Shown here piece by piece: positions 1 through 64,000 of a DNA stretch of 64,000 nt. Position 1 is the first letter of the stretch. Each line of letters opens with the position of its first letter. Made by a program: the position numbers and the translations under genes. The stretch is taken from NCBI RefSeq assembly GCF_011059185.1, contig NZ_JAALFE010000020.1, forward strand, positions 1 to 64,000. The letters run 5' to 3'. The stretch comes from Paragemmobacter kunshanensis. GTDB taxonomy: Bacteria > Pseudomonadota > Alphaproteobacteria > Rhodobacterales > Rhodobacteraceae. Under the pieces are notes generated by a model. That model was not told the DNA's origin and did not search any database. It worked only from the letters and a program-made list of their open reading frames with translations.

Positions 1-2
1 GC

Positions 3-89
3 CGTCAACGCCATGATTTATATGCGAAATATCACGATTACGACAGCGAAATCAGCGACTTACTTGGAGAATGTGGGTTGAACCTGTGA
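3..89 (+). CDS. C-terminal end of an unidentified protein (partial)
   Basis: An open frame enters from the left edge and gives 28 residues before TGA at 87-89. The peptide is charged and aromatic (YAKYHDYDSEISDLL), much more protein-like than the other two plus frames, and it is followed by a gap with no further coding signal. The fragment is too short to identify. Its orientation makes the following gap a convergent one. Confidence 0.35.
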   Translation, partial: RQRHDLYAKYHDYDSEISDLLGECGLNL

Positions 90-189
90 TCCCAGGCGGT
101 CAAACCTTTCTTGGTTTTACGGCATCCAGATCGCACAGACTCACCCCCACCCCTTACCCAGACGTTAACCTTAACGCCACAACACCGTG

Positions 190-250
190 CGCTGCGTGCA
201 TACGCCTGTCTGCACTGCACTGCTGCACTACGCTGCTGCACGCCCTTATC
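190..250. repeat. TGCAC-rich intergenic element, copy A
   Basis: Within the non-coding gap 90-350 there is a run of overlapping CTGCAC/TGCTGCAC words, preceded by a TTAACCTTAAC stretch at about 166-176 and followed by GTGTTAAC at about 263. A similar block, sharing GTCTGCACTGC, CTGCAC and GCACGCCC in the same order, lies at 49826-49887. Both copies sit between convergent genes. TGC-rich words resemble sites reported for PhaR-type regulators in Paracoccus, but a position between two 3' ends is odd for a promoter operator. Function unknown. Confidence 0.45.
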
Positions 251-290
251 CGGCCAAACCCTTGTGTTAACAACGCAATTCCCGCGAAAC

Positions 291-325
291 AAAAAGAAAA
301 GGGGCGGCCAGAAAGCCACCCCTTT
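291..325 (-). terminator. Intrinsic terminator of the FMN reductase gene
   Basis: Read on the minus strand there is an 11-bp stem (AAAGGGGTGGC pairing with GCCGCCCCTTT, one mismatch) around a 6-nt loop, followed by TTTTCTTTTT. It begins 26 bp after the stop codon of the minus-strand gene, which is the expected place. Confidence 0.85.
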
Positions 326-350
326 CCCCGACAGGGAGATGTCGAAGATA

Positions 351-935
351 TCAGCCGCGCGCGGCCTTGGTGGCCTTCGCCCACCACACCAGATCGTCAA
401 GCGAGGCTTGCGCGGCGGGCAGCAGGTTCGCCTCCACATCCGCCATATTCCCCGAACCGCCCATGCCCGGATGGACCTTGAAGAAATCGCCCATCCCCAG
501 ATGCACGGCGTTCCGGGTGGGAACCATCTGCAACTCCACCCCGATATTGCGCAGATGCTCCAGCGCGCGGGTGCCGCCGACCGAACCATAGGCCATTGCG
601 GTGAAAGGCTTTTTCGCCCATTCGACATAGGCCTGATCCAGCGCGTTCTTCAGCGCGCCGGTGATCGACCGGTTGTATTCGGCGACGACAAATATATAAC
701 CGTCGAATTCGCCGATCTTCTTCTGCCACTTCACCGCCGCCGCCGATTGCGACGGTGCCCATGCGTTCGAGGCCACCTCGTTGAACAGCGGCAGGTCATA
801 GTCGCGCAGGTCGACCAGTTCCACCTCCATGTCGGTGCGGGCCTTGGCCTGGGCCAGCATCCATTGGGCGGGAACATCGGCAAAGCGCGAGTCGCGGGTG
901 GAACCGATGATAAGGGCGATTTTCGGGGTGCTCAT
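351..935 (-). CDS. NAD(P)H-dependent FMN reductase (flavodoxin-like fold)
   Basis: 194 aa. The N-terminus (MSTPKIALIIGSTRDSR) carries the GSTR phosphate-binding loop of the NADPH-dependent FMN reductase/ArsH-like family, and YNRSITGALKNALD near residues 105-118 is the second FMN-contacting motif. Such cytosolic enzymes reduce free or bound FMN with NAD(P)H and are often annotated as azo- or chromate reductases; the physiological acceptor cannot be read from sequence. The frame stays open upstream of 935, but family alignment starts at MSTPK, so I use that ATG. It is divergent from cobT and followed by its own terminator, so it is probably monocistronic. Confidence 0.88.
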   Translation of the reverse strand: MSTPKIALIIGSTRDSRFADVPAQWMLAQAKARTDMEVELVDLRDYDLPLFNEVASNAWAPSQSAAAVKWQKKIGEFDGYIFVVAEYNRSITGALKNALDQAYVEWAKKPFTAMAYGSVGGTRALEHLRNIGVELQMVPTRNAVHLGMGDFFKVHPGMGGSGNMADVEANLLPAAQASLDDLVWWAKATKAARG

Positions 936-1159
936 GGGATTATCCAGTTCATTCAGGGGGTTGAATTCTGCCTTGCATAAATGGCCATCCCCCCCGATCT
1001 TGCAATTCGGCGCGCTCGCAAGGCCCTTGTGCGCCCATGCACGAAGTTTGCCCCAGCCCCCCATATTTCCTGCGCCCGCCCCCGCACCCGCCCTTGCCCC
1101 CGCCCCCCCGCGGTGACACTCTGGCGCAAATCTCTGGCCGCTGTTTCAGGCATGACCCG

Positions 1160-3028
1160 ATGACCAAACCGAACGACAACCCCGCGGATCCCTTCAAGAA
1201 AGCGCTGGCCGAAGCCACGCGCACCATGGCCGACGATCCCGAAATGACGGTGCAATATTCCGTCGATCCGCCGGGCATGAACCGCGAAGGCGTCCGCCTG
1301 CCGCAGGTCTCCCGCCGCATGACGCGGGATGAGGTGATGCTCGCCCGCGGCACCGCCGATGCCTTCGCGCTGCGCCGCAAGTTCCACGATGACACCGTCG
1401 CCGCCCGCTATGCCCCGCAAGGCAACCTCGCGCGCGAGATATACGAGGCGATGGAAACCGCCCGGTGTGAGGCTGTGGGCGCAAGATCCATGCCCGGCAC
1501 CGCCGTCAACATCGACGCCAAGATCGCGCATGAGGCTGATCGCAAAGGATATTCCCAGATCACCAGCATGCAGGACGCGCCGCTTTCGGTGGCGGCGGGC
1601 TATCTGGTGCGCCACCTTGCGACGGGCCGCGACATGCCCAAGGGCGCGGGCAATGTCATGGATCTCTGGCGCGGCTTCATCGAGGAACAGGCCGGCGGCA
1701 CGCTGGAAAACATCGACCATGTGCTGGAAGATCAGGCCGCCTTCGCCCGCCTTGCGCGCAAGGTGATCTCCGATCTCGGCTATGGCGATCAGCTGGGCGA
1801 CGACCCCGATCAGGACGATCCCGACGATCAGGAAGGCGAGGCCGAGGAAGATCAGGACAGCCCCGAAAGCGCGGGCGAAGACGAACAGGACAGCGACGAG
1901 TCCGAAGCCTCCCCCGAACGCAGCCAGGAGGAGCAGCAGGATCAAAGCCAGGCGCAGGTCACGATGGAAGACAGCGCCGACATGGAACAGGGCGACGAGG
2001 CGGAATTGCCCGAGGGCGAGGCCCCGCTGGAGCCCCCGCCCCCTGCCCCCTATTCCGACGCCGATCCGAACTACACCGTCTATACCACCGATTTCGATGA
2101 GGAAATCCGCGCCGAAGAACTGGCCGAGGCTGCCGAACTGGAACGCCTGCGCGCCTATCTCGATCAGCAACTGGAACCGCTGAAAGGCGCGGTCAGCCGT
2201 CTTGCCAACAAGCTGCAAAGGCGGCTTCAGGCCCAGCAGAACCGGTCCTGGCTCTTTGATCTCGAGGAAGGCACGCTCGATGCGGGCCGCCTTGCGCGTG
2301 TCGTGGCCAACCCCACGACGCCGCTTTCCTTCAAGCAGGAAAAGGACACCGAATTCCGCGATACCTGCGTGACGCTGCTTCTGGACAATTCCGGCTCCAT
2401 GCGCGGCCGCCCCATCTCCATCGCCGCGATCTGCGCCGATGTGCTGGCCCGCACGCTGGAACGCTGCAGCGTCAAGGTGGAAATCCTCGGCTTCACCACC
2501 CGCGCCTGGAAGGGCGGTCAGTCGCGCGAACGCTGGCTGGCGCAGGGCCGCCCGCAAGGCCCCGGCCGCCTGAACGATCTGCGCCACATCATCTACAAGG
2601 GCGCCGATGCCCCCTGGCGGCGGGCGCGGCCGAACCTTGGGCTGATGATGAAGGAAGGGCTGCTCAAGGAAAACATCGACGGCGAGGCGCTGGAATGGGC
2701 GCATCGCCGCATGCTGGCCCGCCCCGAGGCGCGCAAGATCCTGATGGTGATTTCCGATGGCGCGCCGGTCGATGATTCAACATTGTCCGTCAACCCCGCG
2801 AATTTCCTGGAAAAACACCTCCGCGACGTGATCGCCATGGTGGAACGGCGGCGGCAGGTGGAACTGATCGCCATCGGCATCGGCCATGACGTGACGCGCT
2901 ACTACCAGCGCGCCGTGACGATCACCGATGTGGAACAGCTTGCCGGTGCCATGACCGAACAGCTTGCAGGATTGTTCGAGCTTGATCCGAAGAAACGGGC
3001 CAAGGCAGGGCTGCGACGGGCGGGGTAA
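1160..3028 (+). CDS. cobT: Cobaltochelatase subunit CobT
   Basis: 622 aa, close to the usual CobT length. CobT pairs with the AAA+ subunit CobS to drive ATP-dependent Co2+ insertion into hydrogenobyrinic acid a,c-diamide by CobN in aerobic B12 synthesis. Residues about 210-320 are extremely acidic (Asp/Glu/Gln/Ser-rich), as in known CobT. A C-terminal von Willebrand A domain follows with a MIDAS motif DNSGS near 409-413 and SDGAP near 535. The frame continues upstream in a proline-rich stretch that is unlike CobT, so the ATG at 1160 ([12 protein letters not shown]) is preferred. cobS, often the immediate upstream neighbour, is not beside it here. It ends inside a terminator stem. Confidence 0.95.
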
Positions 3029-3050
3029 GGGGGGCCGCCGCCCCCCTTTT
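3027..3050 (+). terminator. Intrinsic terminator of cobT
   Basis: A 9-bp G/C stem (AAGGGGGGC / GCCCCCCTT) with a 4-nt loop ends in TTTT. It overlaps the last bases of the cobT TAA stop codon. Confidence 0.75.
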
Positions 3051-3065
3051 GGGCCAGCGGCCCAT

Positions 3066-3090
3066 GCACCCCAGAGGGATATTTGAAGAA
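3066..3090. repeat. GCACCCC...TATTTG intergenic motif, copy 1
   Basis: The block GCACCCCAGAGGGATATTTG (3066-3085) followed by AAGAA precedes the aminopeptidase start. A related block (GCACCCCCGGGGTATTTGG) occurs at 7673-7691 downstream of purN. From memory, CCCCGGAGTATTTG-type motifs are common between genes in Rhodobacteraceae genomes. Its role is unknown; here it also overlaps the probable ribosome-binding region. Confidence 0.5.
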
Positions 3091-3093
3091 CGG

Positions 3094-4899
3094 ATGACGC
3101 CCATGTTCCAGAGCTTTGAGTCGACCTCGGACCCTTCCGCCGGGCCGGGGCGCCTTGCCCGCCTGCGCGATCACCTGCGGGCCGAGGGGCTGGCCGGTTT
3201 CCTCGTGCCGCGCGCGGATGTCCATCAGGGCGAATATGTCGCCGCCCGCGATGAACGGCTCCAATGGCTGACGGGTTTCACCGGATCGGCGGGCTTTGCC
3301 ATCTTGCTGCCCGATGTCGCGGGCGTCTTCATCGACGGGCGCTACCGCGTGCAGGTCAAGCATCAGGTGGACCTGTCCGCCTTCACCCCCGTCCCCTGGC
3401 CCGAGGTGAAGCCCGGCCCCTGGATCGCCGAACATCTGGCCGAAGGCGTGCTGGGCTTCGATCCCTGGCTGCACAGCGCCGATGAGATCGCCCGCCTCAC
3501 CGCCGCGCTGGAAGGCCACGCCGTCACCCTGCGCCCCGTCGCCAATGCGGTGGATGCGATCTGGCCCGACCAGCCCGCCCCGCCCATGGGCGCGGCCTTT
3601 GCCCATCCCGTCTCGCTGGCCGGCGAAAGCTCTACCGCCAAGCGCGACAGGCTCTCCGCCACCCTGCGCCGCGACGGCCAATCCGCCGCCATCATCACCC
3701 TGCCGGATTCGCTCTGCTGGCTTCTGAACCTGCGCGGCGCGGATGTGCCGCGCAACCCGATCCTGCATGGCTTTGCCATCCTGCGCGATGACGGCACGGT
3801 CGATGCCTTCATCGCCCCCGCCAAACTGGGCGAGGCCGCGCGCCGCGCGCTCGATGCCGGTATCCGCCTGCACCCGGTCGAGGATTTCGCCGCCGCGCTG
3901 AAATCCCTGTCGGGCAAGGTCCGCGTCGATCGCGCCACCGCCCCCCTTGCCGTGCAACACCTGATCGAAGAAGGTGGCGCCACCGTCGCCTGGGGCGATG
4001 ATCCCTGCCGCTTGCCCAAGGCCGCCAAGAACGAGGCCGAGGTGCAGGGCATGCGCGAGGCGCATCTGCGCGACGGCGCGGCCATGGCAGAATTCCTCTG
4101 CTGGCTGTCCGAGGCCGCGCCGAAGGGTGGGCTGACAGAGATCGACGTCGTCACCGCGCTGGAAGGCCACCGCCGCGCCACCAACCACCTGCATGACATC
4201 AGCTTCGACACGATCTGCGGCGCGGGGCCGAACGGGGCCATCATGCATTACCGCGTGACGCAGGAAACCAACCGCCCCGTGGGACTGAACGAGCTTCTCC
4301 TTGTCGACAGCGGCGCGCAATATGCCGATGGCACCACCGACATCACCCGCACCATGGCGGTGGGCGATCCGGGCGACGAGGCGCGCGATTGCTATACCCG
4401 CGTGCTGCAGGGCCTCATCGCCATTTCCCGCGCCCGCTTTCCGCGCGGCATCGCCGGGCGCGATCTCGACGCGCTGGCGCGCTTCCCGCTCTGGGTCGCG
4501 GGGCAGGATTTCGATCACGGCACCGGCCATGGCGTGGGGGCCTTCCTGTCGGTGCATGAAGGCCCGCAGCGCATTTCCCGCATCTCCGAAGTGCCGCTGG
4601 AACCCGGCATGATCCTGTCGAACGAGCCGGGCTATTACCGCGAAGGCGCCTTCGGCATCCGCCTGGAAAACCTGATCGTGGTGCAGGTCGCCCCCGAACT
4701 GGGCGACAAGCGCGATCAGCTCTGCTTCGAAACCCTCACCTTCACCCCCTTCGACCGCAGCCTGATCCGCGCGGACCGGCTCTCGCCCGATGAACGCGCC
4801 TGGCTTGACGCCTATCACGCCGAGGTTCTGGCCCGGATCGGCCCCCGCCTGTCGGCCCCGGCCCTTGCCTGGCTGCAGGCGGCCTGTGCCCCGCTCTGA
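3094..4899 (+). CDS. pepP: Xaa-Pro aminopeptidase (M24B, PepP/XPNPEP type)
   Basis: 601 aa, the long three-domain form (two creatinase-like N-terminal domains plus a C-terminal pita-bread domain). It removes N-terminal residues preceding proline and uses two metal ions. The metal ligands are visible: DSG...DGTTDITRT (Asp pair near 404 and 415), HGTGHGVG (His near 478), NEPGYY (Glu near 511) and RLENL (Glu near 525). Cytosolic; no signal peptide. ATG at 3094 and ATG at 3103 are both possible; the second gives MFQSFE, the form I recall from relatives. It sits 65 bp after cobT behind a terminator, so it is likely transcribed separately. Confidence 0.92.
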   Translation: MTPMFQSFESTSDPSAGPGRLARLRDHLRAEGLAGFLVPRADVHQGEYVAARDERLQWLTGFTGSAGFAILLPDVAGVFIDGRYRVQVKHQVDLSAFTPVPWPEVKPGPWIAEHLAEGVLGFDPWLHSADEIARLTAALEGHAVTLRPVANAVDAIWPDQPAPPMGAAFAHPVSLAGESSTAKRDRLSATLRRDGQSAAIITLPDSLCWLLNLRGADVPRNPILHGFAILRDDGTVDAFIAPAKLGEAARRALDAGIRLHPVEDFAAALKSLSGKVRVDRATAPLAVQHLIEEGGATVAWGDDPCRLPKAAKNEAEVQGMREAHLRDGAAMAEFLCWLSEAAPKGGLTEIDVVTALEGHRRATNHLHDISFDTICGAGPNGAIMHYRVTQETNRPVGLNELLLVDSGAQYADGTTDITRTMAVGDPGDEARDCYTRVLQGLIAISRARFPRGIAGRDLDALARFPLWVAGQDFDHGTGHGVGAFLSVHEGPQRISRISEVPLEPGMILSNEPGYYREGAFGIRLENLIVVQVAPELGDKRDQLCFETLTFTPFDRSLIRADRLSPDERAWLDAYHAEVLARIGPRLSAPALAWLQAACAPL

Positions 4900-4999
4900 C
4901 CGCGTCGCATTCGGGCGGATGCCTGCCGATAGCAGATGGATCCCTTGTCACAAAGCCGTGCGAGGATCATGCTCCATCATCCGTTTGGGGGATCAGACC

Positions 5000-5341
5000 A
5001 TGAGCGTGACCATCGAGATCAGGCCCGTTCCGGGCCGCTACATCGTGCGTGCCAGTGGGGCGATCATCGGCGAAACCGATCGCGCCCTCGAACTCGTCGA
5101 AGGCAGCCGCGCGCCGGTGATCTATGTCCCGCGCGAGGATGTCGCCATGGCGCTTCTGGATGCGACCGACCGGCACACCACTTGCCCCTTCAAGGGCGAG
5201 GCGCGCTATTTCAGCGTCGTCACGCCCGAGGCCCGGCTGGAAAACGCCGTCTGGTCCTATGAACATCCCCGCGCCGGGGCCGAGGCCATCGCCGGACACC
5301 TGGCCTTCTTCGATGACAAGGTCCGGGTCGAGCCGCGCTAG
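5000..5341 (+). CDS. DUF427 domain protein
   Basis: 113 aa, essentially one DUF427 domain (beta-rich fold). Typical family features are GETDRALELVEG near residues 24-35, the YVPREDV stretch near 45, HTTCPFKGEARYFSV near 60-74 and a terminal VWSYEHP. The biochemical role of DUF427 is not established. The start is ATG 5000 (MSVTIEIRPVPGRYIV), since the longer upstream frame is not family-like. Its TAG stop overlaps the TAG stop of sufE on the opposite strand through the shared bases CTAG. Confidence 0.88.
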   Translation: MSVTIEIRPVPGRYIVRASGAIIGETDRALELVEGSRAPVIYVPREDVAMALLDATDRHTTCPFKGEARYFSVVTPEARLENAVWSYEHPRAGAEAIAGHLAFFDDKVRVEPR

Positions 5342-5751
5342 GCCGCCGCCTCTGCCGCCACCTTGCGGATGCGCTCCACCATGGCGCGCAGCCCGTTCGA
5401 CCTTTGCGACGACAGGTGATCGGTCAGCCCCAGCCGCGCCAGTTCCGCCGGTGCATCGACGCGCGCCACCTCGGCCAGCGTCAGCCCGGCATAAAGCGCA
5501 TGCAGCACCGCGATCAGCCCCTTCACGATCATCGCGTCGCTGTCGCCCTGGAAATCGAAGCGCCCGCCCTCGATCACCGGCTGGATCCAGACCTGGCTCG
5601 CGCAGCCCTGCACCTTGGTCGCGGGCACCTTCAGCGCCTCGTCCATCGGGGCAAAGGCCTTGCCAAGTTCGATGACATGGCGATAGCGGTCTTCCCAGTC
5701 ATCGAGGAATTCGAAGGTTTCGGCGATCTCTTCAAAGGCGGGGCTTGCCAT
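5338..5751 (-). CDS. sufE: SufE family cysteine desulfuration protein
   Basis: 137 aa. SufE accepts persulfide sulfur from the cysteine desulfurase SufS and passes it to the Fe-S assembly scaffold. The sequence has the family core: FLDDWEDRYRHVIELGK near residues 14-30, then KVQGCASQVWI near 45-55, whose Cys is the persulfide-carrying residue, and a C-terminal helix with SSQRSNGLRAMVERI. The ATG at 5751 follows an AGGAG ribosome-binding site 4-5 nt upstream, so it is preferred over the in-frame ATG at 5775. No other suf gene is nearby. Confidence 0.93.
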   Translation of the reverse strand: MASPAFEEIAETFEFLDDWEDRYRHVIELGKAFAPMDEALKVPATKVQGCASQVWIQPVIEGGRFDFQGDSDAMIVKGLIAVLHALYAGLTLAEVARVDAPAELARLGLTDHLSSQRSNGLRAMVERIRKVAAEAAA

Positions 5752-5875
5752 CGCGCTCTCCTGTGCAACGCGCATGACCTAGGCCCTTCCCGCAAAAAGG
5801 TCCACCCCGCGCGGGGGGGTGCTTTTCAAATGCCACGCCATCGGATACCCAAGGATCAGCAGACGGGGGACCGGG

Positions 5876-6328
5876 ATGAGAAAGACAGTTCTGGCGGCTT
5901 TGGGCATCGTGCTGATGGTGGCAGGATGCGGCGCGATCCGGGAATCGCGGCTCAATCCGTTCAACTGGTTCGGCCGGGCAGAGCCCCGCGAAACCGTCGC
6001 CACCGCCGCCCCGCAGGATGAACGCCTGCTTGTGGCGCAGGTGGTCAGCCTTTCGGTCGATCCCTACAGCACCGGCGCCATCGTGCGCGCGCGCGGCATC
6101 CCGCCCAGCCAGGGCTGGTGGGATGCCGAACTCGTCGCCCGGCCGCTGGATGAAAACGGCGTGCTGGTCTTCGATTTCCGGGTCTTCCCGCCGATCACCA
6201 ACACGCCCGAAGGCACCCCCCGCTCGCGCGAGATCACTGTGGCCGCGGCGCTCTCGAACGTGAAGCTGGATCAGGTGCGCGAAATCGTCGTGCAGGGCGC
6301 GACCAACGCGCTCTCCTCGCGGCGCTGA
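5876..6328 (+). CDS. Putative lipoprotein of unknown function
   Basis: 150 aa. The N-terminus MRKTVLAALGIVLMVAGC has a positive start, a hydrophobic core and a VAGC lipobox with Cys at 18, so the mature protein should be lipid-anchored to a cell-envelope membrane. The remainder is a beta-rich domain containing DERLLVAQVVSLSVDP and a central GWWDAELV segment. I do not recognise a named family. It is divergent from sufE and convergent with rnd. The ATG 5876 is chosen because it begins the signal sequence. Confidence 0.75.
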   Translation: MRKTVLAALGIVLMVAGCGAIRESRLNPFNWFGRAEPRETVATAAPQDERLLVAQVVSLSVDPYSTGAIVRARGIPPSQGWWDAELVARPLDENGVLVFDFRVFPPITNTPEGTPRSREITVAAALSNVKLDQVREIVVQGATNALSSRR

Positions 6329-6339
6329 CGAAAGGCGCG

Positions 6340-6358
6340 GCGGCCGGCAACCGGCCGC
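6340..6358. terminator. Hairpin between convergent genes
   Basis: A perfect 8-bp inverted repeat (GCGGCCGG / CCGGCCGC, loop CAA) lies between the stops of the lipoprotein gene and rnd, with a second weaker stem (CAGCC/GGCTG) directly after. There is no T-run, so termination is inferred only from position. Confidence 0.4.
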
Positions 6359-6374
6359 AGCCGCGGGGGCTGCG

Positions 6375-7532
6375 TCACAGACGCACCACCCGCACCTCGT
6401 TCCCCTTGGCCGACAGGGCAATCTCGCCCTTGCACAGCCGCAGCGCATCCTCGCCAAAGGCTTCCAGCCGCCAGCCGCGCAGCGCCTCCACGCCCCGCTC
6501 GCCCGCCGCGATGGCATCCAGATCGGCGGCCGAGGCGATCAGCTTCGACGCAACCCCCAACTGTTCGGATTTCGCCTTCAGAAGCACCCGCAACAGATCG
6601 GCCAGCGCCGGGTTCACCTGCAACTGCTCGCGGCTCAGATCGGGCTTGGGCATGTCCTCGGGCCGCATCTCCAGCCCCGCCTTGATCGCGGCAAGGATGC
6701 CTTCGGCGATCTCGGGCTTGCGCCCCTCGCGCAACAGCAGGCGCGACCGGCCCAGCTCTTCCATCGTCGTGGGCCGGGTCGAGGCCAGCTCCAGCAGCGC
6801 ATCATCCTTCATCACCCGCGACCGCGGCACGTTCAGCCGCTGGGCATAATCCTCGCGGAACTGCGCCAGCGTCTTGACGATGGCCAGGAACCGGCCCGAA
6901 TTGGTGCGCGTCTTCACCCGCAGCCAGGCCTCTTCGGGCTTGACCGTATAGGTCGCCGGATCCGTCAGGATCGCCAGCTCCTCCTCGACCCAGCGGGTCC
7001 GGTCATTCTTCTGCAACTGCGCCGCCAGCCATTCATAGATCTCGCGCAGATGGGTCACATCGGCCAGGGCATATTCCTGCTGCGCCGTCGACAGCGGGCG
7101 GCGCGACCAATCGGTAAAGCGCGAGGTCTTGTCGAGGTTCTGCCGCGCGATCTTCTTCACCAGCGTCTCATAGCCCACCTGCTCGCCAAAGCCGCAGACC
7201 ATGGCCGCAACCTGCGTGTCGAACAGCGGATCGGGAAAGGCATTGCCCTCGACGAAGAAGATCTCCAGATCCTGCCGCGCCGCGTGAAAGACCTTCACCG
7301 TCGCCTTGTGGCGGAACAGATCATAAAGCGGCTCAAGGCTCATCCCCTCGCCCAGGATCGGATCGACCAGCACCGCCTCGCCCGTCTTGCCCGGCAGGGC
7401 CATCTGGATCAGGCACAGCTTCGACCAATAGGTCCGCTCGCGCAGGAATTCGGTGTCGATGGTGACATAGGGCTGGGTCTTGGCGGCTTCGCAGAAGGCG
7501 GCAAGGTCTTCGGTCGTCGTAATCGTGCGCAT
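6375..7532 (-). CDS. rnd: Ribonuclease D
   Basis: 385 aa. A 3'-5' exoribonuclease that trims tRNA and other stable RNA precursors. The DEDD nuclease motifs are present: Exo I TIDTEFLRE near 24-32 (Asp and Glu), Exo II around VFHAARQDLEIF near 80-91, and Exo III near 150 (QQEYALADVTHL, Tyr and Asp). A C-terminal region of about 170 residues covers the HRDC-type domains. Cytosolic. The ATG at 7532 (MRTITTTEDLAAFCE) fits the family start. It is convergent with the lipoprotein gene. Confidence 0.95.
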   Translation of the reverse strand: MRTITTTEDLAAFCEAAKTQPYVTIDTEFLRERTYWSKLCLIQMALPGKTGEAVLVDPILGEGMSLEPLYDLFRHKATVKVFHAARQDLEIFFVEGNAFPDPLFDTQVAAMVCGFGEQVGYETLVKKIARQNLDKTSRFTDWSRRPLSTAQQEYALADVTHLREIYEWLAAQLQKNDRTRWVEEELAILTDPATYTVKPEEAWLRVKTRTNSGRFLAIVKTLAQFREDYAQRLNVPRSRVMKDDALLELASTRPTTMEELGRSRLLLREGRKPEIAEGILAAIKAGLEMRPEDMPKPDLSREQLQVNPALADLLRVLLKAKSEQLGVASKLIASAADLDAIAAGERGVEALRGWRLEAFGEDALRLCKGEIALSAKGNEVRVVRL

Positions 7533-7656
7533 CTTGCGATCCGTTCTGCCAAAGGGGGCACGGGGTCATCCCGCGCCTTCCGCTATAACGGTTTGTGACG
7601 GAAATGAAAGACCCCCGCCGGAAAGGCTGCGTTGCGCGCGGATTGCGCGGGGCGCA

Positions 7657-7691
7657 GCGGGGGCAGGCCCCCGCACCCCCGGGGTATTTGG
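7657..7691. repeat. GC hairpin plus TATTTG motif (copy 2), between rnd and purN
   Basis: A perfect 8-bp inverted repeat (GCGGGGGC-AG-GCCCCCGC, 7657-7674) is followed by the GCACCCCCGGGGTATTTGG block. It lies just past the purN stop on the minus strand and may act in 3'-end formation of the purM-purN transcript. There is no T-run. It is related to the motif at 3066-3090. Confidence 0.45.
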
Positions 7692-7710
7692 ACCGAAACG
7701 AAGAGGCAGG

Positions 7711-8304
7711 TCAGAGGAAGAGGGGCGTCCGGTCGCCCGCCGCAAAGCGGCGCAGCACGGCGGGGTAGAGGCGGTGTTCCTGTTGCAGCACCCGCGCGGC
7801 CAGGCTCTCGGCCGTGTCGCCCGGCAGGACGGGAACGCGGGCCTGGCCCAGGATCGTGCCGTCGTCCAGCACCGGCGTCACCTCATGCACGGTGCAGCCC
7901 GCCTCGGCATCGCCCGCTTCCAGCGCGCGCTGATGGGTATGCAGCCCGGGATATTTCGGCAGGAGCGAGGGATGGATGTTCAGCATCCGCCCGGCGAAAC
8001 GGTCCACGAAACCGGGCGTCAGCACCCGCATGAAGCCCGCAAGGCAGAGGATATCCGGCGCCGCCGCCAGAAGGGGCTCCAGCAGCGCCCGCTCGAAGGC
8101 CGCGCGATCCTTGCCGAAGGGGCGGTGATCCACCGCCGCCACCGCCACGCCCATGGCCGCGGCCCGCGCCAGCCCCGCCGCCGCCGGATCGTTCGATGCC
8201 ACCAGAACGGCCCGCGCGGGGTGATCCCCCGCCGCCATGTCGCGCAGCAAGGCCAGCATGTTGGAGCCACCCCCGGAAATCAGGATGGCGACCCGCTTCG
8301 TCAC
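7711..8304 (-). CDS. purN: Phosphoribosylglycinamide formyltransferase (GART)
   Basis: 197 aa. Transfers a formyl group from 10-formyltetrahydrofolate to GAR in purine synthesis. The N-terminal LISGGGSNM loop, the signature near 105-125 with the catalytic His of [12 protein letters not shown], and [15 protein letters not shown] (Asp near 144) are all present. The start is GTG at 8304 (GTGACGAAG), which overlaps the purM stop in a GTGA arrangement, so the two genes are translationally coupled; no ATG fits the family N-terminus. Confidence 0.96.
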
Positions 8305-9341
8305 AGCAGGCGGCCCTTGTAGACAACCCCCTCGCCCGCGATCACGCGGCCCAGCGTGCAGACCGTCTCGCCCTGCCCGCGCAGCAGCGCCGTCAGCGCC
8401 TCGGCCCGGCCCGCTTCCACGACAAGGATCATCCCGATCCCGCAGTTGAAGGTCTTCAGCAGCTCCGCCTCGGCCATCCCGGCGGTCGTCGCCAGCCAGC
8501 GGAACACCGGCGGCAGGTCCCATGCCGACAGGTCGATCTCGCAGGCCAGCCCCTCGGGCAGCACGCGCGGCGGGTTCTCGGTCAGCCCGCCCCCGGTGAT
8601 ATGCGCCAGCCCATGCACGCCCCCCGCCCGGATCGCGGCCAGCGCCTGCTTCACATAAAGCCGCGTCGGCGCCAGCAGCGCTTCGCCCAGCGTGACACCT
8701 TCCGCAAAGGGGCAGGCCGCATCCCAGCCCAGCCCCGACATCTCCACCACCTTGCGCACGAAACTGTAGCCGTTGGAATGCACCCCGTCCGAGGCCAGCC
8801 CCAGCAACACATCGCCCTCGGCCACGCCCGCGGGCAGATCGCCCCCGCGTTCCATCGCGCCCACGGCGAAACCGGCAAGGTCGAAATCGCCCTTGTGATA
8901 CATGCCCGGCATTTCCGCCGTTTCGCCCCCGATCAGCGCACAGCCCGACGCCGCGCATCCCGCGGCGATGCCTTCGATGATCCGCGTGGCCTGATCCACA
9001 TCCAGCTTGCCGGTGGCGAAATAGTCCAGAAACAGCAGCGGCTCCGCCCCCTGACAGACCAGATCGTTCACGCACATGGCGACAAGGTCGATCCCGATCG
9101 TGTCCACATTGCCGGTGTCGATGGCGATGCGCAGCTTGGTTCCCACCCCGTCGGTCGCGGCCACCAGGATGGGGTCGCTGTAGCCCGCCGCCTTCAGATC
9201 GAACAGCGCGCCAAAGCCGCCCAAGCCGGACATGCTGCCCGCCCGCGCCGTGCGCTTGGCCGCGGGCTTGATCCGCTCGACCAGCGCATTGCCCGCGTCA
9301 ATATCCACCCCCGCCTGCGCATAGGTAAGGCCCTTCGTCAT
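8301..9341 (-). CDS. purM: Phosphoribosylformylglycinamidine cyclo-ligase (AIR synthetase)
   Basis: 346 aa, normal length. Catalyses ATP-dependent ring closure of FGAM to AIR, the step after purL in purine synthesis. Family hallmarks: [15 protein letters not shown] at the N-terminus, VGTKLRIA near 75, [11 protein letters not shown] near 140 and the [15 protein letters not shown] block near 245. The ATG at 9341 begins the conserved start; the in-frame extension is not conserved. First gene of a purM-purN operon. Confidence 0.97.
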
Positions 9342-9518
9342 CGCGCTCGCTCCGCCACTGTGCCGCCGTTGCGCGCAGGCCATATACCACCCCCCGCCCC
9401 ATCGCAACGGCCCAGCGCCGCACAATCCGCCCGGCAAACCCTTTGCCGATTGATGCGGATCAAGGTCCGGCCCGCAGGAAGCGGCTATCCTTTACCCACC
9501 ATGAAAGAGGATATCGTC

Positions 9519-9710
9519 ATGTCCCGCCTGTTCTTCCTGCTCTATGCCCTGATCGGGCCCAGCCTTGCCGGTGTCGGTGTCGTGATCGTGCTGACCATGG
9601 GGCTCGATACGCTGCGCCCGATCCTGACCTCCGCCGCCGTGGGCTTCGCGCTTGGCGTCCCTGCGGCCTGGATCGTGATGCGCCAGCTTGCGGGCGGGCC
9701 CGGTTCCTGA
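9519..9710 (+). CDS. Small two-helix membrane protein
   Basis: 63 aa, almost entirely two hydrophobic helices (residues about 3-27 and 33-55) ending in a short charged tail. It is divergent from purM. From memory, near-identical small proteins in Rhodobacteraceae are often labelled CTP synthetase in databases; nothing here resembles that enzyme and the label should not be transferred. The ATG at 9519 has AGAGG 9 nt upstream; an in-frame ATG at 9501 would add six residues. Confidence 0.7.
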   Translation: MSRLFFLLYALIGPSLAGVGVVIVLTMGLDTLRPILTSAAVGFALGVPAAWIVMRQLAGGPGS

Positions 9711-9739
9711 CCGCCCCACCCCGCCCGCGCGCGCCCGGC

Positions 9740-9768
9740 TTGACCTGCCCGGACGGAAGGCTTAGGCC
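9740..9768 (+). promoter_or_regulatory. Candidate sigma-70 promoter of the tRNA gene
   Basis: TTGACC, a 17-bp spacer and TAGGCC lie just upstream of the tRNA, placing transcription start a few bases before 9778. The -10 match is weak but spacing and location fit. Confidence 0.5.
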
Positions 9769-9777
9769 CTGTTGCAG

Positions 9778-9850
9778 GGGGCTGTAGCTCAATGGTTAGA
9801 GCCGGGCGCTCATAACGCCTTGGTTGGGGGTTCGAGTCCCTCCGGCCCTA
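9778..9850 (+). tRNA. tRNA with CAU anticodon (Met elongator or Ile2)
   Basis: A full cloverleaf folds: acceptor GGGGCTG/CGGCCCT with G-U at the outer pair, D-stem GCTC/GAGC, anticodon stem GGGCG/CGCCT enclosing CTCATAA, variable TTGGT and T-arm GGGGG-TTCGAGT-CCCTC, discriminator A. CCA is not encoded. The anticodon is CAU. The CTTGGT variable region resembles Ile2 tRNAs whose C34 is modified to lysidine, but similar alphaproteobacterial tRNAs are annotated as Met, so identity is left open. Confidence 0.93.
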
Positions 9851-9906
9851 CTCGATTCCTCCCGGATGACGGCCGCCCGATGCCCGGGTCGCCGCGCGCG
9901 GGCCGA

Positions 9907-11343
9907 TCACTCCCGGCGCGTCACCAGCCGCGTTTCCAGATAGGCCTCCAGCGCCTCGGATCCGCCTTCCGTGCCATAGCCCGACTCCTTCATGCCACCG
10001 AAGGGGATCTCGGGCAGGGCAAGGCCCAGATGGTTGATCGACAGCATGCCCGCCTCCACCTCGGCCGACAGCCGCGTGCTGGTGGCCGTGCTGCGGGTAA
10101 AGGCAAAGGCCGCCAGCGCAAAGGGCAGACGGTTCGCCTCGGCGATCGCCTCGTCCAGCGCGGAAAAGCGGTTGACGATGGCGACCGGCCCGAAAGGTTC
10201 CTCGTTCATGATCCGCGCCGAAACCGGCACATCGGCCAGCACGGTGGGTTCAAAGAACCAGCCCTCGTTGCCGATGCGCCGCCCGCCTGTCAGCAGCCGC
10301 CCGCCCCGCTCCACCGCATCGGCCACCAGCGCCTCCAGCGCGGGGATGCGGCGTTCATTGGCCAGCGGCCCCATCTCTGTCTCGGGGTCAAGCCCGTGGC
10401 CCACCCGCAGCTTGCGCGCAGCGGCGACGAAACGGTCGGCAAAGGCATCGGCCAGCGCCTCCTGCACCAGAAACCGCGTCGGCGACACGCAGACCTGGCC
10501 CGCATTGCGGAACTTGTTCGGGATGATGGTGGCGGCGGCAAGATCCAGATCGGCATCCGCCGCGATGATCACCGGCGCATGCCCGCCCAGCTCCATCGTG
10601 GCCCGCTTCATGTGCAGCCCCGCCAGCGCGGCCAGCTGCTTGCCCACCGGGGTGGATCCGGTAAAGCTGATCTTGCGGATCACCGGATGCGGGATCAGAT
10701 ATTCCGATATCTCGGCCGGAATGCCGAAGACCAGATTGGCCACCCCGGCAGGCAGGCCCGCATCGGCAAAGGCGCGGATCAGTTCGGCAGGGCTTGCCGG
10801 CGTCTCCTCGGGGGCTTTCACGATGATGGAACAGCCCGCCGCCAGCGCGGCCGACAGCTTGCGCACCACCTGGTTGATGGGAAAGTTCCACGGCGTGAAG
10901 GCCGCCACCGGCCCGACCGGCAGCTTCATCGTCATCTGCACGATCTCGGGCGCGCGCGACGGGATCACCTGCCCATAGGCGCGCGGCGCCTCTCCCGCGA
11001 ACCAGTCGATGATATCGGCCCCGGCCAGCGTCTCAAGCCGCGCCTGCGCCAGCGGCTTGCCATTCTCGCGCACCATCAGGCTGGCCACCTCCTCGGCGCG
11101 CGCGCGCAGGATGTCGGCGGCCTTGCGCATCAGTCTGGCCCGGTCATGGGCCGCCGTCCTGCGCCAAAGCTCAAAGCCCCGCGCGGCGGCGGCCAGCGCC
11201 TGATCCAGATCGTCGCGGCTGGCATGGGCCACCGTTCCGATGCGCTCCGCCGTGGCCGGATCGACGACGGGGATCACGCGCCCGTCCGATGCGGGCCGCC
11301 AGACGCCGTCAATGAAAAGCTGGACATCAGGGTAGGTGTTCAT
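9907..11343 (-). CDS. NAD(P)-dependent aldehyde dehydrogenase, succinate-semialdehyde dehydrogenase type
   Basis: 478 aa, the usual ALDH length. Oxidises an aldehyde, probably an omega-semialdehyde, to the acid. Visible motifs: [10 protein letters not shown] near 148 (Asn in substrate binding), [11 protein letters not shown] near 227, MELGGHAP near 250 (catalytic Glu) and [12 protein letters not shown] near 280 (nucleophilic Cys). It is the last gene of a minus-strand run and overlaps the upstream fused dehydrogenase by ATGA, so it should serve the same pathway. GabD-like enzymes accept succinate, glutarate or adipate semialdehydes; sequence alone does not choose. Confidence 0.88.
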
Positions 11344-13280
11344 GGGTTCTGCTTCCTGTCCTTCTGGAACATGGGTCCGCCCCTGGCGCGCGGAAATCCG
11401 TAGCCATGGACCTGCACAAGGTCGATATCGGCAGGGCTGGCGGCGATGCCTTCCGCAAGGATCGCCGCGCCCTCGGCCGCCAGGGCGCCGGTCAGCCGCT
11501 CCACGATGACCTCTGCCGCAACCGGGCGGTCCGCGCCCGCCAGGGCCGCGATGATGCGCGCCGCCTCGGTCGAGTGGCGCGGGCTGCGATCCCCCGGCGC
11601 ATAGTCATACCACCCCGCCCCGGTCTTGATCCCCTTGCGCCCCGCGCGCACCAGCAGATCGCCGGGCGCCTCAGGCACATCCTCGCCCCGCGCCCGCGCG
11701 GCCTCGCGGTTCAGAAAGCTGATATCCAGCCCCGCCATGTCCTGCATCTCGAACGGGCCCATCGCATAGCCAAAGCCGCGCATCGCCGCGTCGATATCCG
11801 CAAAAGGCACGCCCTCGCGCAGCAGGGCCTCGGCCTCGGCCCGGTAGCGGCGCAGGATGCGGTTGCCGATGAAGCCCTCGCAGATGCCCGACCGCACCGG
11901 CACCTTGCCCAGCCGCCGCGCCAGATCGAAGACCGTCGCCAGCACAGGGGCCGAGGTTTCGGGCAAGGGGATGATCTCGACCAGCTTCATGATCTGCGCC
12001 GGGCTGAAGAAATGCATCCCCACCACCCGGTCGCCCGACACGGACCCCGCCACAATCCCGCGCGGGTCGATGTATGAGGTGTTGGTGGCCAGGATCGCAT
12101 CCGCACGGCACAACCCGCCCAGATCGGCAAAGACCGCGCGCTTGACCGCCAGATCCTCGAACACGGCCTCGACCACCAGATCGCAATCCGCCAGCCCCTC
12201 CAGCCCGACACAGCCGCTCAGACCCGCGCGGCGCGCCTCAGCCTCTTCTGACGTGATCAGCCCCCGGCGCTCGGCAGCCTCGAACAGGGCCCGAACCGTG
12301 CCAAGCCCCTTTTCAAGCGCGGTCGCGTCACGTTCCGACATCACGACGCGCAGTCCCGCATTGCGGAAGGCGGCGGCGATGCCGCTGCCCATGGTGCCCC
12401 CGCCGACAACCCCCACCAGGCCGATCTCGCGCGGGGCGACCCCGCGCAGGTCCGCGGGGCGCAGCGCCGCCCTTTCGGCACGGAACAGATAGCGCAGCGC
12501 GGCAGACTCTTCGGAAGCCTTCAGCGCAAGGAAGGTCTCGCGCTCGTGGCGCAGCCCTTCGCGGATCCCCTGCTCCACCCCCTGCCGCACCGCCCGCAAC
12601 GCGGCCAGCGGCGCAGCCGCCCCCTTGGCCGCCTTGCCGATGCGCGCCTCCGCCCGGTCCCAGAATTCCACGCCGGGATCGGCCAAGGGCCGTTGGCTTG
12701 CCGGCGGGACGCAGTCCGTCAGCGCTGCGGCAAAGGCCACCGCGCCCTCGGTCAAGTCACCCTCGATGATGCGGTCCAGAAGCCCCATCCGCGCCGCCCG
12801 CGCACTGTCCAGCATGTCGCGCTCGGCAATCACCGGGACCGCCGCCTCGATCCCCACAAGGCGCGGCAGGCGCTGCGTCCCCCCCGCCCCGGGGATGAAC
12901 CCCAGCGTCACCTCGGGCAGGCCCAGCGTCGCACCCGGCAGGGCCACGCGGTGATGACAGCCCAGCGCAAGTTCCAGACCACCGCCCAGCGCCGGGCCAT
13001 GGATCGCCGCCACCCAGGGCTTCCCTGCCGCCTCGATCCGCCGGATCACCTCCGGCAGGGTCGGTTCCTCGGGCGGACGGTCGAATTCCGCAAGATCGGC
13101 CCCCCCGACAAACAGCTTGCCCGCCCCCCGCAGGACAACCGCGGTGATCGACGGATCCGCCTCCGTCTCTGCGACAAGCCCGACCAGCCGCGCGCGCACC
13201 GCGGTGTTCAAGGCATTCACCGGCGGATTGTCGATCGTCAGCACGGCCACGCTGCCGGATCGTTCAACTGTGACGGTCAT
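11340..13280 (-). CDS. Fused enoyl-CoA hydratase / 3-hydroxyacyl-CoA dehydrogenase (FadB/FadJ-like)
   Basis: 646 aa, somewhat shorter than E. coli FadB or FadJ. Residues about 1-180 are a crotonase domain with both catalytic Glu positions ([11 protein letters not shown] and [13 protein letters not shown]). Residues about 290-470 are the NAD-binding dehydrogenase domain ([13 protein letters not shown]), followed by the C-terminal dimerisation domains ([25 protein letters not shown]). It performs hydration and NAD-linked oxidation of an enoyl-CoA to 3-oxoacyl-CoA. It lies between a CoA-transferase and the aldehyde dehydrogenase gene, and its partner thiolase is probably the one at 30092. PaaH/PaaG-like use on adipyl-type CoA esters is plausible. 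Confidence 0.92.
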
Positions 13281-13312
13281 TTCGCCCCTTCCGCATGAAT
13301 GATGCCTGCAGG

Positions 13313-14563
13313 TCAGGCCGTGGCCCCGGCCCGCCTGGCCGCGACGGCTGACGCGATGTCATGGCAGGCGATGACGCCCTTCGCCACAAGCTCCTCGATC
13401 CGCGCGCCGTCCAGCCCCAGCACATCGCGCAGGATGGCGCGCGTGTCCTCGCCCAGCAGGGGCGGCGCCTTCGGCACATGTCCCTCCTGCGCCGCCAGCC
13501 CCTGCGCCGGCCGCACCAGCGAGATCGGGCCAAGCTCGGGATGCTGCAGGGTCTGGATCACCTCACGCTCCACCACGGATTTTGCCTGCAGCGCCTCGGA
13601 GACCGATTTCACCGGCCCCGCCGGCACATCCGCGGCAAGGCAGGCGTCAAGCCAATGCGCAGAACTGCGCGTGCCGACGATCTCCTGGATCGTGTCCAGC
13701 AGGTCCTGTCGGTGCAGCGCGCGCTGATGCGAGGTGACAAAGCGCGGATCCTCGGCCAGATCGGGCCGCAGGATCACCTGCCTGCAGAAATCGGCGAACA
13801 TCCGGTCATTGCCCACGGCCAGCGCGAAATGCCCGTCCGAGGCGTCGAACAGCTGATAGGGCACCACGGTCGGATGGGCATTGCCATAGCGCGTGGCCTC
13901 CACCCCGGCATTCAGATAGGCCGTCCCGACATTGACCAGCAGGTTCAGCGCGGAATCGAGCAGCGCCACATCTATGTACTGCCCCTGCCCGCTGTCGCGC
14001 CGCTGATGCAGGGCTGCCAAAATGGACTGGGTCGCCACCATCCCCGCCACGACATCGGTAAAGGCCACGCCCAGCCGGTTGGGCGGCCCGTCGGCGGCCC
14101 CCGTGATGGACATCAGCCCGCTTTCCGCCTGCATGATGAAATCATAGCCGGGCCGCCGCGCCTCCGGCCCCGTCTGGCCATAGCCCGAGATCGAACAATA
14201 GACGATCCCGGGGTTGATCTCGCGGATCTGCCGATAGCCAAGTCCCAGCCGGTCCACCGTCCCGGCCCGGAAATTCTCCACCACCACATCCGCCCGCGCC
14301 GCAAGATCCAGCACGAGGGCAAGCCCCTCGGGCGATTTCAGATCCAGCGCGATGCTGTGCTTGCCGCGATTGGCGCAGAGGAAATAGGTGCTGACGCCCT
14401 TGTAATTCGGCACCGACCAGGCGCGCGTGTCGTCACCGCCCTTGATGTTCTCGATCTTCCAGACTTCGGCCCCCATGTCGGCCAGGCTCATGGTCGTCCA
14501 GGGTCCGGCAAGGACCCGCGTCAGGTCCAGCACCTTGATGCCTTCCAGCGGCAGGGTCTGCAT
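13313..14563 (-). CDS. Class III CoA-transferase (CaiB/BaiF, formyl-CoA transferase family)
   Basis: 416 aa. Moves CoA between a donor thioester and a free carboxylate through an enzyme-bound anhydride. The N-terminus [20 protein letters not shown], the LDLKSPEG block near 73 and [17 protein letters not shown] near 140-160, which should carry the catalytic Asp, are standard. Members include succinyl-CoA:glutarate/dicarboxylate transferases, which would suit this cluster, but specificity cannot be read. It lies downstream of the ABC importer genes and 33 bp before the fused beta-oxidation enzyme. Confidence 0.9.
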
Positions 14564-14589
14564 CGTCTTGGTCCTCCCTCGTTTCGCTC

Positions 14590-15600
14590 TCAGCCCGTCG
14601 TCGCCAGGCCCGTTTCCCGGGCACTTGGAAAATGGCAGGCGACGGCATGCCCTTCGGCCGTTTCGGCAAGCGGCGGTTCCCTTTCGGCGCAGATCCCCCT
14701 GGCAATCGGGCAGCGCGTGCGGAAATGGCAGCCCGATGGCGGGTTCATCGGGCTTGGCACATCCCCCGTCAGCACGATGCGCCTGCGCGCCCTCTCGCGC
14801 GGGGGATCGGCCAGCGGCACCGCAGACATCAGCGCCTGCGTATAGGGATGCTGCGGCGAGGCGTAGAGGTGCCGCTTGTCGGCGATCTCCACGATCTTGC
14901 CCAGATACATCACCGCCACGCGATGCGAGATATGCTGCACCACCGACAGGTCATGCGCGATGAACAGGAAGGCCGTCGAAAACTCGCGCTGGATATCCTT
15001 CAGCAGGTTCAGAACCCCCGCCTGCACCGACACATCCAGCGCCGATACCGGCTCGTCCAGCACCAGAAGATCGGGTTGCAGCGCCAGCGCGCGCGCGATG
15101 ACGACCCGCTGGCGCTGGCCGCCCGAAAGGGCATGGGGATAGCGGCTGCCATGTTCCGGGTTCAGCCGCACCAGATCCAGCATCTCGGCCACGCGCCGCC
15201 TGCGCGCATCGGCGTCAAGCTCGCTGATCCGCAGCGGCTCGGCGATGTTCTCGGCCACCGTCATGCGGGGATGCAACGAGGAATAGGGATCCTGGAAGAC
15301 AAGCTGGATCTTCCGGCGCAGCATCCGCATCTCTTCCTTCGGCAGCGCGTTGATGTCCTGCCCGCGAAACAGCGTCTGCCCCTCCGACGGTTCGATCAGC
15401 CGCAGGATGCACCGGCCCAGCGTCGATTTCCCGCAGCCCGACTCTCCGACAAGGCCCAGCGTCTCGCCCAGGCCCAGATCGAAGGACACGCCCGCCACCG
15501 CATTCACATGGCCGACATCCCGCTCGATCAGCAGCCCCCCCTTGACGGCAAAGCGCTTGCCCAGATTGCGGACCGAAAGGATCGGGTCAGGCCGGGTCAT
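14590..15600 (-). CDS. Peptide-type ABC transporter ATP-binding subunit (DppF/OppF-like)
   Basis: 336 aa. Walker [12 protein letters not shown] near 57-67, signature LSGGQRQRV near 168, Walker [13 protein letters not shown] near 185 and a C-terminal oligopeptide/dipeptide transporter domain with the CxxRCP-type Cys motif ([11 protein letters not shown]). It powers uptake by the permeases encoded just upstream. The ATG at 15600 overlaps the stop of the preceding ATPase gene (ATGA). Specificity is set by the separately encoded binding protein at 26203. Confidence 0.93.
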
Positions 15601-16583
15601 GCGATGGTCTCCGATGGCGCAAAGGCGAAATGGCAGGCGGCGGCATGCCCGCCCTCTTCCCGCATCGACGGCGCCTCGCGGCGACAGATTTCGCCTGCCG
15701 CGATGCAACGGGGATGAAAGGCGCATCCTGCCGGAAGCTGGCCCAGCGCGGGCGGCGTGCCGTCGATGGAAAACAGCCGGTCATTCTGCACCGTCATGTC
15801 GGGGATCGAGGCGATCAGCCCGCGCGTATAGGGATGCCCGGGCCGCGCGAACAGATCGTCCACCCCCGCCTGCTCCACCACCTGCCCCGCATAGACCACC
15901 GCCACCCGGTCGGCATGTCCGGCCAGCACGCCCAGATCATGCGTGATCAGGATCAGCCCCAGCTTCAGCCGCGCCTGCAACTCGGCCAGCACCTCCATGA
16001 TCTGCGCCTGCACCGTCACATCCAGCGCCGTCGTCGGCTCGTCGGCGATCAGCAGATCGGGGTCGTTCGCCACCGCCATGGCGATCATCACCCGCTGCCG
16101 CATCCCGCCGGAGAATTCGTGCGGATACTGCGCCAGCCGCCGGTCGGGCTGCGGTATGGCCACCAGCGCCAGCAGGTCGCGCGCCCGGTCCGCCGCCGCG
16201 TGGCGCGACATGTCGGGATTGTGCAGGCGCACCGCCTCGATGATCTGCTCGCCCACCGTCATCACCGGATTGAGCGAGGACAGCGGATCCTGAAAGATCA
16301 TCGCGATCCGCGATCCGCGCAGCTTGCGCAATTCGCGCCGCGGCAGCCCGACCAGCTCGCGCCCGTCGAACCGCACCGATCCCGTCACCCGCGCCCCCTC
16401 GGGCTGCAGTCCCAGCGCCGCCAGCATCCCCACCGACTTGCCCGATCCGGATTCCCCCACGATCCCCAGCACCTCACCCGGATCCACATGCAGGGAAATG
16501 CCCCGCACCGCCTCGGCATAGGTTCCGTTGCGCCCGAAGGCCACGCGCAGGTCGCGCACCTCGAATAGCGGAGAAGCGCTCAT
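15597..16583 (-). CDS. Peptide-type ABC transporter ATP-binding subunit (DppD/OppD-like)
   Basis: 328 aa. Walker [12 protein letters not shown] near 44, signature [12 protein letters not shown] near 154, Walker [13 protein letters not shown] near 175, H-loop ITHDLG near 208, and the Cys-containing C-terminal domain (CAFHPRC). It pairs with the next ATPase as the two motor subunits. ATGA overlaps on both sides place it tightly inside the operon. Confidence 0.93.
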
Positions 16584-17416
16584 CTGGACCTCGGGTCAAA
16601 GTAATCGTGCAGGCCGTCACCGATGAAGTTGAAGCCCAGGACGATGGTCAGGATGGCCAGCCCGGGGCCAAGGGCCACCCACCAGGAATAGAACTGCGAC
16701 GCCCCGTCCGAGATCATGGATCCCCATTCCGGCGTCGGCGGCGTGGCCCCCAGCCCGATGAACGACAACGAGGCCGCCAGCAGGATCACCTGCCCCAGAT
16801 CCATCGTCGCGCTGATCAGAACGGGCGTCCAGCACAGCGGCAGCACATGTTTCCCCAGCACCCGGCCCTGCGTCGCACCCGAAGCGATGGCCGCCTCGAC
16901 ATGCTCGCGCTCGCGCACCTCCAGAACCTGCGCCCGCATCAGCCGGGCATAGACAGGCCACCACACGATCACCATCGCGATGGCCGCATTCTCCAGCCCC
17001 GGCCCCAGCGAGGCCGCCACCGCCATCGCCAGCAGCATCGGCGGAAAGGACAGCGTCACATCCACCATCCGCATGATGACGGTATCCACGAACCCGCCCA
17101 CGAACCCCGCCACCGCCCCGAGAGAGGCCCCGATCGCCACGGCAAAGGCCACCACCGTCACCGCGATGGGGATGGAATGGCGCGCGCCATGCAGCGTCCG
17201 GCTCAGCACGTCGCGCCCCAGCGCATCGGTGCCCAGCAGATGATCCCAGCTTGGCGGCTGCAACCGTCGCCCCACCATGTCCAGCGGCGCATGGGCCGAC
17301 ATCCACGGCGCGGCCACCGTCGCCACCAGCCAGAACAGGATCAGCACGGCCCCCACGATCAGGGGCGGGGTCAGCCAGCGCGGACGTGCGGAACGGGAAA
17401 GGAAAAGGACGCTCAT
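16580..17416 (-). CDS. Peptide-type ABC transporter permease (DppC/OppC-like)
   Basis: 278 aa inner-membrane protein. The N-terminus has one long helix (about 18-40), then HLLGTDALGRDVLSRTLHGAR near 59-79, the hallmark of the DppC/OppC group, and the EAA loop EHVEAAIASGAT near 170-181 that contacts the ATPases. It forms a heterodimer with the DppB-like permease; its start lies 4 bp past that gene's stop. Confidence 0.93.
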   Translation of the reverse strand: MSVLFLSRSARPRWLTPPLIVGAVLILFWLVATVAAPWMSAHAPLDMVGRRLQPPSWDHLLGTDALGRDVLSRTLHGARHSIPIAVTVVAFAVAIGASLGAVAGFVGGFVDTVIMRMVDVTLSFPPMLLAMAVAASLGPGLENAAIAMVIVWWPVYARLMRAQVLEVREREHVEAAIASGATQGRVLGKHVLPLCWTPVLISATMDLGQVILLAASLSFIGLGATPPTPEWGSMISDGASQFYSWWVALGPGLAILTIVLGFNFIGDGLHDYFDPRSR

Positions 17417-17419
17417 GGA

Positions 17420-18433
17420 TCAGCCAAGCCTCACGCGCGGGTTGGCGACGACATAGGCCACGTCCGTCAGCAGGTTGGTGAACAGAAAGACGATGCCGCC
17501 CACGATCGTCACGCCGATGATGGCGGGAAAATCCAGCCCCCGCGCCGCCTCCACGGCATAGGATCCCATGCCCGGCCAGGAAAAGATCGTCTCGGTCAGC
17601 ACCGCGCCGGTCAGCAGATAGGCAAAGGAATAGCCGATCACCGTCAGCGTGGGCACCAGCGTGTTGCGCAGCGCATGCCGGATCACCACCCGAAACTCCC
17701 CCGCCCCCTTGGCACGCGCCGTCAGGATGAATTCCCGCGACAGCACCTCCACCATATTGGCGCGCACCAGCCGCGATATGGTGCCCGCCACCGCCCAGCC
17801 CAGCACGAAGGCCGGCAGCAACAGATGCCACAGCGCATCCAGAAACAGCCGGAAATCCCCCGCGAACAGCGTGTCGATGGTCATGAACCCCGTCACCATC
17901 GGCGGCGCCGTCGCCCGCGCGTCCAGCCGCCCGGGTCCGGGCAGGATGCCCCATTGCACCGAAAAGACGTAAAGCAGCGCCAGCCCCAGCCAGAACACCG
18001 GGATCGAGGATCCGAACAAGGCAAACAGCCGCGCCCCGTGGTCGATGGCCGTGTTGCGGAAATAGGCGGCCAGCACGCCCAGGCTGATGCCGATGGTCGC
18101 CCCGACGATCATCGCCGCCACCACCAGTTCCATCGTGGCGGGCAGGCGATACAGCACATCCTGCGCCACCGGGCGCCGCGTGATGAAGGACGTGCCCATG
18201 TCGCCCGACAGCAGGTTGCCCACATAGATCACATAACGCTCTGGCAGGCTGCGATCGAGCCCCCAGCGCGCCTTCGCGGCGGCCACCACCTCGGGGTTGT
18301 TCATCTGCCGGTCCGATACGATGGCCGTCAGCGGATCGCCCTTGGTGACACTCGTCAGCAGGAAGGCCAGCGTGACGATTCCCAGCACCAGAAAGGGCAT
18401 GGCGATCAGGCGGCGCAGGATATAGCGGGTCAT
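17420..18433 (-). CDS. Peptide-type ABC transporter permease (DppB/OppB-like)
   Basis: 337 aa with six predicted helices; the N-terminus MTRYILRRLIAMPFLVLGIVT is typical of the BPD_transp_1_N segment. The EAA loop is near FILTARAKGAGE (about 230). It is the first gene of the minus-strand operon and starts at ATG 18433 opposite the IclR gene. The next ATG upstream would add a non-conserved tail. The binding-protein gene is not in this operon but lies 8 kb away at 26203, unlike most dpp loci. Confidence 0.92.
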   Translation of the reverse strand: MTRYILRRLIAMPFLVLGIVTLAFLLTSVTKGDPLTAIVSDRQMNNPEVVAAAKARWGLDRSLPERYVIYVGNLLSGDMGTSFITRRPVAQDVLYRLPATMELVVAAMIVGATIGISLGVLAAYFRNTAIDHGARLFALFGSSIPVFWLGLALLYVFSVQWGILPGPGRLDARATAPPMVTGFMTIDTLFAGDFRLFLDALWHLLLPAFVLGWAVAGTISRLVRANMVEVLSREFILTARAKGAGEFRVVIRHALRNTLVPTLTVIGYSFAYLLTGAVLTETIFSWPGMGSYAVEAARGLDFPAIIGVTIVGGIVFLFTNLLTDVAYVVANPRVRLG

Positions 18434-18491
18434 GGCCTTGTCCTTCCCGGGATGTCTTGCGGATGGAGCGGTCCGGCATTCCTCGATAGTA

Positions 18492-18539
18492 TTGACAACC
18501 GGAGAGGGCGCAGTCAACATAATTGAAATTAAGTTTCAA
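18492..18539 (+). promoter_or_regulatory. IclR promoter and candidate operator
   Basis: A perfect -35 TTGACA (18492-18497) with 17 bp to CAACAT is followed by the inverted repeat TTGAAA-ttaag-TTTCAA (18523-18539). The repeat lies between the divergent importer operon and the IclR gene, the expected place for autoregulation plus control of the importer. A related 17-mer is at 23913-23929. The operator assignment is inferred from symmetry and location. Confidence 0.6.
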
Positions 18540-18596
18540 ATATTGGCGACGCCTCCCGTGACGGAACCGGATAAACAGTAGCAACGGGTAACGAAG

Positions 18597-19415
18597 ATGA
18601 GAAAACGGGCACTCCCCGCCGAAGGGGCCGATGTCGTGGAAGCCAGCAATCCGGCGGCGTCGCTGACGCGCGGGCTGGAAATCCTGCGCGCCTTCACGGC
18701 GGATGACACGACCCTCGGCAATCAGGAACTGATCGAACGCACGGGCCTTCCCAAGGCCACCGTATCGCGCCTGACGGCCACGCTCGTTTCGCTGGGCTAC
18801 CTGCATTACGACACCCAGCTTGGCCGCTACAGCATCGGCCCCGCCACCATCTCGCTTGGTTATTCCGCGCTCAGCTCCAGCGCCGTCGTCCATATGGCGC
18901 AGCCCTTGATGCAGGAACTGGCCGACAAGACGGGCGTCGCCGTGGCGCTTGGCACGCGGGACGGGCTGGAAATGGTCTATCTGGCGAACTGCCGCTCGCA
19001 AAGCCCGGTCTCGCTGCGCCTGAACGTGGGCTCGCGCCTGCCCATCTGGCGCACGGCGATGGGCCTTGCCTATCTCGCCGAAATGCGCCCCGAAATCCGC
19101 GACGAGGTGCTGGCCGCCCTCATCGCGCAGGAACCCGGACAGGAACAGCGCATCCGCACCACCCTGGACGAGGCACTAGACTCCCACGCCCGGCAGGGAT
19201 TCGTCGCCACCTTCGGCTCCTGGTACAGCTATATCAACGCCGTCGGCGTCGCCTTCCGCCCCACCGACGGCTCGCCCCTCGTGGCCGTCACCTGCGGCGG
19301 CATCGTCGACATCATCCCCCGCGATGTCTGCCTGTCGCGCGTCGGCCCCGATCTGGTGGCCACGATCGGCCGCCTGCGCGCCCGCCTTTCCGGCCAGCCC
19401 GACACCACCCGATAG
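18597..19415 (+). CDS. IclR family transcriptional regulator
   Basis: 272 aa. The N-terminal winged helix-turn-helix (about 20-80) contains NQELIERTGLPKATVSRLTATLVSLGYL; the C-terminal IclR effector domain (about 95-260) contains LGTRDGLEMVYLANCRSQ and a GGIVDIIPRD end. IclR proteins are dimeric or tetrameric and often control catabolic operons in response to a pathway metabolite. It is divergent from the importer operon and 25 bp upstream of the E2-like gene, with which it is likely co-transcribed. The flanking genes are its obvious targets. Confidence 0.93.
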   Translation: MRKRALPAEGADVVEASNPAASLTRGLEILRAFTADDTTLGNQELIERTGLPKATVSRLTATLVSLGYLHYDTQLGRYSIGPATISLGYSALSSSAVVHMAQPLMQELADKTGVAVALGTRDGLEMVYLANCRSQSPVSLRLNVGSRLPIWRTAMGLAYLAEMRPEIRDEVLAALIAQEPGQEQRIRTTLDEALDSHARQGFVATFGSWYSYINAVGVAFRPTDGSPLVAVTCGGIVDIIPRDVCLSRVGPDLVATIGRLRARLSGQPDTTR

Positions 19416-19440
19416 CCCCACCGCAGCCCAAGGATCCGCC

Positions 19441-20736
19441 ATGCCCACACCCGTCCTCTACCCCAAGGTCAGCCTGGAACTGCAGACGGGTCGGATCGCG
19501 CGCTGGCTGGTCGAGGACGGCGCGATGGTGACCGCCGGGCAGGTGATCTTCGAGATCGACAACGACAAGGCCGCGGTCGAGGTCGAGGCCCCCGCCCCCG
19601 GCCGCCTGCATCACCTCGCCCCGGAAGGGGCCGAGGTCGATGTGGGTGCCGAAGTCGCCCGCATCACCGCGGATGACGAGGTCGCCGTGACACCGCCTCA
19701 GGCCGCCCCGAAACCTGCCCCCGCACAGGCCCCGGAACCCGCCCTGCAGGCCAGCGCGGCGCGCGGTCCCCTCTCCGCCGCCCCGCCCCGCGCCGAAGGC
19801 GCGCGCCTGCCCAATCCCACCCCGCTCGCCCGCCGCATCGCGCGGGAAACCGGCCTCGATCTGGCAGGTCTTTCCGGCACCGGGCCGCGCGGCCGTGTCC
19901 AGAAATCCGATGTCATGGCGCGCCTCTCCGCGCTGGCGGCAACGCCCACCACATCGCCCGCCCCCGGCTCGGATGGCGATCTGAACGCCCTCTGGCTGCG
20001 GCGTGGCGAAGGGATGCCGGTCGTCCTGCTGCATGGCTACAGCGCCGATCTGAACAACTGGCGCGGCCTGTTCGCGGGCGCCCGCCCCGCCTTTCCCGTG
20101 CTGGCACTCGATCTGCCCGCCCACGGCGCCTCGCCCCGCGCGGTTCCCCCGGATGCCGATGCGCTTTGCGCTATGGTCGAACGCAGCCTCGCCCGCCACG
20201 CCCCCGGCCCCATCCTTCTGGCAGGCCATTCCTTCGGTGCCGCCATCGCCGCCCGCCTCGCCGCGCGCGGCGTCGCCGATCTGCGGGGCCTCTGCCTCTT
20301 TGCGCCTGCCGGGCTTGGCCCCGAAATCGACGACGCCTTCACCCGCGGCATCCTGCGCGCCCGGACTGCGGCCAGCCTCCGCCCCTGGCTGGAACGCCTG
20401 GTGCATGACCCCGCCGTGATTTCCGATGCCTTCGTCAAGGCCGTCGCCGCCCAGCGCCAGGACGAGGCGCTCACCGCCGCCATGGCGGCCTTTGCCGACC
20501 GTTTCTTCCCCGATGGCACGCAAGCACTATCCGTCCGGTCCGATCTGGCGCGCCTGCGCATCCCGGCCCGCATCGTCTTCGGCAGGCAGGACCGCATCCT
20601 TCCCTTCGCCACGACGCGCGACCTGCCCGCCCCCGTCGCCCTGCACGCGGTCGAGGCCTGCGGACACCTGCCGCATCTGGAACATCCCGATCTTGCCCTG
20701 CGCATCCTGACCGAGGTCTGGCGCAGCGCGTCCTGA
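19441..20736 (+). CDS. Lipoyl-domain E2 fused to alpha/beta hydrolase (AcoC-like)
   Basis: 431 aa in three parts: an N-terminal lipoyl domain with the lipoylated Lys at 43 in DNDKA, a peripheral-subunit-binding domain near 120-165 (PTPLARRIARETGLDL, GTGPRGRV), and from about 185 an alpha/beta hydrolase domain (VVLLHGYSADLNNW, nucleophile elbow GHSFG, terminal HLPHLEHP). This replaces the usual CATase domain of 2-oxoacid dehydrogenase E2 and matches the acetoin dehydrogenase E2 architecture (AcoC). It should work with the fused E1 at 23986; no E3 gene is in the window. RBS AAGGA precedes the ATG at 19441. Confidence 0.88.
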   Translation: MPTPVLYPKVSLELQTGRIARWLVEDGAMVTAGQVIFEIDNDKAAVEVEAPAPGRLHHLAPEGAEVDVGAEVARITADDEVAVTPPQAAPKPAPAQAPEPALQASAARGPLSAAPPRAEGARLPNPTPLARRIARETGLDLAGLSGTGPRGRVQKSDVMARLSALAATPTTSPAPGSDGDLNALWLRRGEGMPVVLLHGYSADLNNWRGLFAGARPAFPVLALDLPAHGASPRAVPPDADALCAMVERSLARHAPGPILLAGHSFGAAIAARLAARGVADLRGLCLFAPAGLGPEIDDAFTRGILRARTAASLRPWLERLVHDPAVISDAFVKAVAAQRQDEALTAAMAAFADRFFPDGTQALSVRSDLARLRIPARIVFGRQDRILPFATTRDLPAPVALHAVEACGHLPHLEHPDLALRILTEVWRSAS

Positions 20737-20770
20737 CGCGCGACCCGACTCGCGGCCTGACCGGGGTGCC

Positions 20771-21415
20771 TCAGCCCGGCTGCCTGCCATAGCTCGTGTA
20801 GCGCGCGGCCACTTCGGCCATCTCTTCCTCTGTCAGAAGCGCGGGCTCCCCGCCCGCCTTCGCCAGCAGATACTGCCGCGCCAGCGTCTCCAGCTTCACC
20901 GCCCGCGCCAGCGTGGCATCCAGATCCGCCCCCAGCGCGACCATGCCGTGATTGGCCATCAGGCAGGCGGTCAGCGGGGCCACCAGCGTGGCCGCCACCA
21001 CTTTGGCAAGCTCCGGGCTGCCGAAACAGGCATAGGGCGCGCAGGGCACCGTGCCGCCCCCGAACCCCGCCACCATGTAATGAAAGGGCGGGATCGCCTG
21101 CCGCAGGCAGGACAGGGCCACGCAATGATCGGGATGGGCATGCACCACCGCCGCCGCATCGGGCCGCGCGGCATAGAGCCGGGCATGGATCGCCCATTCC
21201 GACGAAGGCCGCCAGTCCCCGCTCCATTCCCCGTCCGCCCCGACCCGCACGATCTGCGCTTCCGTCATCCGTTCCGGCGCAATTCCCGTCGGCGTGATCA
21301 GCATCCCCTCCCCGTGCCGCAGGCTCAGATTGCCCGCCGTCCCGCTGTTCAGCCCCAGCCTGACCGTCTCCCGCGCCGCCCTGACCAGCGCTGCCCGCGC
21401 CGCCTCTTCCGTCAT
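20771..21415 (-). CDS. Class II aldolase/adducin family protein
   Basis: 214 aa. Zn-dependent aldolase or decarboxylase related to L-fuculose-phosphate aldolase. Visible: SGTAGNLSLR near 25 (phosphate/substrate loop), SSEWAIH (catalytic Glu) near 73, VVHAHPDHCVA near 93 (His-x-His zinc ligands) and LMANHGMVALG near 150 (third His). It overlaps the DUF1537 kinase gene by ATGA. That pairing is typical of OtnC/OtnK, where 3-oxo-tetronate 4-phosphate is decarboxylated to DHAP. The usual partner dehydrogenase and isomerase genes are absent nearby. Confidence 0.85.
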   Translation of the reverse strand: MTEEAARAALVRAARETVRLGLNSGTAGNLSLRHGEGMLITPTGIAPERMTEAQIVRVGADGEWSGDWRPSSEWAIHARLYAARPDAAAVVHAHPDHCVALSCLRQAIPPFHYMVAGFGGGTVPCAPYACFGSPELAKVVAATLVAPLTACLMANHGMVALGADLDATLARAVKLETLARQYLLAKAGGEPALLTEEEMAEVAARYTSYGRQPG

Positions 21416-22671
21416 CTCGCCCGTCCCTCGCCATGGCAGATCGCCCGCAACAAGGCGTCTTCCCCGCCCAGTTTCCCGGGCTTCAGGAACAGCCAGACCG
21501 GCCCACCCCCCGCCTGCCCCAGACATTCCCCCAGCCCGAGCGGCCCCTCCGGCAAGGCCCGCGCCGATCCCAGCCCGATCGCCGCCACCACCGCGCCCGA
21601 GGTTTCGCCCCCCGCCACGGCAAAGCGCCGCAGGCCCCGCCCATGCAGCCCGCGCGCCACCTGCCCCAGCACCTCTTCCGCCCGCCGCGCCGCCCCCGCC
21701 GCGCCAAGCGCGCCCTGACTCAGCGCCAGCCCCGCCGCATCCGTCGCGGTCGAGATGGCAAAGGAACCGCCCTGCCCCGCCGCCCAGTCCAGCGCCCGCG
21801 CCACCAGCGCAGCGGGATCCCCCTCCGCCAGCAGGTCCAGCGTCAGGACGGGATGCGCCAGCGCCGCAAGCTGGGCCATGACCACCGGCCCCGTGCTGCC
21901 CGCCAGCACCGCCACCGGCCCATGCGGTGGCGCCGCCGGGGCCTCTGCCGTTCCCTTCGGGCAAAGGCGCAAGGCAAGCTCCACGATCAAGGGATCGCTC
22001 GCCACCACCGGCAGGTCGCGCCCCGCGGCCAGATCGGCCGACACCGCGACATCCCCGTCATCGGACGCATCCAGCAGCACATGCCCCACGCCCTCTGCCG
22101 CCAGCGCCGACAGCGCCTCTTCCGCCGCAACCACCCCCCGCCGCAGCACCAGATGCCCCACGAGCCCCACCCGATGCGGGGTCTGGCGGCCCAGATGGCG
22201 CACCAGATCGGGGTCTTCCATCGGGGTCAGCGGATCCAGCCGCTTGATCGAATCCGACACAAGCCGCTGGCGATAGAACAGATATCCCTGATGCACCGTC
22301 GCGCCAAAGCGCGGAAATCCCGCGCTCATCAGAACCGGGCGGCGCCCCGCCCGTTCCGCCAGCAGATCCGCCGCGGGGCCGATATTGCCTTGGGCGGTGG
22401 AATCGAAACTGGCACAGGCCTTGTAGGCAATCCGCGCACAACCGGCCGCCACCAGCCTGTCATGCCACAGCGCGATCTCGTCCAGCGCCACGGCCGGCGG
22501 CACCGTCCGGCTGCGCGCCGCCGCGATCAGCGCACCGGCCCCGTCGCCCGCCCCGGCCTCCGGCCGGAACAGCACCGGGCAGGACACCCCGCCCCCTTCC
22601 AGCATGCCCGCCACCATCACCGCTCCGGTGAAGTCATCCGCGATGATGCCGATGGCGGGGGTCCGGGCCAA
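21412..22671 (-). CDS. Four-carbon acid sugar kinase (DUF1537, OtnK-like)
   Basis: 419 aa. N-terminal substrate domain begins IGIIADDFTGAVMVAGML and the C-terminal nucleotide domain contains GGETSGAVV near 370. Family members phosphorylate 3-oxo-tetronates and similar acid sugars. The start is TTG at 22671: the preceding gene ends in AGAGGTGA and TTG follows after 3 bp, with AGGTGA as ribosome-binding site, and family alignment begins here. It is coupled to the aldolase gene downstream. Its link to the acyl-CoA enzymes around it is unclear. Confidence 0.88.
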   Translation of the reverse strand: MARTPAIGIIADDFTGAVMVAGMLEGGGVSCPVLFRPEAGAGDGAGALIAAARSRTVPPAVALDEIALWHDRLVAAGCARIAYKACASFDSTAQGNIGPAADLLAERAGRRPVLMSAGFPRFGATVHQGYLFYRQRLVSDSIKRLDPLTPMEDPDLVRHLGRQTPHRVGLVGHLVLRRGVVAAEEALSALAAEGVGHVLLDASDDGDVAVSADLAAGRDLPVVASDPLIVELALRLCPKGTAEAPAAPPHGPVAVLAGSTGPVVMAQLAALAHPVLTLDLLAEGDPAALVARALDWAAGQGGSFAISTATDAAGLALSQGALGAAGAARRAEEVLGQVARGLHGRGLRRFAVAGGETSGAVVAAIGLGSARALPEGPLGLGECLGQAGGGPVWLFLKPGKLGGEDALLRAICHGEGRAR

Positions 22672-22674
22672 GGT

Positions 22675-23817
22675 TCACCTCTGGGCGCACATTTCGCGCG
22701 CGATGATGATCTGCTGGATCTGCGATGTCCCCTCATACAGCCGGAACAGCCGCACGTCGCGATAGAAGTGTTCCACCGGATAGTCCTGCATGTAGCCCGC
22801 ACCGCCATGAACCTGCAGCGCGCGGTCAGCCACGCGCCCCGCCATTTCCGAACAGAACAGCTTGCAACTGGCCGCCTGCTGCACGATCCGCTCGCCCGCA
22901 TCGAACCGCCGCGCCGCATCCGTCACCATGCACAGCCCCGCATAGGTTTCCGTGGCGCAATCGGCCAGCATGGCCTGCACCAGCTGATGCTCCGCAATGG
23001 GCTTGCCGAACTGCACCCGGCTTCTTGCAAAGCCCACCGCCTCGTCGCACAGCCGCTGCGCCTGCCCGACACAGACCGCCGCGATATGCAGCCGCCCCCG
23101 GTTCAGCACCTTCATCGCGGTCTTGAACCCCTGCCCCTCCACCCCGCCGATCACGGCATCGGCAGGCACGCGGCACTCCCGCAGGATCACGTCGCAGGTC
23201 TTCGTCCCGCGCTGCCCCATCTTTCGGTCCGGCGGCCCAAGGCTCAGCCCCGGACTGTCGGCAGCCACCAGAAAGGCCGTCACGCCCCCCGGCCCGGCCT
23301 CGCCCGTCCGCGCCATCAGGGTAAAGACATCCGCCACCGGCGCATTGGTGATATAGCGTTTCGTGCCGTTCAGGATGTAGTGATCCCCCTCGCGCCGCGC
23401 CGTCGTCCTGACGGATCCCGCATCCGATCCCACATCCGGCTCGGTCAGGGCAAAGGACCCGATCACCTCGCCCGAGGCCATGCGCGGCAACCAATGCGCC
23501 TTCTGCGCCTCGGTCCCGTCCACGATGATGCCCTGCGACCCGATCCCGTTATTCGTCCCGATCACCGACCGGAAGGCCGCCGATGTATAGCCCAGTTCCA
23601 GGGCCACCATCACCTCTTCCTCCATGGTCAGGCCAAGGCCGCCATAGGCTTCGGGAATCGACAGGCCGAACAGGCCCAGCGCGCGCATCTCGTCGATGAT
23701 GGCGGGCGGAATGGCGTTGGTTTCCTCAACCAGCGCTTCGGCGGGAACCAGCCTCTCGCGGACGAACCGCCGGACCGTTTCCACAAGCCCGCCAAGGATT
23801 TCGGCGTCCCGGATCAT
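22675..23817 (-). CDS. Acyl-CoA dehydrogenase
   Basis: 380 aa, normal length. FAD enzyme oxidising an acyl-CoA to the 2-enoyl-CoA and passing electrons to ETF. Motifs: FALTEPDVGSDAGSVRTTA near 120-138 (FAD contact), YITNAPVADVFTLMART, and the catalytic base Glu in LYEGTSQIQQII near 365. The ATG at 23817 is the first gene of a minus-strand trio with kinase and aldolase, divergent from the E1 gene. The frame stays open far upstream on this strand but only as antisense of other genes. The acyl chain accepted is not readable; short or dicarboxylic chains would fit. Confidence 0.93.
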   Translation of the reverse strand: MIRDAEILGGLVETVRRFVRERLVPAEALVEETNAIPPAIIDEMRALGLFGLSIPEAYGGLGLTMEEEVMVALELGYTSAAFRSVIGTNNGIGSQGIIVDGTEAQKAHWLPRMASGEVIGSFALTEPDVGSDAGSVRTTARREGDHYILNGTKRYITNAPVADVFTLMARTGEAGPGGVTAFLVAADSPGLSLGPPDRKMGQRGTKTCDVILRECRVPADAVIGGVEGQGFKTAMKVLNRGRLHIAAVCVGQAQRLCDEAVGFARSRVQFGKPIAEHQLVQAMLADCATETYAGLCMVTDAARRFDAGERIVQQAASCKLFCSEMAGRVADRALQVHGGAGYMQDYPVEHFYRDVRLFRLYEGTSQIQQIIIAREMCAQR

Positions 23818-23912
23818 CGCGGCCCCTGCCCTTTCCCACCGGGCCGACCCCGGCACCAAGATTTCTGTTGCACGGAAAGGCTGGCACGGCTTAGTGTTCG
23901 TTTCAAGAGAAA

Positions 23913-23929
23913 ACGGAATTAATTTCCAC
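23913..23929. promoter_or_regulatory. Second candidate IclR operator
   Basis: The near-palindrome GGAA-ttaat-TTCC lies in the divergent gap between the acyl-CoA dehydrogenase and E1 genes. It shares 11 of 17 positions, including the central AATTAA-TT core, with the repeat at 18523-18539. A looser GTTTC...GAAAAC pair precedes it at about 23900-23914. Shared control by the IclR protein is an inference. Confidence 0.5.
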
Positions 23930-23985
23930 AAAAGCAGAACCCGCCCTCCAGCCGCCTGGAAACGCGGATCATCAAAGGACCGGAC

Positions 23986-26160
23986 ATGCCGCAACGGACC
24001 CCTCTCCAGCCCTCGGCCCCATGGTTCCGCCTCGATGTGGACATGGCCGACTGGCAGGCGGAAAAGCCGACGGATCTGCTGCACTGGTATGCCCAGATGC
24101 TGCTGATCCGGCGGTTCGAGGAAAAGTTGCTGGAACTGGAAAAGGCGGGCCTCATCCACGGCCCCGCCCATGCCAGCATCGGGCAAGAGGCGGGCGCCGT
24201 CGGCGCGATCTCGGTCCTCGGCCCCGAAGATCGCCTGAACGGCACCCACCGCGCCCATCATCAGGTCCTGCTGAAACTGGTCAGCGCCGTCACCCCCCCG
24301 GAATTCGACATCCTGAACGACGATTTCACCCCCGCCATGGACGAGGCGATCTTCCGCTTCATGGCCGAAATCATGGGCCTCACCCCCGGCTATTGCGGCG
24401 GGCGGGGCGGCTCCATGCACATGCGCAACGCCGCGGCAGGCATCATGGGCACCTCGGCCATCGTGGGCGGCAACCCGCCCCATGCCGTGGGCTATGCGCT
24501 CGCCGACAAAATGCTGGGCCGCGATCACGTCTCGGTCGCCTTCTTCGGCGACGGCGCCGCCCAGAACGGCGCGACATACGAGGCGATGAACATCGCCGCC
24601 GCCCAGCGCACCCCCACGATCTTCTTCATTGAAAACAACCTCTACGGCGTCTCGACCCGCCTGAACGAGATCACCCGCGAAACCCGCATCACCTCGCGCG
24701 GGGCGATGTTCGCCATTCCGGCGATAGAGGTGGACGGCATGGATGTCGTCGCCGTCCACCGCGCCATGGCCGAGGCCCGCCGCATCATCGCAACCGAAGG
24801 CGGCCCGGTCGTGGTCGAGGCGCTGCTCTACCGCCATTTCCACCAGTCCGGCAGCCGCAAGGGCAGCGATTTCGGTTACCGCGCCCCGGCCGAGGAAGAG
24901 GAATGGCTGGCCCGCGATCCGGTCACCACCGCCGCCGCCCGCCTGCGCGAGATGGGCATCGCGGGCACCGAAGACCTCGCCCGCATCGACGCTTGCGTCA
25001 CCGGCCGCGTCGCCGCCGCCGCCGCGCAACTGACCGAAACCATCCCCGGCGGCAATGCCCTGCGCATCCCCGAACGGCTCTGGCCCGATCCGGCCAGCCG
25101 CGACGACGGCATCCTCGGCGATCTGTCGGAACTGGCCGATGCCCGCGTGATGGATCACGACGCCCTCGCCACCACGCAGACCGAGCGGGTGAAATTCGTC
25201 ACCGCCGCCTCTGAAACGCTGGCCGCCGCCATGGAACGCGACCCCCGCATCATCGTGATGGGCGAAGATGTCCACCAGATGCGCGGCGGTGTCTCGGGCT
25301 TCACCAAGGGCGCGCTGGAACGCTGGCCGGGCCGCGTGCTGCCCATGCCCATCGCCGAGAACGGCTTTACCGGCGTCGCCCTCGGCGCCGCGCTCAACGG
25401 CCTGCGCCCGGTGGTGGAAATCATGTTCGGCGATTTCTGCTTCACCGCCGCCGACCAGATCGCCCATGGCCTGGGCAAGGTCCGCCACATGTTCGGCTCG
25501 GGCTTTCCCGTGCCGCTCGTCATGCGGGTGCGCGTCTCGCCCCATACCGGCTACGGCTCCCAGCATTCCGCCGATCCCTCGGCCCTCTTCGCCCTCTTTC
25601 CCGGCTGGCGCATCGTCAGCCCCGCCACGGCGCATGATTACATCGGCCTGATGAACGCCGCGCTCCGCTGCGACGATCCGGTTCTGGTCATCGAACATAC
25701 CGAACTTTACCAGCGCGAATTCGACGTCCCCGCGGGCGACCGCGATTTCATCATCCCCTTCGGACGCGCCCATGTGGTGCGCCCCGGCACCGCCTGCACC
25801 GTGCTTGCCACCTCCGTCATGGTCGAGAACGCCGTGAAGGCCGCCTCTGATACCGGCATCGACGCCGAGGTGATCGACCTGCGCAACCTCGATCACCACG
25901 GCATCGACTGGGAAACGATCGGCGCCTCCATCGACCGCACGGGCCGCGTCATCATCGCCGAACAGACGGCCCGCAGCATGTCGATGGGCGCCCTCTGGGC
26001 CGATGGCATCCAGAGCCGCTTCTTCGACAGCCTCGACCACGAAATCCTGCGCGTGACGGGCGGCCTTGCCGCGCCCACCGTCTCGGCAGTCCTCAATCGC
26101 GCTGCCCTCGCTTCGGTGGCGGATATCCGCGATGCGCTCCTGCGCATCACCGGCAACTAG
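23986..26160 (+). CDS. 2-oxoacid/acetoin dehydrogenase E1, alpha and beta subunits fused
   Basis: 724 aa. Residues about 25-345 are an E1-alpha-like ThDP domain with RRFEEKLLELEKAG, GGRGGSMHM and the ThDP motif GDGAAQNGATYEA...ENN near 188. Residues about 385-724 are E1-beta-like (VMGEDVHQMRGG, catalytic-site IAENGFTGVALGAAL near 455, DLRNLDHHGIDWE). E1 normally consists of two chains; here they are one. With the E2 at 19441 it should decarboxylate a 2-oxoacid or cleave a diketone/acetoin and form an acyl-CoA. First gene of the plus-strand arm. Confidence 0.9.
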   Translation: MPQRTPLQPSAPWFRLDVDMADWQAEKPTDLLHWYAQMLLIRRFEEKLLELEKAGLIHGPAHASIGQEAGAVGAISVLGPEDRLNGTHRAHHQVLLKLVSAVTPPEFDILNDDFTPAMDEAIFRFMAEIMGLTPGYCGGRGGSMHMRNAAAGIMGTSAIVGGNPPHAVGYALADKMLGRDHVSVAFFGDGAAQNGATYEAMNIAAAQRTPTIFFIENNLYGVSTRLNEITRETRITSRGAMFAIPAIEVDGMDVVAVHRAMAEARRIIATEGGPVVVEALLYRHFHQSGSRKGSDFGYRAPAEEEEWLARDPVTTAAARLREMGIAGTEDLARIDACVTGRVAAAAAQLTETIPGGNALRIPERLWPDPASRDDGILGDLSELADARVMDHDALATTQTERVKFVTAASETLAAAMERDPRIIVMGEDVHQMRGGVSGFTKGALERWPGRVLPMPIAENGFTGVALGAALNGLRPVVEIMFGDFCFTAADQIAHGLGKVRHMFGSGFPVPLVMRVRVSPHTGYGSQHSADPSALFALFPGWRIVSPATAHDYIGLMNAALRCDDPVLVIEHTELYQREFDVPAGDRDFIIPFGRAHVVRPGTACTVLATSVMVENAVKAASDTGIDAEVIDLRNLDHHGIDWETIGASIDRTGRVIIAEQTARSMSMGALWADGIQSRFFDSLDHEILRVTGGLAAPTVSAVLNRAALASVADIRDALLRITGN

Positions 26161-26165
26161 AAGAC

Positions 26166-26181
26166 GGACCGGTCCCGGTCC
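26166..26181 (+). promoter_or_regulatory. mRNA hairpin upstream of the binding-protein gene
   Basis: A perfect 7-bp inverted repeat (GGACCGG-TC-CCGGTCC) lies in the 42-bp gap after the E1 gene, ahead of a strong AAGGAGGA ribosome-binding site. With the hairpin at 27810-27835 it brackets the binding-protein gene and may stabilise that mRNA segment. Confidence 0.45.
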
Positions 26182-26202
26182 ACCAACAAGGAGGACGGAC
26201 AA

Positions 26203-27801
26203 ATGACACTCAAGGGGTTCAGACCCAAGGCGATGGTTCTGTCGCTTGCGGTCGCGGCGGCGGCCTACGGCCTTTACGTGCCGCAGGCTTCCGCGCAGGA
26301 AAAGGCGCTCGTGATCGCCCGCGACATGGATGTCAACGCGCTCGATCCGCACCGTGCCTGGTGCGACACCTGCCAGATCTACAACACCTCGGTCTATGAA
26401 CAGCTTGTCACGCTGGACAAGGACAACAAGATCCAGCCGCTTCTGGCGACAAGCTGGTCGGCCAATGCGGATCAGACCGAATTCACCTTCACCCTCGATG
26501 CGGCGGCGAAATTCTCCGACGGCTCGCCGGTGGAATCGAAGGATGTCAAATGGTCCTTCGAACGGCTGAAGAACCTCAAGGGCAACGCGGCCTTCCTCGC
26601 CGATCCGATCACCGCCATCGACACGCCCGACGCGCAGACCGTCGTGGTCAAGCTGGCCTCGTCCAATTCCGAATTCCTCAACCAGGCGGCGGCGGGCTTT
26701 CTTGGCGTGATCAACAGCGATGTCGCCATGGCCAATGGCGCCGTGGCCGATGAAACCGCCGCCGAGGCAGACACCTCGGAAACCTGGTTCCTGTCGAACT
26801 CGGTCGGCAGCGGGCCTTTCGTTCTGACCACCTATGAACCCAATTCCGAACTGCGCCTGACCCGGAACGAGAATTACTGGCGCACCAAGCCTGCCCTGCC
26901 CGAGGTGATCTTCCGCCAGGTCAAGGATGCCGTGGCCCAGGCCCAGATGCTGCAATCGGGCGATGTCGACATCGCCATGCAGATCGACCCGGAAACCGCC
27001 AAGTCGCTGGAAGGCTCGCCCGCCATCGTGGAACGGGTGCCCTCCTACAACTTCGTCTACATCGCCCTGTCGCCGGGGGCCAAGGCCACCCCCATCGACA
27101 TGACCCCCGAAGTGCGCGAGGCGATCTCCATCGCCATCGACCGCACCTCGCTGATCGACTTCACGCTGGGCGGGGCCGGCCGGCCGCTGGCCGCGCCCAT
27201 CCCGCTGGGCTTCCCCGGCGGCGACGGGCACGCGGTGCCGGAATACAATCCCGACAAGGCCAAGGAGATGCTCGCAGCCGCCGGCCATCCCGACGGCTTC
27301 ACCCTGCAGACGATCTATCCCGACATGAATGTCTACGGGGTGGACTTCAACCTGATGATGCAGAAGATCCAGCAGGATCTCTCCAAGGTCGGCGTCACGC
27401 TGGAACTGCAGCCCGTCCCCTTCGCCAACTGGCGCGAGGCCGCGAATGGCGATCACATCCCGCTGACCGCCGTCTTCTTCGCCCCCGATTTCTACGGCAC
27501 CTCGCAATATGTCGATGTCTTCGGGATGCAGGAAGGCTCGGTCTGGGCCAATCGCGCGGGCGGCGACACCGTGCCGGGCATCATCAACCCCCGCCCCGGT
27601 GAGTTGAAGACCGCAGCCCTCGCCGCCTCCACCGTGGAAGAGGCCAACGCCCTCTGGAACGAGGCCGCGCAAGAGATGATCAACAACAAGATCATCATTC
27701 CGATGGTCAGCCCCGATCTGATCCTCGCCTATGGGCCGAATGTGAAGGGCGTGCGCTACAGCGCCTGCTGCAACCTGCCGCTTGCGGAAATCACCAACTG
27801 A
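26203..27801 (+). CDS. ABC transporter periplasmic binding protein, family 5 (peptide/nickel type)
   Basis: 532 aa with a signal peptide (positive start, hydrophobic core, cleavage near AQASA at about 31). Mature protein shows the SBP_bac_5 signature (YNTSVYEQLVTLDKDNKIQPLLATSWSAN near 60-90; FSDGSPVESKDVKWSFERL near 110). It should deliver substrate to the permeases and ATPases at 14590-18433, the only complete peptide-type importer core in the window and one lacking its own binding protein. Despite the family name such proteins also bind opines, amino compounds and sugars. It has a strong RBS and hairpins on both sides. Confidence 0.9.
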   Translation: MTLKGFRPKAMVLSLAVAAAAYGLYVPQASAQEKALVIARDMDVNALDPHRAWCDTCQIYNTSVYEQLVTLDKDNKIQPLLATSWSANADQTEFTFTLDAAAKFSDGSPVESKDVKWSFERLKNLKGNAAFLADPITAIDTPDAQTVVVKLASSNSEFLNQAAAGFLGVINSDVAMANGAVADETAAEADTSETWFLSNSVGSGPFVLTTYEPNSELRLTRNENYWRTKPALPEVIFRQVKDAVAQAQMLQSGDVDIAMQIDPETAKSLEGSPAIVERVPSYNFVYIALSPGAKATPIDMTPEVREAISIAIDRTSLIDFTLGGAGRPLAAPIPLGFPGGDGHAVPEYNPDKAKEMLAAAGHPDGFTLQTIYPDMNVYGVDFNLMMQKIQQDLSKVGVTLELQPVPFANWREAANGDHIPLTAVFFAPDFYGTSQYVDVFGMQEGSVWANRAGGDTVPGIINPRPGELKTAALAASTVEEANALWNEAAQEMINNKIIIPMVSPDLILAYGPNVKGVRYSACCNLPLAEITN

Positions 27802-27809
27802 TGCCTTCG

Positions 27810-27835
27810 GCGGGGGCACGCTGGCGTGCCCCCGC
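27810..27835 (+). terminator. Strong intra-operon hairpin after the binding-protein gene
   Basis: A perfect 12-bp stem (GCGGGGGCACGC / GCGTGCCCCCGC) with a 2-nt loop starts 9 bp after the stop. There is no T-run, so it is more likely a partial terminator or 3' stability element that raises binding-protein mRNA relative to the downstream enzymes. Confidence 0.6.
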
Positions 27836-27856
27836 CCCCAACCGGAAAGCCCGATC

Positions 27857-29101
27857 ATGACAGCGACCCTTGCAAATTCCCGCGACATCGCCCTTCAGGA
27901 CAGGGCGCGCCGGGTCATCCCCAACGGCATGTGGGGCCATATGGCCACCCGCTCCATCGCGCCGGGCTATCCGCAATTCTTCTCCCGCGCCGATGGCTGC
28001 CGCGTCTGGGATGCCGACGGGAACGAATACATAGATTTCATGTGCGCCTGGGGCCCGAATGTCCTGGGCTACCACCACGAGGCCGTCGATGCCGCCGCCC
28101 TCGCCCAGTTGCGGGTGGTGGATTCCGGCAATGGCCCGACCGAGACGCTGGTCGAACTGGCCGAGGAACTGACCGCCACCCTCGATCATGCCGACTGGTG
28201 CCTGTTCCAGAAGAACGGCACCGATGCCACCACCGCCTGCATCACCATCGCCCGCGCCGGAACCGGCCGCCGCAAGATCATCCATGCCCGCGGCGCCTAT
28301 CACGGCGCGGTGCCCTGGTGTTCGCCCTCTGTCGTGGGCGTCACCGCCGAAGACCGCGCCCATCTGATCCCCTTCGACTGGGGCGATGCCGCCAGCCTCG
28401 ATGCCGCCGTCGCCCAGGCGGGCGACGATCTGGCCGCCATCATCCTGACCGCCTTCCGCCATGACGTGGCCCGCGATCAAGAGCTTCCGACAACCGCCTT
28501 CCTGCAAGCCGCCCGCGCCCATTGCGACAGGACCGGCGCGATGCTGATCTGCGATGACGTGCGGGCGGGCTTCCGGCTCGATCTGCGCGGCAGCTGGGCG
28601 CGCCATGGCGTGAAACCCGACCTCGCCGCCTATTCCAAGGCCATCGCCAATGGCTGGCCGCTGGCCGCCATCGCAGGCGCCGACCGCGCCCGCGCCGGGG
28701 CCGAAAGCATCTTCACCACCGGCTCCTTCTGGTATGGCGCTGCCGCCATGGCAGCGGGCCTCGCCACCATCCGCATCCTGCGCGACACCGACGCCCTCGC
28801 CCATACCGAGGCGATGGGCAACCGCCTGAGGAAGGGCCTCGACGAGGCGGCCTCCCGCCACGGCTACCGCCTGCGCCAGACCGGCCCCGTGCAGATGCCC
28901 ATGGTTCTTGTCGATGGCGACAGGGATCTGGCCATCGGCAACGCGCTCTGCCTCGCGGCCCTGCGCCACGGCGTCTACCTGCATCCAAGGCACAACATGT
29001 TCCTCTGCGCGGCGCATGGCCCGGCGGATATCGACCGCGCCGTCGAAGCCGTCGACCGCGCCTTCGCCGACATCGCCGCCGCGGGCCTCCGGCCCGCCTG
29101 A
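27857..29101 (+). CDS. Class III aminotransferase (glutamate-1-semialdehyde aminomutase-like)
   Basis: 414 aa PLP enzyme. N-terminal IPNGMWGHMATRSIAPGYPQFF resembles the GSA-aminomutase-like branch; FQKNGTDATTACI near 118 binds the PLP phosphate, ICDDVRAGF near 237 supplies the Asp to the pyridine N, and the Schiff-base Lys is in AAYSKAIANGWPLA near 262. True HemL is unlikely in a catabolic operon with importer genes. It probably removes a terminal or alpha amino group from the imported compound. ATG 27857 is chosen because the upstream frame crosses the hairpin. Confidence 0.87.
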   Translation: MTATLANSRDIALQDRARRVIPNGMWGHMATRSIAPGYPQFFSRADGCRVWDADGNEYIDFMCAWGPNVLGYHHEAVDAAALAQLRVVDSGNGPTETLVELAEELTATLDHADWCLFQKNGTDATTACITIARAGTGRRKIIHARGAYHGAVPWCSPSVVGVTAEDRAHLIPFDWGDAASLDAAVAQAGDDLAAIILTAFRHDVARDQELPTTAFLQAARAHCDRTGAMLICDDVRAGFRLDLRGSWARHGVKPDLAAYSKAIANGWPLAAIAGADRARAGAESIFTTGSFWYGAAAMAAGLATIRILRDTDALAHTEAMGNRLRKGLDEAASRHGYRLRQTGPVQMPMVLVDGDRDLAIGNALCLAALRHGVYLHPRHNMFLCAAHGPADIDRAVEAVDRAFADIAAAGLRPA

Positions 29102-29115
29102 CCACAGGAAATCCC

Positions 29116-30078
29116 ATGTCCTACACGGATCACATCTTCCCCGCCTACCGGCGTCGCTGCGCCGAACTCGCGGCAAGCACCAACCCCTTCGCCCAGGGCA
29201 TCGCCTGGGTCGGCGGCGATTACGTCCCTGTCGCCGAGGCGCGCATCCCGCTTCTCGACCAGGGCTTCCTGAAATCCGATCTCACCTATGACGTCCCCGC
29301 CGTCTGGGATGGCCGCTTCTTCCGGCTCGACGATCACCTCGACCGGTTCGAGGCCAGCATGAAGAAGCTGCGCATGACCAGCCCGATCCCGCGCCAGGAA
29401 ATCCGCGACCGTCTGGTGGAGATGACGTCCCTCAGCGGCATCCGCGATGCCTATGTGATGATGTTCATGACCCGCGGCCTGCGCTACGTGCGCCAATACG
29501 CGCCCGAGGATTGCCCCAACCACTGCTATCTGATGGTCACGCCCTATCTCTGGGTCATGGGCGAAGAGGTGCAGAAGACCGGCGGTTCCGCCGTCATCGC
29601 CCGCGGCGTGCGCCGCGTCCCGCCCGGTGCCATCGACCCTACGGTGAAGAACCTGCAATGGGGCGATTTCACCCGCGCGATCTTCGAAGCCCGCGACCGC
29701 GGGGCGATGTATCCCATCCTCTCCGATGGCGACGGCAACCTGACCGAAGGCTCGGGCTTCAACGTCGTGCTGGTCAAGGACGGCCACCTCTACACCCCGC
29801 GCCGCGGCGTCCTCGAAGGCGTCACCCGCAAGACCGTCCTCACCCTGGCCGAACGGCTCGGCCATGCCTGGACGATCGACGACATCCCCGTATCGCTCGC
29901 CTATGACAGCGACGAGATCCTGTTCGTCACCACGGCAGGTGGCGTCATGCCGATCACCCTGCTGGACGGCGCGCCCGTCGGCAATGGCGAGGTCGGCCCC
30001 GTGACAAAGGCCCTCTGGCAGGCCTATTGGGACGCGCATTCCGACCCGGAATTCAGCTTCCCGATCAACTACCGCTGA
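29116..30078 (+). CDS. Class IV aminotransferase resembling (R)-selective amine transaminases
   Basis: 320 aa, fold type IV PLP enzyme. The segment GIAWVGGDYVPVAEARIPLLDQGF...SDLTYDVPAVWDGRFFRLDDHLDRF (about 28-84), VPPGAIDPTVKNLQWGDF (Schiff-base Lys near 180) and the terminal TTAGGVMPITLLDG closely follow what I recall of the Aspergillus/Arthrobacter (R)-amine transaminase group rather than IlvE or D-alanine transaminase. At the active-site strand it has YVM where fungal enzymes have FVE, so specificity may differ. It suggests that a D- or (R)-configured amine is a pathway substrate. 14 bp after the class III gene; same operon. Confidence 0.85.
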   Translation: MSYTDHIFPAYRRRCAELAASTNPFAQGIAWVGGDYVPVAEARIPLLDQGFLKSDLTYDVPAVWDGRFFRLDDHLDRFEASMKKLRMTSPIPRQEIRDRLVEMTSLSGIRDAYVMMFMTRGLRYVRQYAPEDCPNHCYLMVTPYLWVMGEEVQKTGGSAVIARGVRRVPPGAIDPTVKNLQWGDFTRAIFEARDRGAMYPILSDGDGNLTEGSGFNVVLVKDGHLYTPRRGVLEGVTRKTVLTLAERLGHAWTIDDIPVSLAYDSDEILFVTTAGGVMPITLLDGAPVGNGEVGPVTKALWQAYWDAHSDPEFSFPINYR

Positions 30079-30091
30079 CCGGGGGCACGGC

Positions 30092-31297
30092 ATGGCGACC
30101 CGGGCGGCCTATCTCTGCGACTATATCCGCACCCCCATCGGCCGCTTCGGCGGCGCGCTTGCTGCCGTCCGCCCCGACGACCTCGGCGCGATCCCGCTCC
30201 GCGCCCTCATGGCCCGCAACCCGGGCCTGGACTGGGACGCCGTCGATGACGTCATCCTCGGCTGCGCCAATCAGGCGGGCGAGGACAACCGCAACGTCGC
30301 CCGCATGTCCGCCCTGCTGGCAGGGCTTCCCGTCGCCGTCACCGGCACCACGATCAACCGCCTCTGCGGGTCCGGCATGGACGCGATCCTCACCGCCGCC
30401 CGCGCCATCGCGGCGGGCGAGGCCGATCTGATGATCGCAGGCGGCGTCGAATCCATGTCCCGCGCCCCCTTCGTCATCCCCAAGGCCGACAGCGCCTTCT
30501 CCCGCAACGCCGAAATATACGACACCACCATCGGCTGGCGCTTCATCAACCCCGCCATGGACAAGGCCTACGGCACCGACTCCATGCCCCAGACCGGCCA
30601 GAACGTCGCCGATGACTACGGCATCAGCCGCGACGCACAGGATGCCATGGCGCTCGCCTCTCAATCCAAGGCCGCCGCCGCCCAGTCCAATGGCCGCCTT
30701 GCCCGCGAAATCACCCCCGTCACGATCCCGCAGCGCAGGGGCGACCCCCTCACCATCGACCGCGACGAACACCCCCGCACCACCACGATGGAGGCGCTGG
30801 CCAAACTCAAACCCCTCTTCCCCGACGGCTCGGTCACCGCAGGCAACGCCTCGGGCGTGAACGACGGCGCGGCGGCCCTCCTCATCGCCTCCGAAACGGC
30901 GATAAAGCAGCACGGCCTGACCCCCATAGCCCGCATCCTCGGCGGGGCCACCGCCGGCGTGCCGCCCCGCATCATGGGCATCGGCCCCGCCCCCGCCAGC
31001 CAGAAACTCATGGCCCGCCTCAACCTCACCCCATCCGATTTCGACGTGATCGAGTTGAACGAGGCCTTCGCCGCCCAGGGCATCGCCACGCTCCGCCAAT
31101 TGGGCATCAAGGACGATGACCCCCGCGTGAACCCCAATGGCGGGGCCATCGCGCTGGGCCACCCCCTCGGCATGTCCGGCGCGCGCCTCACCGGCACGGC
31201 GGCCCTCGAACTGGCCCTCACCGGCCGCCGCCGCGCGCTTGCCACCATGTGCATCGGCGTGGGCCAGGGCATCGCCATCGCGCTGGAACGCCCCTGA
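30092..31297 (+). CDS. pcaF: 3-oxoadipyl-CoA thiolase
   Basis: 401 aa thiolase. It starts YLCDYIRTPIGRFGGALAAV and contains GCANQAGEDNRNVARM, the nucleophilic Cys in NRLCGSGMDA near 90, GGVESMSRAPFV, NEAFAAQG near 322, ALGHPLGMSGAR near 353 and the second Cys in TMCIGVGQG near 387. This pattern matches beta-ketoadipyl-CoA thiolases (PcaF/PaaJ) better than general acetyl-CoA acetyltransferases. Products would be succinyl-CoA and acetyl-CoA. It is the last gene of the plus-strand arm and provides the only thiolase for the fused enzyme at 11340. Confidence 0.88.
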   Translation: MATRAAYLCDYIRTPIGRFGGALAAVRPDDLGAIPLRALMARNPGLDWDAVDDVILGCANQAGEDNRNVARMSALLAGLPVAVTGTTINRLCGSGMDAILTAARAIAAGEADLMIAGGVESMSRAPFVIPKADSAFSRNAEIYDTTIGWRFINPAMDKAYGTDSMPQTGQNVADDYGISRDAQDAMALASQSKAAAAQSNGRLAREITPVTIPQRRGDPLTIDRDEHPRTTTMEALAKLKPLFPDGSVTAGNASGVNDGAAALLIASETAIKQHGLTPIARILGGATAGVPPRIMGIGPAPASQKLMARLNLTPSDFDVIELNEAFAAQGIATLRQLGIKDDDPRVNPNGGAIALGHPLGMSGARLTGTAALELALTGRRRALATMCIGVGQGIAIALERP

Positions 31298-31310
31298 TCA
31301 CCCCCTCCCC

Positions 31311-32204
31311 CTACCGCTCCGCCCCCACCTGGCCCGCAATCCAGCCGTGAAAGGCCGCCAGCGCCGGGCGCTGCGGCAGGCCGCGCGGCCAGACCAGCCA
31401 ATAGCTCGCCGCAGATCGCACCGCCCCGCCCCAGGCGGTCACCAGCCGCCCCGCCGCCAGATCCGCCTCGATCAGGAACCGCGGCAGCAGCGCCACCCCC
31501 AGCCCATGCACCGCCGCCTGCTGCATCGTGGCGAACTGGTCGAACATCATCCCCCCCGGCCGCTGCCCGGCCAGCCCCTGCCCCGCAAACCAGCGCCCCC
31601 AGTCGCCCCGACGGCTTTCGATCTGCAACAGCGGCAGCGACAACAGCGCCTCCGGCCCCGCCAGCGGCGCAGGCAACAGGCCCGGCGCGCAGACCGCCTG
31701 CACCTCTTCCTCCATCAGCAGCAGGTGATCGGCCCCCGGCCAGTCGGCCCGCCCGTAATGGATCGCCGCATCCACCCCCTCGGCCTCCATGTCGAAGGGC
31801 CTGAGCCGCGTTGTCAGCGTCAAGGCCACCTCAGGATGGCAGGCCCGGAAATCCGCCAGCCGGGGCGCCAGCCAATGCATCCCGAAGGCCGGCAGGATCG
31901 CCAGCGACAGGCTCCTGCCCCCGCCCCCCGCACGCAGCCGCAGCGCCGCCTGCCCCAACAGGCCCAGCGCCCGGCGAACCTCGGCCACGTAATCCCGCGC
32001 GGCAGGCGTCAGCCGCAACCGCTGCCGGTCGCGGATCAGCAGGGCCACGCCCAACTGCCCCTCCGCCTCCTGCAGGGCCCGGCTGATCGCGCCCGGCGTC
32101 AGGTTCAACTCCGCCGCCGCCGCCGTCGCCGTGCCCAGGCGCTCCACCGCCTCCAGCGCCAGCAGGCCGGAAATCCCAGGCAGATGCCGCCGCGTCGGGA
32201 TCAT
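31311..32204 (-). CDS. LysR family regulator (GcvA-like)
   Basis: 297 aa. N-terminal helix-turn-helix (about 10-65: [31 protein letters not shown]) and a LysR substrate-binding domain. The [10 protein letters not shown] start is characteristic of the GcvA-like group. ATG 32204 has GAGGA 8 nt upstream; a TTG 15 bp earlier is less likely. It is divergent from glutaryl-CoA dehydrogenase, so it probably regulates that gene, perhaps sensing glutarate or glutaryl-CoA. It is convergent with the thiolase gene, with only 13 bp between stops. Confidence 0.9.
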
Positions 32205-32361
32205 GTGCGCTTTCCTCAAAACAGATGCAGTATATTTCGCTATTCAGTCACAAACCTTTGCGCCACACAAGGCCAGACGCGGCATGGCGCGACTCGCGCG
32301 GCGCTGCCACACTGATCCGAACCACGCCCCAACAACCGCCCGCCCCTTCAAAGGACCCGAC

Positions 32362-33585
32362 ATGAGCCTCGACAGCCCCAAACTCAAAGCCAAGGACGCC
32401 CCGGATCTGGGCCGCTTCGACTGGGAGGATCCCTTCCGCCTGAACGACCAGCTGACGGAAGAGGAACGCATGCTGCGCGACGCCGCGCGCGCCTATGCGC
32501 AGGAAAAGCTGCAACCCCGCGTCATCTCGGCCTATCGCGAGGAAACCACCGATCCCGGCATCTTCCGCGAGATGGGCGAAATGGGCCTTCTGGGTGTCAC
32601 CATCCCGGAAGAATACGGCGGCCTCGGCGCCTCCTACGTCGCCTACGGCCTCGTCGCGCGCGAGGTGGAGCGGGTGGATAGCGGCTACCGCTCGATGATG
32701 TCGGTGCAAAGCTCCCTCGTCATGTATCCGATCTACGCCTACGGGACCGAGGCGCAGCGCGCGAAATACCTGCCCAAGCTGGCAAGCGGCGAATGGATCG
32801 GCTGCTTCGGCCTGACCGAACCCGATGCCGGGTCGGACCCTGCGGGGATGAAGACCGTCGCGAAGAAGACCGCCAACGGTTATGTGCTGAACGGCGCAAA
32901 GATGTGGATCTCCAACGCCCCCATCGCCGATGTCTTCGTCGTCTGGGCGAAATCCGAGGCGCATGGCGGCAAGATCAAGGGCTTCGTGCTGGACAAGGGC
33001 ACCAAGGGCCTGTCGGCCCCCAAGGTCGGCGGCAAGCTCAGCTTGCGCGCCTCGATCACGGGCGAGATCGTGCTGCAGGATGTGGAAGTGGGAGAAGACG
33101 CCCTGCTTCCCAATGTCGAAGGCCTGAAAGGCCCCTTCGGCTGCCTCAACCGCGCGCGCTATGGTATTTCCTGGGGGGTTATGGGGGCTGCGGAATTCTG
33201 CATGCAGGCCGCCCGCCAATACGGCCTCGACCGCAAGCAGTTCGGCAAGCCCATCGCGGGAACCCAGCTTTTCCAGCTGAAACTCGCCAACATGATGACC
33301 GAAATCTCGCTCGGCCTGCAGGCCAGCCTGCGCGTCGGCCGCCTGATGGATGAGGCCAATGCCGCGCCCGAGATGATCTCGATCATCAAGCGCAACAATT
33401 GCGGCAAGGCGCTGGAGGCGGCCCGCTGGGCCCGCGACATGCATGGCGGCAACGGGATCCAGGAAGATTTCCAGATCATGCGCCACATGGTGAACCTCGA
33501 AACGGTCAATACCTACGAAGGCACGCATGACATCCATGCCCTGATCCTCGGCCGCGCCATCACCGGCGTCCAGGCCTTCTTCTGA
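32362..33585 (+). CDS. gcdH: Glutaryl-CoA dehydrogenase
   Basis: 407 aa. Oxidises and decarboxylates glutaryl-CoA to crotonyl-CoA in lysine/tryptophan and glutarate catabolism. Markers: [22 protein letters not shown] at the N-terminus, [19 protein letters not shown] near 108-126 (Arg for the gamma-carboxylate), [17 protein letters not shown] near 150, and the catalytic Glu in [18 protein letters not shown] near 388. RBS AAAGGA before ATG 32362. The divergent promoter region 32205-32361 contains an AT-rich stretch (GTATATTTCGCTATTC) suitable for LysR binding. It ends at a triple hairpin cluster. Confidence 0.95.
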
Positions 33586-33595
33586 CCCCAGCCAA

Positions 33596-33702
33596 GGCGG
33601 GAAAACTTTTCCAGAAAAGTTTTCCCGCCACCTTCCACAAAACTCTTCAAGAAGAGTTTTGTGGTCATCTGGCCGAAAATTCTTTGCAAAGAATTTTCGG
33701 CC
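33596..33702. repeat. Three consecutive perfect AT-rich hairpins
   Basis: Three different perfect inverted repeats stand almost back to back: 33596-33629 (15-bp arms GGCGGGAAAACTTTT, loop CCAG), 33635-33664 (14-bp arms CCACAAAACTCTTC, loop AA) and 33671-33702 (15-bp arms GGCCGAAAATTCTTT, centre GC). The first can terminate gcdH; the cluster precedes the glutamine-synthetase-like gene. The AAAATT-type core is shared with the palindromes at 38507-38596 and 43722-43877. Confidence 0.85.
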
Positions 33703-33781
33703 TCTCCCGTCACGACATTCCGGACAGACCTCCGTCGTTTTCGGGGATGACAGGGCGATTTTGCCCGCTACGCTCGTGCCC

Positions 33782-35143
33782 ATGACACATGCGCCCCTTC
33801 CGCCCGAACTCGACGCCTATCTGACAGCCCATCCCGGCACGCGCTTCCTGGATGCCGTGATGTTCGATCTCTGCGGCACCGCCATCGGCAAGCGCTTTCC
33901 CATCCGCGATGCCGCCAAGGTCTGGTCCTCCGGCGTGGCCTTCTGCGCGGGCATCACCACGCTCGATGCGCTGGGGGCCTGCTGGGATGTCGAAGGCATC
34001 GGCTTTTCCGACGGCGACCCGGATGCCGTCTCCTATCCGATCCCCGGCACGCTGGCCCTCGTGCCATGGCTGCCTGACACTGCGCAGGTCCTCATCGCGC
34101 CCGCCCCGCCCGAAGGGCTGGCGCAATGGTGGTTCGACCCGCGCAGCATCCTGGCCTCCGTTGTCGCCCGTTTCGCCGAACTGGGCCTGACCCCCGTCAC
34201 CGCCTGCGAGCTTGAATTCTACCTCGTGGATCCCGCGCGGGACGCGGCGGGCCGCGTCGCCCCCGCCCGTCCCGCAAGGTCCGGCCGCGCGCCCGAGGCG
34301 CCGCGCGTGCTGGCCTTCGACAAGCTGGACGAATGGGCCGGGATCCTGGCCGAAATCGACGCGGCCTGCCTCGCGCAGGGCGTCCCCGCCGGGGCCGCGA
34401 CGGCAGAATATGGCGGCGCGCAATTCGAGGTGAATCTCGGCCACCTGCCCGATCCCGTCCGCGCCGCAGACCATGCGCTGATGCTGCGCCGCATCGTCAA
34501 GGGCGTGGCGAACCGCAATGGGCTGGACGCCACCTTCATGTCGAAACCCTTCGCTGATCAGTCCGGCTCCGGCCTGCACATCCATCTCAGCGTCCTCGAC
34601 GCGGACGGCCGCAACATCTTCGACGACCGCCTTCCCACCGGCGATGCCATGCTCGGCCATGCCATCGCAGGGCTGCAGGCGACGACGCATGACGCCATGG
34701 CGATCTTCGCGCCCAACCTCAATGCCTATCGCCGCTTCGCCCCCAACCAGTTCGTCCCCGTCAACACCTCATGGGGGACCAACAACCGCTCCGTCAGTTT
34801 CCGCATCCCGGCGGGCGGCGGCGCCGCGCGGCGGATCGAACACCGCATCGCCGGGGCCGAGGCGAACCCCTATCTCGTCATGGCCGCCATCCTTGCGGGC
34901 CTCCATCACGGGCTGTCGCAGCGCCTGACGCCCACGCCCCCCTCCACCGGCAATGCTGGCGAAGAGGCCGATCCCGCCATGCCCCTCAAACTCTGGACCG
35001 CGCTTGACCGGCTGGAAGCCTCCACCCTCATGGCCCGCTATCTCGGTCCCCGCTACCCCGCCGCCTATGCCACCATCAAGCGGGCAGAGTTCGAGGCCTT
35101 CATGGCCGATGTCCTGCCGCGCGAATATGACTGGTATCTCTGA
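33782..35143 (+). CDS. Glutamine synthetase family protein (PuuA-like gamma-glutamylpolyamine synthetase)
   Basis: 453 aa. The GS catalytic core is present: CELEFYLVD near 141 (metal Glu), TAEYGGAQFEVNLGH near 205, SGSGLHIHLSV near 260, the latch RFAPNQFVPVNTSWGTNNRSVSFRIP near 320-345 and EHRIAGAEANPYL near 355. The family branch is the gamma-glutamyl-amine ligases, and two FAD amine oxidoreductases follow in the same operon, so ligation of glutamate to a polyamine or other amine is likelier than nitrogen assimilation. ATG 33782 is chosen because the upstream frame runs through the hairpin cluster. Confidence 0.87.
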   Translation: MTHAPLPPELDAYLTAHPGTRFLDAVMFDLCGTAIGKRFPIRDAAKVWSSGVAFCAGITTLDALGACWDVEGIGFSDGDPDAVSYPIPGTLALVPWLPDTAQVLIAPAPPEGLAQWWFDPRSILASVVARFAELGLTPVTACELEFYLVDPARDAAGRVAPARPARSGRAPEAPRVLAFDKLDEWAGILAEIDAACLAQGVPAGAATAEYGGAQFEVNLGHLPDPVRAADHALMLRRIVKGVANRNGLDATFMSKPFADQSGSGLHIHLSVLDADGRNIFDDRLPTGDAMLGHAIAGLQATTHDAMAIFAPNLNAYRRFAPNQFVPVNTSWGTNNRSVSFRIPAGGGAARRIEHRIAGAEANPYLVMAAILAGLHHGLSQRLTPTPPSTGNAGEEADPAMPLKLWTALDRLEASTLMARYLGPRYPAAYATIKRAEFEAFMADVLPREYDWYL

Positions 35144-35150
35144 GACCCCG

Positions 35151-36425
35151 ATGACGGATGTCCTCATCATCGGGGCGGGTCTGGCCGGAACGGCGGCGGC
35201 GCTCTGGCTCGGCGATCACGGCCATGACACAACCCTTGTCGAAGCGCGCCCCCGCATCGGCGGGCGCGCCCTCTCCCGCCCCTGGGGCGCGGGCGACCCG
35301 GTGGAATTCGGCGGCGGCTGGCTCCGCGCCGATCATGCCCGCATGATCGCACTTGCCGCACGGCTGGGCGTGCCCCTGATCCCCCGCGCCCCCGCCATCA
35401 CAGGCCAGCGCTGGTTTCAGGACGGCAAGCCCCTGCCCGCACCCTCGCCCGACATGGCCACCCATGAGGGCGGCATGGCCCGCCTGCGGGTCGACGCCGC
35501 CCTCATGGCCCGGGGCGGAGAGGAAGCCACCCAGCTTTCCACCCTCACCGCCGCCGCCTATCTCGATGATCGCCGCATGCCCCCCTCCGTCCGCCGCGAA
35601 TTCCTCGCCTGGTGGGCGATCTCGGGCTCGGGCGATCCCGCGCGGATCGGCGTCACCGAACTCCTCACCCCGAAACTCGCAGGCGGGCTGCAGGTCAAGC
35701 TGGACGAACTCGCCCTCACGGTTCAGGGCGGCGCCTCCCGCCTGGTCGAGGCCGCAGCTCGGGAAAGCCGCGCCGCCCTCCTCACCGGCGATCCGGTCGA
35801 ACGGCTGGAGGATTGCCCCGATGGCGTGCAGGCCATCCTTGCCAGCGGGCGCGTCCTGTCGGCCCGCGCGGCCCTCGTCACGGCGCCCCTCAACACGCTC
35901 TCGCAGATCCGCTTCACCCCGCCCCTTGCCCCGCCACAGGCCGCCCTGCGCGCCGCGGGCCACCAGGGGCAGGCGATCAAGCTCCTCATCCGCGCGCGGG
36001 GCGTCCCCCCCGGCCTTCTCGCTACAGGCGAAACGGCGGGCCTGCGCTGGCTTTATGCCGATCACCTCTGCCCCGATGGCAGCACGCTGATCGTGGCCTT
36101 CGGCCTTTTCGCGGAAACCGGCGAACCGTCCGAGGCCGCAATCCGCTCAGCCCTCGCCGCCGCCTTCCCCGAAGCGCGGTTCGAAGGCTTCGACTGGCAT
36201 GATTGGGTGAACGACCCCTTCGCCCGCGGCACCTGGGTCTCGCCCGCCCTCGCCACCCTGCCCCTTTACGATCCGGCCCATTGGACGGCCCATCCCCGCA
36301 TCGCCTTCGCGGGCTCCGATCATGCCAGCGCCGAACAGGGCTGGTTCGAAGGCGCCCTCCTCTCCGCCGAGGCCGCCGTCGCCTCCCTGCACCGCCACCT
36401 CACCCAAGGATTCCCCGCACCATGA
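35151..36425 (+). CDS. FAD-dependent amine oxidase family protein
   Basis: 424 aa. Rossmann FAD motif at the N-terminus (VLIIGAGLAGTAAALWLGDHG) followed by the GG doublet (ARPRIGGRALS), and a C-terminal IAFAGSDHASAEQGWFEGALLSAE FAD segment typical of flavin monoamine oxidases. It probably oxidises an amine or gamma-glutamylated amine. ATG 35151 lies 7 bp after the GS-like stop; its own stop overlaps the next start (ATGA). Confidence 0.87.
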   Translation: MTDVLIIGAGLAGTAAALWLGDHGHDTTLVEARPRIGGRALSRPWGAGDPVEFGGGWLRADHARMIALAARLGVPLIPRAPAITGQRWFQDGKPLPAPSPDMATHEGGMARLRVDAALMARGGEEATQLSTLTAAAYLDDRRMPPSVRREFLAWWAISGSGDPARIGVTELLTPKLAGGLQVKLDELALTVQGGASRLVEAAARESRAALLTGDPVERLEDCPDGVQAILASGRVLSARAALVTAPLNTLSQIRFTPPLAPPQAALRAAGHQGQAIKLLIRARGVPPGLLATGETAGLRWLYADHLCPDGSTLIVAFGLFAETGEPSEAAIRSALAAAFPEARFEGFDWHDWVNDPFARGTWVSPALATLPLYDPAHWTAHPRIAFAGSDHASAEQGWFEGALLSAEAAVASLHRHLTQGFPAP

Positions 36426-37795
36426 CGACGATCGGCGACATCTCCTTCTGGTATGCCGATATCGGCCTGCCGCAAACCCGCCGCGCCCCCCTGCCCGGCG
36501 ACACAACCGCCGATATCTGCATCATCGGCGCGGGCTATACCGGCCTCTGGTCGGCCTTTTACCTGAAAAAGGCCGATCCCTCCCTGCGAATCGTGATCTG
36601 CGAAAAGACCTTCGCAGGCTTCGGCGCCTCGGGCCGCAATGGCGGCTGGCTGACCGGGGGCTTCGCCTGGAACCACGACCGCTACCTCGCCACCTCCACC
36701 GAATCCGCCGTCCGCGCCATGGTGCAGGCGATGAACGGCACGGTGGATGAAATCATCCGCGTGGCCGAGGCCGAAGGGATCAGCGCCGACATCCTGCGCA
36801 CCGACGAACTCATGGTCGCCACCACCCCCGCCCAGCTTGCCCGCTGCGAGGCCGAAACCGCCCATCGCCGCCATTGGGGCGAGGATCGCGTCCACATGAT
36901 CGGCGCAGGCCAGACCGCCTCCCGCGTCAACATCCCCGGCGTCCTCGGCGCGATGGTGGTGGAAGGCGTGGCCCGCATCCAGCCCGCCAAACTGGTGCGC
37001 GGCCTCGCACAGGTGGTGGAGGCGATGGGGGTCACGATCCATGAGGAGACCGAGGTCACCGCCCTCGCCCCCGGCCGCGTCACCACCCATCGCGGCACCG
37101 TCACCGCCCATACCATCCTGCGCTGCACCGAAGGCTTCACCGCCACCCTGCCGGGGCTGAAACGCGAATGGCTGCCCCTCAACTCGGCCCAGATCGCGAC
37201 CGAACCCCTCCCGCCCGAGGTCTGGGCGCAGATCGGCTGGCAGGGCCATGAAATCCTTGGCGATTTCGCCAATGCCTATTGCTATTGCCAGCGCACGCGC
37301 GAAGGCCGCATCACCGTGGGCGCGCGCGGCGTGCCCTACCGCTTCGGCTCGGCCATCGACACGTCCGGCATCCCCGATCCCGAAACCATCCGCCGCCTGA
37401 CCGCCATCCTTCACACCCATTTCCCCGCCGCGAAACCCTACCGCATCGACCATGCCTGGTGCGGCGTCATCGGCGTGCCGCGCGACTGGTGCGCCACGGC
37501 GGGGCTCGATCCCGTCACCCGCATCGGCTGGGCGGGGGGCTATGTCGGCGTCGGCGTCTCCACCTCCAACCTCTCGGGGCGCACGCTGGCCGATCTCACG
37601 CTGGGCCGCCAGACCGATCTCACCCGCCTTCCCTGGGTCAACCGCCGCGTCCGCAAATGGGAACCCGAACCCCTGCGCTGGCTGGGCGTGCATAGCATGT
37701 ATGGCCTCTACGGCATGGCCGACCGGCGCGAGACCGCCCGCCGCGGCCCGCCCTCGCGGCTGGCCAAATTCGGCAACTGGCTGACGGGGCGCTGA
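36422..37795 (+). CDS. FAD-dependent oxidoreductase, PuuB-like (DAO family)
   Basis: 457 aa. ADICIIGAGYTGLWSAFYLKK is the FAD dinucleotide fold and GFGASGRNGGWLTGG near 65-79 matches gamma-glutamylputrescine oxidases and related D-amino-acid-oxidase-fold enzymes; RIGWAGGYVGVGVSTSNLSGRTLADL near 375 is the C-terminal FAD motif. With the upstream GS-like protein it fits the second step of a gamma-glutamyl amine pathway. No aldehyde dehydrogenase (PuuC) or hydrolase (PuuD) follows. Overlaps neighbours by ATGA and TGATG. Confidence 0.9.
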   Translation: MTTIGDISFWYADIGLPQTRRAPLPGDTTADICIIGAGYTGLWSAFYLKKADPSLRIVICEKTFAGFGASGRNGGWLTGGFAWNHDRYLATSTESAVRAMVQAMNGTVDEIIRVAEAEGISADILRTDELMVATTPAQLARCEAETAHRRHWGEDRVHMIGAGQTASRVNIPGVLGAMVVEGVARIQPAKLVRGLAQVVEAMGVTIHEETEVTALAPGRVTTHRGTVTAHTILRCTEGFTATLPGLKREWLPLNSAQIATEPLPPEVWAQIGWQGHEILGDFANAYCYCQRTREGRITVGARGVPYRFGSAIDTSGIPDPETIRRLTAILHTHFPAAKPYRIDHAWCGVIGVPRDWCATAGLDPVTRIGWAGGYVGVGVSTSNLSGRTLADLTLGRQTDLTRLPWVNRRVRKWEPEPLRWLGVHSMYGLYGMADRRETARRGPPSRLAKFGNWLTGR

Positions 37796-38460
37796 TGGTC
37801 TCCGCGCTCATTTTCGATCTCGACGGCACGCTCGTCGACAGCGCCCCCGAAATCCACGCGGGCGTCACGCAACTCCTGGCGGAAGAGGGCCTGCCCCCCC
37901 TTCCCTTCGCCACCGTGCGCGGCTTCATCGGCGGCGGCGTCCCCACGCTCATCACCCGCGTCATGCGCGCGCTCGCCCTGCCCGAGGATCCCGCCCGCCA
38001 CGCCGATCTCTGCGCCCGCTTCGAACGCCGGTATGAGGACAGCCCCGATGATCTCACCCGCCCCTATCCCGGGGTCGAAGCCGCGCTCGATGCGCTCGAC
38101 CTGCCGCTCGCCCTCTGCACGAACAAACCCGAAGGCCCGACCCGCGCGCTGCTCGCCCGGCTCGGCTGGTCGGCGCGCTTCCCCGTCCTCGTCTGCGGCG
38201 ACAGCCTGCCCAGCCGCAAACCCGATCCCGCCATGCTGCACCATGCCATCGCCGCCACGGGCGGCGGCCCGGTGCTTTTCGTGGGCGACAGCGAGGTGGA
38301 TGCCGAAACCGCCGCCCGCGCCGGGCAGCCGCTCCTGCTCTACACGCAAGGCTACCGCAAGACGCCGCTGGCAGACCTGCCCCATCTTGCCGCCTTCGAT
38401 CACTGGGACGCCCTGCCCGCCCTCGTCAGCCACCACCGAAAGGGGCACCCCCCCGCCTGA
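37795..38460 (+). CDS. gph: HAD family hydrolase, phosphoglycolate phosphatase-like
   Basis: 221 aa. HAD motif I FDLDGTLVDSAPE (nucleophile Asp near 8), motif II CTNKP near 106, motif III Lys in SRKPDP near 142 and motif IV FVGDSEVDAETAARAG near 161. Gph-type enzymes dephosphorylate 2-phosphoglycolate from DNA repair or photorespiration. The start overlaps the previous stop as TGATG, which couples it to the amine operon, although its function looks independent. Confidence 0.88.
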   Translation: MVSALIFDLDGTLVDSAPEIHAGVTQLLAEEGLPPLPFATVRGFIGGGVPTLITRVMRALALPEDPARHADLCARFERRYEDSPDDLTRPYPGVEAALDALDLPLALCTNKPEGPTRALLARLGWSARFPVLVCGDSLPSRKPDPAMLHHAIAATGGGPVLFVGDSEVDAETAARAGQPLLLYTQGYRKTPLADLPHLAAFDHWDALPALVSHHRKGHPPA

Positions 38461-38506
38461 CCCGCGCCAGAACCCCGCGCGCGCCAGGCCCCCCAGGGGC
38501 CTGCCC

Positions 38507-38596
38507 CGATTTTTCGCAGAAAAATCGCCCTCCGCCGCCCGATACCCGCGCAACGGTTCCCAAAGGCCACCGCCCCGATTTTTCGCAGAAAAATCG
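38507..38596. repeat. Two identical AT-rich palindromes
   Basis: Two identical 21-bp elements (arms CGATTTTT / AAAAATCG, loop CGCAG) occupy 38507-38527 and 38576-38596 in the gap between two convergent genes. Each could fold in both strands' transcripts and serve as a bidirectional 3' end. Same architecture as the repeats at 43722-43877 with one arm base changed. Confidence 0.85.
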
Positions 38597-38598
38597 CC

Positions 38599-39279
38599 CT
38601 ATTCCACCGTCACGCGCAGCCCGTCCGGCCCGCTGCGCAGCCCGGCCTCCAGCCCGCTGCCCCAAAGCCGCAGCCCGCGCCACAGGCCCTCGGCGGCAAA
38701 GGGCGCGGGGCGGCCGCGCAATTCGGGCGGCTCATAAAGCTCCACCACGCTTTCGCCCAGGCGCAGGAACCGCACCAGCGTCATCCCCTCGGGCCGCTGC
38801 AGATCGACCGCCGCCAAGGGCTGCAACCCGAAACCCTTCAGATAATCCTCGGTGGCCGAGATGTTGCTGCAGGGGATGCCGATATGGTCATGCCCCGCCC
38901 CCGCCACCCGCGCCGGGCCCGCGCGCCGCGCGCAAAGCTCGATCCGCGCCCCCTCCGGCCCCGAGAGAAAGACATAGCGCACGCCTCCCTCCCAGAATTC
39001 GGCAATCTCGCGCGGCCCCTCGGGCGTCGTCGCCTCCAGCCGCGCCCCGCGCGCCAGAAACCCGGCCAGCGCCACATCCACATCCGCCACCGCCAGCGCC
39101 AGATGGTCGATCTTGCCATGCCCCGCCGGCCGCTCGGCCTGCACCAGCGCGACCGCCTGATCGCCCAGATGCATCACATCGCCCTCGGCCGCAAAGCCGA
39201 AGACCTCCGCCAGCATCGCCGCCGCCGCCGCCCGGTCGGTCACGGCCAGTTCCGGCACGATCCCTGTCGCTCTGGCCAT
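38599..39279 (-). CDS. VOC family protein (glyoxalase/dioxygenase fold)
   Basis: 226 aa with two VOC modules. First module about 5-125 (IVPELAVTDRAAAAAMLAEVFGF, IDHLALAVADVDVALAGFLARGARLE), second from about 130 (HDHIGIPCSNISATEDYLKGFGL). Conserved His at the start of a strand and a Glu (SVVELYEPPE) are consistent with a metal site. Members include glyoxalases, extradiol dioxygenases and antibiotic-resistance proteins; I cannot choose. ATG 39279 begins the first beta strand. Divergent from the RND pump operon. Confidence 0.78.
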   Translation of the reverse strand: MARATGIVPELAVTDRAAAAAMLAEVFGFAAEGDVMHLGDQAVALVQAERPAGHGKIDHLALAVADVDVALAGFLARGARLEATTPEGPREIAEFWEGGVRYVFLSGPEGARIELCARRAGPARVAGAGHDHIGIPCSNISATEDYLKGFGLQPLAAVDLQRPEGMTLVRFLRLGESVVELYEPPELRGRPAPFAAEGLWRGLRLWGSGLEAGLRSGPDGLRVTVE

Positions 39280-39308
39280 GATGCGCGCCCGTTCCCTGCC
39301 TGCCCGTC

Positions 39309-39327
39309 CTGCCACAGCCTGTGGCAG
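39309..39327. promoter_or_regulatory. Perfect palindrome in the VOC / efflux pump divergent region
   Basis: CTGCCACAG-C-CTGTGGCAG is a perfect 9-bp inverted repeat with a 1-nt centre, about 30 bp upstream of the VOC start and 197 bp upstream of the pump adaptor gene. Its length suits a TetR- or MarR-type dimer, but no such regulator gene is adjacent. A TTGACT element at 39444-39449 may be the -35 of the pump promoter. Confidence 0.5.
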
Positions 39328-39523
39328 AAGCCCGTCCCGCAATCAACCCGGCAATGCGGCCCCCGCCCCCGGATGCCGCCACTTTCCGCTGCGGCAGGCC
39401 GGATGCACAGCCCCCTGTGCGGCCCGTTCTGCCGCCCCCTTCCTTGACTTTGCCTCAACAGAGGTGAATTCAGGACACAGCATTTAAGCCAGCCCGTCCG
39501 TTCATTCGAGGAAGACCCTTCCC

Positions 39524-40654
39524 ATGGTCAAACGCTTCATCATCGCCATTCTTCTTCTCGGCCTTGTCGGCGGCGGTCTCGTCGGCTTCAACCTCTTCCG
39601 CGACAACATGATCGCGCAGATCTTCGCCAACATGCCCCAGCAGCCCGCCACCGTCTCCACGGTCGAGGCGCAGCCCGCCACCTGGACCCCGGCGATCGAG
39701 GCGATCGGAACGGTCAACGCCGCCCAGGGCGTGGATCTGACCGTGGAAACCGCAGGCGTGGTGAAGGAAATCCTCTTCCAGCCCAACACCCAGGTCGCCG
39801 CAGGCGCGCTGCTTCTGCGGCTCGATGACGTGGTGCAATCCGCCGATGTCGAGGCCGCGCGCACCCAGGCGGAACTGGAACGCTCCAACCTCGTCCGCGC
39901 GCAGGATCTCACCCGCCGCGGCGTCACCACCAATGTCTCGCTCGATCAGGCCCAGGCCAGCGCCCAGGCCGCCGAGGCACAGCTCGCCCGCGCCATCGCC
40001 GTGCTGGAACAGCGCCAGCTCTCCGCCCCCTTCGCGGGCGAAATCGGCCTGCCGCGCGTCGATCTGGGCCAATATGTCTCGCCGGGCACCCTCGTCGCCA
40101 CCCTGCAGGATCTCTCCACCATGCGGGTGGATTTCAGCCTGCCGGAACAGGAACTGCCCAATCTCACCGTAGGCCAGCAGATCGAGGTCCGCATCGAGGG
40201 GCTGGATGAAACCTTCCCCGGCACCCTTACGGGCATCGACCCGCGCGTCGATCCGGCCACCCGCCTTGTCGCGCTGCGCGGCGCGATCACCAATGCCCAG
40301 GGCAAGCTCACCCCCGGCCAGTTCGTCCGCATCCGCGTCATCCTGCCGGCCGAGGACGGCGTCATCGCCCTGCCCCAGACCGCGCTCTCGACCAGCCTCT
40401 ATGGCGATTACGTCTATGTCGTCCGCCCGACCGAGGCCGATCCCGAAAAGCTCGAACTGCGGCAGGTCTTCGTCAAGCCGGGCCGCCGCTCGGGCGGCGT
40501 GGTGGAAATCGCCGAAGGCGTCGCCCCCGGCGATCAGATCGTCTCGGCGGGCCAGAACCGGCTGTCCTCCGGCCAGCCCGCCATCATCGACAACAGCGTG
40601 AACCCCGCCGCCACCGCCACCGGCGCCGCCCTGTCGCAGGGGTCCGATCAATGA
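39524..40654 (+). CDS. RND efflux periplasmic adaptor (membrane fusion protein)
   Basis: 376 aa. N-terminal anchor helix (about 4-24), then lipoyl-like half motifs (GTVNAAQGVDLTVETAGVVKEI and LSAPFAGEIGLPRVDLGQYVSPGT), an alpha-helical hairpin between them (about 105-155), a beta-barrel and a membrane-proximal domain (VIALPQTALSTSLYGDYVYVV). It links the inner-membrane RND pump encoded next to an outer-membrane channel, for which no gene is present here. GAGGA RBS precedes ATG 39524; the stop overlaps the pump start. Confidence 0.93.
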   Translation: MVKRFIIAILLLGLVGGGLVGFNLFRDNMIAQIFANMPQQPATVSTVEAQPATWTPAIEAIGTVNAAQGVDLTVETAGVVKEILFQPNTQVAAGALLLRLDDVVQSADVEAARTQAELERSNLVRAQDLTRRGVTTNVSLDQAQASAQAAEAQLARAIAVLEQRQLSAPFAGEIGLPRVDLGQYVSPGTLVATLQDLSTMRVDFSLPEQELPNLTVGQQIEVRIEGLDETFPGTLTGIDPRVDPATRLVALRGAITNAQGKLTPGQFVRIRVILPAEDGVIALPQTALSTSLYGDYVYVVRPTEADPEKLELRQVFVKPGRRSGGVVEIAEGVAPGDQIVSAGQNRLSSGQPAIIDNSVNPAATATGAALSQGSDQ

Positions 40655-43600
40655 GCCCGTCCGACATCTTCATCAAGCGCCCGGTCCTCTCCACCGTTCT
40701 GGGCCTGCTGATCCTGCTTCTCGGCCTGCAGGGCTTCTTCAACCTCCAGATCCGCGAATACCCCGAGGTCGAGGAAACCGTCGTCACCATCACCACCGTC
40801 TATCCCGGTGCCTCGGCCGATCTGATCCAGGGCTTCATCACCTCGCCCATCGCCGCCGCCGTGGCGACGACCGAGAATGTCGACTACATCACCTCCACCT
40901 CGCGCCCCTCGGCCTCCACCGTCACGGTGAACATGCGGCTCGGCGCCAATCCCGATGTCGCGCTGACCGAGGTGATGTCCAAGGTCCAGCAGGTCCGCTC
41001 GCGCCTGCCCTCGGAATCCGAGGATCCCACCATCGTCAAGGGCACGGGCATGACCTTCGCCACCATGTATCTGGCGATGCAGAACCCCAACATGACCTCG
41101 GAACAGGTCACCGAATACATCGAACGCGTGATCCGCCCCCGCATGTCCACCATCCCCGGCGTGGCCGAGATCCAGGTGCTGGGCGGCCAGACCTATGCCA
41201 TGCGCATCTGGATCGACCCGATCCGCCTCGCAGGCCGCGGCCTGACCGCGGCCGAGGTGCTGGGTGCCGTCAACAGCGCGAACTTCCTCGCAGCACCGGG
41301 CAGCACCAAGGGCGAATACACCGCCTATTCCATCACCATGGAAACCACCCTGCAAACGCCCGAGGCCTTCGCCGCCCTGCCGATCTCGGGCACGGGCGAC
41401 GATGTGGTGCGCCTTGCCGATGTGGCGCGCGTGGAACTGGCCGCGGCCTCCACCGACACGATCGTGAACTTCAACGGCGAACCCGGTACCTTCATCGGCG
41501 TCTTCCCCACGCCCGGCGCCAACCCGCTCGACATGTCCGCCGCCGTGCTGGCCGAACTGCCGCTGATCCAGAACAGCCTGCCGCAGGGCATGACGCTGAC
41601 CCTGATGTATGACGCCACCGAACAGATCAGCGCCTCCATCGACGAGGTCTTCAAGACCATCGCCGAGGCCGTGGCCATCGTCATCCTGATCATCCTGCTC
41701 TTCCTCGGCTCCTTCCGCTCGGTGCTGATGCCCGTGGTGACGATCCCGCTCTCGCTTCTGGGCGTGCTCTTCATCCTCTATCTGGCGGGCTATTCCATCA
41801 ACCTTCTCTCGCTTCTCGCCATGGTCCTTGCCATCGGCCTCGTGGTCGATGACGCCATCGTCGTGGTGGAAAACATCCACCGCCATATCGAGGAAGGCTT
41901 CCGCCCGATCCAGGCCGCCTTCATGGGCATGAAGGAAATCTTCGGCGCCGTCGTGGCCATGACCATCACGCTGGCCGCCGTATTCGCGCCGCTGGCCTTC
42001 ACCGGCGGCCTCACCGGCGCGCTCTTCCGCGAATTCGCCGTCACGCTGGCGGGCGCGGTGATCATCTCGGGCCTTGTCGCCGTGACCATCACCCCCATGA
42101 TGTCGGCCCGCCTCCTGCAGAAGGGCGGCCATTCCCGCTTCCAGATCGCGGTCGACCGCGGCTTCGACCGCCTCGCCGGCTGGTATGAACGCCGCGTCTC
42201 CTCCTCGCTCGACTACCGCCCCGTCACCATCCTTCTCGTCGTCGTGCTGATGGGCCTCACCGGCTATCTCTTCACCAAGACCTCCACCGAACTCGCGCCT
42301 GAGGAAGACAGCGGCGCGCTCTTCTCCTTCGTCAACGCGCCCCCCTATGCCACCTCGGCCTATACCCGCACCTATGTCGACCAGATGCGCGACCTGACCA
42401 AGGACCTGCCCGAGCTTTCGGCCAATTTCTCGGTCGTGGGCTTCGGCGGGGCCACCAATTCCGGCATCGCCCTCTGGGCCTTCAAGGACTGGGCCGAACG
42501 CGACCGCAGCCAGGCCGAGATCCAGGCCGATCTGCAGGGCAAGCTTGGCGCGATCACCGGCGTGCAGGCCTTCGTCTTCGCGCCCCCCTCGCTCCCCGGC
42601 GCGGGCGGCGGCCTGCCCGTCAGCCTCGTGCTGCAATCCACAGGCCCCTCCGACCGCATCTTCGAAGTGGCCGAGGAAGTGCGCGCCGCCGCCATGGCCT
42701 CGGGCCGCTTCATCGTGGTGCAGAACTCGCTTTCCTACAATTCCTCGCAGGTCGTCCTGCGCATCGACCGCGACCGCGCCGCCGCCCTCAACCTGCCCGC
42801 CCGCGACATCGGCACCACGCTGGGCCTGCTCGTCGGCGGCGGGGCCGTCGCGCAATTCGACCGCGACAGCAACAGCTATGACGTGATCCTCCAGGTGCCC
42901 GAGGAATACCGCAACAACCCCGAACGGCTGACCGATTTCTACATCCGCTCCGCCACCGGCCAGATGGTGCCGCTCTCGGCGGTGGTGACCGTGGAAACCC
43001 GAGTCGCCCCTGCCGCCATCGAACAGTTCAACCAGTTGAACTCCACCACCCTCTCGGCCTTGCCCATCCCCGGCGTCAGCACGGGCGACGCCCTGCAGGT
43101 TCTGGTGGACGAGGCGGAAAAGGCCATGCCCGACGGCTTCTTCATCGACTATTCCGGCCAGTCCCGGCTGGAGGTGACCGAAGGCAACACCATCCTTCTG
43201 GCCTTCGGTCTGGCGGTGGTGGTGATCTACCTCGTCCTTGCCGCGCAATTCGAAAGCTTCCGCGATCCGCTGATCATCATGATGTCGGTGCCCCTGTCGA
43301 TCTTCGGGGCCATCGTGCCCCTGAACCTCGGCCTCGGCACGCTGAACATCTATACCCAGGTGGGGCTGATCACCCTGATCGGGCTGATCACGAAACACGG
43401 CATCCTGCTGGTGGAATTCGCCAACCAGGCCCGGCGCGAGCGGGGCCTTTCCGCCCGCGAAGGCATCGTCGCCGCCGCCAAGACCCGCCTGCGCCCCATC
43501 CTGATGACCACCGCCGCGATGGCGCTTGGGGTGATCCCGCTGATCATCGCCGATGGCGCGGGGGCGGCCGCGCGCTATTCCGTGGGTCTCGTGATCTTCT

Positions 43601-43713
43601 CGGGCATCACGGTGGGCACGCTCTTCACCCTCTTCGTGGTACCCGCCTTCTATACGCTGATCTCGCGCAAGGAGCTTGCGAAGCCGGTCGAAGACCCGGT
43701 CGCCGGCCATTGA
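40651..43713 (+). CDS. RND family multidrug efflux transporter, HAE1 type
   Basis: 1020 aa with the 12-helix/two-porter-loop layout of AcrB. The proton-relay Asp pair is in GLVVDDAIVVVENIHRHIEEG near 405, first-helix block is FIKRPVLSTVLGLLILLLGLQGF, and GLITKHGILLVEFANQ near 910 is the symmetric TM10 region. It exports hydrophobic compounds using the proton gradient. Substrate is not readable. It forms a two-gene operon with the adaptor. Confidence 0.95.
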   Translation: MSPSDIFIKRPVLSTVLGLLILLLGLQGFFNLQIREYPEVEETVVTITTVYPGASADLIQGFITSPIAAAVATTENVDYITSTSRPSASTVTVNMRLGANPDVALTEVMSKVQQVRSRLPSESEDPTIVKGTGMTFATMYLAMQNPNMTSEQVTEYIERVIRPRMSTIPGVAEIQVLGGQTYAMRIWIDPIRLAGRGLTAAEVLGAVNSANFLAAPGSTKGEYTAYSITMETTLQTPEAFAALPISGTGDDVVRLADVARVELAAASTDTIVNFNGEPGTFIGVFPTPGANPLDMSAAVLAELPLIQNSLPQGMTLTLMYDATEQISASIDEVFKTIAEAVAIVILIILLFLGSFRSVLMPVVTIPLSLLGVLFILYLAGYSINLLSLLAMVLAIGLVVDDAIVVVENIHRHIEEGFRPIQAAFMGMKEIFGAVVAMTITLAAVFAPLAFTGGLTGALFREFAVTLAGAVIISGLVAVTITPMMSARLLQKGGHSRFQIAVDRGFDRLAGWYERRVSSSLDYRPVTILLVVVLMGLTGYLFTKTSTELAPEEDSGALFSFVNAPPYATSAYTRTYVDQMRDLTKDLPELSANFSVVGFGGATNSGIALWAFKDWAERDRSQAEIQADLQGKLGAITGVQAFVFAPPSLPGAGGGLPVSLVLQSTGPSDRIFEVAEEVRAAAMASGRFIVVQNSLSYNSSQVVLRIDRDRAAALNLPARDIGTTLGLLVGGGAVAQFDRDSNSYDVILQVPEEYRNNPERLTDFYIRSATGQMVPLSAVVTVETRVAPAAIEQFNQLNSTTLSALPIPGVSTGDALQVLVDEAEKAMPDGFFIDYSGQSRLEVTEGNTILLAFGLAVVVIYLVLAAQFESFRDPLIIMMSVPLSIFGAIVPLNLGLGTLNIYTQVGLITLIGLITKHGILLVEFANQARRERGLSAREGIVAAAKTRLRPILMTTAAMALGVIPLIIADGAGAAARYSVGLVIFSGITVGTLFTLFVVPAFYTLISRKELAKPVEDPVAGH

Positions 43714-43721
43714 GCCCAGCC

Positions 43722-43877
43722 GCAGCGGGCACGAATTTTCTGCGAAAATTCACCCGCTGCGCGCCCCGCGCGGCACCGAAGGTGCCCGAATTTTCGCAGA
43801 AAATTCGCCCCTCCACGCCACCCGAATTTTCTCAGAAAATTCGCCCCCCGCACCCCCAGAATTTTCGCAGAAAATTC
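43722..43877. repeat. Cluster of four AT-rich palindromes between convergent genes
   Basis: Elements: 43722-43760 (GAATTTTC/GAAAATTC nested inside a GCAGCGGG/CCCGCTGC stem), 43787-43807 (CGAATTTT-CGCAG-AAAATTCG, next to a GGCACC/GGTGCC stem), 43823-43843 (CGAATTTTC-TCA-GAAAATTCG) and 43859-43877 (GAATTTT-CGCAG-AAAATTC). They fill the gap between the pump and DUF1330 stops. Arms are conserved while loops and flanks vary, which points to a mobile or selected small repeat rather than one terminator. Confidence 0.88.
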
Positions 43878-43884
43878 GTGGCCC

Positions 43885-44172
43885 TCACAGCCCCGCGACG
43901 ATCACCACCGCCACATCCGCCGCCCCCGCCCGCGCCGCCCGCGCGGCGCGATACTCGGCGCTGTCATAGCAGGCCCGCGCCGCCGCCAGATCGGGAAACT
44001 CGATCACCACATGGCGCGCATGGGCGGGCCCTTCCAGAACCTCCGCCTCGCCCCCCCGCGCCAGGAACCGCGCCCCGAACCGGGCAAAGGCCGCAGGCGC
44101 CAGCGCCTGATAGCCGCCATAGCGTTCCGCATCCGTCACCGTGACATGGGCAATCCAATAGGCCGCCATCAT
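43885..44172 (-). CDS. DUF1330 family protein
   Basis: 95 aa, a single DUF1330 domain of the dimeric alpha-beta barrel (ABM-like) superfamily: YWIAHVTVTDAERYGGYQ at the start, GGEAEVLEG near 40, VVIEFPDLAAARACYDSAEYRAARAAR near 55-80. Function of the family is unknown. It overlaps the GntR gene by ATGA, so the two are co-translated. Two adjacent ATGs (44172, 44169) are possible starts. Confidence 0.88.
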   Translation of the reverse strand: MMAAYWIAHVTVTDAERYGGYQALAPAAFARFGARFLARGGEAEVLEGPAHARHVVIEFPDLAAARACYDSAEYRAARAARAGAADVAVVIVAGL

Positions 44173-44837
44173 TCCCCCTCCAAGGCCCGCTGCGCCAGCC
44201 TTGCCGCCTCGTCCAGATGCGCCTCCACCGCCCGCCGCGCCGCCGCGCCGTCGCGCGCGGCAATCGCCGCCGCGATCCGCGCCATCCGCTCCGGCCCCGG
44301 CACCGCCCGATCCGCCGCCGCCAGCGTCAGCGCCCGCAACCGGCTGATCCGCCCGTTCAGGCGCTGCACGATCTCCCAGGCGACCTCATGCCCCGCCGCG
44401 CGGAAGATCACCTCGTAAAACCGCGTCGTCGCCGCGAAAAGCCGCGCCTCGCCGCCCGCCCGGATCTCCTCCAGCGCAGCCGCCAGCGCCACATCCACCC
44501 CGGCATCCGCCACCCCGGCACAGGCTTCCGCCGCGCTGGCCTCCAGCTGCCGCCTGATGTCATAGACCTGCCGCGCCAGCGCCCAATCCATCCGCGCCAC
44601 CACCGGCCCCCGGTTGGGCAGGCTCTCCACCAGCCCCTCCGCCTCCAGCACGCGGATCACCTCTCGCACCACCGACCGGCTCACCCCCAGCTGATCGCAC
44701 AGGCTGCGCTCCACCAGCCGCGCGCCCCCCGGGAACCGCCCCGCGATGATCGCCCCGCGCATCCGCTCCAGCACGATCTCGCGCAGCGTCTGCGGCGGGC
44801 GGTCTATCTTCAATCCGGGATGCGATGCCTGTTCCAT
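44169..44837 (-). CDS. GntR family regulator, FCD (FadR-like) subfamily
   Basis: 222 aa. Winged helix-turn-helix near 18-80 (LREIVLERMRGAIIAGRFPGGARLVERSLCDQLGVSRSVVREVIRVLEAEGLVE split over the domain) and an all-helical FCD effector domain from about 90 with the metal-binding Asp/His pattern (VYDIRRQLEASAAE, FYEVIFRAAGHE, HLDEAARL). It is divergent from the flavin oxidoreductase operon, and a perfect FCD-type operator lies between them. Probably represses both directions until a pathway acid binds. Confidence 0.92.
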   Translation of the reverse strand: MEQASHPGLKIDRPPQTLREIVLERMRGAIIAGRFPGGARLVERSLCDQLGVSRSVVREVIRVLEAEGLVESLPNRGPVVARMDWALARQVYDIRRQLEASAAEACAGVADAGVDVALAAALEEIRAGGEARLFAATTRFYEVIFRAAGHEVAWEIVQRLNGRISRLRALTLAAADRAVPGPERMARIAAAIAARDGAAARRAVEAHLDEAARLAQRALEGE

Positions 44838-44895
44838 GACCCGATCTTATCCCCTGCCCCGCCTTCGGGCAACGACTCATTGACATTCCGTCTTA

Positions 44896-44905
44896 TGGTA
44901 TACCA
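44896..44905. promoter_or_regulatory. GntR operator TGGTATACCA
   Basis: A perfect 10-bp palindrome sits between the GntR start (44837) and the AA_synth start (44938), just after a TTGACA-like -35 at 44880-44885. It matches the TNGTATACNA pattern known for FadR/VanR-type GntR proteins. Placement over the promoter suggests repression of the 44938-49793 operon. Confidence 0.75.
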
Positions 44906-44937
44906 ACATACAACCAACGCACAGACCCGAGGTTCCC

Positions 44938-45540
44938 ATGTCCGCCCAGATCCGCAAGACGCTTCTTCATGTCGAAACCACCCTTATCGAAGGCGGCCGC
45001 AGCGCGCCCCGCCCGCTGAAGCTGATCGGTGCCGCGGCGGTGGTGAAGAACCCCTGGGCCGGGATGGGCTTTGTCGAGGATCTGAAACCCGCGATCCACG
45101 ATGTCGCCCCCGAACTCGGCGCCCTGCTGACGGGCATGATCCTCGATGCCGCAGGGGGCGGGGACTTGGTCGAAGGCTATGGCAAGGCCGCCATCGCGGG
45201 GCTGGACGGCGAGGTGGAACATGCCTCCGCCCTGATCCACACCCTGCGCTTCGGCAACCATTACCGTCAGGCCGTGGGGGCCAAGACCTATCTCGCCTTC
45301 ACCAATATCCGGGGCGGGGCCAACACGCCCGTGATGATCCCCCTGATGGACAAGAATGACGAAGGCCGCCGCTCGCATTACCTGACGGTGCATTTCGCCA
45401 TCCCCGACGCCCCGGCGGCGGATGAGATCGTGGTTGCCCTCGGCGCCTCCATCGGCGGACGCCCGCATCACCGCATCGGCGACCGCTATCAGGATCTGAA
45501 GGATCTGGGCCATGATGTCGCGAATCCTGCCGCTGTCTGA
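44938..45540 (+). CDS. AA_synth (DUF1185) family protein
   Basis: 200 aa. VVKNPWAGMGFVEDLKPAI near 33-51, EVEHASALIHTLRFGNHYRQAVGAKTYLAF near 90-120 (split motif with conserved His and Arg) and HYLTVHFAIPDAPAADEIVVALGAS near 143 define the family. The family name comes from loose amino-acid-synthesis annotation; the reaction is unknown. It is the first gene under the GntR operator. The next gene overlaps it by 29 bp in another frame. Confidence 0.85.
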   Translation: MSAQIRKTLLHVETTLIEGGRSAPRPLKLIGAAAVVKNPWAGMGFVEDLKPAIHDVAPELGALLTGMILDAAGGGDLVEGYGKAAIAGLDGEVEHASALIHTLRFGNHYRQAVGAKTYLAFTNIRGGANTPVMIPLMDKNDEGRRSHYLTVHFAIPDAPAADEIVVALGASIGGRPHHRIGDRYQDLKDLGHDVANPAAV

Positions 45541-46342
45541 CGGCGCCCTCGTCGGGCTGATCGAGGTCGGCCCCCGCGATGGCACGGGCGAGGCGCTGGT
45601 GCTGATCCATGGCGTCGGGCTGAACGCCCGCGCCTGGGCCCCCCAGATCGCGGCCCTGGCCGCGACCACCCGCATCTTCGCGCTCGACATGCCGGGCCAT
45701 GGCCGCTCCAGCCCCCTCGCCCCGGGGGCCGACCTGCCCGCCTATGTCGACTGGGCCGCCCGCGCGATCCTCGCGCTGAACCTGGGCGCGGTGAATGTCG
45801 CGGGCCATTCCATGGGCGCGCTGATCGCCACCGGGCTTGCCGCCGATTACCCCGAACTCGTCCGCCGCGTCGCCGTGCTGAACGCCGTCCACCGCCGCAC
45901 GCCCGAGGCCCGCGCCGCCGTCACCGCAAGGGCCGAGGCGATGGCGAACGGCATCTTCGATGCCCAGGCCCCGCTTGCGCGCTGGTTCTCCGACAGCCCC
46001 GCCGATGCCGCGCCCCGCGCCCAGACGGCGCAATGGCTGGCCGAGGTCAGCCCCGCAGGCTATGCCGCGGCCTACCGCGCCTTCGCCACCGGCGACGATG
46101 TCTATGCCGATCGCTGGGCGGGGATCACCTGCCCCGCCCTCGTCCTCACCGGCGATGGCGATGCGAACTCCACCCCCGACATGACCCGCCTCATGGCCGC
46201 CACCGCCCCGCGCGGGCGGGCCGTCGTGATCGACGGCCACCGCCACATGGTCAACCTCACCGCCCCCGAACGGGTGACGGCGGCGCTGCGCGACTGGCTC
46301 GCGACGCCGCTGATGGCGGCAAGCGAAGGGCTGCGCGCATGA
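45512..46342 (+). CDS. Alpha/beta hydrolase
   Basis: 276 aa. Oxyanion region LIHGVGLNARAWAPQ near 28-42, nucleophile elbow GHSMG near 98 (Ser), acid LTGDGDANS near 208 and terminal His in DGHRHMVNL near 247. Cytosolic esterase, lactonase or C-C hydrolase; similar enzymes often act after a ring-opening monooxygenation, which would fit the flavin genes downstream. AAGGA lies 8 nt before ATG 45512. Confidence 0.88.
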   Translation: MMSRILPLSDGALVGLIEVGPRDGTGEALVLIHGVGLNARAWAPQIAALAATTRIFALDMPGHGRSSPLAPGADLPAYVDWAARAILALNLGAVNVAGHSMGALIATGLAADYPELVRRVAVLNAVHRRTPEARAAVTARAEAMANGIFDAQAPLARWFSDSPADAAPRAQTAQWLAEVSPAGYAAAYRAFATGDDVYADRWAGITCPALVLTGDGDANSTPDMTRLMAATAPRGRAVVIDGHRHMVNLTAPERVTAALRDWLATPLMAASEGLRA

Positions 46343-47271
46343 CCGATACCCCCGATCCCCGCCGCGCGCTGCGCGATGCCTTCGGCACCTTCATGACCGG
46401 CGTCACCGTCGTCACCACCCTTGACGCCACCGGCAAACCCCTGGGCTTCACCGCCAACAGCTTTGCCTCCGTCTCGCTCGATCCGCCCCTCCTTCTGGTG
46501 CAGATCGCCCGCGCCTCGGCCAATTGCGGCCCCTTCACCACCGCCCCCGGCTTTGCCGTCAACATCCTGTCGGAAGGCCAGAAGGACATCTCCTCCACCT
46601 TCGCCCGCCCCGTCCCCGACCGCTTCGCCGGGATCGACTGGCAGCCCGGCCCCCAGGGCAGCCCCCTTCTGCCCGGCGTCTCGGCCTGGTTCGACTGCAC
46701 CACCCACCAGATCGTCGAAGCGGGCGATCACGTCATCCTCATCGGCCGCGTCGCGGCCTTCCACGCCACCGCGGCCCCCGGCCTCGGCTACTATCGCGGC
46801 ACCTATTTCACCCCCGTCGCGACCCAGGCCACCCTCCCCACCGGCCCCGACATCATCGTCTCGGCCATCCTCGAACGGCTGGGCCAGGTCCTTCTGGTGG
46901 ATGACGGCTTCGGCGGCCTGACGCTGCCCACCGCCCGCGTGGGCCGCGACGGCACCTTCGCCGCCCTTGCCGCCCTGATCGCCGACAGCGGCATCGAGGC
47001 CGCGGCAGGCCCGCTCTATTCCGTCTACGAAGACGTCGCCCGCGGCCAGCAGCACATCGCCTTCCGCTGCCCTGCCACCCCCACCGGCACGCCCCGCCGC
47101 GGCGCCTTCGTCGACCTCGCCCCCGCCTCCTTCACCGAAGTCACCGATCAGGCGCTGCGCACCATGCTCGACCGTCTCGCCGATGAATCCCGCATGGGCA
47201 ATTACGGCATCTATTTCGGCAACCAGAATGCAGGCCGCGTCACCCCCGTCGCGCAGGAGAAGACCAAATGA
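46339..47271 (+). CDS. Flavin reductase with unusual C-terminal extension
   Basis: 310 aa. Residues about 8-160 are a flavin reductase (HpaC-like split-barrel) domain: FGTFMTGVTVVTT, LGFTANSFASVSLDPPLLLVQI, FAVNILSEGQKDIS, DHVILIGRVAAF. Stand-alone reductases are about 160-190 aa; here about 140 more follow, with GGLTLPTARVGRDGTFAALA then IADSGIEAAAGPLYSVYED, which looks like a degenerate Nudix fold lacking the catalytic REUXEE residues. It should supply reduced FMN to the LLM oxygenase encoded next. ATGA overlaps join it to both neighbours. Confidence 0.87.
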   Translation: MTDTPDPRRALRDAFGTFMTGVTVVTTLDATGKPLGFTANSFASVSLDPPLLLVQIARASANCGPFTTAPGFAVNILSEGQKDISSTFARPVPDRFAGIDWQPGPQGSPLLPGVSAWFDCTTHQIVEAGDHVILIGRVAAFHATAAPGLGYYRGTYFTPVATQATLPTGPDIIVSAILERLGQVLLVDDGFGGLTLPTARVGRDGTFAALAALIADSGIEAAAGPLYSVYEDVARGQQHIAFRCPATPTGTPRRGAFVDLAPASFTEVTDQALRTMLDRLADESRMGNYGIYFGNQNAGRVTPVAQEKTK

Positions 47272-48305
47272 AATTCTCGCTCTTCCTTCACATGGAGCGT
47301 GTCAGCCCCGACGACAGCGAACTCCGCCTCTATGACGAGATGCTGGAGCTTTGCCACATGGCCGATGAAGGCGGCATGTCCACCATCTGGACAGGCGAAC
47401 ATCACGGCATGTCCTTCACCATCGCGCCCAACCCCTTCCTCAACCTCATCGACATCGCGCGCCGCACCAAACATGTCCGCCTTGGCACCGGCACCGTCAT
47501 CGCCCCCTTCTGGCACCCGATCCGCCTTGCGGGCGAGGCCGCGATGACCGACATCATCACCGGCGGCCGGCTGGAACTGGGCATCGCGCGCGGGGCCTAC
47601 AGCTTTGAATATGAACGCATGCTGCCGGGCTTGGATGCCTGGAACGCAGGCGGGCGGATGCGCGAACTGATCCCCGCGATCAAGGGGCTCTGGCAGGGCG
47701 ATTACGCGCTCGATGGCCAATACTGGCAATTCCCCGCCACCACCTCGGCGCCGAAACCCCTGCAACAGCCGCACCCGCCGATCTGGGTCGCCGCGCGCGA
47801 TCCGAACAGCCACGAATTCGCCGTCGCGCAGGGCTGCAACGTGCAATGCACGCCGCTGCACAATCCCTTCTCGGAAATCGAAAGCCTGATGCAGCGCTTC
47901 AACGAGGCCTGCGCCAAATCCCCCGAAACCCCGCGGCCAAAGATCATGGTCCTGCAACATGGCTATGTCGCCGCCGACCGCGCCGATGCCGACCTCGCCG
48001 CCGAGGAACTCAACCGCTTCTACGCCTATTTCGGCGCATGGTTCCTGAACAAGCGGCCCATCCGCCAGGGCCTCATCGAACCGCTCACCGACGCGGAAAT
48101 CGCCGCGCATCCCTTCTATTCCCCGCAGGTCATGCGCGACAATCTCCTGATCGGCGACAGGCACGAAGTCATCGACAAACTCCACCGGATCAAGGCATTG
48201 GGCTATGACGAATTCTCGCTCTGGATCGACAGCGGCCAGAGCTTCGAACGCAAGCGCGCCAGCCTGAAACGCTTCATCGAAGACGTGATGCCCGCCTTCC
48301 AGTAA
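47268..48305 (+). CDS. LLM class flavin-dependent oxidoreductase (luciferase-like monooxygenase)
   Basis: 345 aa TIM-barrel enzyme. KFSLFLHMERV at the start, EGGMSTIWTGEHHGM near 35-49, RRTKHVRLGTGTVIAPFWHPIRLAGEAAMTD near 65-95 (family core, split), GRLELGIARGAYSFEY near 100 and PHPPIWVAARDPNS near 167. Uses FMNH2 from the adjacent reductase to oxygenate an organic substrate. The position between reductase and aldehyde dehydrogenase suggests an oxidative step whose aldehyde product is then oxidised. Confidence 0.92.
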   Translation: MKFSLFLHMERVSPDDSELRLYDEMLELCHMADEGGMSTIWTGEHHGMSFTIAPNPFLNLIDIARRTKHVRLGTGTVIAPFWHPIRLAGEAAMTDIITGGRLELGIARGAYSFEYERMLPGLDAWNAGGRMRELIPAIKGLWQGDYALDGQYWQFPATTSAPKPLQQPHPPIWVAARDPNSHEFAVAQGCNVQCTPLHNPFSEIESLMQRFNEACAKSPETPRPKIMVLQHGYVAADRADADLAAEELNRFYAYFGAWFLNKRPIRQGLIEPLTDAEIAAHPFYSPQVMRDNLLIGDRHEVIDKLHRIKALGYDEFSLWIDSGQSFERKRASLKRFIEDVMPAFQ

Positions 48306-48326
48306 CGACGACAGGGGAACCCGGCG

Positions 48327-49793
48327 ATGGACCGCTTCCAGCTCTATATCGACGGCGCCTTCCATGACGGTGCCGCCCGCTTCCCCAGCCTCGACCCCGC
48401 CACCGGCACCCCCTGGGCCGACATGCCCGAGGCCCGCGCCCCCGAAGTCGATGCCGCCGTGCAGGCCGCCCATCGCGCCTTCACCTCTGGCCCCTGGCCG
48501 AAGATGACCGCCAGCCAGCGCGGCAGGCTGCTGCTGAAACTCGCCGATCTGGTGGCCGAAGCCGCCCCCGATCTCGCCCGCCTCGAAACCCGCGACACCG
48601 GCAAGATCATCCGCGAAACCACCGCCCAGATCGCCTATGTCGCCGAATACTACCGCTATTACGCTGGCCTCGCCGACAAGATCGAAGGCGCGCACCTGCC
48701 CATCGACAAACCGGACATGGAGGTCTGGACCCGCCGCGAACCCGTGGGCGTTGTGGCGGCCATCGTGCCGTGGAACAGCCAGCTCTTCCTTTCCGCCGTG
48801 AAACTCGGCCCCGCGCTGGCCGCAGGCTGCACCGTCGTCCTGAAGGCGTCCGAGGATGGCCCCGCCCCCCTCCTGCATTTCGCCCGCCTGATCCATGCTG
48901 CGGGCTTCCCCCCCGGCGTGGTGAACATCCTCACGGGCTTCGGCCCCACCTGCGGCCATATCCTCACCACCCATCCACGCGTCGCCCATATCGCCTTCAC
49001 CGGCGGCCCCGGCACGGCGCGGGCCGTTGTCCGCAACTCCGCCGAAAACCTCGCCTCCACCTCGCTGGAACTGGGCGGCAAATCGCCCTTCATCGTCTTC
49101 GACGATGCCGATCTCGACTCTGCGGCCAATGCGCAGGTCTCGGGCATCTTCGCCGCCACCGGCCAATCCTGCGTCGCAGGCTCGCGCCTTCTGGTGCAGG
49201 CGGGCATCAAGGATGCCTTCCTCGCCCGGCTGAAAGCCAAGGCCGAGGCGATCCGCATCGCCTCCCCCGATGAGATGGAAACCGAAATCGGCCCCCTCTG
49301 CACCGCCCGCCAGCGCGATCACATCGCGGCCACCATCGCCGCCTCCGTCGCGCGCGGGGCAAAACTCGTCACCGGCGGCGCCGCCCTGCCCGGCCCCGGC
49401 TTCTACTTCCCTCCCACCATCCTCGATTGCTCTGCCGCGCCCGATGCGCCCGCACTGGCCGACGAATTCTTCGGCCCCGTCCTTTCCGTCACCACCTTCG
49501 AGACCGAGGATGAGGCGCTGGCAAAGGCCAATGACACAGCCTATGGCCTCGCCTCCGGGGTATTCACCCGCTCTCTGACCCGTGCGCATCGCATGATCCG
49601 GGGCATCCGCACCGGGGTTGTCTGGGTGAACACCTACCGCGCCGTTTCGCCCATCGCGCCCTTCGGGGGGCATGGCCTTTCCGGCCATGGCCGCGAAGGG
49701 GGGCTAGCGGCGGCGCTGGACTACACCACGACGAAAACCGTCTGGCTCCGCACCTCCGACGACCCGATCCCCGACCCGTTCATCATGCGTTAG
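48327..49793 (+). CDS. Aldehyde dehydrogenase
   Basis: 488 aa. FQLYIDGAFHDGAARF start, VVAAIVPWNSQLFLSAVKLGPALAAGC near 143-169 (Asn), FTGGPGTARAVV near 222, SLELGGKSPFIVFDD near 245 (Glu) and ATGQSCVAGSRLLVQ near 280 (Cys nucleophile). NAD(P)-linked oxidation of an aldehyde to its acid. Last gene of the GntR-controlled operon; a hairpin follows 6 bp after the stop. Confidence 0.92.
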   Translation: MDRFQLYIDGAFHDGAARFPSLDPATGTPWADMPEARAPEVDAAVQAAHRAFTSGPWPKMTASQRGRLLLKLADLVAEAAPDLARLETRDTGKIIRETTAQIAYVAEYYRYYAGLADKIEGAHLPIDKPDMEVWTRREPVGVVAAIVPWNSQLFLSAVKLGPALAAGCTVVLKASEDGPAPLLHFARLIHAAGFPPGVVNILTGFGPTCGHILTTHPRVAHIAFTGGPGTARAVVRNSAENLASTSLELGGKSPFIVFDDADLDSAANAQVSGIFAATGQSCVAGSRLLVQAGIKDAFLARLKAKAEAIRIASPDEMETEIGPLCTARQRDHIAATIAASVARGAKLVTGGAALPGPGFYFPPTILDCSAAPDAPALADEFFGPVLSVTTFETEDEALAKANDTAYGLASGVFTRSLTRAHRMIRGIRTGVVWVNTYRAVSPIAPFGGHGLSGHGREGGLAAALDYTTTKTVWLRTSDDPIPDPFIMR

Positions 49794-49798
49794 GAATT

Positions 49799-49823
49799 CC
49801 CCTTTCCCCTCGGGAAAAAGGGG
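49799..49823 (+). terminator. Terminator-like hairpin after the aldehyde dehydrogenase gene
   Basis: CCCCTTTCCC pairs with GGGAAAAAGGGG around a CTC loop, with a 2-nt bulge. No T-run follows, so termination is inferred from structure and position between convergent genes. Confidence 0.5.
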
Positions 49824-49825
49824 CC

Positions 49826-49887
49826 TCGCGTATGCACAGCCGTCTGCACTGCGCATCTGCACCGGCTGTGGCACGCCCCTTTTGGCA
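49826..49887. repeat. TGCAC-rich intergenic element, copy B
   Basis: GCGTATGCACAGCC followed by GTCTGCACTGC, ATCTGCAC, GGCTGTGG and CACGCCCC parallels the element at about 190-250 in order and spacing. A GGTTAACC-like segment follows at about 49941. It again lies between convergent genes, here the aldehyde dehydrogenase and dctR. Neither copy encodes a peptide I can recognise. Confidence 0.45.
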
Positions 49888-49961
49888 TTATCGCAGGATT
49901 TCAACCGCTTGCCCGGCACGGCGCGGCCGGGTTTACCGCCGGTTAACCCTGCCCTGCGCCC

Positions 49962-50588
49962 TCACTCCAGCCGCGCCTGCAACCGCGCCAGTTCCACCGA
50001 ATTCCGCGCCCCGGTCTTCTGCAGGACCCGCGCCCGATGCACCTCCACCGTCCGGACCGAAATGCCAAGCCGGTCGGCGATCTGCTTGTTCAATTGCCCC
50101 TCCAGGATCAACTGCATCACATCCACCTCCCGCGCCGAAAGCGACGCGAACCGCGCCACCAGATCGGCCCGGCTGGTGCTTTCCGTGGCGCGGCTCTGAT
50201 GCAGGTCCATCGCGCGCAGGGCAAGTTCGACGATCTGATTGTCATTGAAGGGTTTTTCCAGAAAATCGAAGGCCCCGCCCTTCAAGGTCTGCACCGCAAG
50301 GGGCACATCGGCATGGCCTGTCAGAAAGATCACCGGCGGCAGGGCCGCACCGCCCCCCTCGGCCTGCATCAGCGCATCCACCAGTTGCGGCCCGGTCATC
50401 CCCTCCATCCGCACATCCAGGATGATGCAGCCGCAATCCGATTGCGGCCAGGCCGCGAGAAAGGCCTCCCCCGAAGGCCAAAGCCGCGTCGCGATCCCGC
50501 GCGAGGCAAAGAGAAAGGCCAGGCTGTCGCGCAAAACCTCTTCATCATCAACAACATGCACGGCAAAGCCGGGTGGTTCTGCGCTCAT
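49962..50588 (-). CDS. dctR: Response regulator of the C4-dicarboxylate system (FixJ type)
   Basis: 208 aa. Receiver domain about 8-125 with acidic pair DDEE at 14-17, phosphoacceptor Asp58 in IILDVRMEG and Lys in FLEKPF near 105; C-terminal LuxR-type helix-turn-helix near 140-200 (LSAREVDVMQLILEGQLNKQIADRLGISVRTVEVHRARV, split). The gene order dctR-dctS divergent from dctPQM matches R. capsulatus, where this pair activates the TRAP transporter on malate, succinate or fumarate. It overlaps dctS by ATGA. Confidence 0.9.
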   Translation of the reverse strand: MSAEPPGFAVHVVDDEEVLRDSLAFLFASRGIATRLWPSGEAFLAAWPQSDCGCIILDVRMEGMTGPQLVDALMQAEGGGAALPPVIFLTGHADVPLAVQTLKGGAFDFLEKPFNDNQIVELALRAMDLHQSRATESTSRADLVARFASLSAREVDVMQLILEGQLNKQIADRLGISVRTVEVHRARVLQKTGARNSVELARLQARLE

Positions 50589-52540
50589 GCCCTCTCCCCC
50601 TCTGCGGCCCCGGCAACAGGCTCTTCGGGCAGGTCCTGCACCACCGGCAGGCGGACCGTGAAGATCGTCCCGCCCCCCGGATTGGGCTGATGCGACAGGC
50701 TGCCTTTCAGCATCTCCATGATCGACCGGCAGATCTTCAACCCCATCCCCATGCCCTGGCTCTTGGTGCTGGTGAAAGGGTCGTAAAGCTGCGTCACGAT
50801 CTCTTCCGCGATCCCCGGCCCCTGATCCGCCACATCCAGCCGCACCATCCCCCCCTCGGAGCGCAGCCGCACCTCCAGCCGGTCCCCCGCCCGCGGCCCC
50901 TGCGCCATGGCCTCAAGCCCGTTGCGGATCAGGTTCACCATCACCTGCTCGATCAGGATGCGGTCCGCCATCACCGGCGCCACCCCCTCTGCGGGCAGGT
51001 CCAGCACCAGCCGCGCCCGCAACTCGCGCGCCTCCGCCGCCATCAATTCGATCGCATCCGCCGCCACTTCGCCCAGGTCCAGCGCCACCAGCCGCGGTTC
51101 GCGCTTTTTCACAAAATCCTGTATTCTCCGTATGATAAGCCCCGCCCGCCGGGCCTGCGCCGACAGCTTTTCAAAGGCCAGCCGCACCTGCGGCGAACCC
51201 TGCTGCCCCGCCTCGATCAGGTTCATCCCCCCCGCCGCATAAGAGGCAATCGCCCCCAGCGGCTGGTTCAATTCATGCGCCAGGGTCGAGGCCATCTCGC
51301 CCAGCGTCACCAGCCGCCCGGTGCGGGCCATGCTCTCATCCTGCGCCCGCGCAAGGCGCGCCGCGGCCTTGGCCTCGGTGATGTCGATGATCGACCCCAT
51401 CCACCCCTGATGCCGCCCCGCCGGATCCATCAGCGGCGCCTCATAGACCTGCACGTCGATCTCGGTCCCATCCGCCCGGCGGAACCGCGTCTCAAAGCTC
51501 TGCGGCACCAGCGCGCCTTCGGCCAATTGGCGCTGGCGGTCCAGCGTTTCCTCGATCCGGTCCGGCGCCCAATAGGGCATGGGCGGCGCATGCCCGATCA
51601 GCGCCTCGGCGGGCAGACCCACCAGCTTTGCAAAGGCCGCGTTGACATAAAGGATCCGCCCCGCATGATCCTTGGCCCGCAGGCCCACCGTCAAGCTTTC
51701 CTCCATCGACCGGCGAAAGGCCATCTCCGCGCTCAGCCGCGCCTCGGCCCGGCGGCGATGGGCGGCATTGCGCTGCACCACCAGCAGGGCAAGGATCGAA
51801 AAGGTCGCCAGCCCCACGATGGCGATCAGCAGGGCCGAATTGCCAAAGGCGGGCGGGCTGTCATAGGCGGTGATCGTCAGATGCGTGCCGGCCAGCGGCG
51901 GATCGAAGCTGATGCTATGCGCAGGGGCCGCCTCCGCCAGCGGGCGGCGGCTGCGCTCTGCAAGTGTCTGGGAAGGATCACTTATCCGCACGGCATATTG
52001 TTCTGCGATCCACCAGGGCACATGCCGTTCCAGCATCAGCGGCAGCGAAATCGCGGCCACCACCACCCCGCCATCGGCCCCCGACTGGCGCAGCGCCATG
52101 GGCACCACGCCCCCGGTCACCGGGCCATAGACCGGGCGCGCCGTGCTGCCCGCCCCGCGCAACAGCGTCTCGACAAGCGCCTGCCCCACCGGCGCAACCC
52201 CCGCCGGAACCGAGGCCACACCCCCCCCCTCGCGGTCGAACCACTGCACGCTCAGCACTTCGGGATTGCTGGCCACATGCACCCTTGCCCGCGCCTGCAG
52301 CGTGCCCGCCGCCGCGCCGCTCGCGGCATCCAGCGCAAGGCGCACCAGCATGTCCTCATCCACCGCCATCTGGAAACGCAGGCTCTGCTCCACCCACAGC
52401 GCATCCGTGGCCAGCGTCGTCTGCGCGCGCTCCGCATCGGCCCGCGCCAGCACCCAGACCAACGTCCCCACCAGCGCCACCAGCGCCACGATCGCCACCA
52501 GCGGAATAAGCGAAAGCATATCCCAGCGCCGCGAGCGCAT
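50585..52540 (-). CDS. dctS: Sensor histidine kinase of the C4-dicarboxylate system
   Basis: 651 aa from ATG 52540. Helix at about 8-32 (MLSLIPLVAIVALVALVGTL), a periplasmic sensor of about 200 residues, second helix near 235-258, PAS domain near 280-400 (YVNAAFAKLVGLPAEALIG), HisKA with phosphoacceptor His near 418 in LAHELNQPLGAIASYAAGG, then HATPase (NLIRNGLEAMA, DQGPGIAEEI, GMGMGLKICRSI). A longer frame with ATGs at 52624 and 52684 exists, but those segments are low-complexity and run into the dctP promoter area, so the shorter start is preferred. Confidence 0.9.
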   Translation of the reverse strand: MRSRRWDMLSLIPLVAIVALVALVGTLVWVLARADAERAQTTLATDALWVEQSLRFQMAVDEDMLVRLALDAASGAAAGTLQARARVHVASNPEVLSVQWFDREGGGVASVPAGVAPVGQALVETLLRGAGSTARPVYGPVTGGVVPMALRQSGADGGVVVAAISLPLMLERHVPWWIAEQYAVRISDPSQTLAERSRRPLAEAAPAHSISFDPPLAGTHLTITAYDSPPAFGNSALLIAIVGLATFSILALLVVQRNAAHRRRAEARLSAEMAFRRSMEESLTVGLRAKDHAGRILYVNAAFAKLVGLPAEALIGHAPPMPYWAPDRIEETLDRQRQLAEGALVPQSFETRFRRADGTEIDVQVYEAPLMDPAGRHQGWMGSIIDITEAKAAARLARAQDESMARTGRLVTLGEMASTLAHELNQPLGAIASYAAGGMNLIEAGQQGSPQVRLAFEKLSAQARRAGLIIRRIQDFVKKREPRLVALDLGEVAADAIELMAAEARELRARLVLDLPAEGVAPVMADRILIEQVMVNLIRNGLEAMAQGPRAGDRLEVRLRSEGGMVRLDVADQGPGIAEEIVTQLYDPFTSTKSQGMGMGLKICRSIMEMLKGSLSHQPNPGGGTIFTVRLPVVQDLPEEPVAGAAEGERA

Positions 52541-52669
52541 CAGGCTCTCGGTCACCCGGATATCCGGGCCATACCCCGGGGCGGGGTCCGGTGTCGTCGG
52601 TCTGGACGTGCCCCTTCCTCCCATGGCTGGACACAGGCCTTTTGTGGCACCCTGCCCCCCGGCCTGTCC

Positions 52670-52687
52670 ATTGTGGAAAGCCACAAT
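52670..52687. promoter_or_regulatory. Inverted repeat upstream of dctP, candidate DctR site
   Basis: ATTGTGG-AAAG-CCACAAT is a perfect 7-bp repeat about 75 bp before the dctP start in the dctS/dctP divergent region; another TTTGTGGCAC half-like word is at about 52640. It is a reasonable DctR target. Binding is inferred from location only. Confidence 0.55.
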
Positions 52688-52759
52688 AGCGCGCCTGGCG
52701 CTTTTGCGTCACCAAGGATGCATTCCGCCGGGGAGGGCGGACTTACGGAGGAGAAGAAC

Positions 52760-53764
52760 ATGCTGACCCGTCGCACCCTTGGTGCCCTCATGGGCGCCAC
52801 CACGCTGGCCCTGTCGCTGGCCGCCCCTGCCCTGGCGCAGGACAAGATCATCATCAAGTTCAGCCATGTCGTCGCGCCCGACACGCCCAAGGGCAAGGCC
52901 GCCGCACGGTTCGAGGAACTGGCCGAGCAATACACCAATGGCGCCGTGGATGTCGAAGTCTATCCCAACAGCCAGCTCTACAAGGACAAGGAAGAGATGG
53001 AGGCGCTGCAACTCGGCGCGGTCCAGATGCTCGCCCCGTCGCTGGCCAAGTTCGGCCCCCTCGGCGTGCAGGACTTCGAGGTGTTCGACCTGCCCTTCAT
53101 CTTCGCCGATTATGACGCGCTCCGGAAGGTGACGCAGGGCGAAGTCGGCCGCATGCTGCTGGCCAAGCTGGAAGACAAGGGCATCACCGGGCTTGCCTAC
53201 TGGGACAATGGCTTCAAGATCATGTCGGCCAACAGCCCCTTGAAATCGCCCGATGATTTCCTCGGCCTGAAGATGCGCATCCAGTCGTCGAAGGTGATCG
53301 AGGCCTATATGAACGCGCTTGGCGCCGTGCCGCAGGTCATGGCCTTCTCCGAGGTGTATCAGGCGCTGCAGACGGGCGTCGTGGACGGCACGGAAAACCC
53401 GCCCTCGAACATGTATACCCAGAAGATGAACGAGGTGCAGACCCATGCCACGGTGTCGAACCACGGCTATCTGGGCTATGCGGTCATCGTGAACAAGCAG
53501 TTCTGGGATGGCCTTCCGGAAGATGTCCGCGCCGGTCTGGAAAAGGCCATGGCCGAGGCGACCGATTATGCCAACTCCATCGCCAAGGACGACAACGATC
53601 AGGCGCTCGCCGCGATGAAGGCCGCGGGCACGACGGAATTCCACGACCTCACGCCCGAGGAACGCGCTGTCTGGGTCGAGGCCCTCACCCCGGTGCATGA
53701 CGAGATGGCCGATCGCATCGGCGCCGATACCATCGCCGCCGTCAAGGGCGCGCTCGGCATGTGA
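52760..53764 (+). CDS. dctP: TRAP transporter periplasmic binding protein, C4-dicarboxylate
   Basis: 334 aa with signal peptide (cleavage after ALA at 26). IKFSHVVAPDTPKGKAAARFEELA near 30-53, LPFIFADYDALRKV near 113, MRIQSSKVIEAYMNALGAVPQVM near 172 (conserved Arg of the substrate salt bridge) and FSEVYQALQTGVVDGTENPPSN near 196-217 are classic DctP. Binds malate, succinate or fumarate and hands them to DctQM. GGAGG RBS 7-8 nt before ATG 52760. A strong hairpin after the gene probably raises its expression relative to dctQM. Confidence 0.95.
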   Translation: MLTRRTLGALMGATTLALSLAAPALAQDKIIIKFSHVVAPDTPKGKAAARFEELAEQYTNGAVDVEVYPNSQLYKDKEEMEALQLGAVQMLAPSLAKFGPLGVQDFEVFDLPFIFADYDALRKVTQGEVGRMLLAKLEDKGITGLAYWDNGFKIMSANSPLKSPDDFLGLKMRIQSSKVIEAYMNALGAVPQVMAFSEVYQALQTGVVDGTENPPSNMYTQKMNEVQTHATVSNHGYLGYAVIVNKQFWDGLPEDVRAGLEKAMAEATDYANSIAKDDNDQALAAMKAAGTTEFHDLTPEERAVWVEALTPVHDEMADRIGADTIAAVKGALGM

Positions 53765-53782
53765 TCCCGCCAAGGGGCCAAG

Positions 53783-53810
53783 GGGGGCGCGGCCCGCATG
53801 CCGCGCCCCC
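53783..53810 (+). terminator. Hairpin between dctP and dctQ
   Basis: A perfect 11-bp stem (GGGGGCGCGGC / GCCGCGCCCCC) with a 6-nt loop starts 18 bp after the dctP stop. No T-run. As in other binding-protein operons it likely stabilises dctP mRNA or partially terminates; I recall a stem-loop at the same place in R. capsulatus. Confidence 0.65.
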
Positions 53811-53863
53811 GTTCTGCCTTTCGTTCCGAAACATCCCCCCATCCGAACCCAGCGAGGTGTGCC

Positions 53864-54493
53864 ATGCTGCGCCTTCTCGACCGGCTGGAAGAGATCCTGA
53901 TCGCCGCGCTGATTGCCGTGGCGACGGGCCTGATCTTCCTCTCCGTCACCCACCGCTTTGCCATCGGCTTCGCCGCGGATCTCGTCGCCTTCGGGCGCGG
54001 CGCCGAGATGGAGGCGCTGACGGCCTTTGCACGGTCCCTCTTCAAGTCGATCAATGCGCTCAAGATGACCTGGGCGCAGGAGGCCTGCATCTATCTCTTT
54101 GTCTGGATGGCGAAATTCGGCGCGGCCTATGGCGTGCGCACCGGCATCCATGTGGGCGTGGACATCCTGGCCGAACGCCTGCAGGGCCGCGCCCGCAAGA
54201 CGATCACCATCATCGCCATGTCCGGCGGCATCGTCTTCACCGCGATCATCACCTGGATCGGCACCGATTTCGTCTGGCATGTCCGCAACGGCGGCCAGAC
54301 CTCGCCGGATCTCGAGATGCCGATGTGGATCATCTACCTCGCCGTGCCGCTGGGATCGGCGCTGATGTGCTTCCGCTTCATCCAGGCGCTCCATCGCTAT
54401 CTGACCACGGGCGAGATTGCCCATCACGATCACGGCGCCGTCGATGGCCTCGATGACGAGGCCGAGGATCTTGCCAAGGGGGGCCACGCATGA
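53864..54493 (+). CDS. dctQ: TRAP transporter small membrane subunit
   Basis: 209 aa with four predicted helices (about 9-30, 70-90, 115-135, 150-170). The conserved TWAQEACIYLFVWMAKFGAAYGVRTGIHVGVD block near 68-99 identifies DctQ. A non-hydrophobic insertion near 40-60 and an acidic/histidine tail (HHDHGAVDGLDDEAED) are noticeable. ATG 53864 is used; the in-frame upstream extension overlaps the hairpin gap. Overlaps dctM by ATGA. Confidence 0.92.
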   Translation: MLRLLDRLEEILIAALIAVATGLIFLSVTHRFAIGFAADLVAFGRGAEMEALTAFARSLFKSINALKMTWAQEACIYLFVWMAKFGAAYGVRTGIHVGVDILAERLQGRARKTITIIAMSGGIVFTAIITWIGTDFVWHVRNGGQTSPDLEMPMWIIYLAVPLGSALMCFRFIQALHRYLTTGEIAHHDHGAVDGLDDEAEDLAKGGHA

Positions 54494-55812
54494 CCGCCAT
54501 CATCATCTTCCTGATCCTCGCGCTCCTGCTGATCACCGGCATGCCGGTCTCCATCGCGCTGGGGCTGACGGTCTTCACCTTCCTCTTCACGCTTTCCGAT
54601 GTGCCGATGGATGCCATCGCGCTGAAGCTTTTCACCGGGATCGAGAAGTTCGAGATCATGGCGATCCCCTTCTTCATCCTTGCCGGGAACTTCCTCACCC
54701 ATGGCGGCGTGGCGCGGCGGATGATCCGGTTTGCTTCCTCCATGGTGGGGCACTGGTATGGCGGGCTGGGGCTGGCCTCGGTCCTGTCCTGCGCGCTTTT
54801 CGCCGCGATCTCGGGCTCCAGCCCGGCCACGGTGATGGCGGTGGGTTCCATCCTGCTGCCGGCCATGGTGCGGCAGGGCTACCCGGCCCAGTTCGGCGTG
54901 GGCACCATCACCAGTTCCGGCGGCCTCGGCATCCTCATCCCGCCCTCCATCGTGATGGTGATGTATGCGGTGGCCACCAGCGGCATGGTCGTGCAGGGGC
55001 CGAACGGCGATCCCGTCATGTCCGCCTCCATCGGCGACCTGTTCATCGCGGGCGTCGTGCCGGGGCTGATCCTTGCCATGATGCTGGCCGGGACCACCAC
55101 CTTCCGCGCCTGGCGCAATGATTATCCCCGTCAACCCCGCGCCTCCTTTGGCACGCGCTGGCAGGCCTTCCGCGAAAGCATCTGGGGGTTGATGCTGATC
55201 GTCATCATCATGGGCGGCATCTATGGCGGCATCTTCACGCCCACCGAGGCCGCCGCCGTATCCGCCGTCTATGCCTTCATCGTGGCGGTCTGGGTCTACA
55301 AGGACATCAAGCTGTCCGAAGTGCCGAAGGTCCTGCTTTCTTCGGCCGCCATGTCGGCGATGCTGCTTTACATCATCACCAATGCGGTGATGTTCGCCTT
55401 CATCCTGACCTCGGAACAGATCCCGCAGACGCTTTCGGAATGGATCGTCTCGCTGGGTCTCGGCAAGGTGGGCTTCCTGCTGGTCGTCAATGTGCTGCTT
55501 CTGCTGATCGGCATGGTGATGGAACCCTCGGCCATCGTGCTGATCATGGCCCCGATCCTTTATCCCGTCGCCATGGCGCTGGGGGTGGATCCGGTCCATT
55601 TCGGCATCATGCTGGTGGTGAACATGGAAATCGGGCTCTGCACGCCACCTGTCGGCCTCAACCTCTATGTGGCCTCGTCCCTGTCCCGCCTTGGCCTGAC
55701 AGAGGTGACCCGCGCCACCTGGCCCTGGCTGCTGACGATGCTCACCTTCCTGATGCTGATCACCTACATCCCCGAGATCACGCTCTTCCTGCCGCGCCTT
55801 CTGGGGATGTGA
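54490..55812 (+). CDS. dctM: TRAP transporter large membrane subunit
   Basis: 440 aa, 11-12 helices, Na+-coupled secondary transporter component. Marker segments: FILAGNFLTHGGVARRMI near 57-74, ISGSSPATVMAVGSILLPAM near 102-121, GTITSSGGLGILIPPSIVMVMY near 138-159 and EIGLCTPPVGLNLYV near 379. Works with DctP and DctQ for high-affinity dicarboxylate uptake. Ends at a strong hairpin. Confidence 0.95.
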   Translation: MTAIIIFLILALLLITGMPVSIALGLTVFTFLFTLSDVPMDAIALKLFTGIEKFEIMAIPFFILAGNFLTHGGVARRMIRFASSMVGHWYGGLGLASVLSCALFAAISGSSPATVMAVGSILLPAMVRQGYPAQFGVGTITSSGGLGILIPPSIVMVMYAVATSGMVVQGPNGDPVMSASIGDLFIAGVVPGLILAMMLAGTTTFRAWRNDYPRQPRASFGTRWQAFRESIWGLMLIVIIMGGIYGGIFTPTEAAAVSAVYAFIVAVWVYKDIKLSEVPKVLLSSAAMSAMLLYIITNAVMFAFILTSEQIPQTLSEWIVSLGLGKVGFLLVVNVLLLLIGMVMEPSAIVLIMAPILYPVAMALGVDPVHFGIMLVVNMEIGLCTPPVGLNLYVASSLSRLGLTEVTRATWPWLLTMLTFLMLITYIPEITLFLPRLLGM

Positions 55813-55828
55813 GGGGGAGAGACAGGAA

Positions 55829-55859
55829 GCGGGGCCGCGCGGGATCCGCGCGGCCCCGC
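55829..55859. terminator. Bidirectional hairpin between dctM and the ribokinase gene
   Basis: A perfect 14-bp stem (GCGGGGCCGCGCGG / CCGCGCGGCCCCGC) with a 3-nt loop lies between two convergent stops. No T-run on either side, but stem strength and position support a transcript end for both genes. Confidence 0.65.
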
Positions 55860-55863
55860 CTGC

Positions 55864-56736
55864 TCACGCGCCCTGCCCCTCCACATGCCGCGCCGCCGCG
55901 TCCGAGGCGATGCGGCACGCCTCCTCCAGCGACCGTCCCGCGGCAAGGGCCGCGGCCAGCGTGCCCGTCAGGCAATCCCCCGCGCCATGGGTGCTTGCGA
56001 CCCGCACCTTGCGGGCGGGAACCCGGATCTCCCCCGCCGCGGATGCGCAGGCCGCCAGCCCCGCCCCCCCTGCCGTCACCACCGCGCTATCGAACCGCGC
56101 CGCCAGTTGCCGCGCCGCCGCCTGCGCCGTGTCCAGGTCGCAAACCGCCCCGGCCCCGAACATCTCGGCCTCGACGGCATTCACCACCAGCACATCCACC
56201 ACCGCCTGCAGCGCCGCCGGGATCGCCCGCGCCGGGGCGGCATTCAGGATGACCGTCACCCCCCGCGCCCGCGCGGCCCTGGCCGCCGCGATGTTCATCT
56301 CCTCGGCAATCTCGTTCTGCAGGACCAGGGCGCGCACGCCCTCCCACAAGGCCGGATCCTCGACCCCGGCCGGATCCAGCGCCAGGTTGGCCCCTGAAAC
56401 GATGGTGGCGGCATAGTCACCCGCCCGGTCCTGGATTGCCACGCTCATGCCCGATCCCACATCCGGCAGCACCGCGACGAAGCGGCGATCCACCCCGCCC
56501 CGATCCAGCGCCGCCAGCAGGAACCGGCCGAAATCATCCGCGCCCACCGCCCCGAAGATCCGCGCCCCGGCCCCCGCCGCCCGCGCCGCCACGGCCTGAT
56601 TGCCGCCCTTTCCGCCAAACTTCGGATACCAGCGATGCCCGACCGCCGTTTCATCGACCCGCGGCAGATGATCCGCCTCGACCATGATGTCATGGTGCAG
56701 CGAACCGACGACCAGAACCACCGGCCCCTCAGACAT
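55864..56736 (-). CDS. rbsK: Ribokinase (PfkB family)
   Basis: 290 aa. N-terminal VVVGSLHHDIMVEADHLPRVDE-like strand, substrate motif KFGGKGGNQAVAAARAAG region near 38-55 (GGKGGNQA), and the PfkB C-terminal signature STHGAGDCLTGTLAAAL near 250 with the catalytic Asp. Phosphorylates ribose or a related sugar with ATP in the cytosol. No sugar transporter lies beside it, so the substrate may be ribose from nucleoside turnover. Confidence 0.88.
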   Translation of the reverse strand: MSEGPVVLVVGSLHHDIMVEADHLPRVDETAVGHRWYPKFGGKGGNQAVAARAAGAGARIFGAVGADDFGRFLLAALDRGGVDRRFVAVLPDVGSGMSVAIQDRAGDYAATIVSGANLALDPAGVEDPALWEGVRALVLQNEIAEEMNIAAARAARARGVTVILNAAPARAIPAALQAVVDVLVVNAVEAEMFGAGAVCDLDTAQAAARQLAARFDSAVVTAGGAGLAACASAAGEIRVPARKVRVASTHGAGDCLTGTLAAALAAGRSLEEACRIASDAAARHVEGQGA

Positions 56737-56841
56737 TCCCCCGCTCCTTCCCGCCCCGACACATGCCTTCCCGGCCCGCCGACGATGCCGGGGTTAGACC
56801 CCACAGGCAAGCGCTGCCATCCTTCCCCGCCCGTCGGAAGA

Positions 56842-57087
56842 TCAGCGCCGCCCCCGCCCGATCATCGCGCGGATGTCCAGCACCGGGAAGGTCTGGCGGA
56901 TCTCATGCGCCCAGGAAAACACCATCCAGGCATCGGGATCCTCGGGATCGAAGCCATAGTCGATCTGGGCGATCTGCTCTGGTGACATGCGCAGGACATA
57001 GGCCAGCAGATGATACTGCTCTTCCCAGGCCTCGGCATCCTGATTGGTGAACAGGCCCGGGCGCGGCTGCGGTTCAGGGTCGATCAT
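56842..57087 (-). CDS. Small protein of unknown function
   Basis: 81 aa, soluble, acidic, with many aromatic residues (AWEEQYHLLAYVLRMSPEQIAQIDYGFDPEDPDAWMVFSW in pieces) and a basic end. GGAGG lies 7 nt before ATG 57087, which rejects the longer open frame. I do not recognise a family. It follows the ribokinase gene's promoter side on the same strand and is divergent from the secreted protein at 57307. Confidence 0.7.
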   Translation of the reverse strand: MIDPEPQPRPGLFTNQDAEAWEEQYHLLAYVLRMSPEQIAQIDYGFDPEDPDAWMVFSWAHEIRQTFPVLDIRAMIGRGRR

Positions 57088-57236
57088 GGCTGCACCCTCC
57101 TTTCCTCTGTCGGGCCTGTCGCCAGGGCGGGCCATTTGCCCCTTTGCCTTGCCGATCCGGGCCACCGGCCCGGCACCGCAAACCGGCCTGCCCGCTTGAC
57201 CGGTGCGCGAACCGCCGTCCATAGTTGCTTAACAAA

Positions 57237-57246
57237 TGTATATACA
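57237..57246. promoter_or_regulatory. TGTATATACA palindrome in a divergent promoter region
   Basis: A perfect 10-bp palindrome, rare in this GC-rich sequence, lies 60 bp before the 57307 start and 150 bp before the 57087 start. A TTGACC at 57196-57201 could be a -35 element for the plus-strand gene. It may be an operator or an AT-rich promoter core. Confidence 0.35.
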
Positions 57247-57306
57247 CCTTCAGGTCAGGCAACCCAGCATGACCAGGACCATCGACGCGCGACCCCGGAG
57301 GAAACC

Positions 57307-57867
57307 TTGCACCTGAACCGCCTTGCCCCCCTTGTCCTTGCCGTCCTGCCTGCCCTGTCTGCCCCCGCCCCTGCCCAGACCCTGCCCAGCCCGGAAAGCC
57401 TGCTCGCCGGGGCCAGCGAACAGGGCGCGCTGATGGACAAGTATCGCGAGATCCTGCGCAATCCCGATGCCGACATCCGCCATTCGGCCTTCATCCAGCT
57501 GGCCGTGGTCGAAGATCCGCTGATCCGCCAGATGGCCTATGACGAGGCCTTTTCCGCCTCCGATGCCACCCTGCGCGCCCTTGCCCTGCGCTACAGCCTG
57601 TTCGATCGCGAAAGCATCATCGTGCAATATCCGGGCAGCGAACTGCCGCCCGACGCCTATCGCCTTGTCGAACGGAACTACAGCACCGGCGAATTCGTCG
57701 CCCGCTCCGGCAACACGCGACCGGGCCGCGTGCAGGGGCTGCAGGTGATGATCGAATACAACCGCTGCATGCTGGAACTGGCCCTGAACGACGATGACAT
57801 GCTGGTCGGTGAACAGATCTGCGCCGAACAGCGCATCCCGATCCAGGTCGATCTGCGCGGGATGTGA
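57307..57867 (+). CDS. Secreted protein of unknown function (TTG start)
   Basis: 186 aa from a TTG codon. GGAGGA lies 5 nt upstream (57296-57301) and the TTG opens a good signal peptide (HLNRLAPLVLAVLPALSAPAPAQ, cleavage near 23), while the longer frame upstream is unlike a protein. The mature part has an alpha-helical HEAT-like stretch (MDKYREILRNPDADIRHSAFIQLAVVEDPLIRQMAYDEAF in pieces) and a C-terminal domain with two Cys. Convergent with the protease operon at 57890-60830 and possibly related to it. Confidence 0.78.
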   Translation: MHLNRLAPLVLAVLPALSAPAPAQTLPSPESLLAGASEQGALMDKYREILRNPDADIRHSAFIQLAVVEDPLIRQMAYDEAFSASDATLRALALRYSLFDRESIIVQYPGSELPPDAYRLVERNYSTGEFVARSGNTRPGRVQGLQVMIEYNRCMLELALNDDDMLVGEQICAEQRIPIQVDLRGM

Positions 57868-57889
57868 CACCCCGCCCGGATCGCGGCCG

Positions 57890-58984
57890 TCACTCGCCGT
57901 TGATCTCGATCCGTCCCAGGCTGATCGTGCCGTCCGCGCCCCATCCGCTATGGATCAGCACGCGCACCCGCCGCGCCCGCCGCGGCAGGCCAAGATCGAT
58001 CGTCTGCGCCTCATGCTCCTTGCTCAGCACCGCGTTTGCAAAGGATTGCCAGGATCTCTCGCCCTCGGCATCGCGGCTGAGGAATACCTCCACCTCGCGC
58101 GGATGCGCCTCCGGCGCCCCCGGCGCGCGCAGGAAGGTCAGTGCCGAAACCCGCCCCACTGCCTCGCCCTGCAAGGCCAGCACGATCTCCACGGGCCATT
58201 CCACCGGTACGGCATGCCACTCGCCCCCGGCGTCGCGCGGCAGGGTCAGGTTCTCGGCCACCAGACCGGGCCCAAGCGGGCGGGCCGTGCTGCGCTCGAC
58301 CCGGGCATTGCTTGCAGGCAGCGCGGGCGGCGGCGGTTCGGGCTGTTCCACCACGGCCCGGCTCCGCCAATCCGCAAGATAGACGGCATAGGGCCAGGGA
58401 ATTGCCGATGGCAGGCCGTCGGCGGCGCCCTGCGTCTGCACGATCCCGACCGGCACCTCCCCGATCATCAAGAGCGCCCCGCTATCGCCCGGCTGCACCG
58501 ACCACGGCGCCTGGCGGCTATCCTGCACTTCGCGGAAGGTGATCTTGTCCTTGCTCTGGAAGACCAGTTCGACATCACGGAAAAGCGTCTCGCCGCTGGC
58601 AAGGATCACCCGCATCTTCATCTTGCCGCCCGCGGCCAGAACCGCAGCCATGGCGTCGCCATGCGGCACAAGCGGCGTGCCGCAGGCACGCGTCACCGCC
58701 CCGTCGACGGTGAGCAGCGAAAGATCATGCCCGAGGTCAAGCGTGCGCTCGGCCCAGCCATCCAGCAGCACCTCTTCCCGCAGGAACAGGCTGCCAAAGC
58801 CGTTGCCCGCGTCGATCACATGCTGCGGCGTCAGGGCAAAGCAGGTTCCGCCATCATGGAACAGCACGGCCTGGCCGACCTCGGCCCCTGCCGTGACATG
58901 GGCCTGATCCGCCGCCGCATCCGCGGCCAGTGCAAGGATCGCGAAACATCCCGCCGCCATCATCGGGAACCGCCGCCGCCCCAT
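57890..58984 (-). CDS. Secreted trypsin-like serine protease with C-terminal beta domain
   Basis: 364 aa. Signal peptide about 1-25. The chymotrypsin-fold triad is visible in order: His55 in LTPQHVI, Asp87 in LGHDLSLL and Ser168 in QPGDSGALL. After a proline-rich linker (about 227-240) the last 110 residues form a beta domain ending RRVRVLIHSGWGADGTISLGRIEI, resembling a discoidin/F5-8C-like carbohydrate-binding fold. Not DegP-like: no PDZ domain. It overlaps the upstream membrane-protein gene by ATGA, so the two products probably act together in the envelope. Confidence 0.75.
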   Translation of the reverse strand: MGRRRFPMMAAGCFAILALAADAAADQAHVTAGAEVGQAVLFHDGGTCFALTPQHVIDAGNGFGSLFLREEVLLDGWAERTLDLGHDLSLLTVDGAVTRACGTPLVPHGDAMAAVLAAGGKMKMRVILASGETLFRDVELVFQSKDKITFREVQDSRQAPWSVQPGDSGALLMIGEVPVGIVQTQGAADGLPSAIPWPYAVYLADWRSRAVVEQPEPPPPALPASNARVERSTARPLGPGLVAENLTLPRDAGGEWHAVPVEWPVEIVLALQGEAVGRVSALTFLRAPGAPEAHPREVEVFLSRDAEGERSWQSFANAVLSKEHEAQTIDLGLPRRARRVRVLIHSGWGADGTISLGRIEINGE

Positions 58985-60147
58985 CAGCCACCTCTCTTTC
59001 TCAGGGCAAGGAAAAGACCGGCAAACCCCAGGAACAGGGTGATCGCCCCTGACAGGACAAGAAGCAGCGGATCGTTCCTTATGCGGCTGGTCCAGTCCGG
59101 CGCCAGTTCGAACCGCGTGCCCAGCCTGTCCACCCTGATCCGCTGGGCTGGTCCCGCATAGACGACCTCGAACCCCCGCCCCCCGCCATCCGCGGGCCAG
59201 AGGATCACCCCATGCATCGGCCCCGACGCCTCGCAACTCTCGCTCGAGACAAACCCCACAAGGACAAGACCCCGGCAGAGCGCCTGCCCGATACGGGATC
59301 GCGGCCCCGGCATCTCGGGCGACATCACATCGCCCGGCACGATCTCGGCCCGCGACACCTCGAACCGCGGCGCCCCACCCCGCGCGGCCATGTATCCCGC
59401 CGCGCTGCCGCCCAATGTCATGCCCGGATTGCCGCTTTCCGGGGCAAAGCCGATATAGGCCTCGCCCAGAAAGACCAGCGGCGCCTGCAGCGTGCTGTTC
59501 TCCCAGGTGATGCGGACAGTGCCGCCGAAGCTCCGCTCGCCGCTGCCATCGGCATAGGACCGCAGCCGCGACACTGCCCCCGCCCCCGGAGCGGCTGGCG
59601 TGATGACCGCCTCCAGACGGGTGGGGGTCAGACTGCGGATCGTGACGGCGCTCCCGTCGGCGGGCGTGAAGAAGGGCTCCTTCGGCAGCACCGTCACGCA
59701 ATCGGGCGCAGGTTGCGGCTCTGTCGCCGTGAAGGGCGGATCCTCGCAGACCCGCGCCCCGTCGACGCGCCAGCCATCATTGGGATTGGACCTGATCGCA
59801 AGAACGCGCACCACCTCGGTCCGGGCATGGATGACGAAACCGCTCTGATGCAGGCTGTAAACCACGAAAGCCCCGGCCAGCACCAGAAGGAAGGCCAGCA
59901 GGGCAACAAGCAGGCGTGGCCTGCGCAGCAAGCCTGCCAACGCCAACAGTTTTTCCAGAAGCCAGAGGAAGCGCCTCATCCCCCGCGCCCACCAGCGTCC
60001 GGCCTCCTCATCCCCCGCCCCCGGCATCCTCCGGGTTCCGCCCTTCGCTGCCTCGGTCCCTCCGTCCTTGGCCGCCCCGGTCCGTCCGCCCTTGGCACCA
60101 CCACGCCTGGCACCTCCCCCTCTGGCCTTGCCTGCGGGGGCCGTCAC
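58984..60147 (-). CDS. Membrane protein of unknown function
   Basis: 387 aa. The first 60 residues are rich in Gly, Ala, Lys and Arg, then one helix at about 78-102, a periplasmic domain of about 255 residues with several Cys, and a final helix at about 358-382 followed by a short basic tail. Topology is likely N-in/C-in. I recognise no domain. It is the middle gene of a three-gene overlapping operon with a secreted protein and a secreted protease. Confidence 0.75.
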   Translation of the reverse strand: MTAPAGKARGGGARRGGAKGGRTGAAKDGGTEAAKGGTRRMPGAGDEEAGRWWARGMRRFLWLLEKLLALAGLLRRPRLLVALLAFLLVLAGAFVVYSLHQSGFVIHARTEVVRVLAIRSNPNDGWRVDGARVCEDPPFTATEPQPAPDCVTVLPKEPFFTPADGSAVTIRSLTPTRLEAVITPAAPGAGAVSRLRSYADGSGERSFGGTVRITWENSTLQAPLVFLGEAYIGFAPESGNPGMTLGGSAAGYMAARGGAPRFEVSRAEIVPGDVMSPEMPGPRSRIGQALCRGLVLVGFVSSESCEASGPMHGVILWPADGGGRGFEVVYAGPAQRIRVDRLGTRFELAPDWTSRIRNDPLLLVLSGAITLFLGFAGLFLALRKRGG

Positions 60148-60830
60148 GGCAGCACGATCTTGAAGGTCGTCCTTTCCAGGGCGACACCGGACTGGCGCCG
60201 GAACACCGTGGCCGTCAACTCGCCAGAGCCTGCGGCGCTGACATCGCAGCGGAAATCGAACCCGGTCTGGCGCGGATCTGGCTGCCGGCGGCAGGGCTGC
60301 GGCTCAGCCGTGCCGATCATCAGATAGGCTTCATCGCTGCGCGCATTCAACAGAACGGTGAAATCCCGGATCTCACCGGGGCGCGGCTCGCCCCATGTCG
60401 ACAACAGGTAGACCGCCTCCCCCGCCACCGCCGCATCGCAACCGCCGGCAAAGCCGCGAATGGCCAGATCCCCGGGCGTGAACTTCCGCAACTCCGCCGC
60501 GCGCGAACTGGAAGCCGAGATGTCGAAGACCGTGATCGGATCGCCCGACGGTTCCCGCGATTCCGCCTGCATCCGATAATTCCGGATGCGGCTGGCGATC
60601 TCGATACAGACCGATGCCGGGGCCAGATCCCCCGTCAGGACAGAGACGACCGGATCCTCGACCGGCGCGCCCTCCACATTCAACCCGACGACAACCTGTC
60701 CCGAAACCGGCCAGACCGGATCCCATTCCTCGTAGTTCACTTCGAAATCCACGACCTGCTGGCCCAATGCAGCCTGCGCCCCGGAAAGGGCAAGCATGGC
60801 AGTCAGGGCAAGGGCAGCAGCGGTCCGCAT
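60144..60830 (-). CDS. Secreted protein of unknown function
   Basis: 228 aa with a signal peptide (cleavage near 20-24). The mature protein is beta-rich, with four or more Cys (SVCIEIASRIRNYRM, GGCDAAV, PCRRQPD, FRCDV) that could form disulfides. First gene of the operon with the membrane protein and protease. No family recognised. The ATG at 60830 lies very close to a possible CATAGT -10 at 60837-60842, so either the leader is very short or the promoter is elsewhere. Confidence 0.72.
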   Translation of the reverse strand: MRTAAALALTAMLALSGAQAALGQQVVDFEVNYEEWDPVWPVSGQVVVGLNVEGAPVEDPVVSVLTGDLAPASVCIEIASRIRNYRMQAESREPSGDPITVFDISASSSRAAELRKFTPGDLAIRGFAGGCDAAVAGEAVYLLSTWGEPRPGEIRDFTVLLNARSDEAYLMIGTAEPQPCRRQPDPRQTGFDFRCDVSAAGSGELTATVFRRQSGVALERTTFKIVLP

Positions 60831-61140
60831 CCCGAAACTATGCTTGACTTTATTTTGCGTGTCGAGAATTAACCCTTGCCGGACACACCGCCCGAACCGC
60901 TCCGCAGCATGGCCGTGAACGCAATCCGTTCTGGCAGAAACAGGGATGGCGGTGGACGCGGGACTGAAGTCGAACCTTCTCTGGTGATATCGCAGATTTC
61001 GGCCGCCAGAGGTCCGGAAAGGGCGGAAAGCGGACGGTCGGCCGAGCGGGAAACGACTGATCCCCTGCGTTGACCTGTGTCAAAGTGATATCCGACGCAG
61101 ACATTTACGATCCTGCTGTCGACTGAAGGCGGGGCTTTCC
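60831..61140. other. Divergent intergenic region
   Basis: 310 bp between the secreted-protein operon and the ABC ATPase gene. No convincing coding frame; two short plus frames here lack ribosome-binding sites. AT-rich patch at 60838-60872 with TTGACT (60844-60849), and an FNR-like box at 61070-61083. Base composition is less GC-rich than the neighbouring genes. Confidence 0.6.
61070..61083. promoter_or_regulatory. FNR/DNR-like box TTGAC-N4-GTCAA
   Basis: A perfect 5+4+5 inverted repeat (TTGAC-CTGT-GTCAA) matches the consensus of FNR/CRP-family regulators such as FnrL or Nnr/Dnr. It is 58 bp upstream of the GTG start of the ABC ATPase gene, compatible with activation near -40. No FNR-family gene is in the window. 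Confidence 0.55.
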
Positions 61141-61854
61141 GTGAACCAGGGTGAAGTGGTCATCGAAACGCGCGGACTGACCAAGACCTATCAAAACGGT
61201 CCGACGCCAGTTCATGCACTGCGCGGGGTAGACTTCACTGCACGGAGGGGCGAACTACTGGTGATCCTCGGGCAATCGGGATCGGGAAAATCCACCTTCC
61301 TGAACATTCTCGGCGGGATTGACCGGCCCAGCTCCGGCGCAGTCATCTTCGAGGGGCAGGATATCGCCGGTCTTGGCGATCAGGCGCTGACCCGCTATCG
61401 GCGCGATCATGTGGGTTTCGTCTTCCAGTTCTATAACCTCGTCCCCAGCCTGACCGCGCTTGAGAATGTCGCGCTGGTGACAGAGATCGCGGCCCGTCCC
61501 ATGCGTCCTGAAGAGGCGCTGGAAATCGTCGGGCTTTCCGCCCGCAGCGGCCATTTCCCGGCGCAGCTTTCCGGCGGCGAGCAGCAGCGGGTCGCCATCG
61601 CCCGTGCCATCGCCAAGCGCCCCGAACTTCTGTTCTGCGACGAACCGACCGGCGCGCTGGACAGCGCGACAGGCATCCTCGTCCTCGAGGCGCTGGAACA
61701 GGCCAACCGCAGCACGGGCGCCACTACGCTGATCATCACCCATAACGCCGCCATCCAACAGATCGCGGACCGGACCCTGCGATTTGCCGATGGCCGGATC
61801 GTGGACGAGGTGATGAACACCGAACGCAAGCGCCCGGATCAAGTGTCATGGTGA
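61141..61854 (+). CDS. ABC transporter ATP-binding protein (LolD/MacB/FtsE type)
   Basis: 237 aa from GTG 61141. Walker [13 protein letters not shown] near 44-55, Q-loop [18 protein letters not shown] near 98-115, signature [14 protein letters not shown] near 143, Walker [13 protein letters not shown] near 163 and H-loop IITHN near 200. The pattern fits MacB/LolD-type ATPases that drive mechanotransmission by FtsX-like permeases, as encoded next. Energises export or extraction of a lipoprotein, peptide or lipid rather than import. Overlaps the permease gene. Confidence 0.92.
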
Positions 61855-64000
61855 TCCCGCCCCTCCGCCGCAAGGCCCTGCGCGATCTGCGGCGGTTGTG
61901 GGCGCAGGCGCTTGCCATCGCTCTGGTGCTTGCTGCCGGGGTGGCGACCCTGATCCTCGGCAGCGGGGCACATCGGGCGCTGACAGAAACGCGCGACCGC
62001 TACTATGCCGATTACCGTTTCGCCGACCTGTCGACCGATCTGGTGCGCGCACCGCTTTCGCTGGTCGACGACATCCGCGCCATCGACGGCGTGCTTCAGG
62101 CAGAGCCGCGCATCGTAAAGCCGGGACGTCCGGACATCGAGGGGATGGCCGAACCGGCTTCGGTCCTGCTGGTGACGGTGCCGCAGGCGGACGGGCTGAA
62201 CCGACTGCACCTGCGCACGGGACGGCTGCCCGAACCGGGCATGGCGGACGAGGCAGTGGTGTCACAGGATTTCGCCGGGGCACATGGGCTGCAGCAAGGG
62301 TCACAGCTCGCTGTCGTGATGAATGGCAAGCGGCGGCTGCTTTCGATCACCGGGATCGCCCTGTCGCCCGAATTCATCTACGCGATCGGTCCCGGCGAAA
62401 TGATGCCTGACCCGCACCGCTTCGGCATCGTATGGCTGCAGCGTGACACGCTGGAACAGGCCTTCGATCTTGAAGGCGCGTTCTCCAACCTCGTCCTCCG
62501 CTTGGTTCCCGGCATCCCGGAAAACCGCGTCATCGAGGAAGTGGACCGCCTGACCGCTGCTTATGGTGGCAGTGGGGCTACCGGGCGGGCGGAACAGACC
62601 TCGCACGCTTTCCTCGATGCCGAACTGGAGCAGCTGGGAGCAATGTTCCGGGTCCTGCCTCCAATCTTCCTGCTGGTTGCGGCGATGCTCGTGCACATGA
62701 CCCTCTCGCGCCTCATCATGCTGGAGCGAGAGCAGATCGGCCTTCTGAAGGCGATAGGTTACAGGTCGTCGCAGATCGCTCAGCATTATCTGGAATTCGT
62801 GGGGCTGATCGCGGTCTGCGGCATCCTGCTGGGCTTTGCAGCCGGGGCTTGGCTGGGCGCGGGTCTGGCACAGCTTTACGCGCGCTTCTTTTCGTTCCCA
62901 TTCCTCCATTTCGGGACGGACCTACGGGTCTACGGTCTGGCCGCGATCGTGACGCTGGCTGCCGCGATGGCGGGCGCGCTGCAATCGCTGCGCGGGGTGC
63001 TGTCGCTGACGCCGGCCGTGGCGATGGCCCCACCCGCACCTGCCGATTTCCGCCATTCCTCCCGGGGGGTGATAGCACTGGTGCCCCTCCGCCAGACCGG
63101 GCGAATGGTGGCGCGGCACCTTCTGCATTGGCCTTTCCGAACGGCGTCCAGCATCTTTGGGATGGCGATGGCGGTGGCGATCCTCGTGGCATCGCTCTGG
63201 TCCTTCGGCTCCATCGAACACATGATCCGGGTGACCTTCAACCTTGCCGAACGGCAGGATGTGAAGATGGTCTTCGCCGCACCCGAACCCATGCGCGCCC
63301 TTGCCGATCTGCGGTCAATGCCTGGCGTCCTCAAGGCAGAGCCGTTCCGCCTCGTCCCGGCCCGCCTGACCAATGGAAACAGATCCAAGCGCCTTGCCAT
63401 AGAAGGCCGCCCCGCCGATGCGCGCCTGTCCCGAAGCCTGTCGCCCGACCTGAAACCGATGCCAATGCCACAGGATGGACTGATCATCAGCGAAGCGCTG
63501 GCCGACTCCCTCGCTCTGCGCCCCGGCGATCTGGTGGAGGTGGACTTCCTTGCAGGACGACGTGCCAGCGTTTCCATCCCGATCAGTGGCATTTCCGTCG
63601 GATATGTCGGCCTCGGCGCCTCTATGGATATCGCGGCCCTCGGACGCGTCACAGGGGAAGGCCCGATCATCTCGGGCGCGAACATCCTGCTGGACGAGGC
63701 AGATCAGAGCGCGTTCCTGGCGGCCGCCAATGCCGCGCCCGCGACAGGTTTCCTCAATGTCACCGACCTGACGGTGTCACGCTTCCGCGCCACCCTGGCC
63801 GAGAACATCACCCTTATGATCACCGTCTACGTCACCCTCGCCGCCATCATCGCGCTGGGCGTGGTCTACAACTTTTCGCGCATCGCCCTGTCGGAACAGG
63901 GGCGCGAGTTGGCCAGCCTGCGCGTGCTGGGCTTCACCCGCACCGAGGCGGCATCTGTCATCCTCCTCGAACTCGCCGTCGTCGTCCTGCTTGCCCAACC
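61848..64000 (+). CDS. FtsX/MacB-like ABC transporter permease (cut at window end)
   Basis: At least 717 aa; the frame is open to the right edge with no stop. ATG 61848 overlaps the ATPase stop (a GTG at 61851 is the alternative). N-terminal helix about 17-38, then a periplasmic domain, three helices with [26 protein letters not shown] near 282-310 (FtsX motif, split), a second N-terminal-type helix near 435-455, a second periplasmic domain, and a second FtsX block ([29 protein letters not shown]) near 673. This duplicated layout is that of the large two-FtsX-domain permeases, so only the last helices are missing. Confidence 0.9.

What the first reader, a model, noticed from the sequence alone, without database searches (positions are those of the whole stretch)
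9907..31297. IclR-centred catabolic island with an undescribed gene combination
One locus combines a split peptide-type ABC importer, a fused E1, an AcoC-like E2, two unlike aminotransferases, a semialdehyde dehydrogenase, a class III CoA-transferase, an acyl-CoA dehydrogenase, a fused hydratase/dehydrogenase and a PcaF-type thiolase. Gene content is seen directly. If the thiolase makes succinyl-CoA and acetyl-CoA, the acyl-CoA upstream is adipyl-CoA. Two models follow: (a) omega-amino acid to semialdehyde to adipate to adipyl-CoA (aminotransferase, dehydrogenase, CoA-transferase); (b) 2-amino dicarboxylate such as a diaminopimelate-derived compound to 2-oxopimelate, then E1/E2 to adipyl-CoA. 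Both are inference.
Basis: partly seen in the sequence, partly recalled or inferred. Interest (0 to 1): 0.8.

Follow-up and report, generated by a model that had tools for sequence, protein, structure and literature searches.

The report
Acquired amine-degrading gene island
A horizontally acquired, jointly regulated set of seventeen genes that appears to import a chiral amine, strip off its nitrogen with two unlike transaminases and break down the carbon skeleton, which gives a natural setting to an enzyme type prized in industry.

Summary
Genus-mates carry the empty site: tRNA-Met beside LysR-GCDH. Gene content and order recur across several alphaproteobacterial orders. One palindrome, YGRAATTWWDTTYCA, lies in both divergent promoter regions (24 of 24 and 19 of 19 loci) and occurs only twice in the 4.46-Mb genome, both times here: probably one IclR regulon. 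The class IV transaminase is an (R)-amine-type enzyme: PDB 6XU3, named in print as a Shinella (R)-ATA, is 100% identical to the copy in a Shinella island. The class III one is nearest to the fumonisin enzyme FumI. Best reading: imported vicinal amino alcohol -> hydroxy-ketone -> E1/AcoC (acetoin-dehydrogenase-like) cleavage to acyl-CoA plus aldehyde -> acid -> CoA-transfer -> beta-oxidation. Shown: unit, operator, enzyme families. Inferred: regulation, cleavage chemistry. Unknown: substrate. Nine paper searches brought no description of the cluster.

The parts
9778..9851 (+). tRNA-Met (CAT); left boundary of the island
   Evidence: empty site in same-genus genomes
9907..11343 (-). aldehyde dehydrogenase, succinate-semialdehyde-dehydrogenase-like
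   Evidence: SSADH subfamily 467.6 bits, cut-off 646
11340..13280 (-). fused enoyl-CoA hydratase / 3-hydroxyacyl-CoA dehydrogenase
   Evidence: motifs
13313..14563 (-). class III (CaiB/BaiF) CoA-transferase, nearest succinate-glutarate CoA-transferase
   Evidence: 356.8 bits, cut-off 750
14590..15600 (-). peptide-type ABC importer ATPase (DppF-like)
   Evidence: annotated homologues
15597..16583 (-). peptide-type ABC importer ATPase (DppD-like)
   Evidence: annotated homologues
16580..17416 (-). peptide-type ABC importer permease (DppC-like)
17420..18433 (-). peptide-type ABC importer permease (DppB-like)
18524..18538 (.). operator-like palindrome 1, TGAAATTAAGTTTCA, between dppB and iclR
   Evidence: 24 of 24 regions
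18597..19415 (+). IclR-family regulator
   Evidence: PcaR/PcaU subfamily 125 bits, cut-off 285
19441..20736 (+). AcoC-type E2: lipoyl, E3-binding and alpha/beta-hydrolase parts (start inferred)
   Evidence: acetoin dehydrogenase E2 model 360 bits, cut-off 307; domains seen in the orthologue L106
20771..21418 (-). class II aldolase, FucA-like
   Evidence: 203 bits; OtnC-type model 120
21412..22671 (-). four-carbon acid sugar kinase-like protein (OtnK-like)
   Evidence: 250.7 bits, cut-off 350
22675..23814 (-). acyl-CoA dehydrogenase (start inferred from relatives)
   Evidence: Glu motif
23914..23928 (.). operator-like palindrome 2, CGGAATTAATTTCCA, between acyl-CoA dehydrogenase and E1
   Evidence: 19 of 19 regions
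23986..26160 (+). fused E1 alpha/beta, thiamine-diphosphate-dependent
26203..27801 (+). periplasmic substrate-binding protein of the importer
27857..29101 (+). AT3: class III aminotransferase, FumI-like
   Evidence: 6hbs 432 bits; next 156 bits
29116..30078 (+). AT4: (R)-amine-transaminase-type class IV aminotransferase
   Evidence: 6xu3 572 bits; 6xu3 identical to the Shinella island copy L039
30092..31297 (+). 3-oxoadipyl-CoA thiolase (PcaF type)
   Evidence: 677 bits, cut-off 597

Best explanation
The island is one acquired, IclR-regulated pathway that imports a small chiral amine and mineralises it. Shown: unit of inheritance, shared palindrome, enzyme families. Inferred, in order: the peptide-type ABC importer brings in a compound carrying a secondary-carbon amine next to a hydroxyl (a vicinal amino alcohol). 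AT3 and AT4, two amine transaminases of unrelated fold and probably opposite stereopreference, pass the amine to pyruvate, giving L- and D-alanine and a hydroxy-ketone (acyloin). The fused E1 with the AcoC-type E2 cleaves the acyloin as acetoin dehydrogenase does, giving an acyl-CoA (acetyl-CoA if the amine sits on CH3-CH(NH2)-) and an aldehyde. ALDH oxidises the aldehyde to an acid, the class III CoA-transferase activates it, and acyl-CoA dehydrogenase, hydratase/dehydrogenase and PcaF-type thiolase beta-oxidise it, with a dicarboxylate such as adipate the likeliest acid. The kinase/class II aldolase pair would take polyhydroxylated ketones to dihydroxyacetone phosphate plus aldehyde. The IclR protein is probably a repressor relieved by the substrate or a product.
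For: Unit: 0 of 12 same-genus genomes have AT4 at E <= 1e-60; empty site in 8 of 9 stretches, the ninth ends at a contig end. Regulon: palindrome in 24 of 24 and 19 of 19 regions (pattern drawn from these sites), 2 sites in 4.46 Mb of the own genome, both in the island; 40 of 43 sites in 18 genomes, own included, lie in the island, none in two genus-mates lacking it. Amine chemistry: AT4 groups with (R)-amine transaminases; 6XU3 is identical to the island copy of L039 and is named a Shinella (R)-ATA in PMC10671532 (passages); AT3 is nearest FumI, which turns a 2-amino-3-ol into a 2-keto-3-ol (PMC2933618, passages). The palindrome precedes a flavin amine oxidase and an EutQ-like gene in L041. 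Direction: DadA beside AT4 homologues in L061, L063, L068. Cleavage: AcoC passes the acetoin-dehydrogenase E2 cut-off; relatives of the fused E1 sit with SSADH-like ALDH in 3 of 7 stretches looked at; AcoC-type E2 also occurs in sugar/polyol-type clusters. An (R)-ATA with acetohydroxyacid synthase makes norpseudoephedrine (PMC7228992, passage), the reverse of the proposed step as I recall the chemistry.
Against: No substrate is known, no activity or DNA binding was tested, no structure was predicted. The fused E1 is its own clade, 34-36% identical to both pyruvate dehydrogenase and AcoC-linked E1s, and the E1s with solved structures that it hits are 2-oxoacid enzymes, so acyloin and 2-oxoacid chemistry are not separated. 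ALDH is absent from the stretches read in six of 22 genomes with E1 and CaiB (G399, G403, G406-G409; seen in 14, two could not be judged), although acyloin cleavage makes an aldehyde; four of seven stretches of E1 relatives show no such ALDH. G404 lacks ACAD and ECH/HAD, G405 lacks ECH/HAD and has its ACAD only in a second cluster. AT3 is not beside AT4 in L044 (about 23 kb off) or Rhizobium SSA_523 (a 57% copy over 1 Mb off). By NCBIfam the best model for AT3 is glutamate-1-semialdehyde aminomutase, far below cut-off (217.6 vs 398). The thiolase lies within 25 kb of AT4 in only 5 of 25 genomes. Island AT4s carry Met where the fungal enzymes carry Glu. The DadA-bearing loci are different clusters from the island.
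Confidence: 0.45

Rival explanations
1. Amino-polyol version: the substrate is a 2-amino-polyol or similar; transamination gives a ketose-like compound, the kinase phosphorylates it, the FucA-like aldolase yields dihydroxyacetone phosphate plus an aldehyde, and E1/AcoC cleaves an alternative ketose (glycolyl- or acetyl-CoA).
For: AT3 relatives sit with a 3-oxo-tetronate-type kinase and class II aldolase without E1 (L086), with a class II aldolase and another kinase (L087) or with a transketolase pair (L085); AcoC-type E2 occurs in sugar/polyol-type clusters; a wild-type (R)-type transaminase aminates D-fructose, 28% conversion (PMC10904899, passages).
Against: Does not need acyl-CoA dehydrogenase, CoA-transferase, hydratase/dehydrogenase or PcaF thiolase; Ruegeria lacks kinase and aldolase in the stretches read but keeps the rest of the core; two other AT3 relatives have neither kinase/aldolase nor transketolase nearby.
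Confidence: 0.2
2. One reading: a 2-amino dicarboxylate is transaminated to a 2-oxoacid and E1/AcoC decarboxylates it oxidatively to the next lower dicarboxyl-CoA, then beta-oxidation.
For: E1 families with solved structures are 2-oxoacid dehydrogenases; peptide-type importer; PcaF-type thiolase; ALDH not seen in six genomes.
Against: Both aminotransferases match secondary-amine enzymes best; E2 is of acetoin type; kinase/aldolase and ALDH unexplained.
Confidence: 0.15
3. Cyclic version: a cyclic vicinal amino alcohol or diamine gives a cyclic acyloin or dione that E1/AcoC opens to an omega-oxo-acyl-CoA; ALDH gives adipyl-CoA, which is beta-oxidised to succinyl-CoA and acetyl-CoA.
For: Accounts for PcaF (3-oxoadipyl-CoA) and SSADH-like ALDH together; shikimate-dehydrogenase-like genes accompany some E1 relatives and island variants.
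Against: Leaves CoA-transferase, kinase and aldolase unexplained; I could think of no common natural substrate of this kind.
Confidence: 0.1
4. One reading: omega-amino acid to semialdehyde to adipate to adipyl-CoA; E1/AcoC works in a separate arm.
For: SSADH-like ALDH, SugCT-like CoA-transferase, ACAD, ECH/HAD and PcaF give a complete adipate route on paper.
Against: Neither aminotransferase is of omega-amino-acid type by best match; E1 is among the most conserved parts.
Confidence: 0.05

Closest known systems
(R)-selective amine transaminases (fold type IV), e.g. PDB 6XU3 from Shinella
   Same: AT4: 572 bits over 318 residues to 6XU3, PLP Lys motif and loop Arg; 6XU3 is the island enzyme of Shinella sp. 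SUS2
   Different: Met instead of Glu two residues after the aromatic residue in the island branch; here with an operator-marked pathway context
FumI, aminopentol aminotransferase of Sphingopyxis sp. MTA144
   Same: AT3: nearest solved structure by far, 432 bits over 399 residues
   Different: No fumonisin-type carboxylesterase among the seventeen island genes; activity untested
Acetoin dehydrogenase complex (AcoABC + E3)
   Same: E2 passes the curated cut-off of the acetoin dehydrogenase E2 model
   Different: E1 alpha and beta fused, own clade; no E3 gene in the island
PcaF 3-oxoadipyl-CoA thiolase of the beta-ketoadipate pathway
   Same: Passes the curated cut-off
   Different: Here in the amine island with AT4, not with pca genes
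3-oxo-tetronate kinase / 3-oxo-tetronate-4-phosphate decarboxylase pair (OtnK/OtnC)
   Same: Adjacent kinase and class II aldolase that match those models
   Different: Both below the curated cut-offs; aldolase nearer FucA

Membership tests
(R)-selective amine transaminase | highest similarity to characterised (R)-ATAs rather than to branched-chain or D-amino-acid transaminases | tested here: met
   the top 14 distinct PDB sequences (572-393 bits) are mostly named amine or (R)-transaminase; a second group (275-253 bits) mixes (R)-ATA and branched-chain names; further branched-chain names reach 173 bits at most, D-amino-acid aminotransferase 103
(R)-selective amine transaminase | PLP lysine and loop arginine (motifs recalled) | tested here: met
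(R)-selective amine transaminase | Glu in the Phe/Tyr-Val-Glu active-site motif (recalled) | tested here: not met
   Met in island enzymes, including 6XU3 itself, which is nevertheless named an (R)-ATA in print
(R)-selective amine transaminase | turnover of (R)-amines with pyruvate | not testable with these tools
   only via 6XU3, named a Shinella (R)-ATA in PMC10671532
FumI aminopentol aminotransferase | closest similarity to FumI among solved structures | tested here: met
FumI aminopentol aminotransferase | deamination of hydrolysed fumonisin or similar 2-amino-3-ols | not testable with these tools
   no assay
Glutamate-1-semialdehyde 2,1-aminomutase (AT3) | score above curated cut-off | tested here: not met
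   217.6 vs 398
Acetoin dehydrogenase complex | AcoC E2 above curated cut-off | tested here: met
   island copies L103 and L106
Acetoin dehydrogenase complex | separate AcoA and AcoB E1 subunits (recalled) | tested here: not met
   one 724-residue fused chain
Acetoin dehydrogenase complex | E1 of acetoin rather than 2-oxoacid type | tested here: inconclusive
   own clade; no reference AcoA/AcoB of proven function was in the tree
PcaF 3-oxoadipyl-CoA thiolase | score above curated cut-off | tested here: met
   677 vs 597 and 719 vs 605
OtnK/OtnC tetronate pathway | scores above curated cut-offs | tested here: not met
   kinase 250.7 vs 350, aldolase 120 vs 250
Succinate-semialdehyde dehydrogenase | score above curated cut-off | tested here: not met
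   467.6 vs 646
Succinyl-CoA:glutarate CoA-transferase | score above curated cut-off | tested here: not met
   356.8 vs 750
PcaR/PcaU/PobR regulators | score above curated cut-off | tested here: not met
   125 vs 285

The most novel reading that the evidence does not exclude
A dedicated bacterial pathway for chiral amino alcohols in which a fold-I (FumI-like) and a fold-IV (R) amine transaminase work as a stereo-complementary pair, so that both configurations (or two amines of one molecule) are removed, and a new acetoin-dehydrogenase-like complex with fused E1 cleaves the resulting acyloin. The AT3-AT4 pair persists where the other island enzymes apart from the importer are not seen (L054, L056, L059, L071), so it would be a transferable module and the physiological role of at least one branch of (R)-amine transaminases.
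Probability: 0.35. Interest if true: 0.75.

Novelty: new variant of a known kind. Interest (0 to 1): 0.6.

Why it matters
(R)-selective amine transaminases are prized biocatalysts, yet I found no statement of their natural role in the listings and passages I saw; one was first enriched on an amphetamine derivative as nitrogen source (PMC7228992, passage). An (R)-ATA with a solved structure turns out to be part of a conserved, operator-marked catabolic gene set with a partner transaminase, importer, cleavage complex and beta-oxidation genes. That makes the natural substrate directly testable (ligand screen of one binding protein, or growth and induction tests), and marks a clade of fused E1 enzymes with AcoC-type partners as candidate acyloin-cleaving complexes.

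Tried and rejected
Diaminopimelate, biotin-precursor, calystegine, sphingoid, aminoglycoside and norephedrine substrates were considered from memory; none explains all genes and none was tested (one paper search on calystegine gave nothing useful). GCDH/LysR as pathway members: rejected, they are core genes beside the empty site. Substrate from the binding protein: weak, best solved relative AgaA at 124 bits. E1 tree: island E1s are a supported subclade (100/99) but the split E1s are on long branches, so no substrate call. tRNA-end direct repeat: no exact copy of 12-30 bases in the window; a gapped 12-of-14 match near 31303 in an alignment to an empty site is suggestive only. Papers: nine searches; seen only as listings, plus passages of PMC2933618, PMC10671532, PMC10904899 and PMC7228992; nothing there describes this cluster. 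First gene caller did badly on low-GC loci and was replaced; some calls in L028, L029 and L040 still look spurious. Gene names purN, purM and TetR are by eye from sequence; no family search was made for them.

Full report
WHAT IS THERE. The window is the first 64 kb of contig C31 of a 4.46-Mb genome. From 9907 to 31297 it carries seventeen genes in four gene runs that leave two divergent intergenic regions. Leftward from 18433: dppB-C-D-F (peptide-type importer), CaiB CoA-transferase, fused hydratase/dehydrogenase, ALDH. Rightward from 18597: iclR, acoC. Leftward from 23814: acyl-CoA dehydrogenase, kinase, class II aldolase. Rightward from 23986: fused E1, binding protein, AT3, AT4, thiolase. 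Motifs recalled from the families were found in the eleven enzymes checked (for E1 the alpha part only).

IT IS ONE ACQUIRED UNIT. None of 12 same-genus genomes has AT4 at E <= 1e-60, while the own copy scores 1e-224. In 390 genomes drawn from the order, own included, 21 have a match at E <= 1e-70, and apart from the own copy none of these exceeds 44% identity; yet named genomes of other genera have copies up to 89%, so the distribution is patchy. I fetched nine same-genus stretches around GCDH. In eight, the genes left of the island (purN, purM by eye, then tRNA-Met) lie on the same stretch as the LysR-GCDH pair with no island between; the ninth ends at a contig end. In four of the eight (L144, L145, L147, L150) tRNA-Met and LysR are near neighbours; in the other four about 2 to 4 kb of other DNA lies between. 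GC content of the island genes checked (0.656-0.729) is like that of the neighbour purM (0.691).

CONSERVATION. AT4 as anchor found 48 loci in named genomes: Rhodobacterales, Rhizobiales, Rhodospirillaceae, Caulobacteraceae, Hyphomonadaceae, Sphingopyxis and one Burkholderiales bin. With two plasmid loci, and only +-10 kb held for most, protein families were found in 47 (AT4), 38 (AT3), 32 (binding protein), 27 (E1), 23 (kinase), 22 (aldolase), 20 (AcoC) and 18 (ACAD) of 50 loci (tblastn sees AT3 in 39). Ten of the 50 show neither AT3 nor E1 (L040, L046, L055, L057, L058, L064, L065, L068, L070, L073), so AT4-type enzymes also live elsewhere. I took 25 of the 48 genomes, favouring those with island genes, for whole-genome searches: CaiB in 22 of 25, in 21 of the 22 on the same contig within 20 kb of AT4, the other on a different contig; E1 in 22 of 25, always within 4 kb of AT4; AT3 in 25 of 25, within 10 kb in 24 and at about 23 kb in G405. 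The three without E1 and CaiB at those thresholds are the genomes of L054, L056 and L059. Six plasmids carry AT4 at 75% or more and all six carry E1 at 77% or more. Pairwise distances of AT4 correlate with those of AT3, binding protein, E1, kinase, aldolase, AcoC and ACAD at 0.80-0.95 (91-105 pairs from 15 loci), as expected of joint inheritance, though shared species history would do the same.

REGULON. Both divergent intergenic regions contain one palindrome of the form YGRAATTWWDTTYCA. It is in 24 of 24 dppB/iclR regions and 19 of 19 ACAD/E1 regions that could be cut out; sources without the divergent pair in the stretch were dropped before the count, 3 of 27 and 32 of 51. The pattern was drawn from these sites, so that count is by construction; the specificity is not. 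The own genome has 2 sites in 4.46 Mb, both in the island; two genus-mates without the island have none; of 43 distinct sites in 18 genomes, own included, 40 are in the island and 3 elsewhere (G393:C30, G396:C40, G398:C7); the reversed control pattern gave 1 match in 20 genomes. Shuffles of the window never gave a match. In G399 a third site lies about 240 bp upstream of the pcaF-type thiolase gene, some 20 kb from AT4, which ties the thiolase to the set independently. In L041 a site precedes a flavin amine oxidase followed by an EutQ-like gene; in L045 two sites lie between ACAD and a cytochrome P450. No binding was tested. That the regulator is a repressor is an inference: site 1 follows a promoter-like TTGACA...AACATA (seen by eye).

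TRANSAMINASES. AT4 matches (R)-selective amine transaminases (572 bits to 6XU3). 6XU3, which PMC10671532 names as a Shinella (R)-ATA (passages only), is 100% identical over 318 residues to AT4 of L039, Shinella sp. SUS2, inside the same island. I could not read the original description (PMC8048526 not held). AT3 matches FumI at 432 bits, next 156. FumI transfers the 2-amino group of hydrolysed fumonisin to pyruvate, giving a 2-keto-3-hydroxy compound (PMC2933618, passages). In three other AT4 loci (L061, L063, L068) a D-amino acid dehydrogenase lies nearby (659-664 bits, cut-off 383), as expected if AT4 deaminates amines onto pyruvate and the D-alanine is recycled; the own genome has such an enzyme elsewhere.

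CLEAVAGE. AcoC passes the acetoin-dehydrogenase E2 cut-off, as do the copies in L103 and L106. Fused E1s form their own clade with the island E1s as a supported subclade, 34-36% identical to pyruvate dehydrogenase and to split E1s that accompany AcoC; long branches prevent a substrate call. I looked at seven neighbourhoods of the next-nearest fused E1s. Three have an SSADH-like ALDH with E2 and E3, two of them also SDR oxidoreductases, a set that would suit diol oxidation, acyloin cleavage and aldehyde oxidation; four show no such ALDH (the plasmid gene tables are incomplete). AcoC-type E2s occur with glucitol-type PTS genes (in one search also beside a polyamine-type importer) or with aldolase, transaldolase and triose-phosphate isomerase. 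AT3 relatives without AT4 sit with kinase + class II aldolase or a transketolase pair, and in two other cases with neither. I read this as: transamination makes a hydroxy-ketone that is then split by a thiamine enzyme or by kinase + aldolase.

VARIANTS AND LIMITS. Mesorhizobium islands (L047-L053 with L106-L108) put ECH and HAD as separate genes before E1 where the stretch shows them, carry a third class III aminotransferase after AcoC-ACAD (L106, L108), and show no ALDH. Ruegeria (L042/L103) shows no ACAD, ECH/HAD, kinase or aldolase but keeps AcoC, importer, CaiB, ALDH, E1 and both aminotransferases (its AT3 at 44% only). Paracoccus S-4012 shows no ECH/HAD, and AT3 is about 23 kb off in a second cluster. 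ALDH was seen in 14 of the 22 genomes with E1 and CaiB, not in six, and two could not be judged. Four loci keep only a TetR-like regulator, AT3, importer, an EamA-family transporter and AT4, which could be nitrogen scavenging. The PcaF thiolase is within 25 kb of AT4 in 5 of 25 genomes, while 24 of 25 have a match at E <= 1e-120 somewhere.

VERDICT. One co-regulated, mobile amine-catabolic pathway: very likely (about 0.9 for one co-regulated unit). AT4 working as an amine transaminase in the deaminating direction: likely (about 0.75). Acyloin cleavage by E1/AcoC: about 0.5. Substrate: unknown. Ordinary in being a catabolic island; unusual in giving an (R)-amine transaminase an operator-marked pathway and a partner.

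Noticed in passing
L061:6293-7576, L063:12075-13358, L068:1872-3128: D-amino acid dehydrogenase (DadA) genes near AT4 homologues in Hyphomonadaceae, an alphaproteobacterial bin and Sphingopyxis, with TetR-like regulators (by eye), in clusters otherwise unlike the island.
   Followed up: partly
L054, L056, L059, L071: Minimal clusters of a TetR-like regulator, AT3, binding protein, DppBCDF, an EamA-family transporter (Pfam-tested in L054 only) and AT4, with no E1, AcoC or CaiB in the stretch.
   Followed up: partly
L041:2761-4647: The island palindrome precedes a flavin amine oxidase gene followed by an EutQ-like small protein in Rhodospirillaceae bacterium R-7.
   Followed up: partly
L106:851-9347 and L060:4018-9953: NtaA/DmoA-type flavin monooxygenases (tested in L060), flavin reductase genes and, in L106, a transketolase pair accompany AT3/AT4 in Mesorhizobium and Ancylobacter variants; a polyamine-type importer in L060 is by eye.
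   Followed up: no
L103:567-3709: Ruegeria spongiae has a second fused E1 (47%) and a second class IV aminotransferase (39%) directly beside the island.
   Followed up: no
L104:400-9000: Paracoccus sp. S-4012 carries a second cluster with an AT3 copy (57%), its own DppBCDF, a distant binding protein and an ACAD near the island.
   Followed up: no
L113, L114: Plasmid clusters joining glucitol-type PTS genes, a homoserine-dehydrogenase-like gene, split E1 and an AcoC-type E2: a possible polyol route using an acyloin-cleaving complex.
   Followed up: no
window 31298-31316: Right island junction shows a gapped 12-of-14 match to the tRNA-Met 3' end (9838-9851), a possible remnant of integration.
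   Followed up: partly
window 33779-36425: Glutamine-synthetase-like gene followed by a FAD oxidoreductase, right of GCDH; the glutamine-synthetase-like gene is present beside GCDH in four of nine same-genus stretches and not seen in the other five.
   Followed up: no
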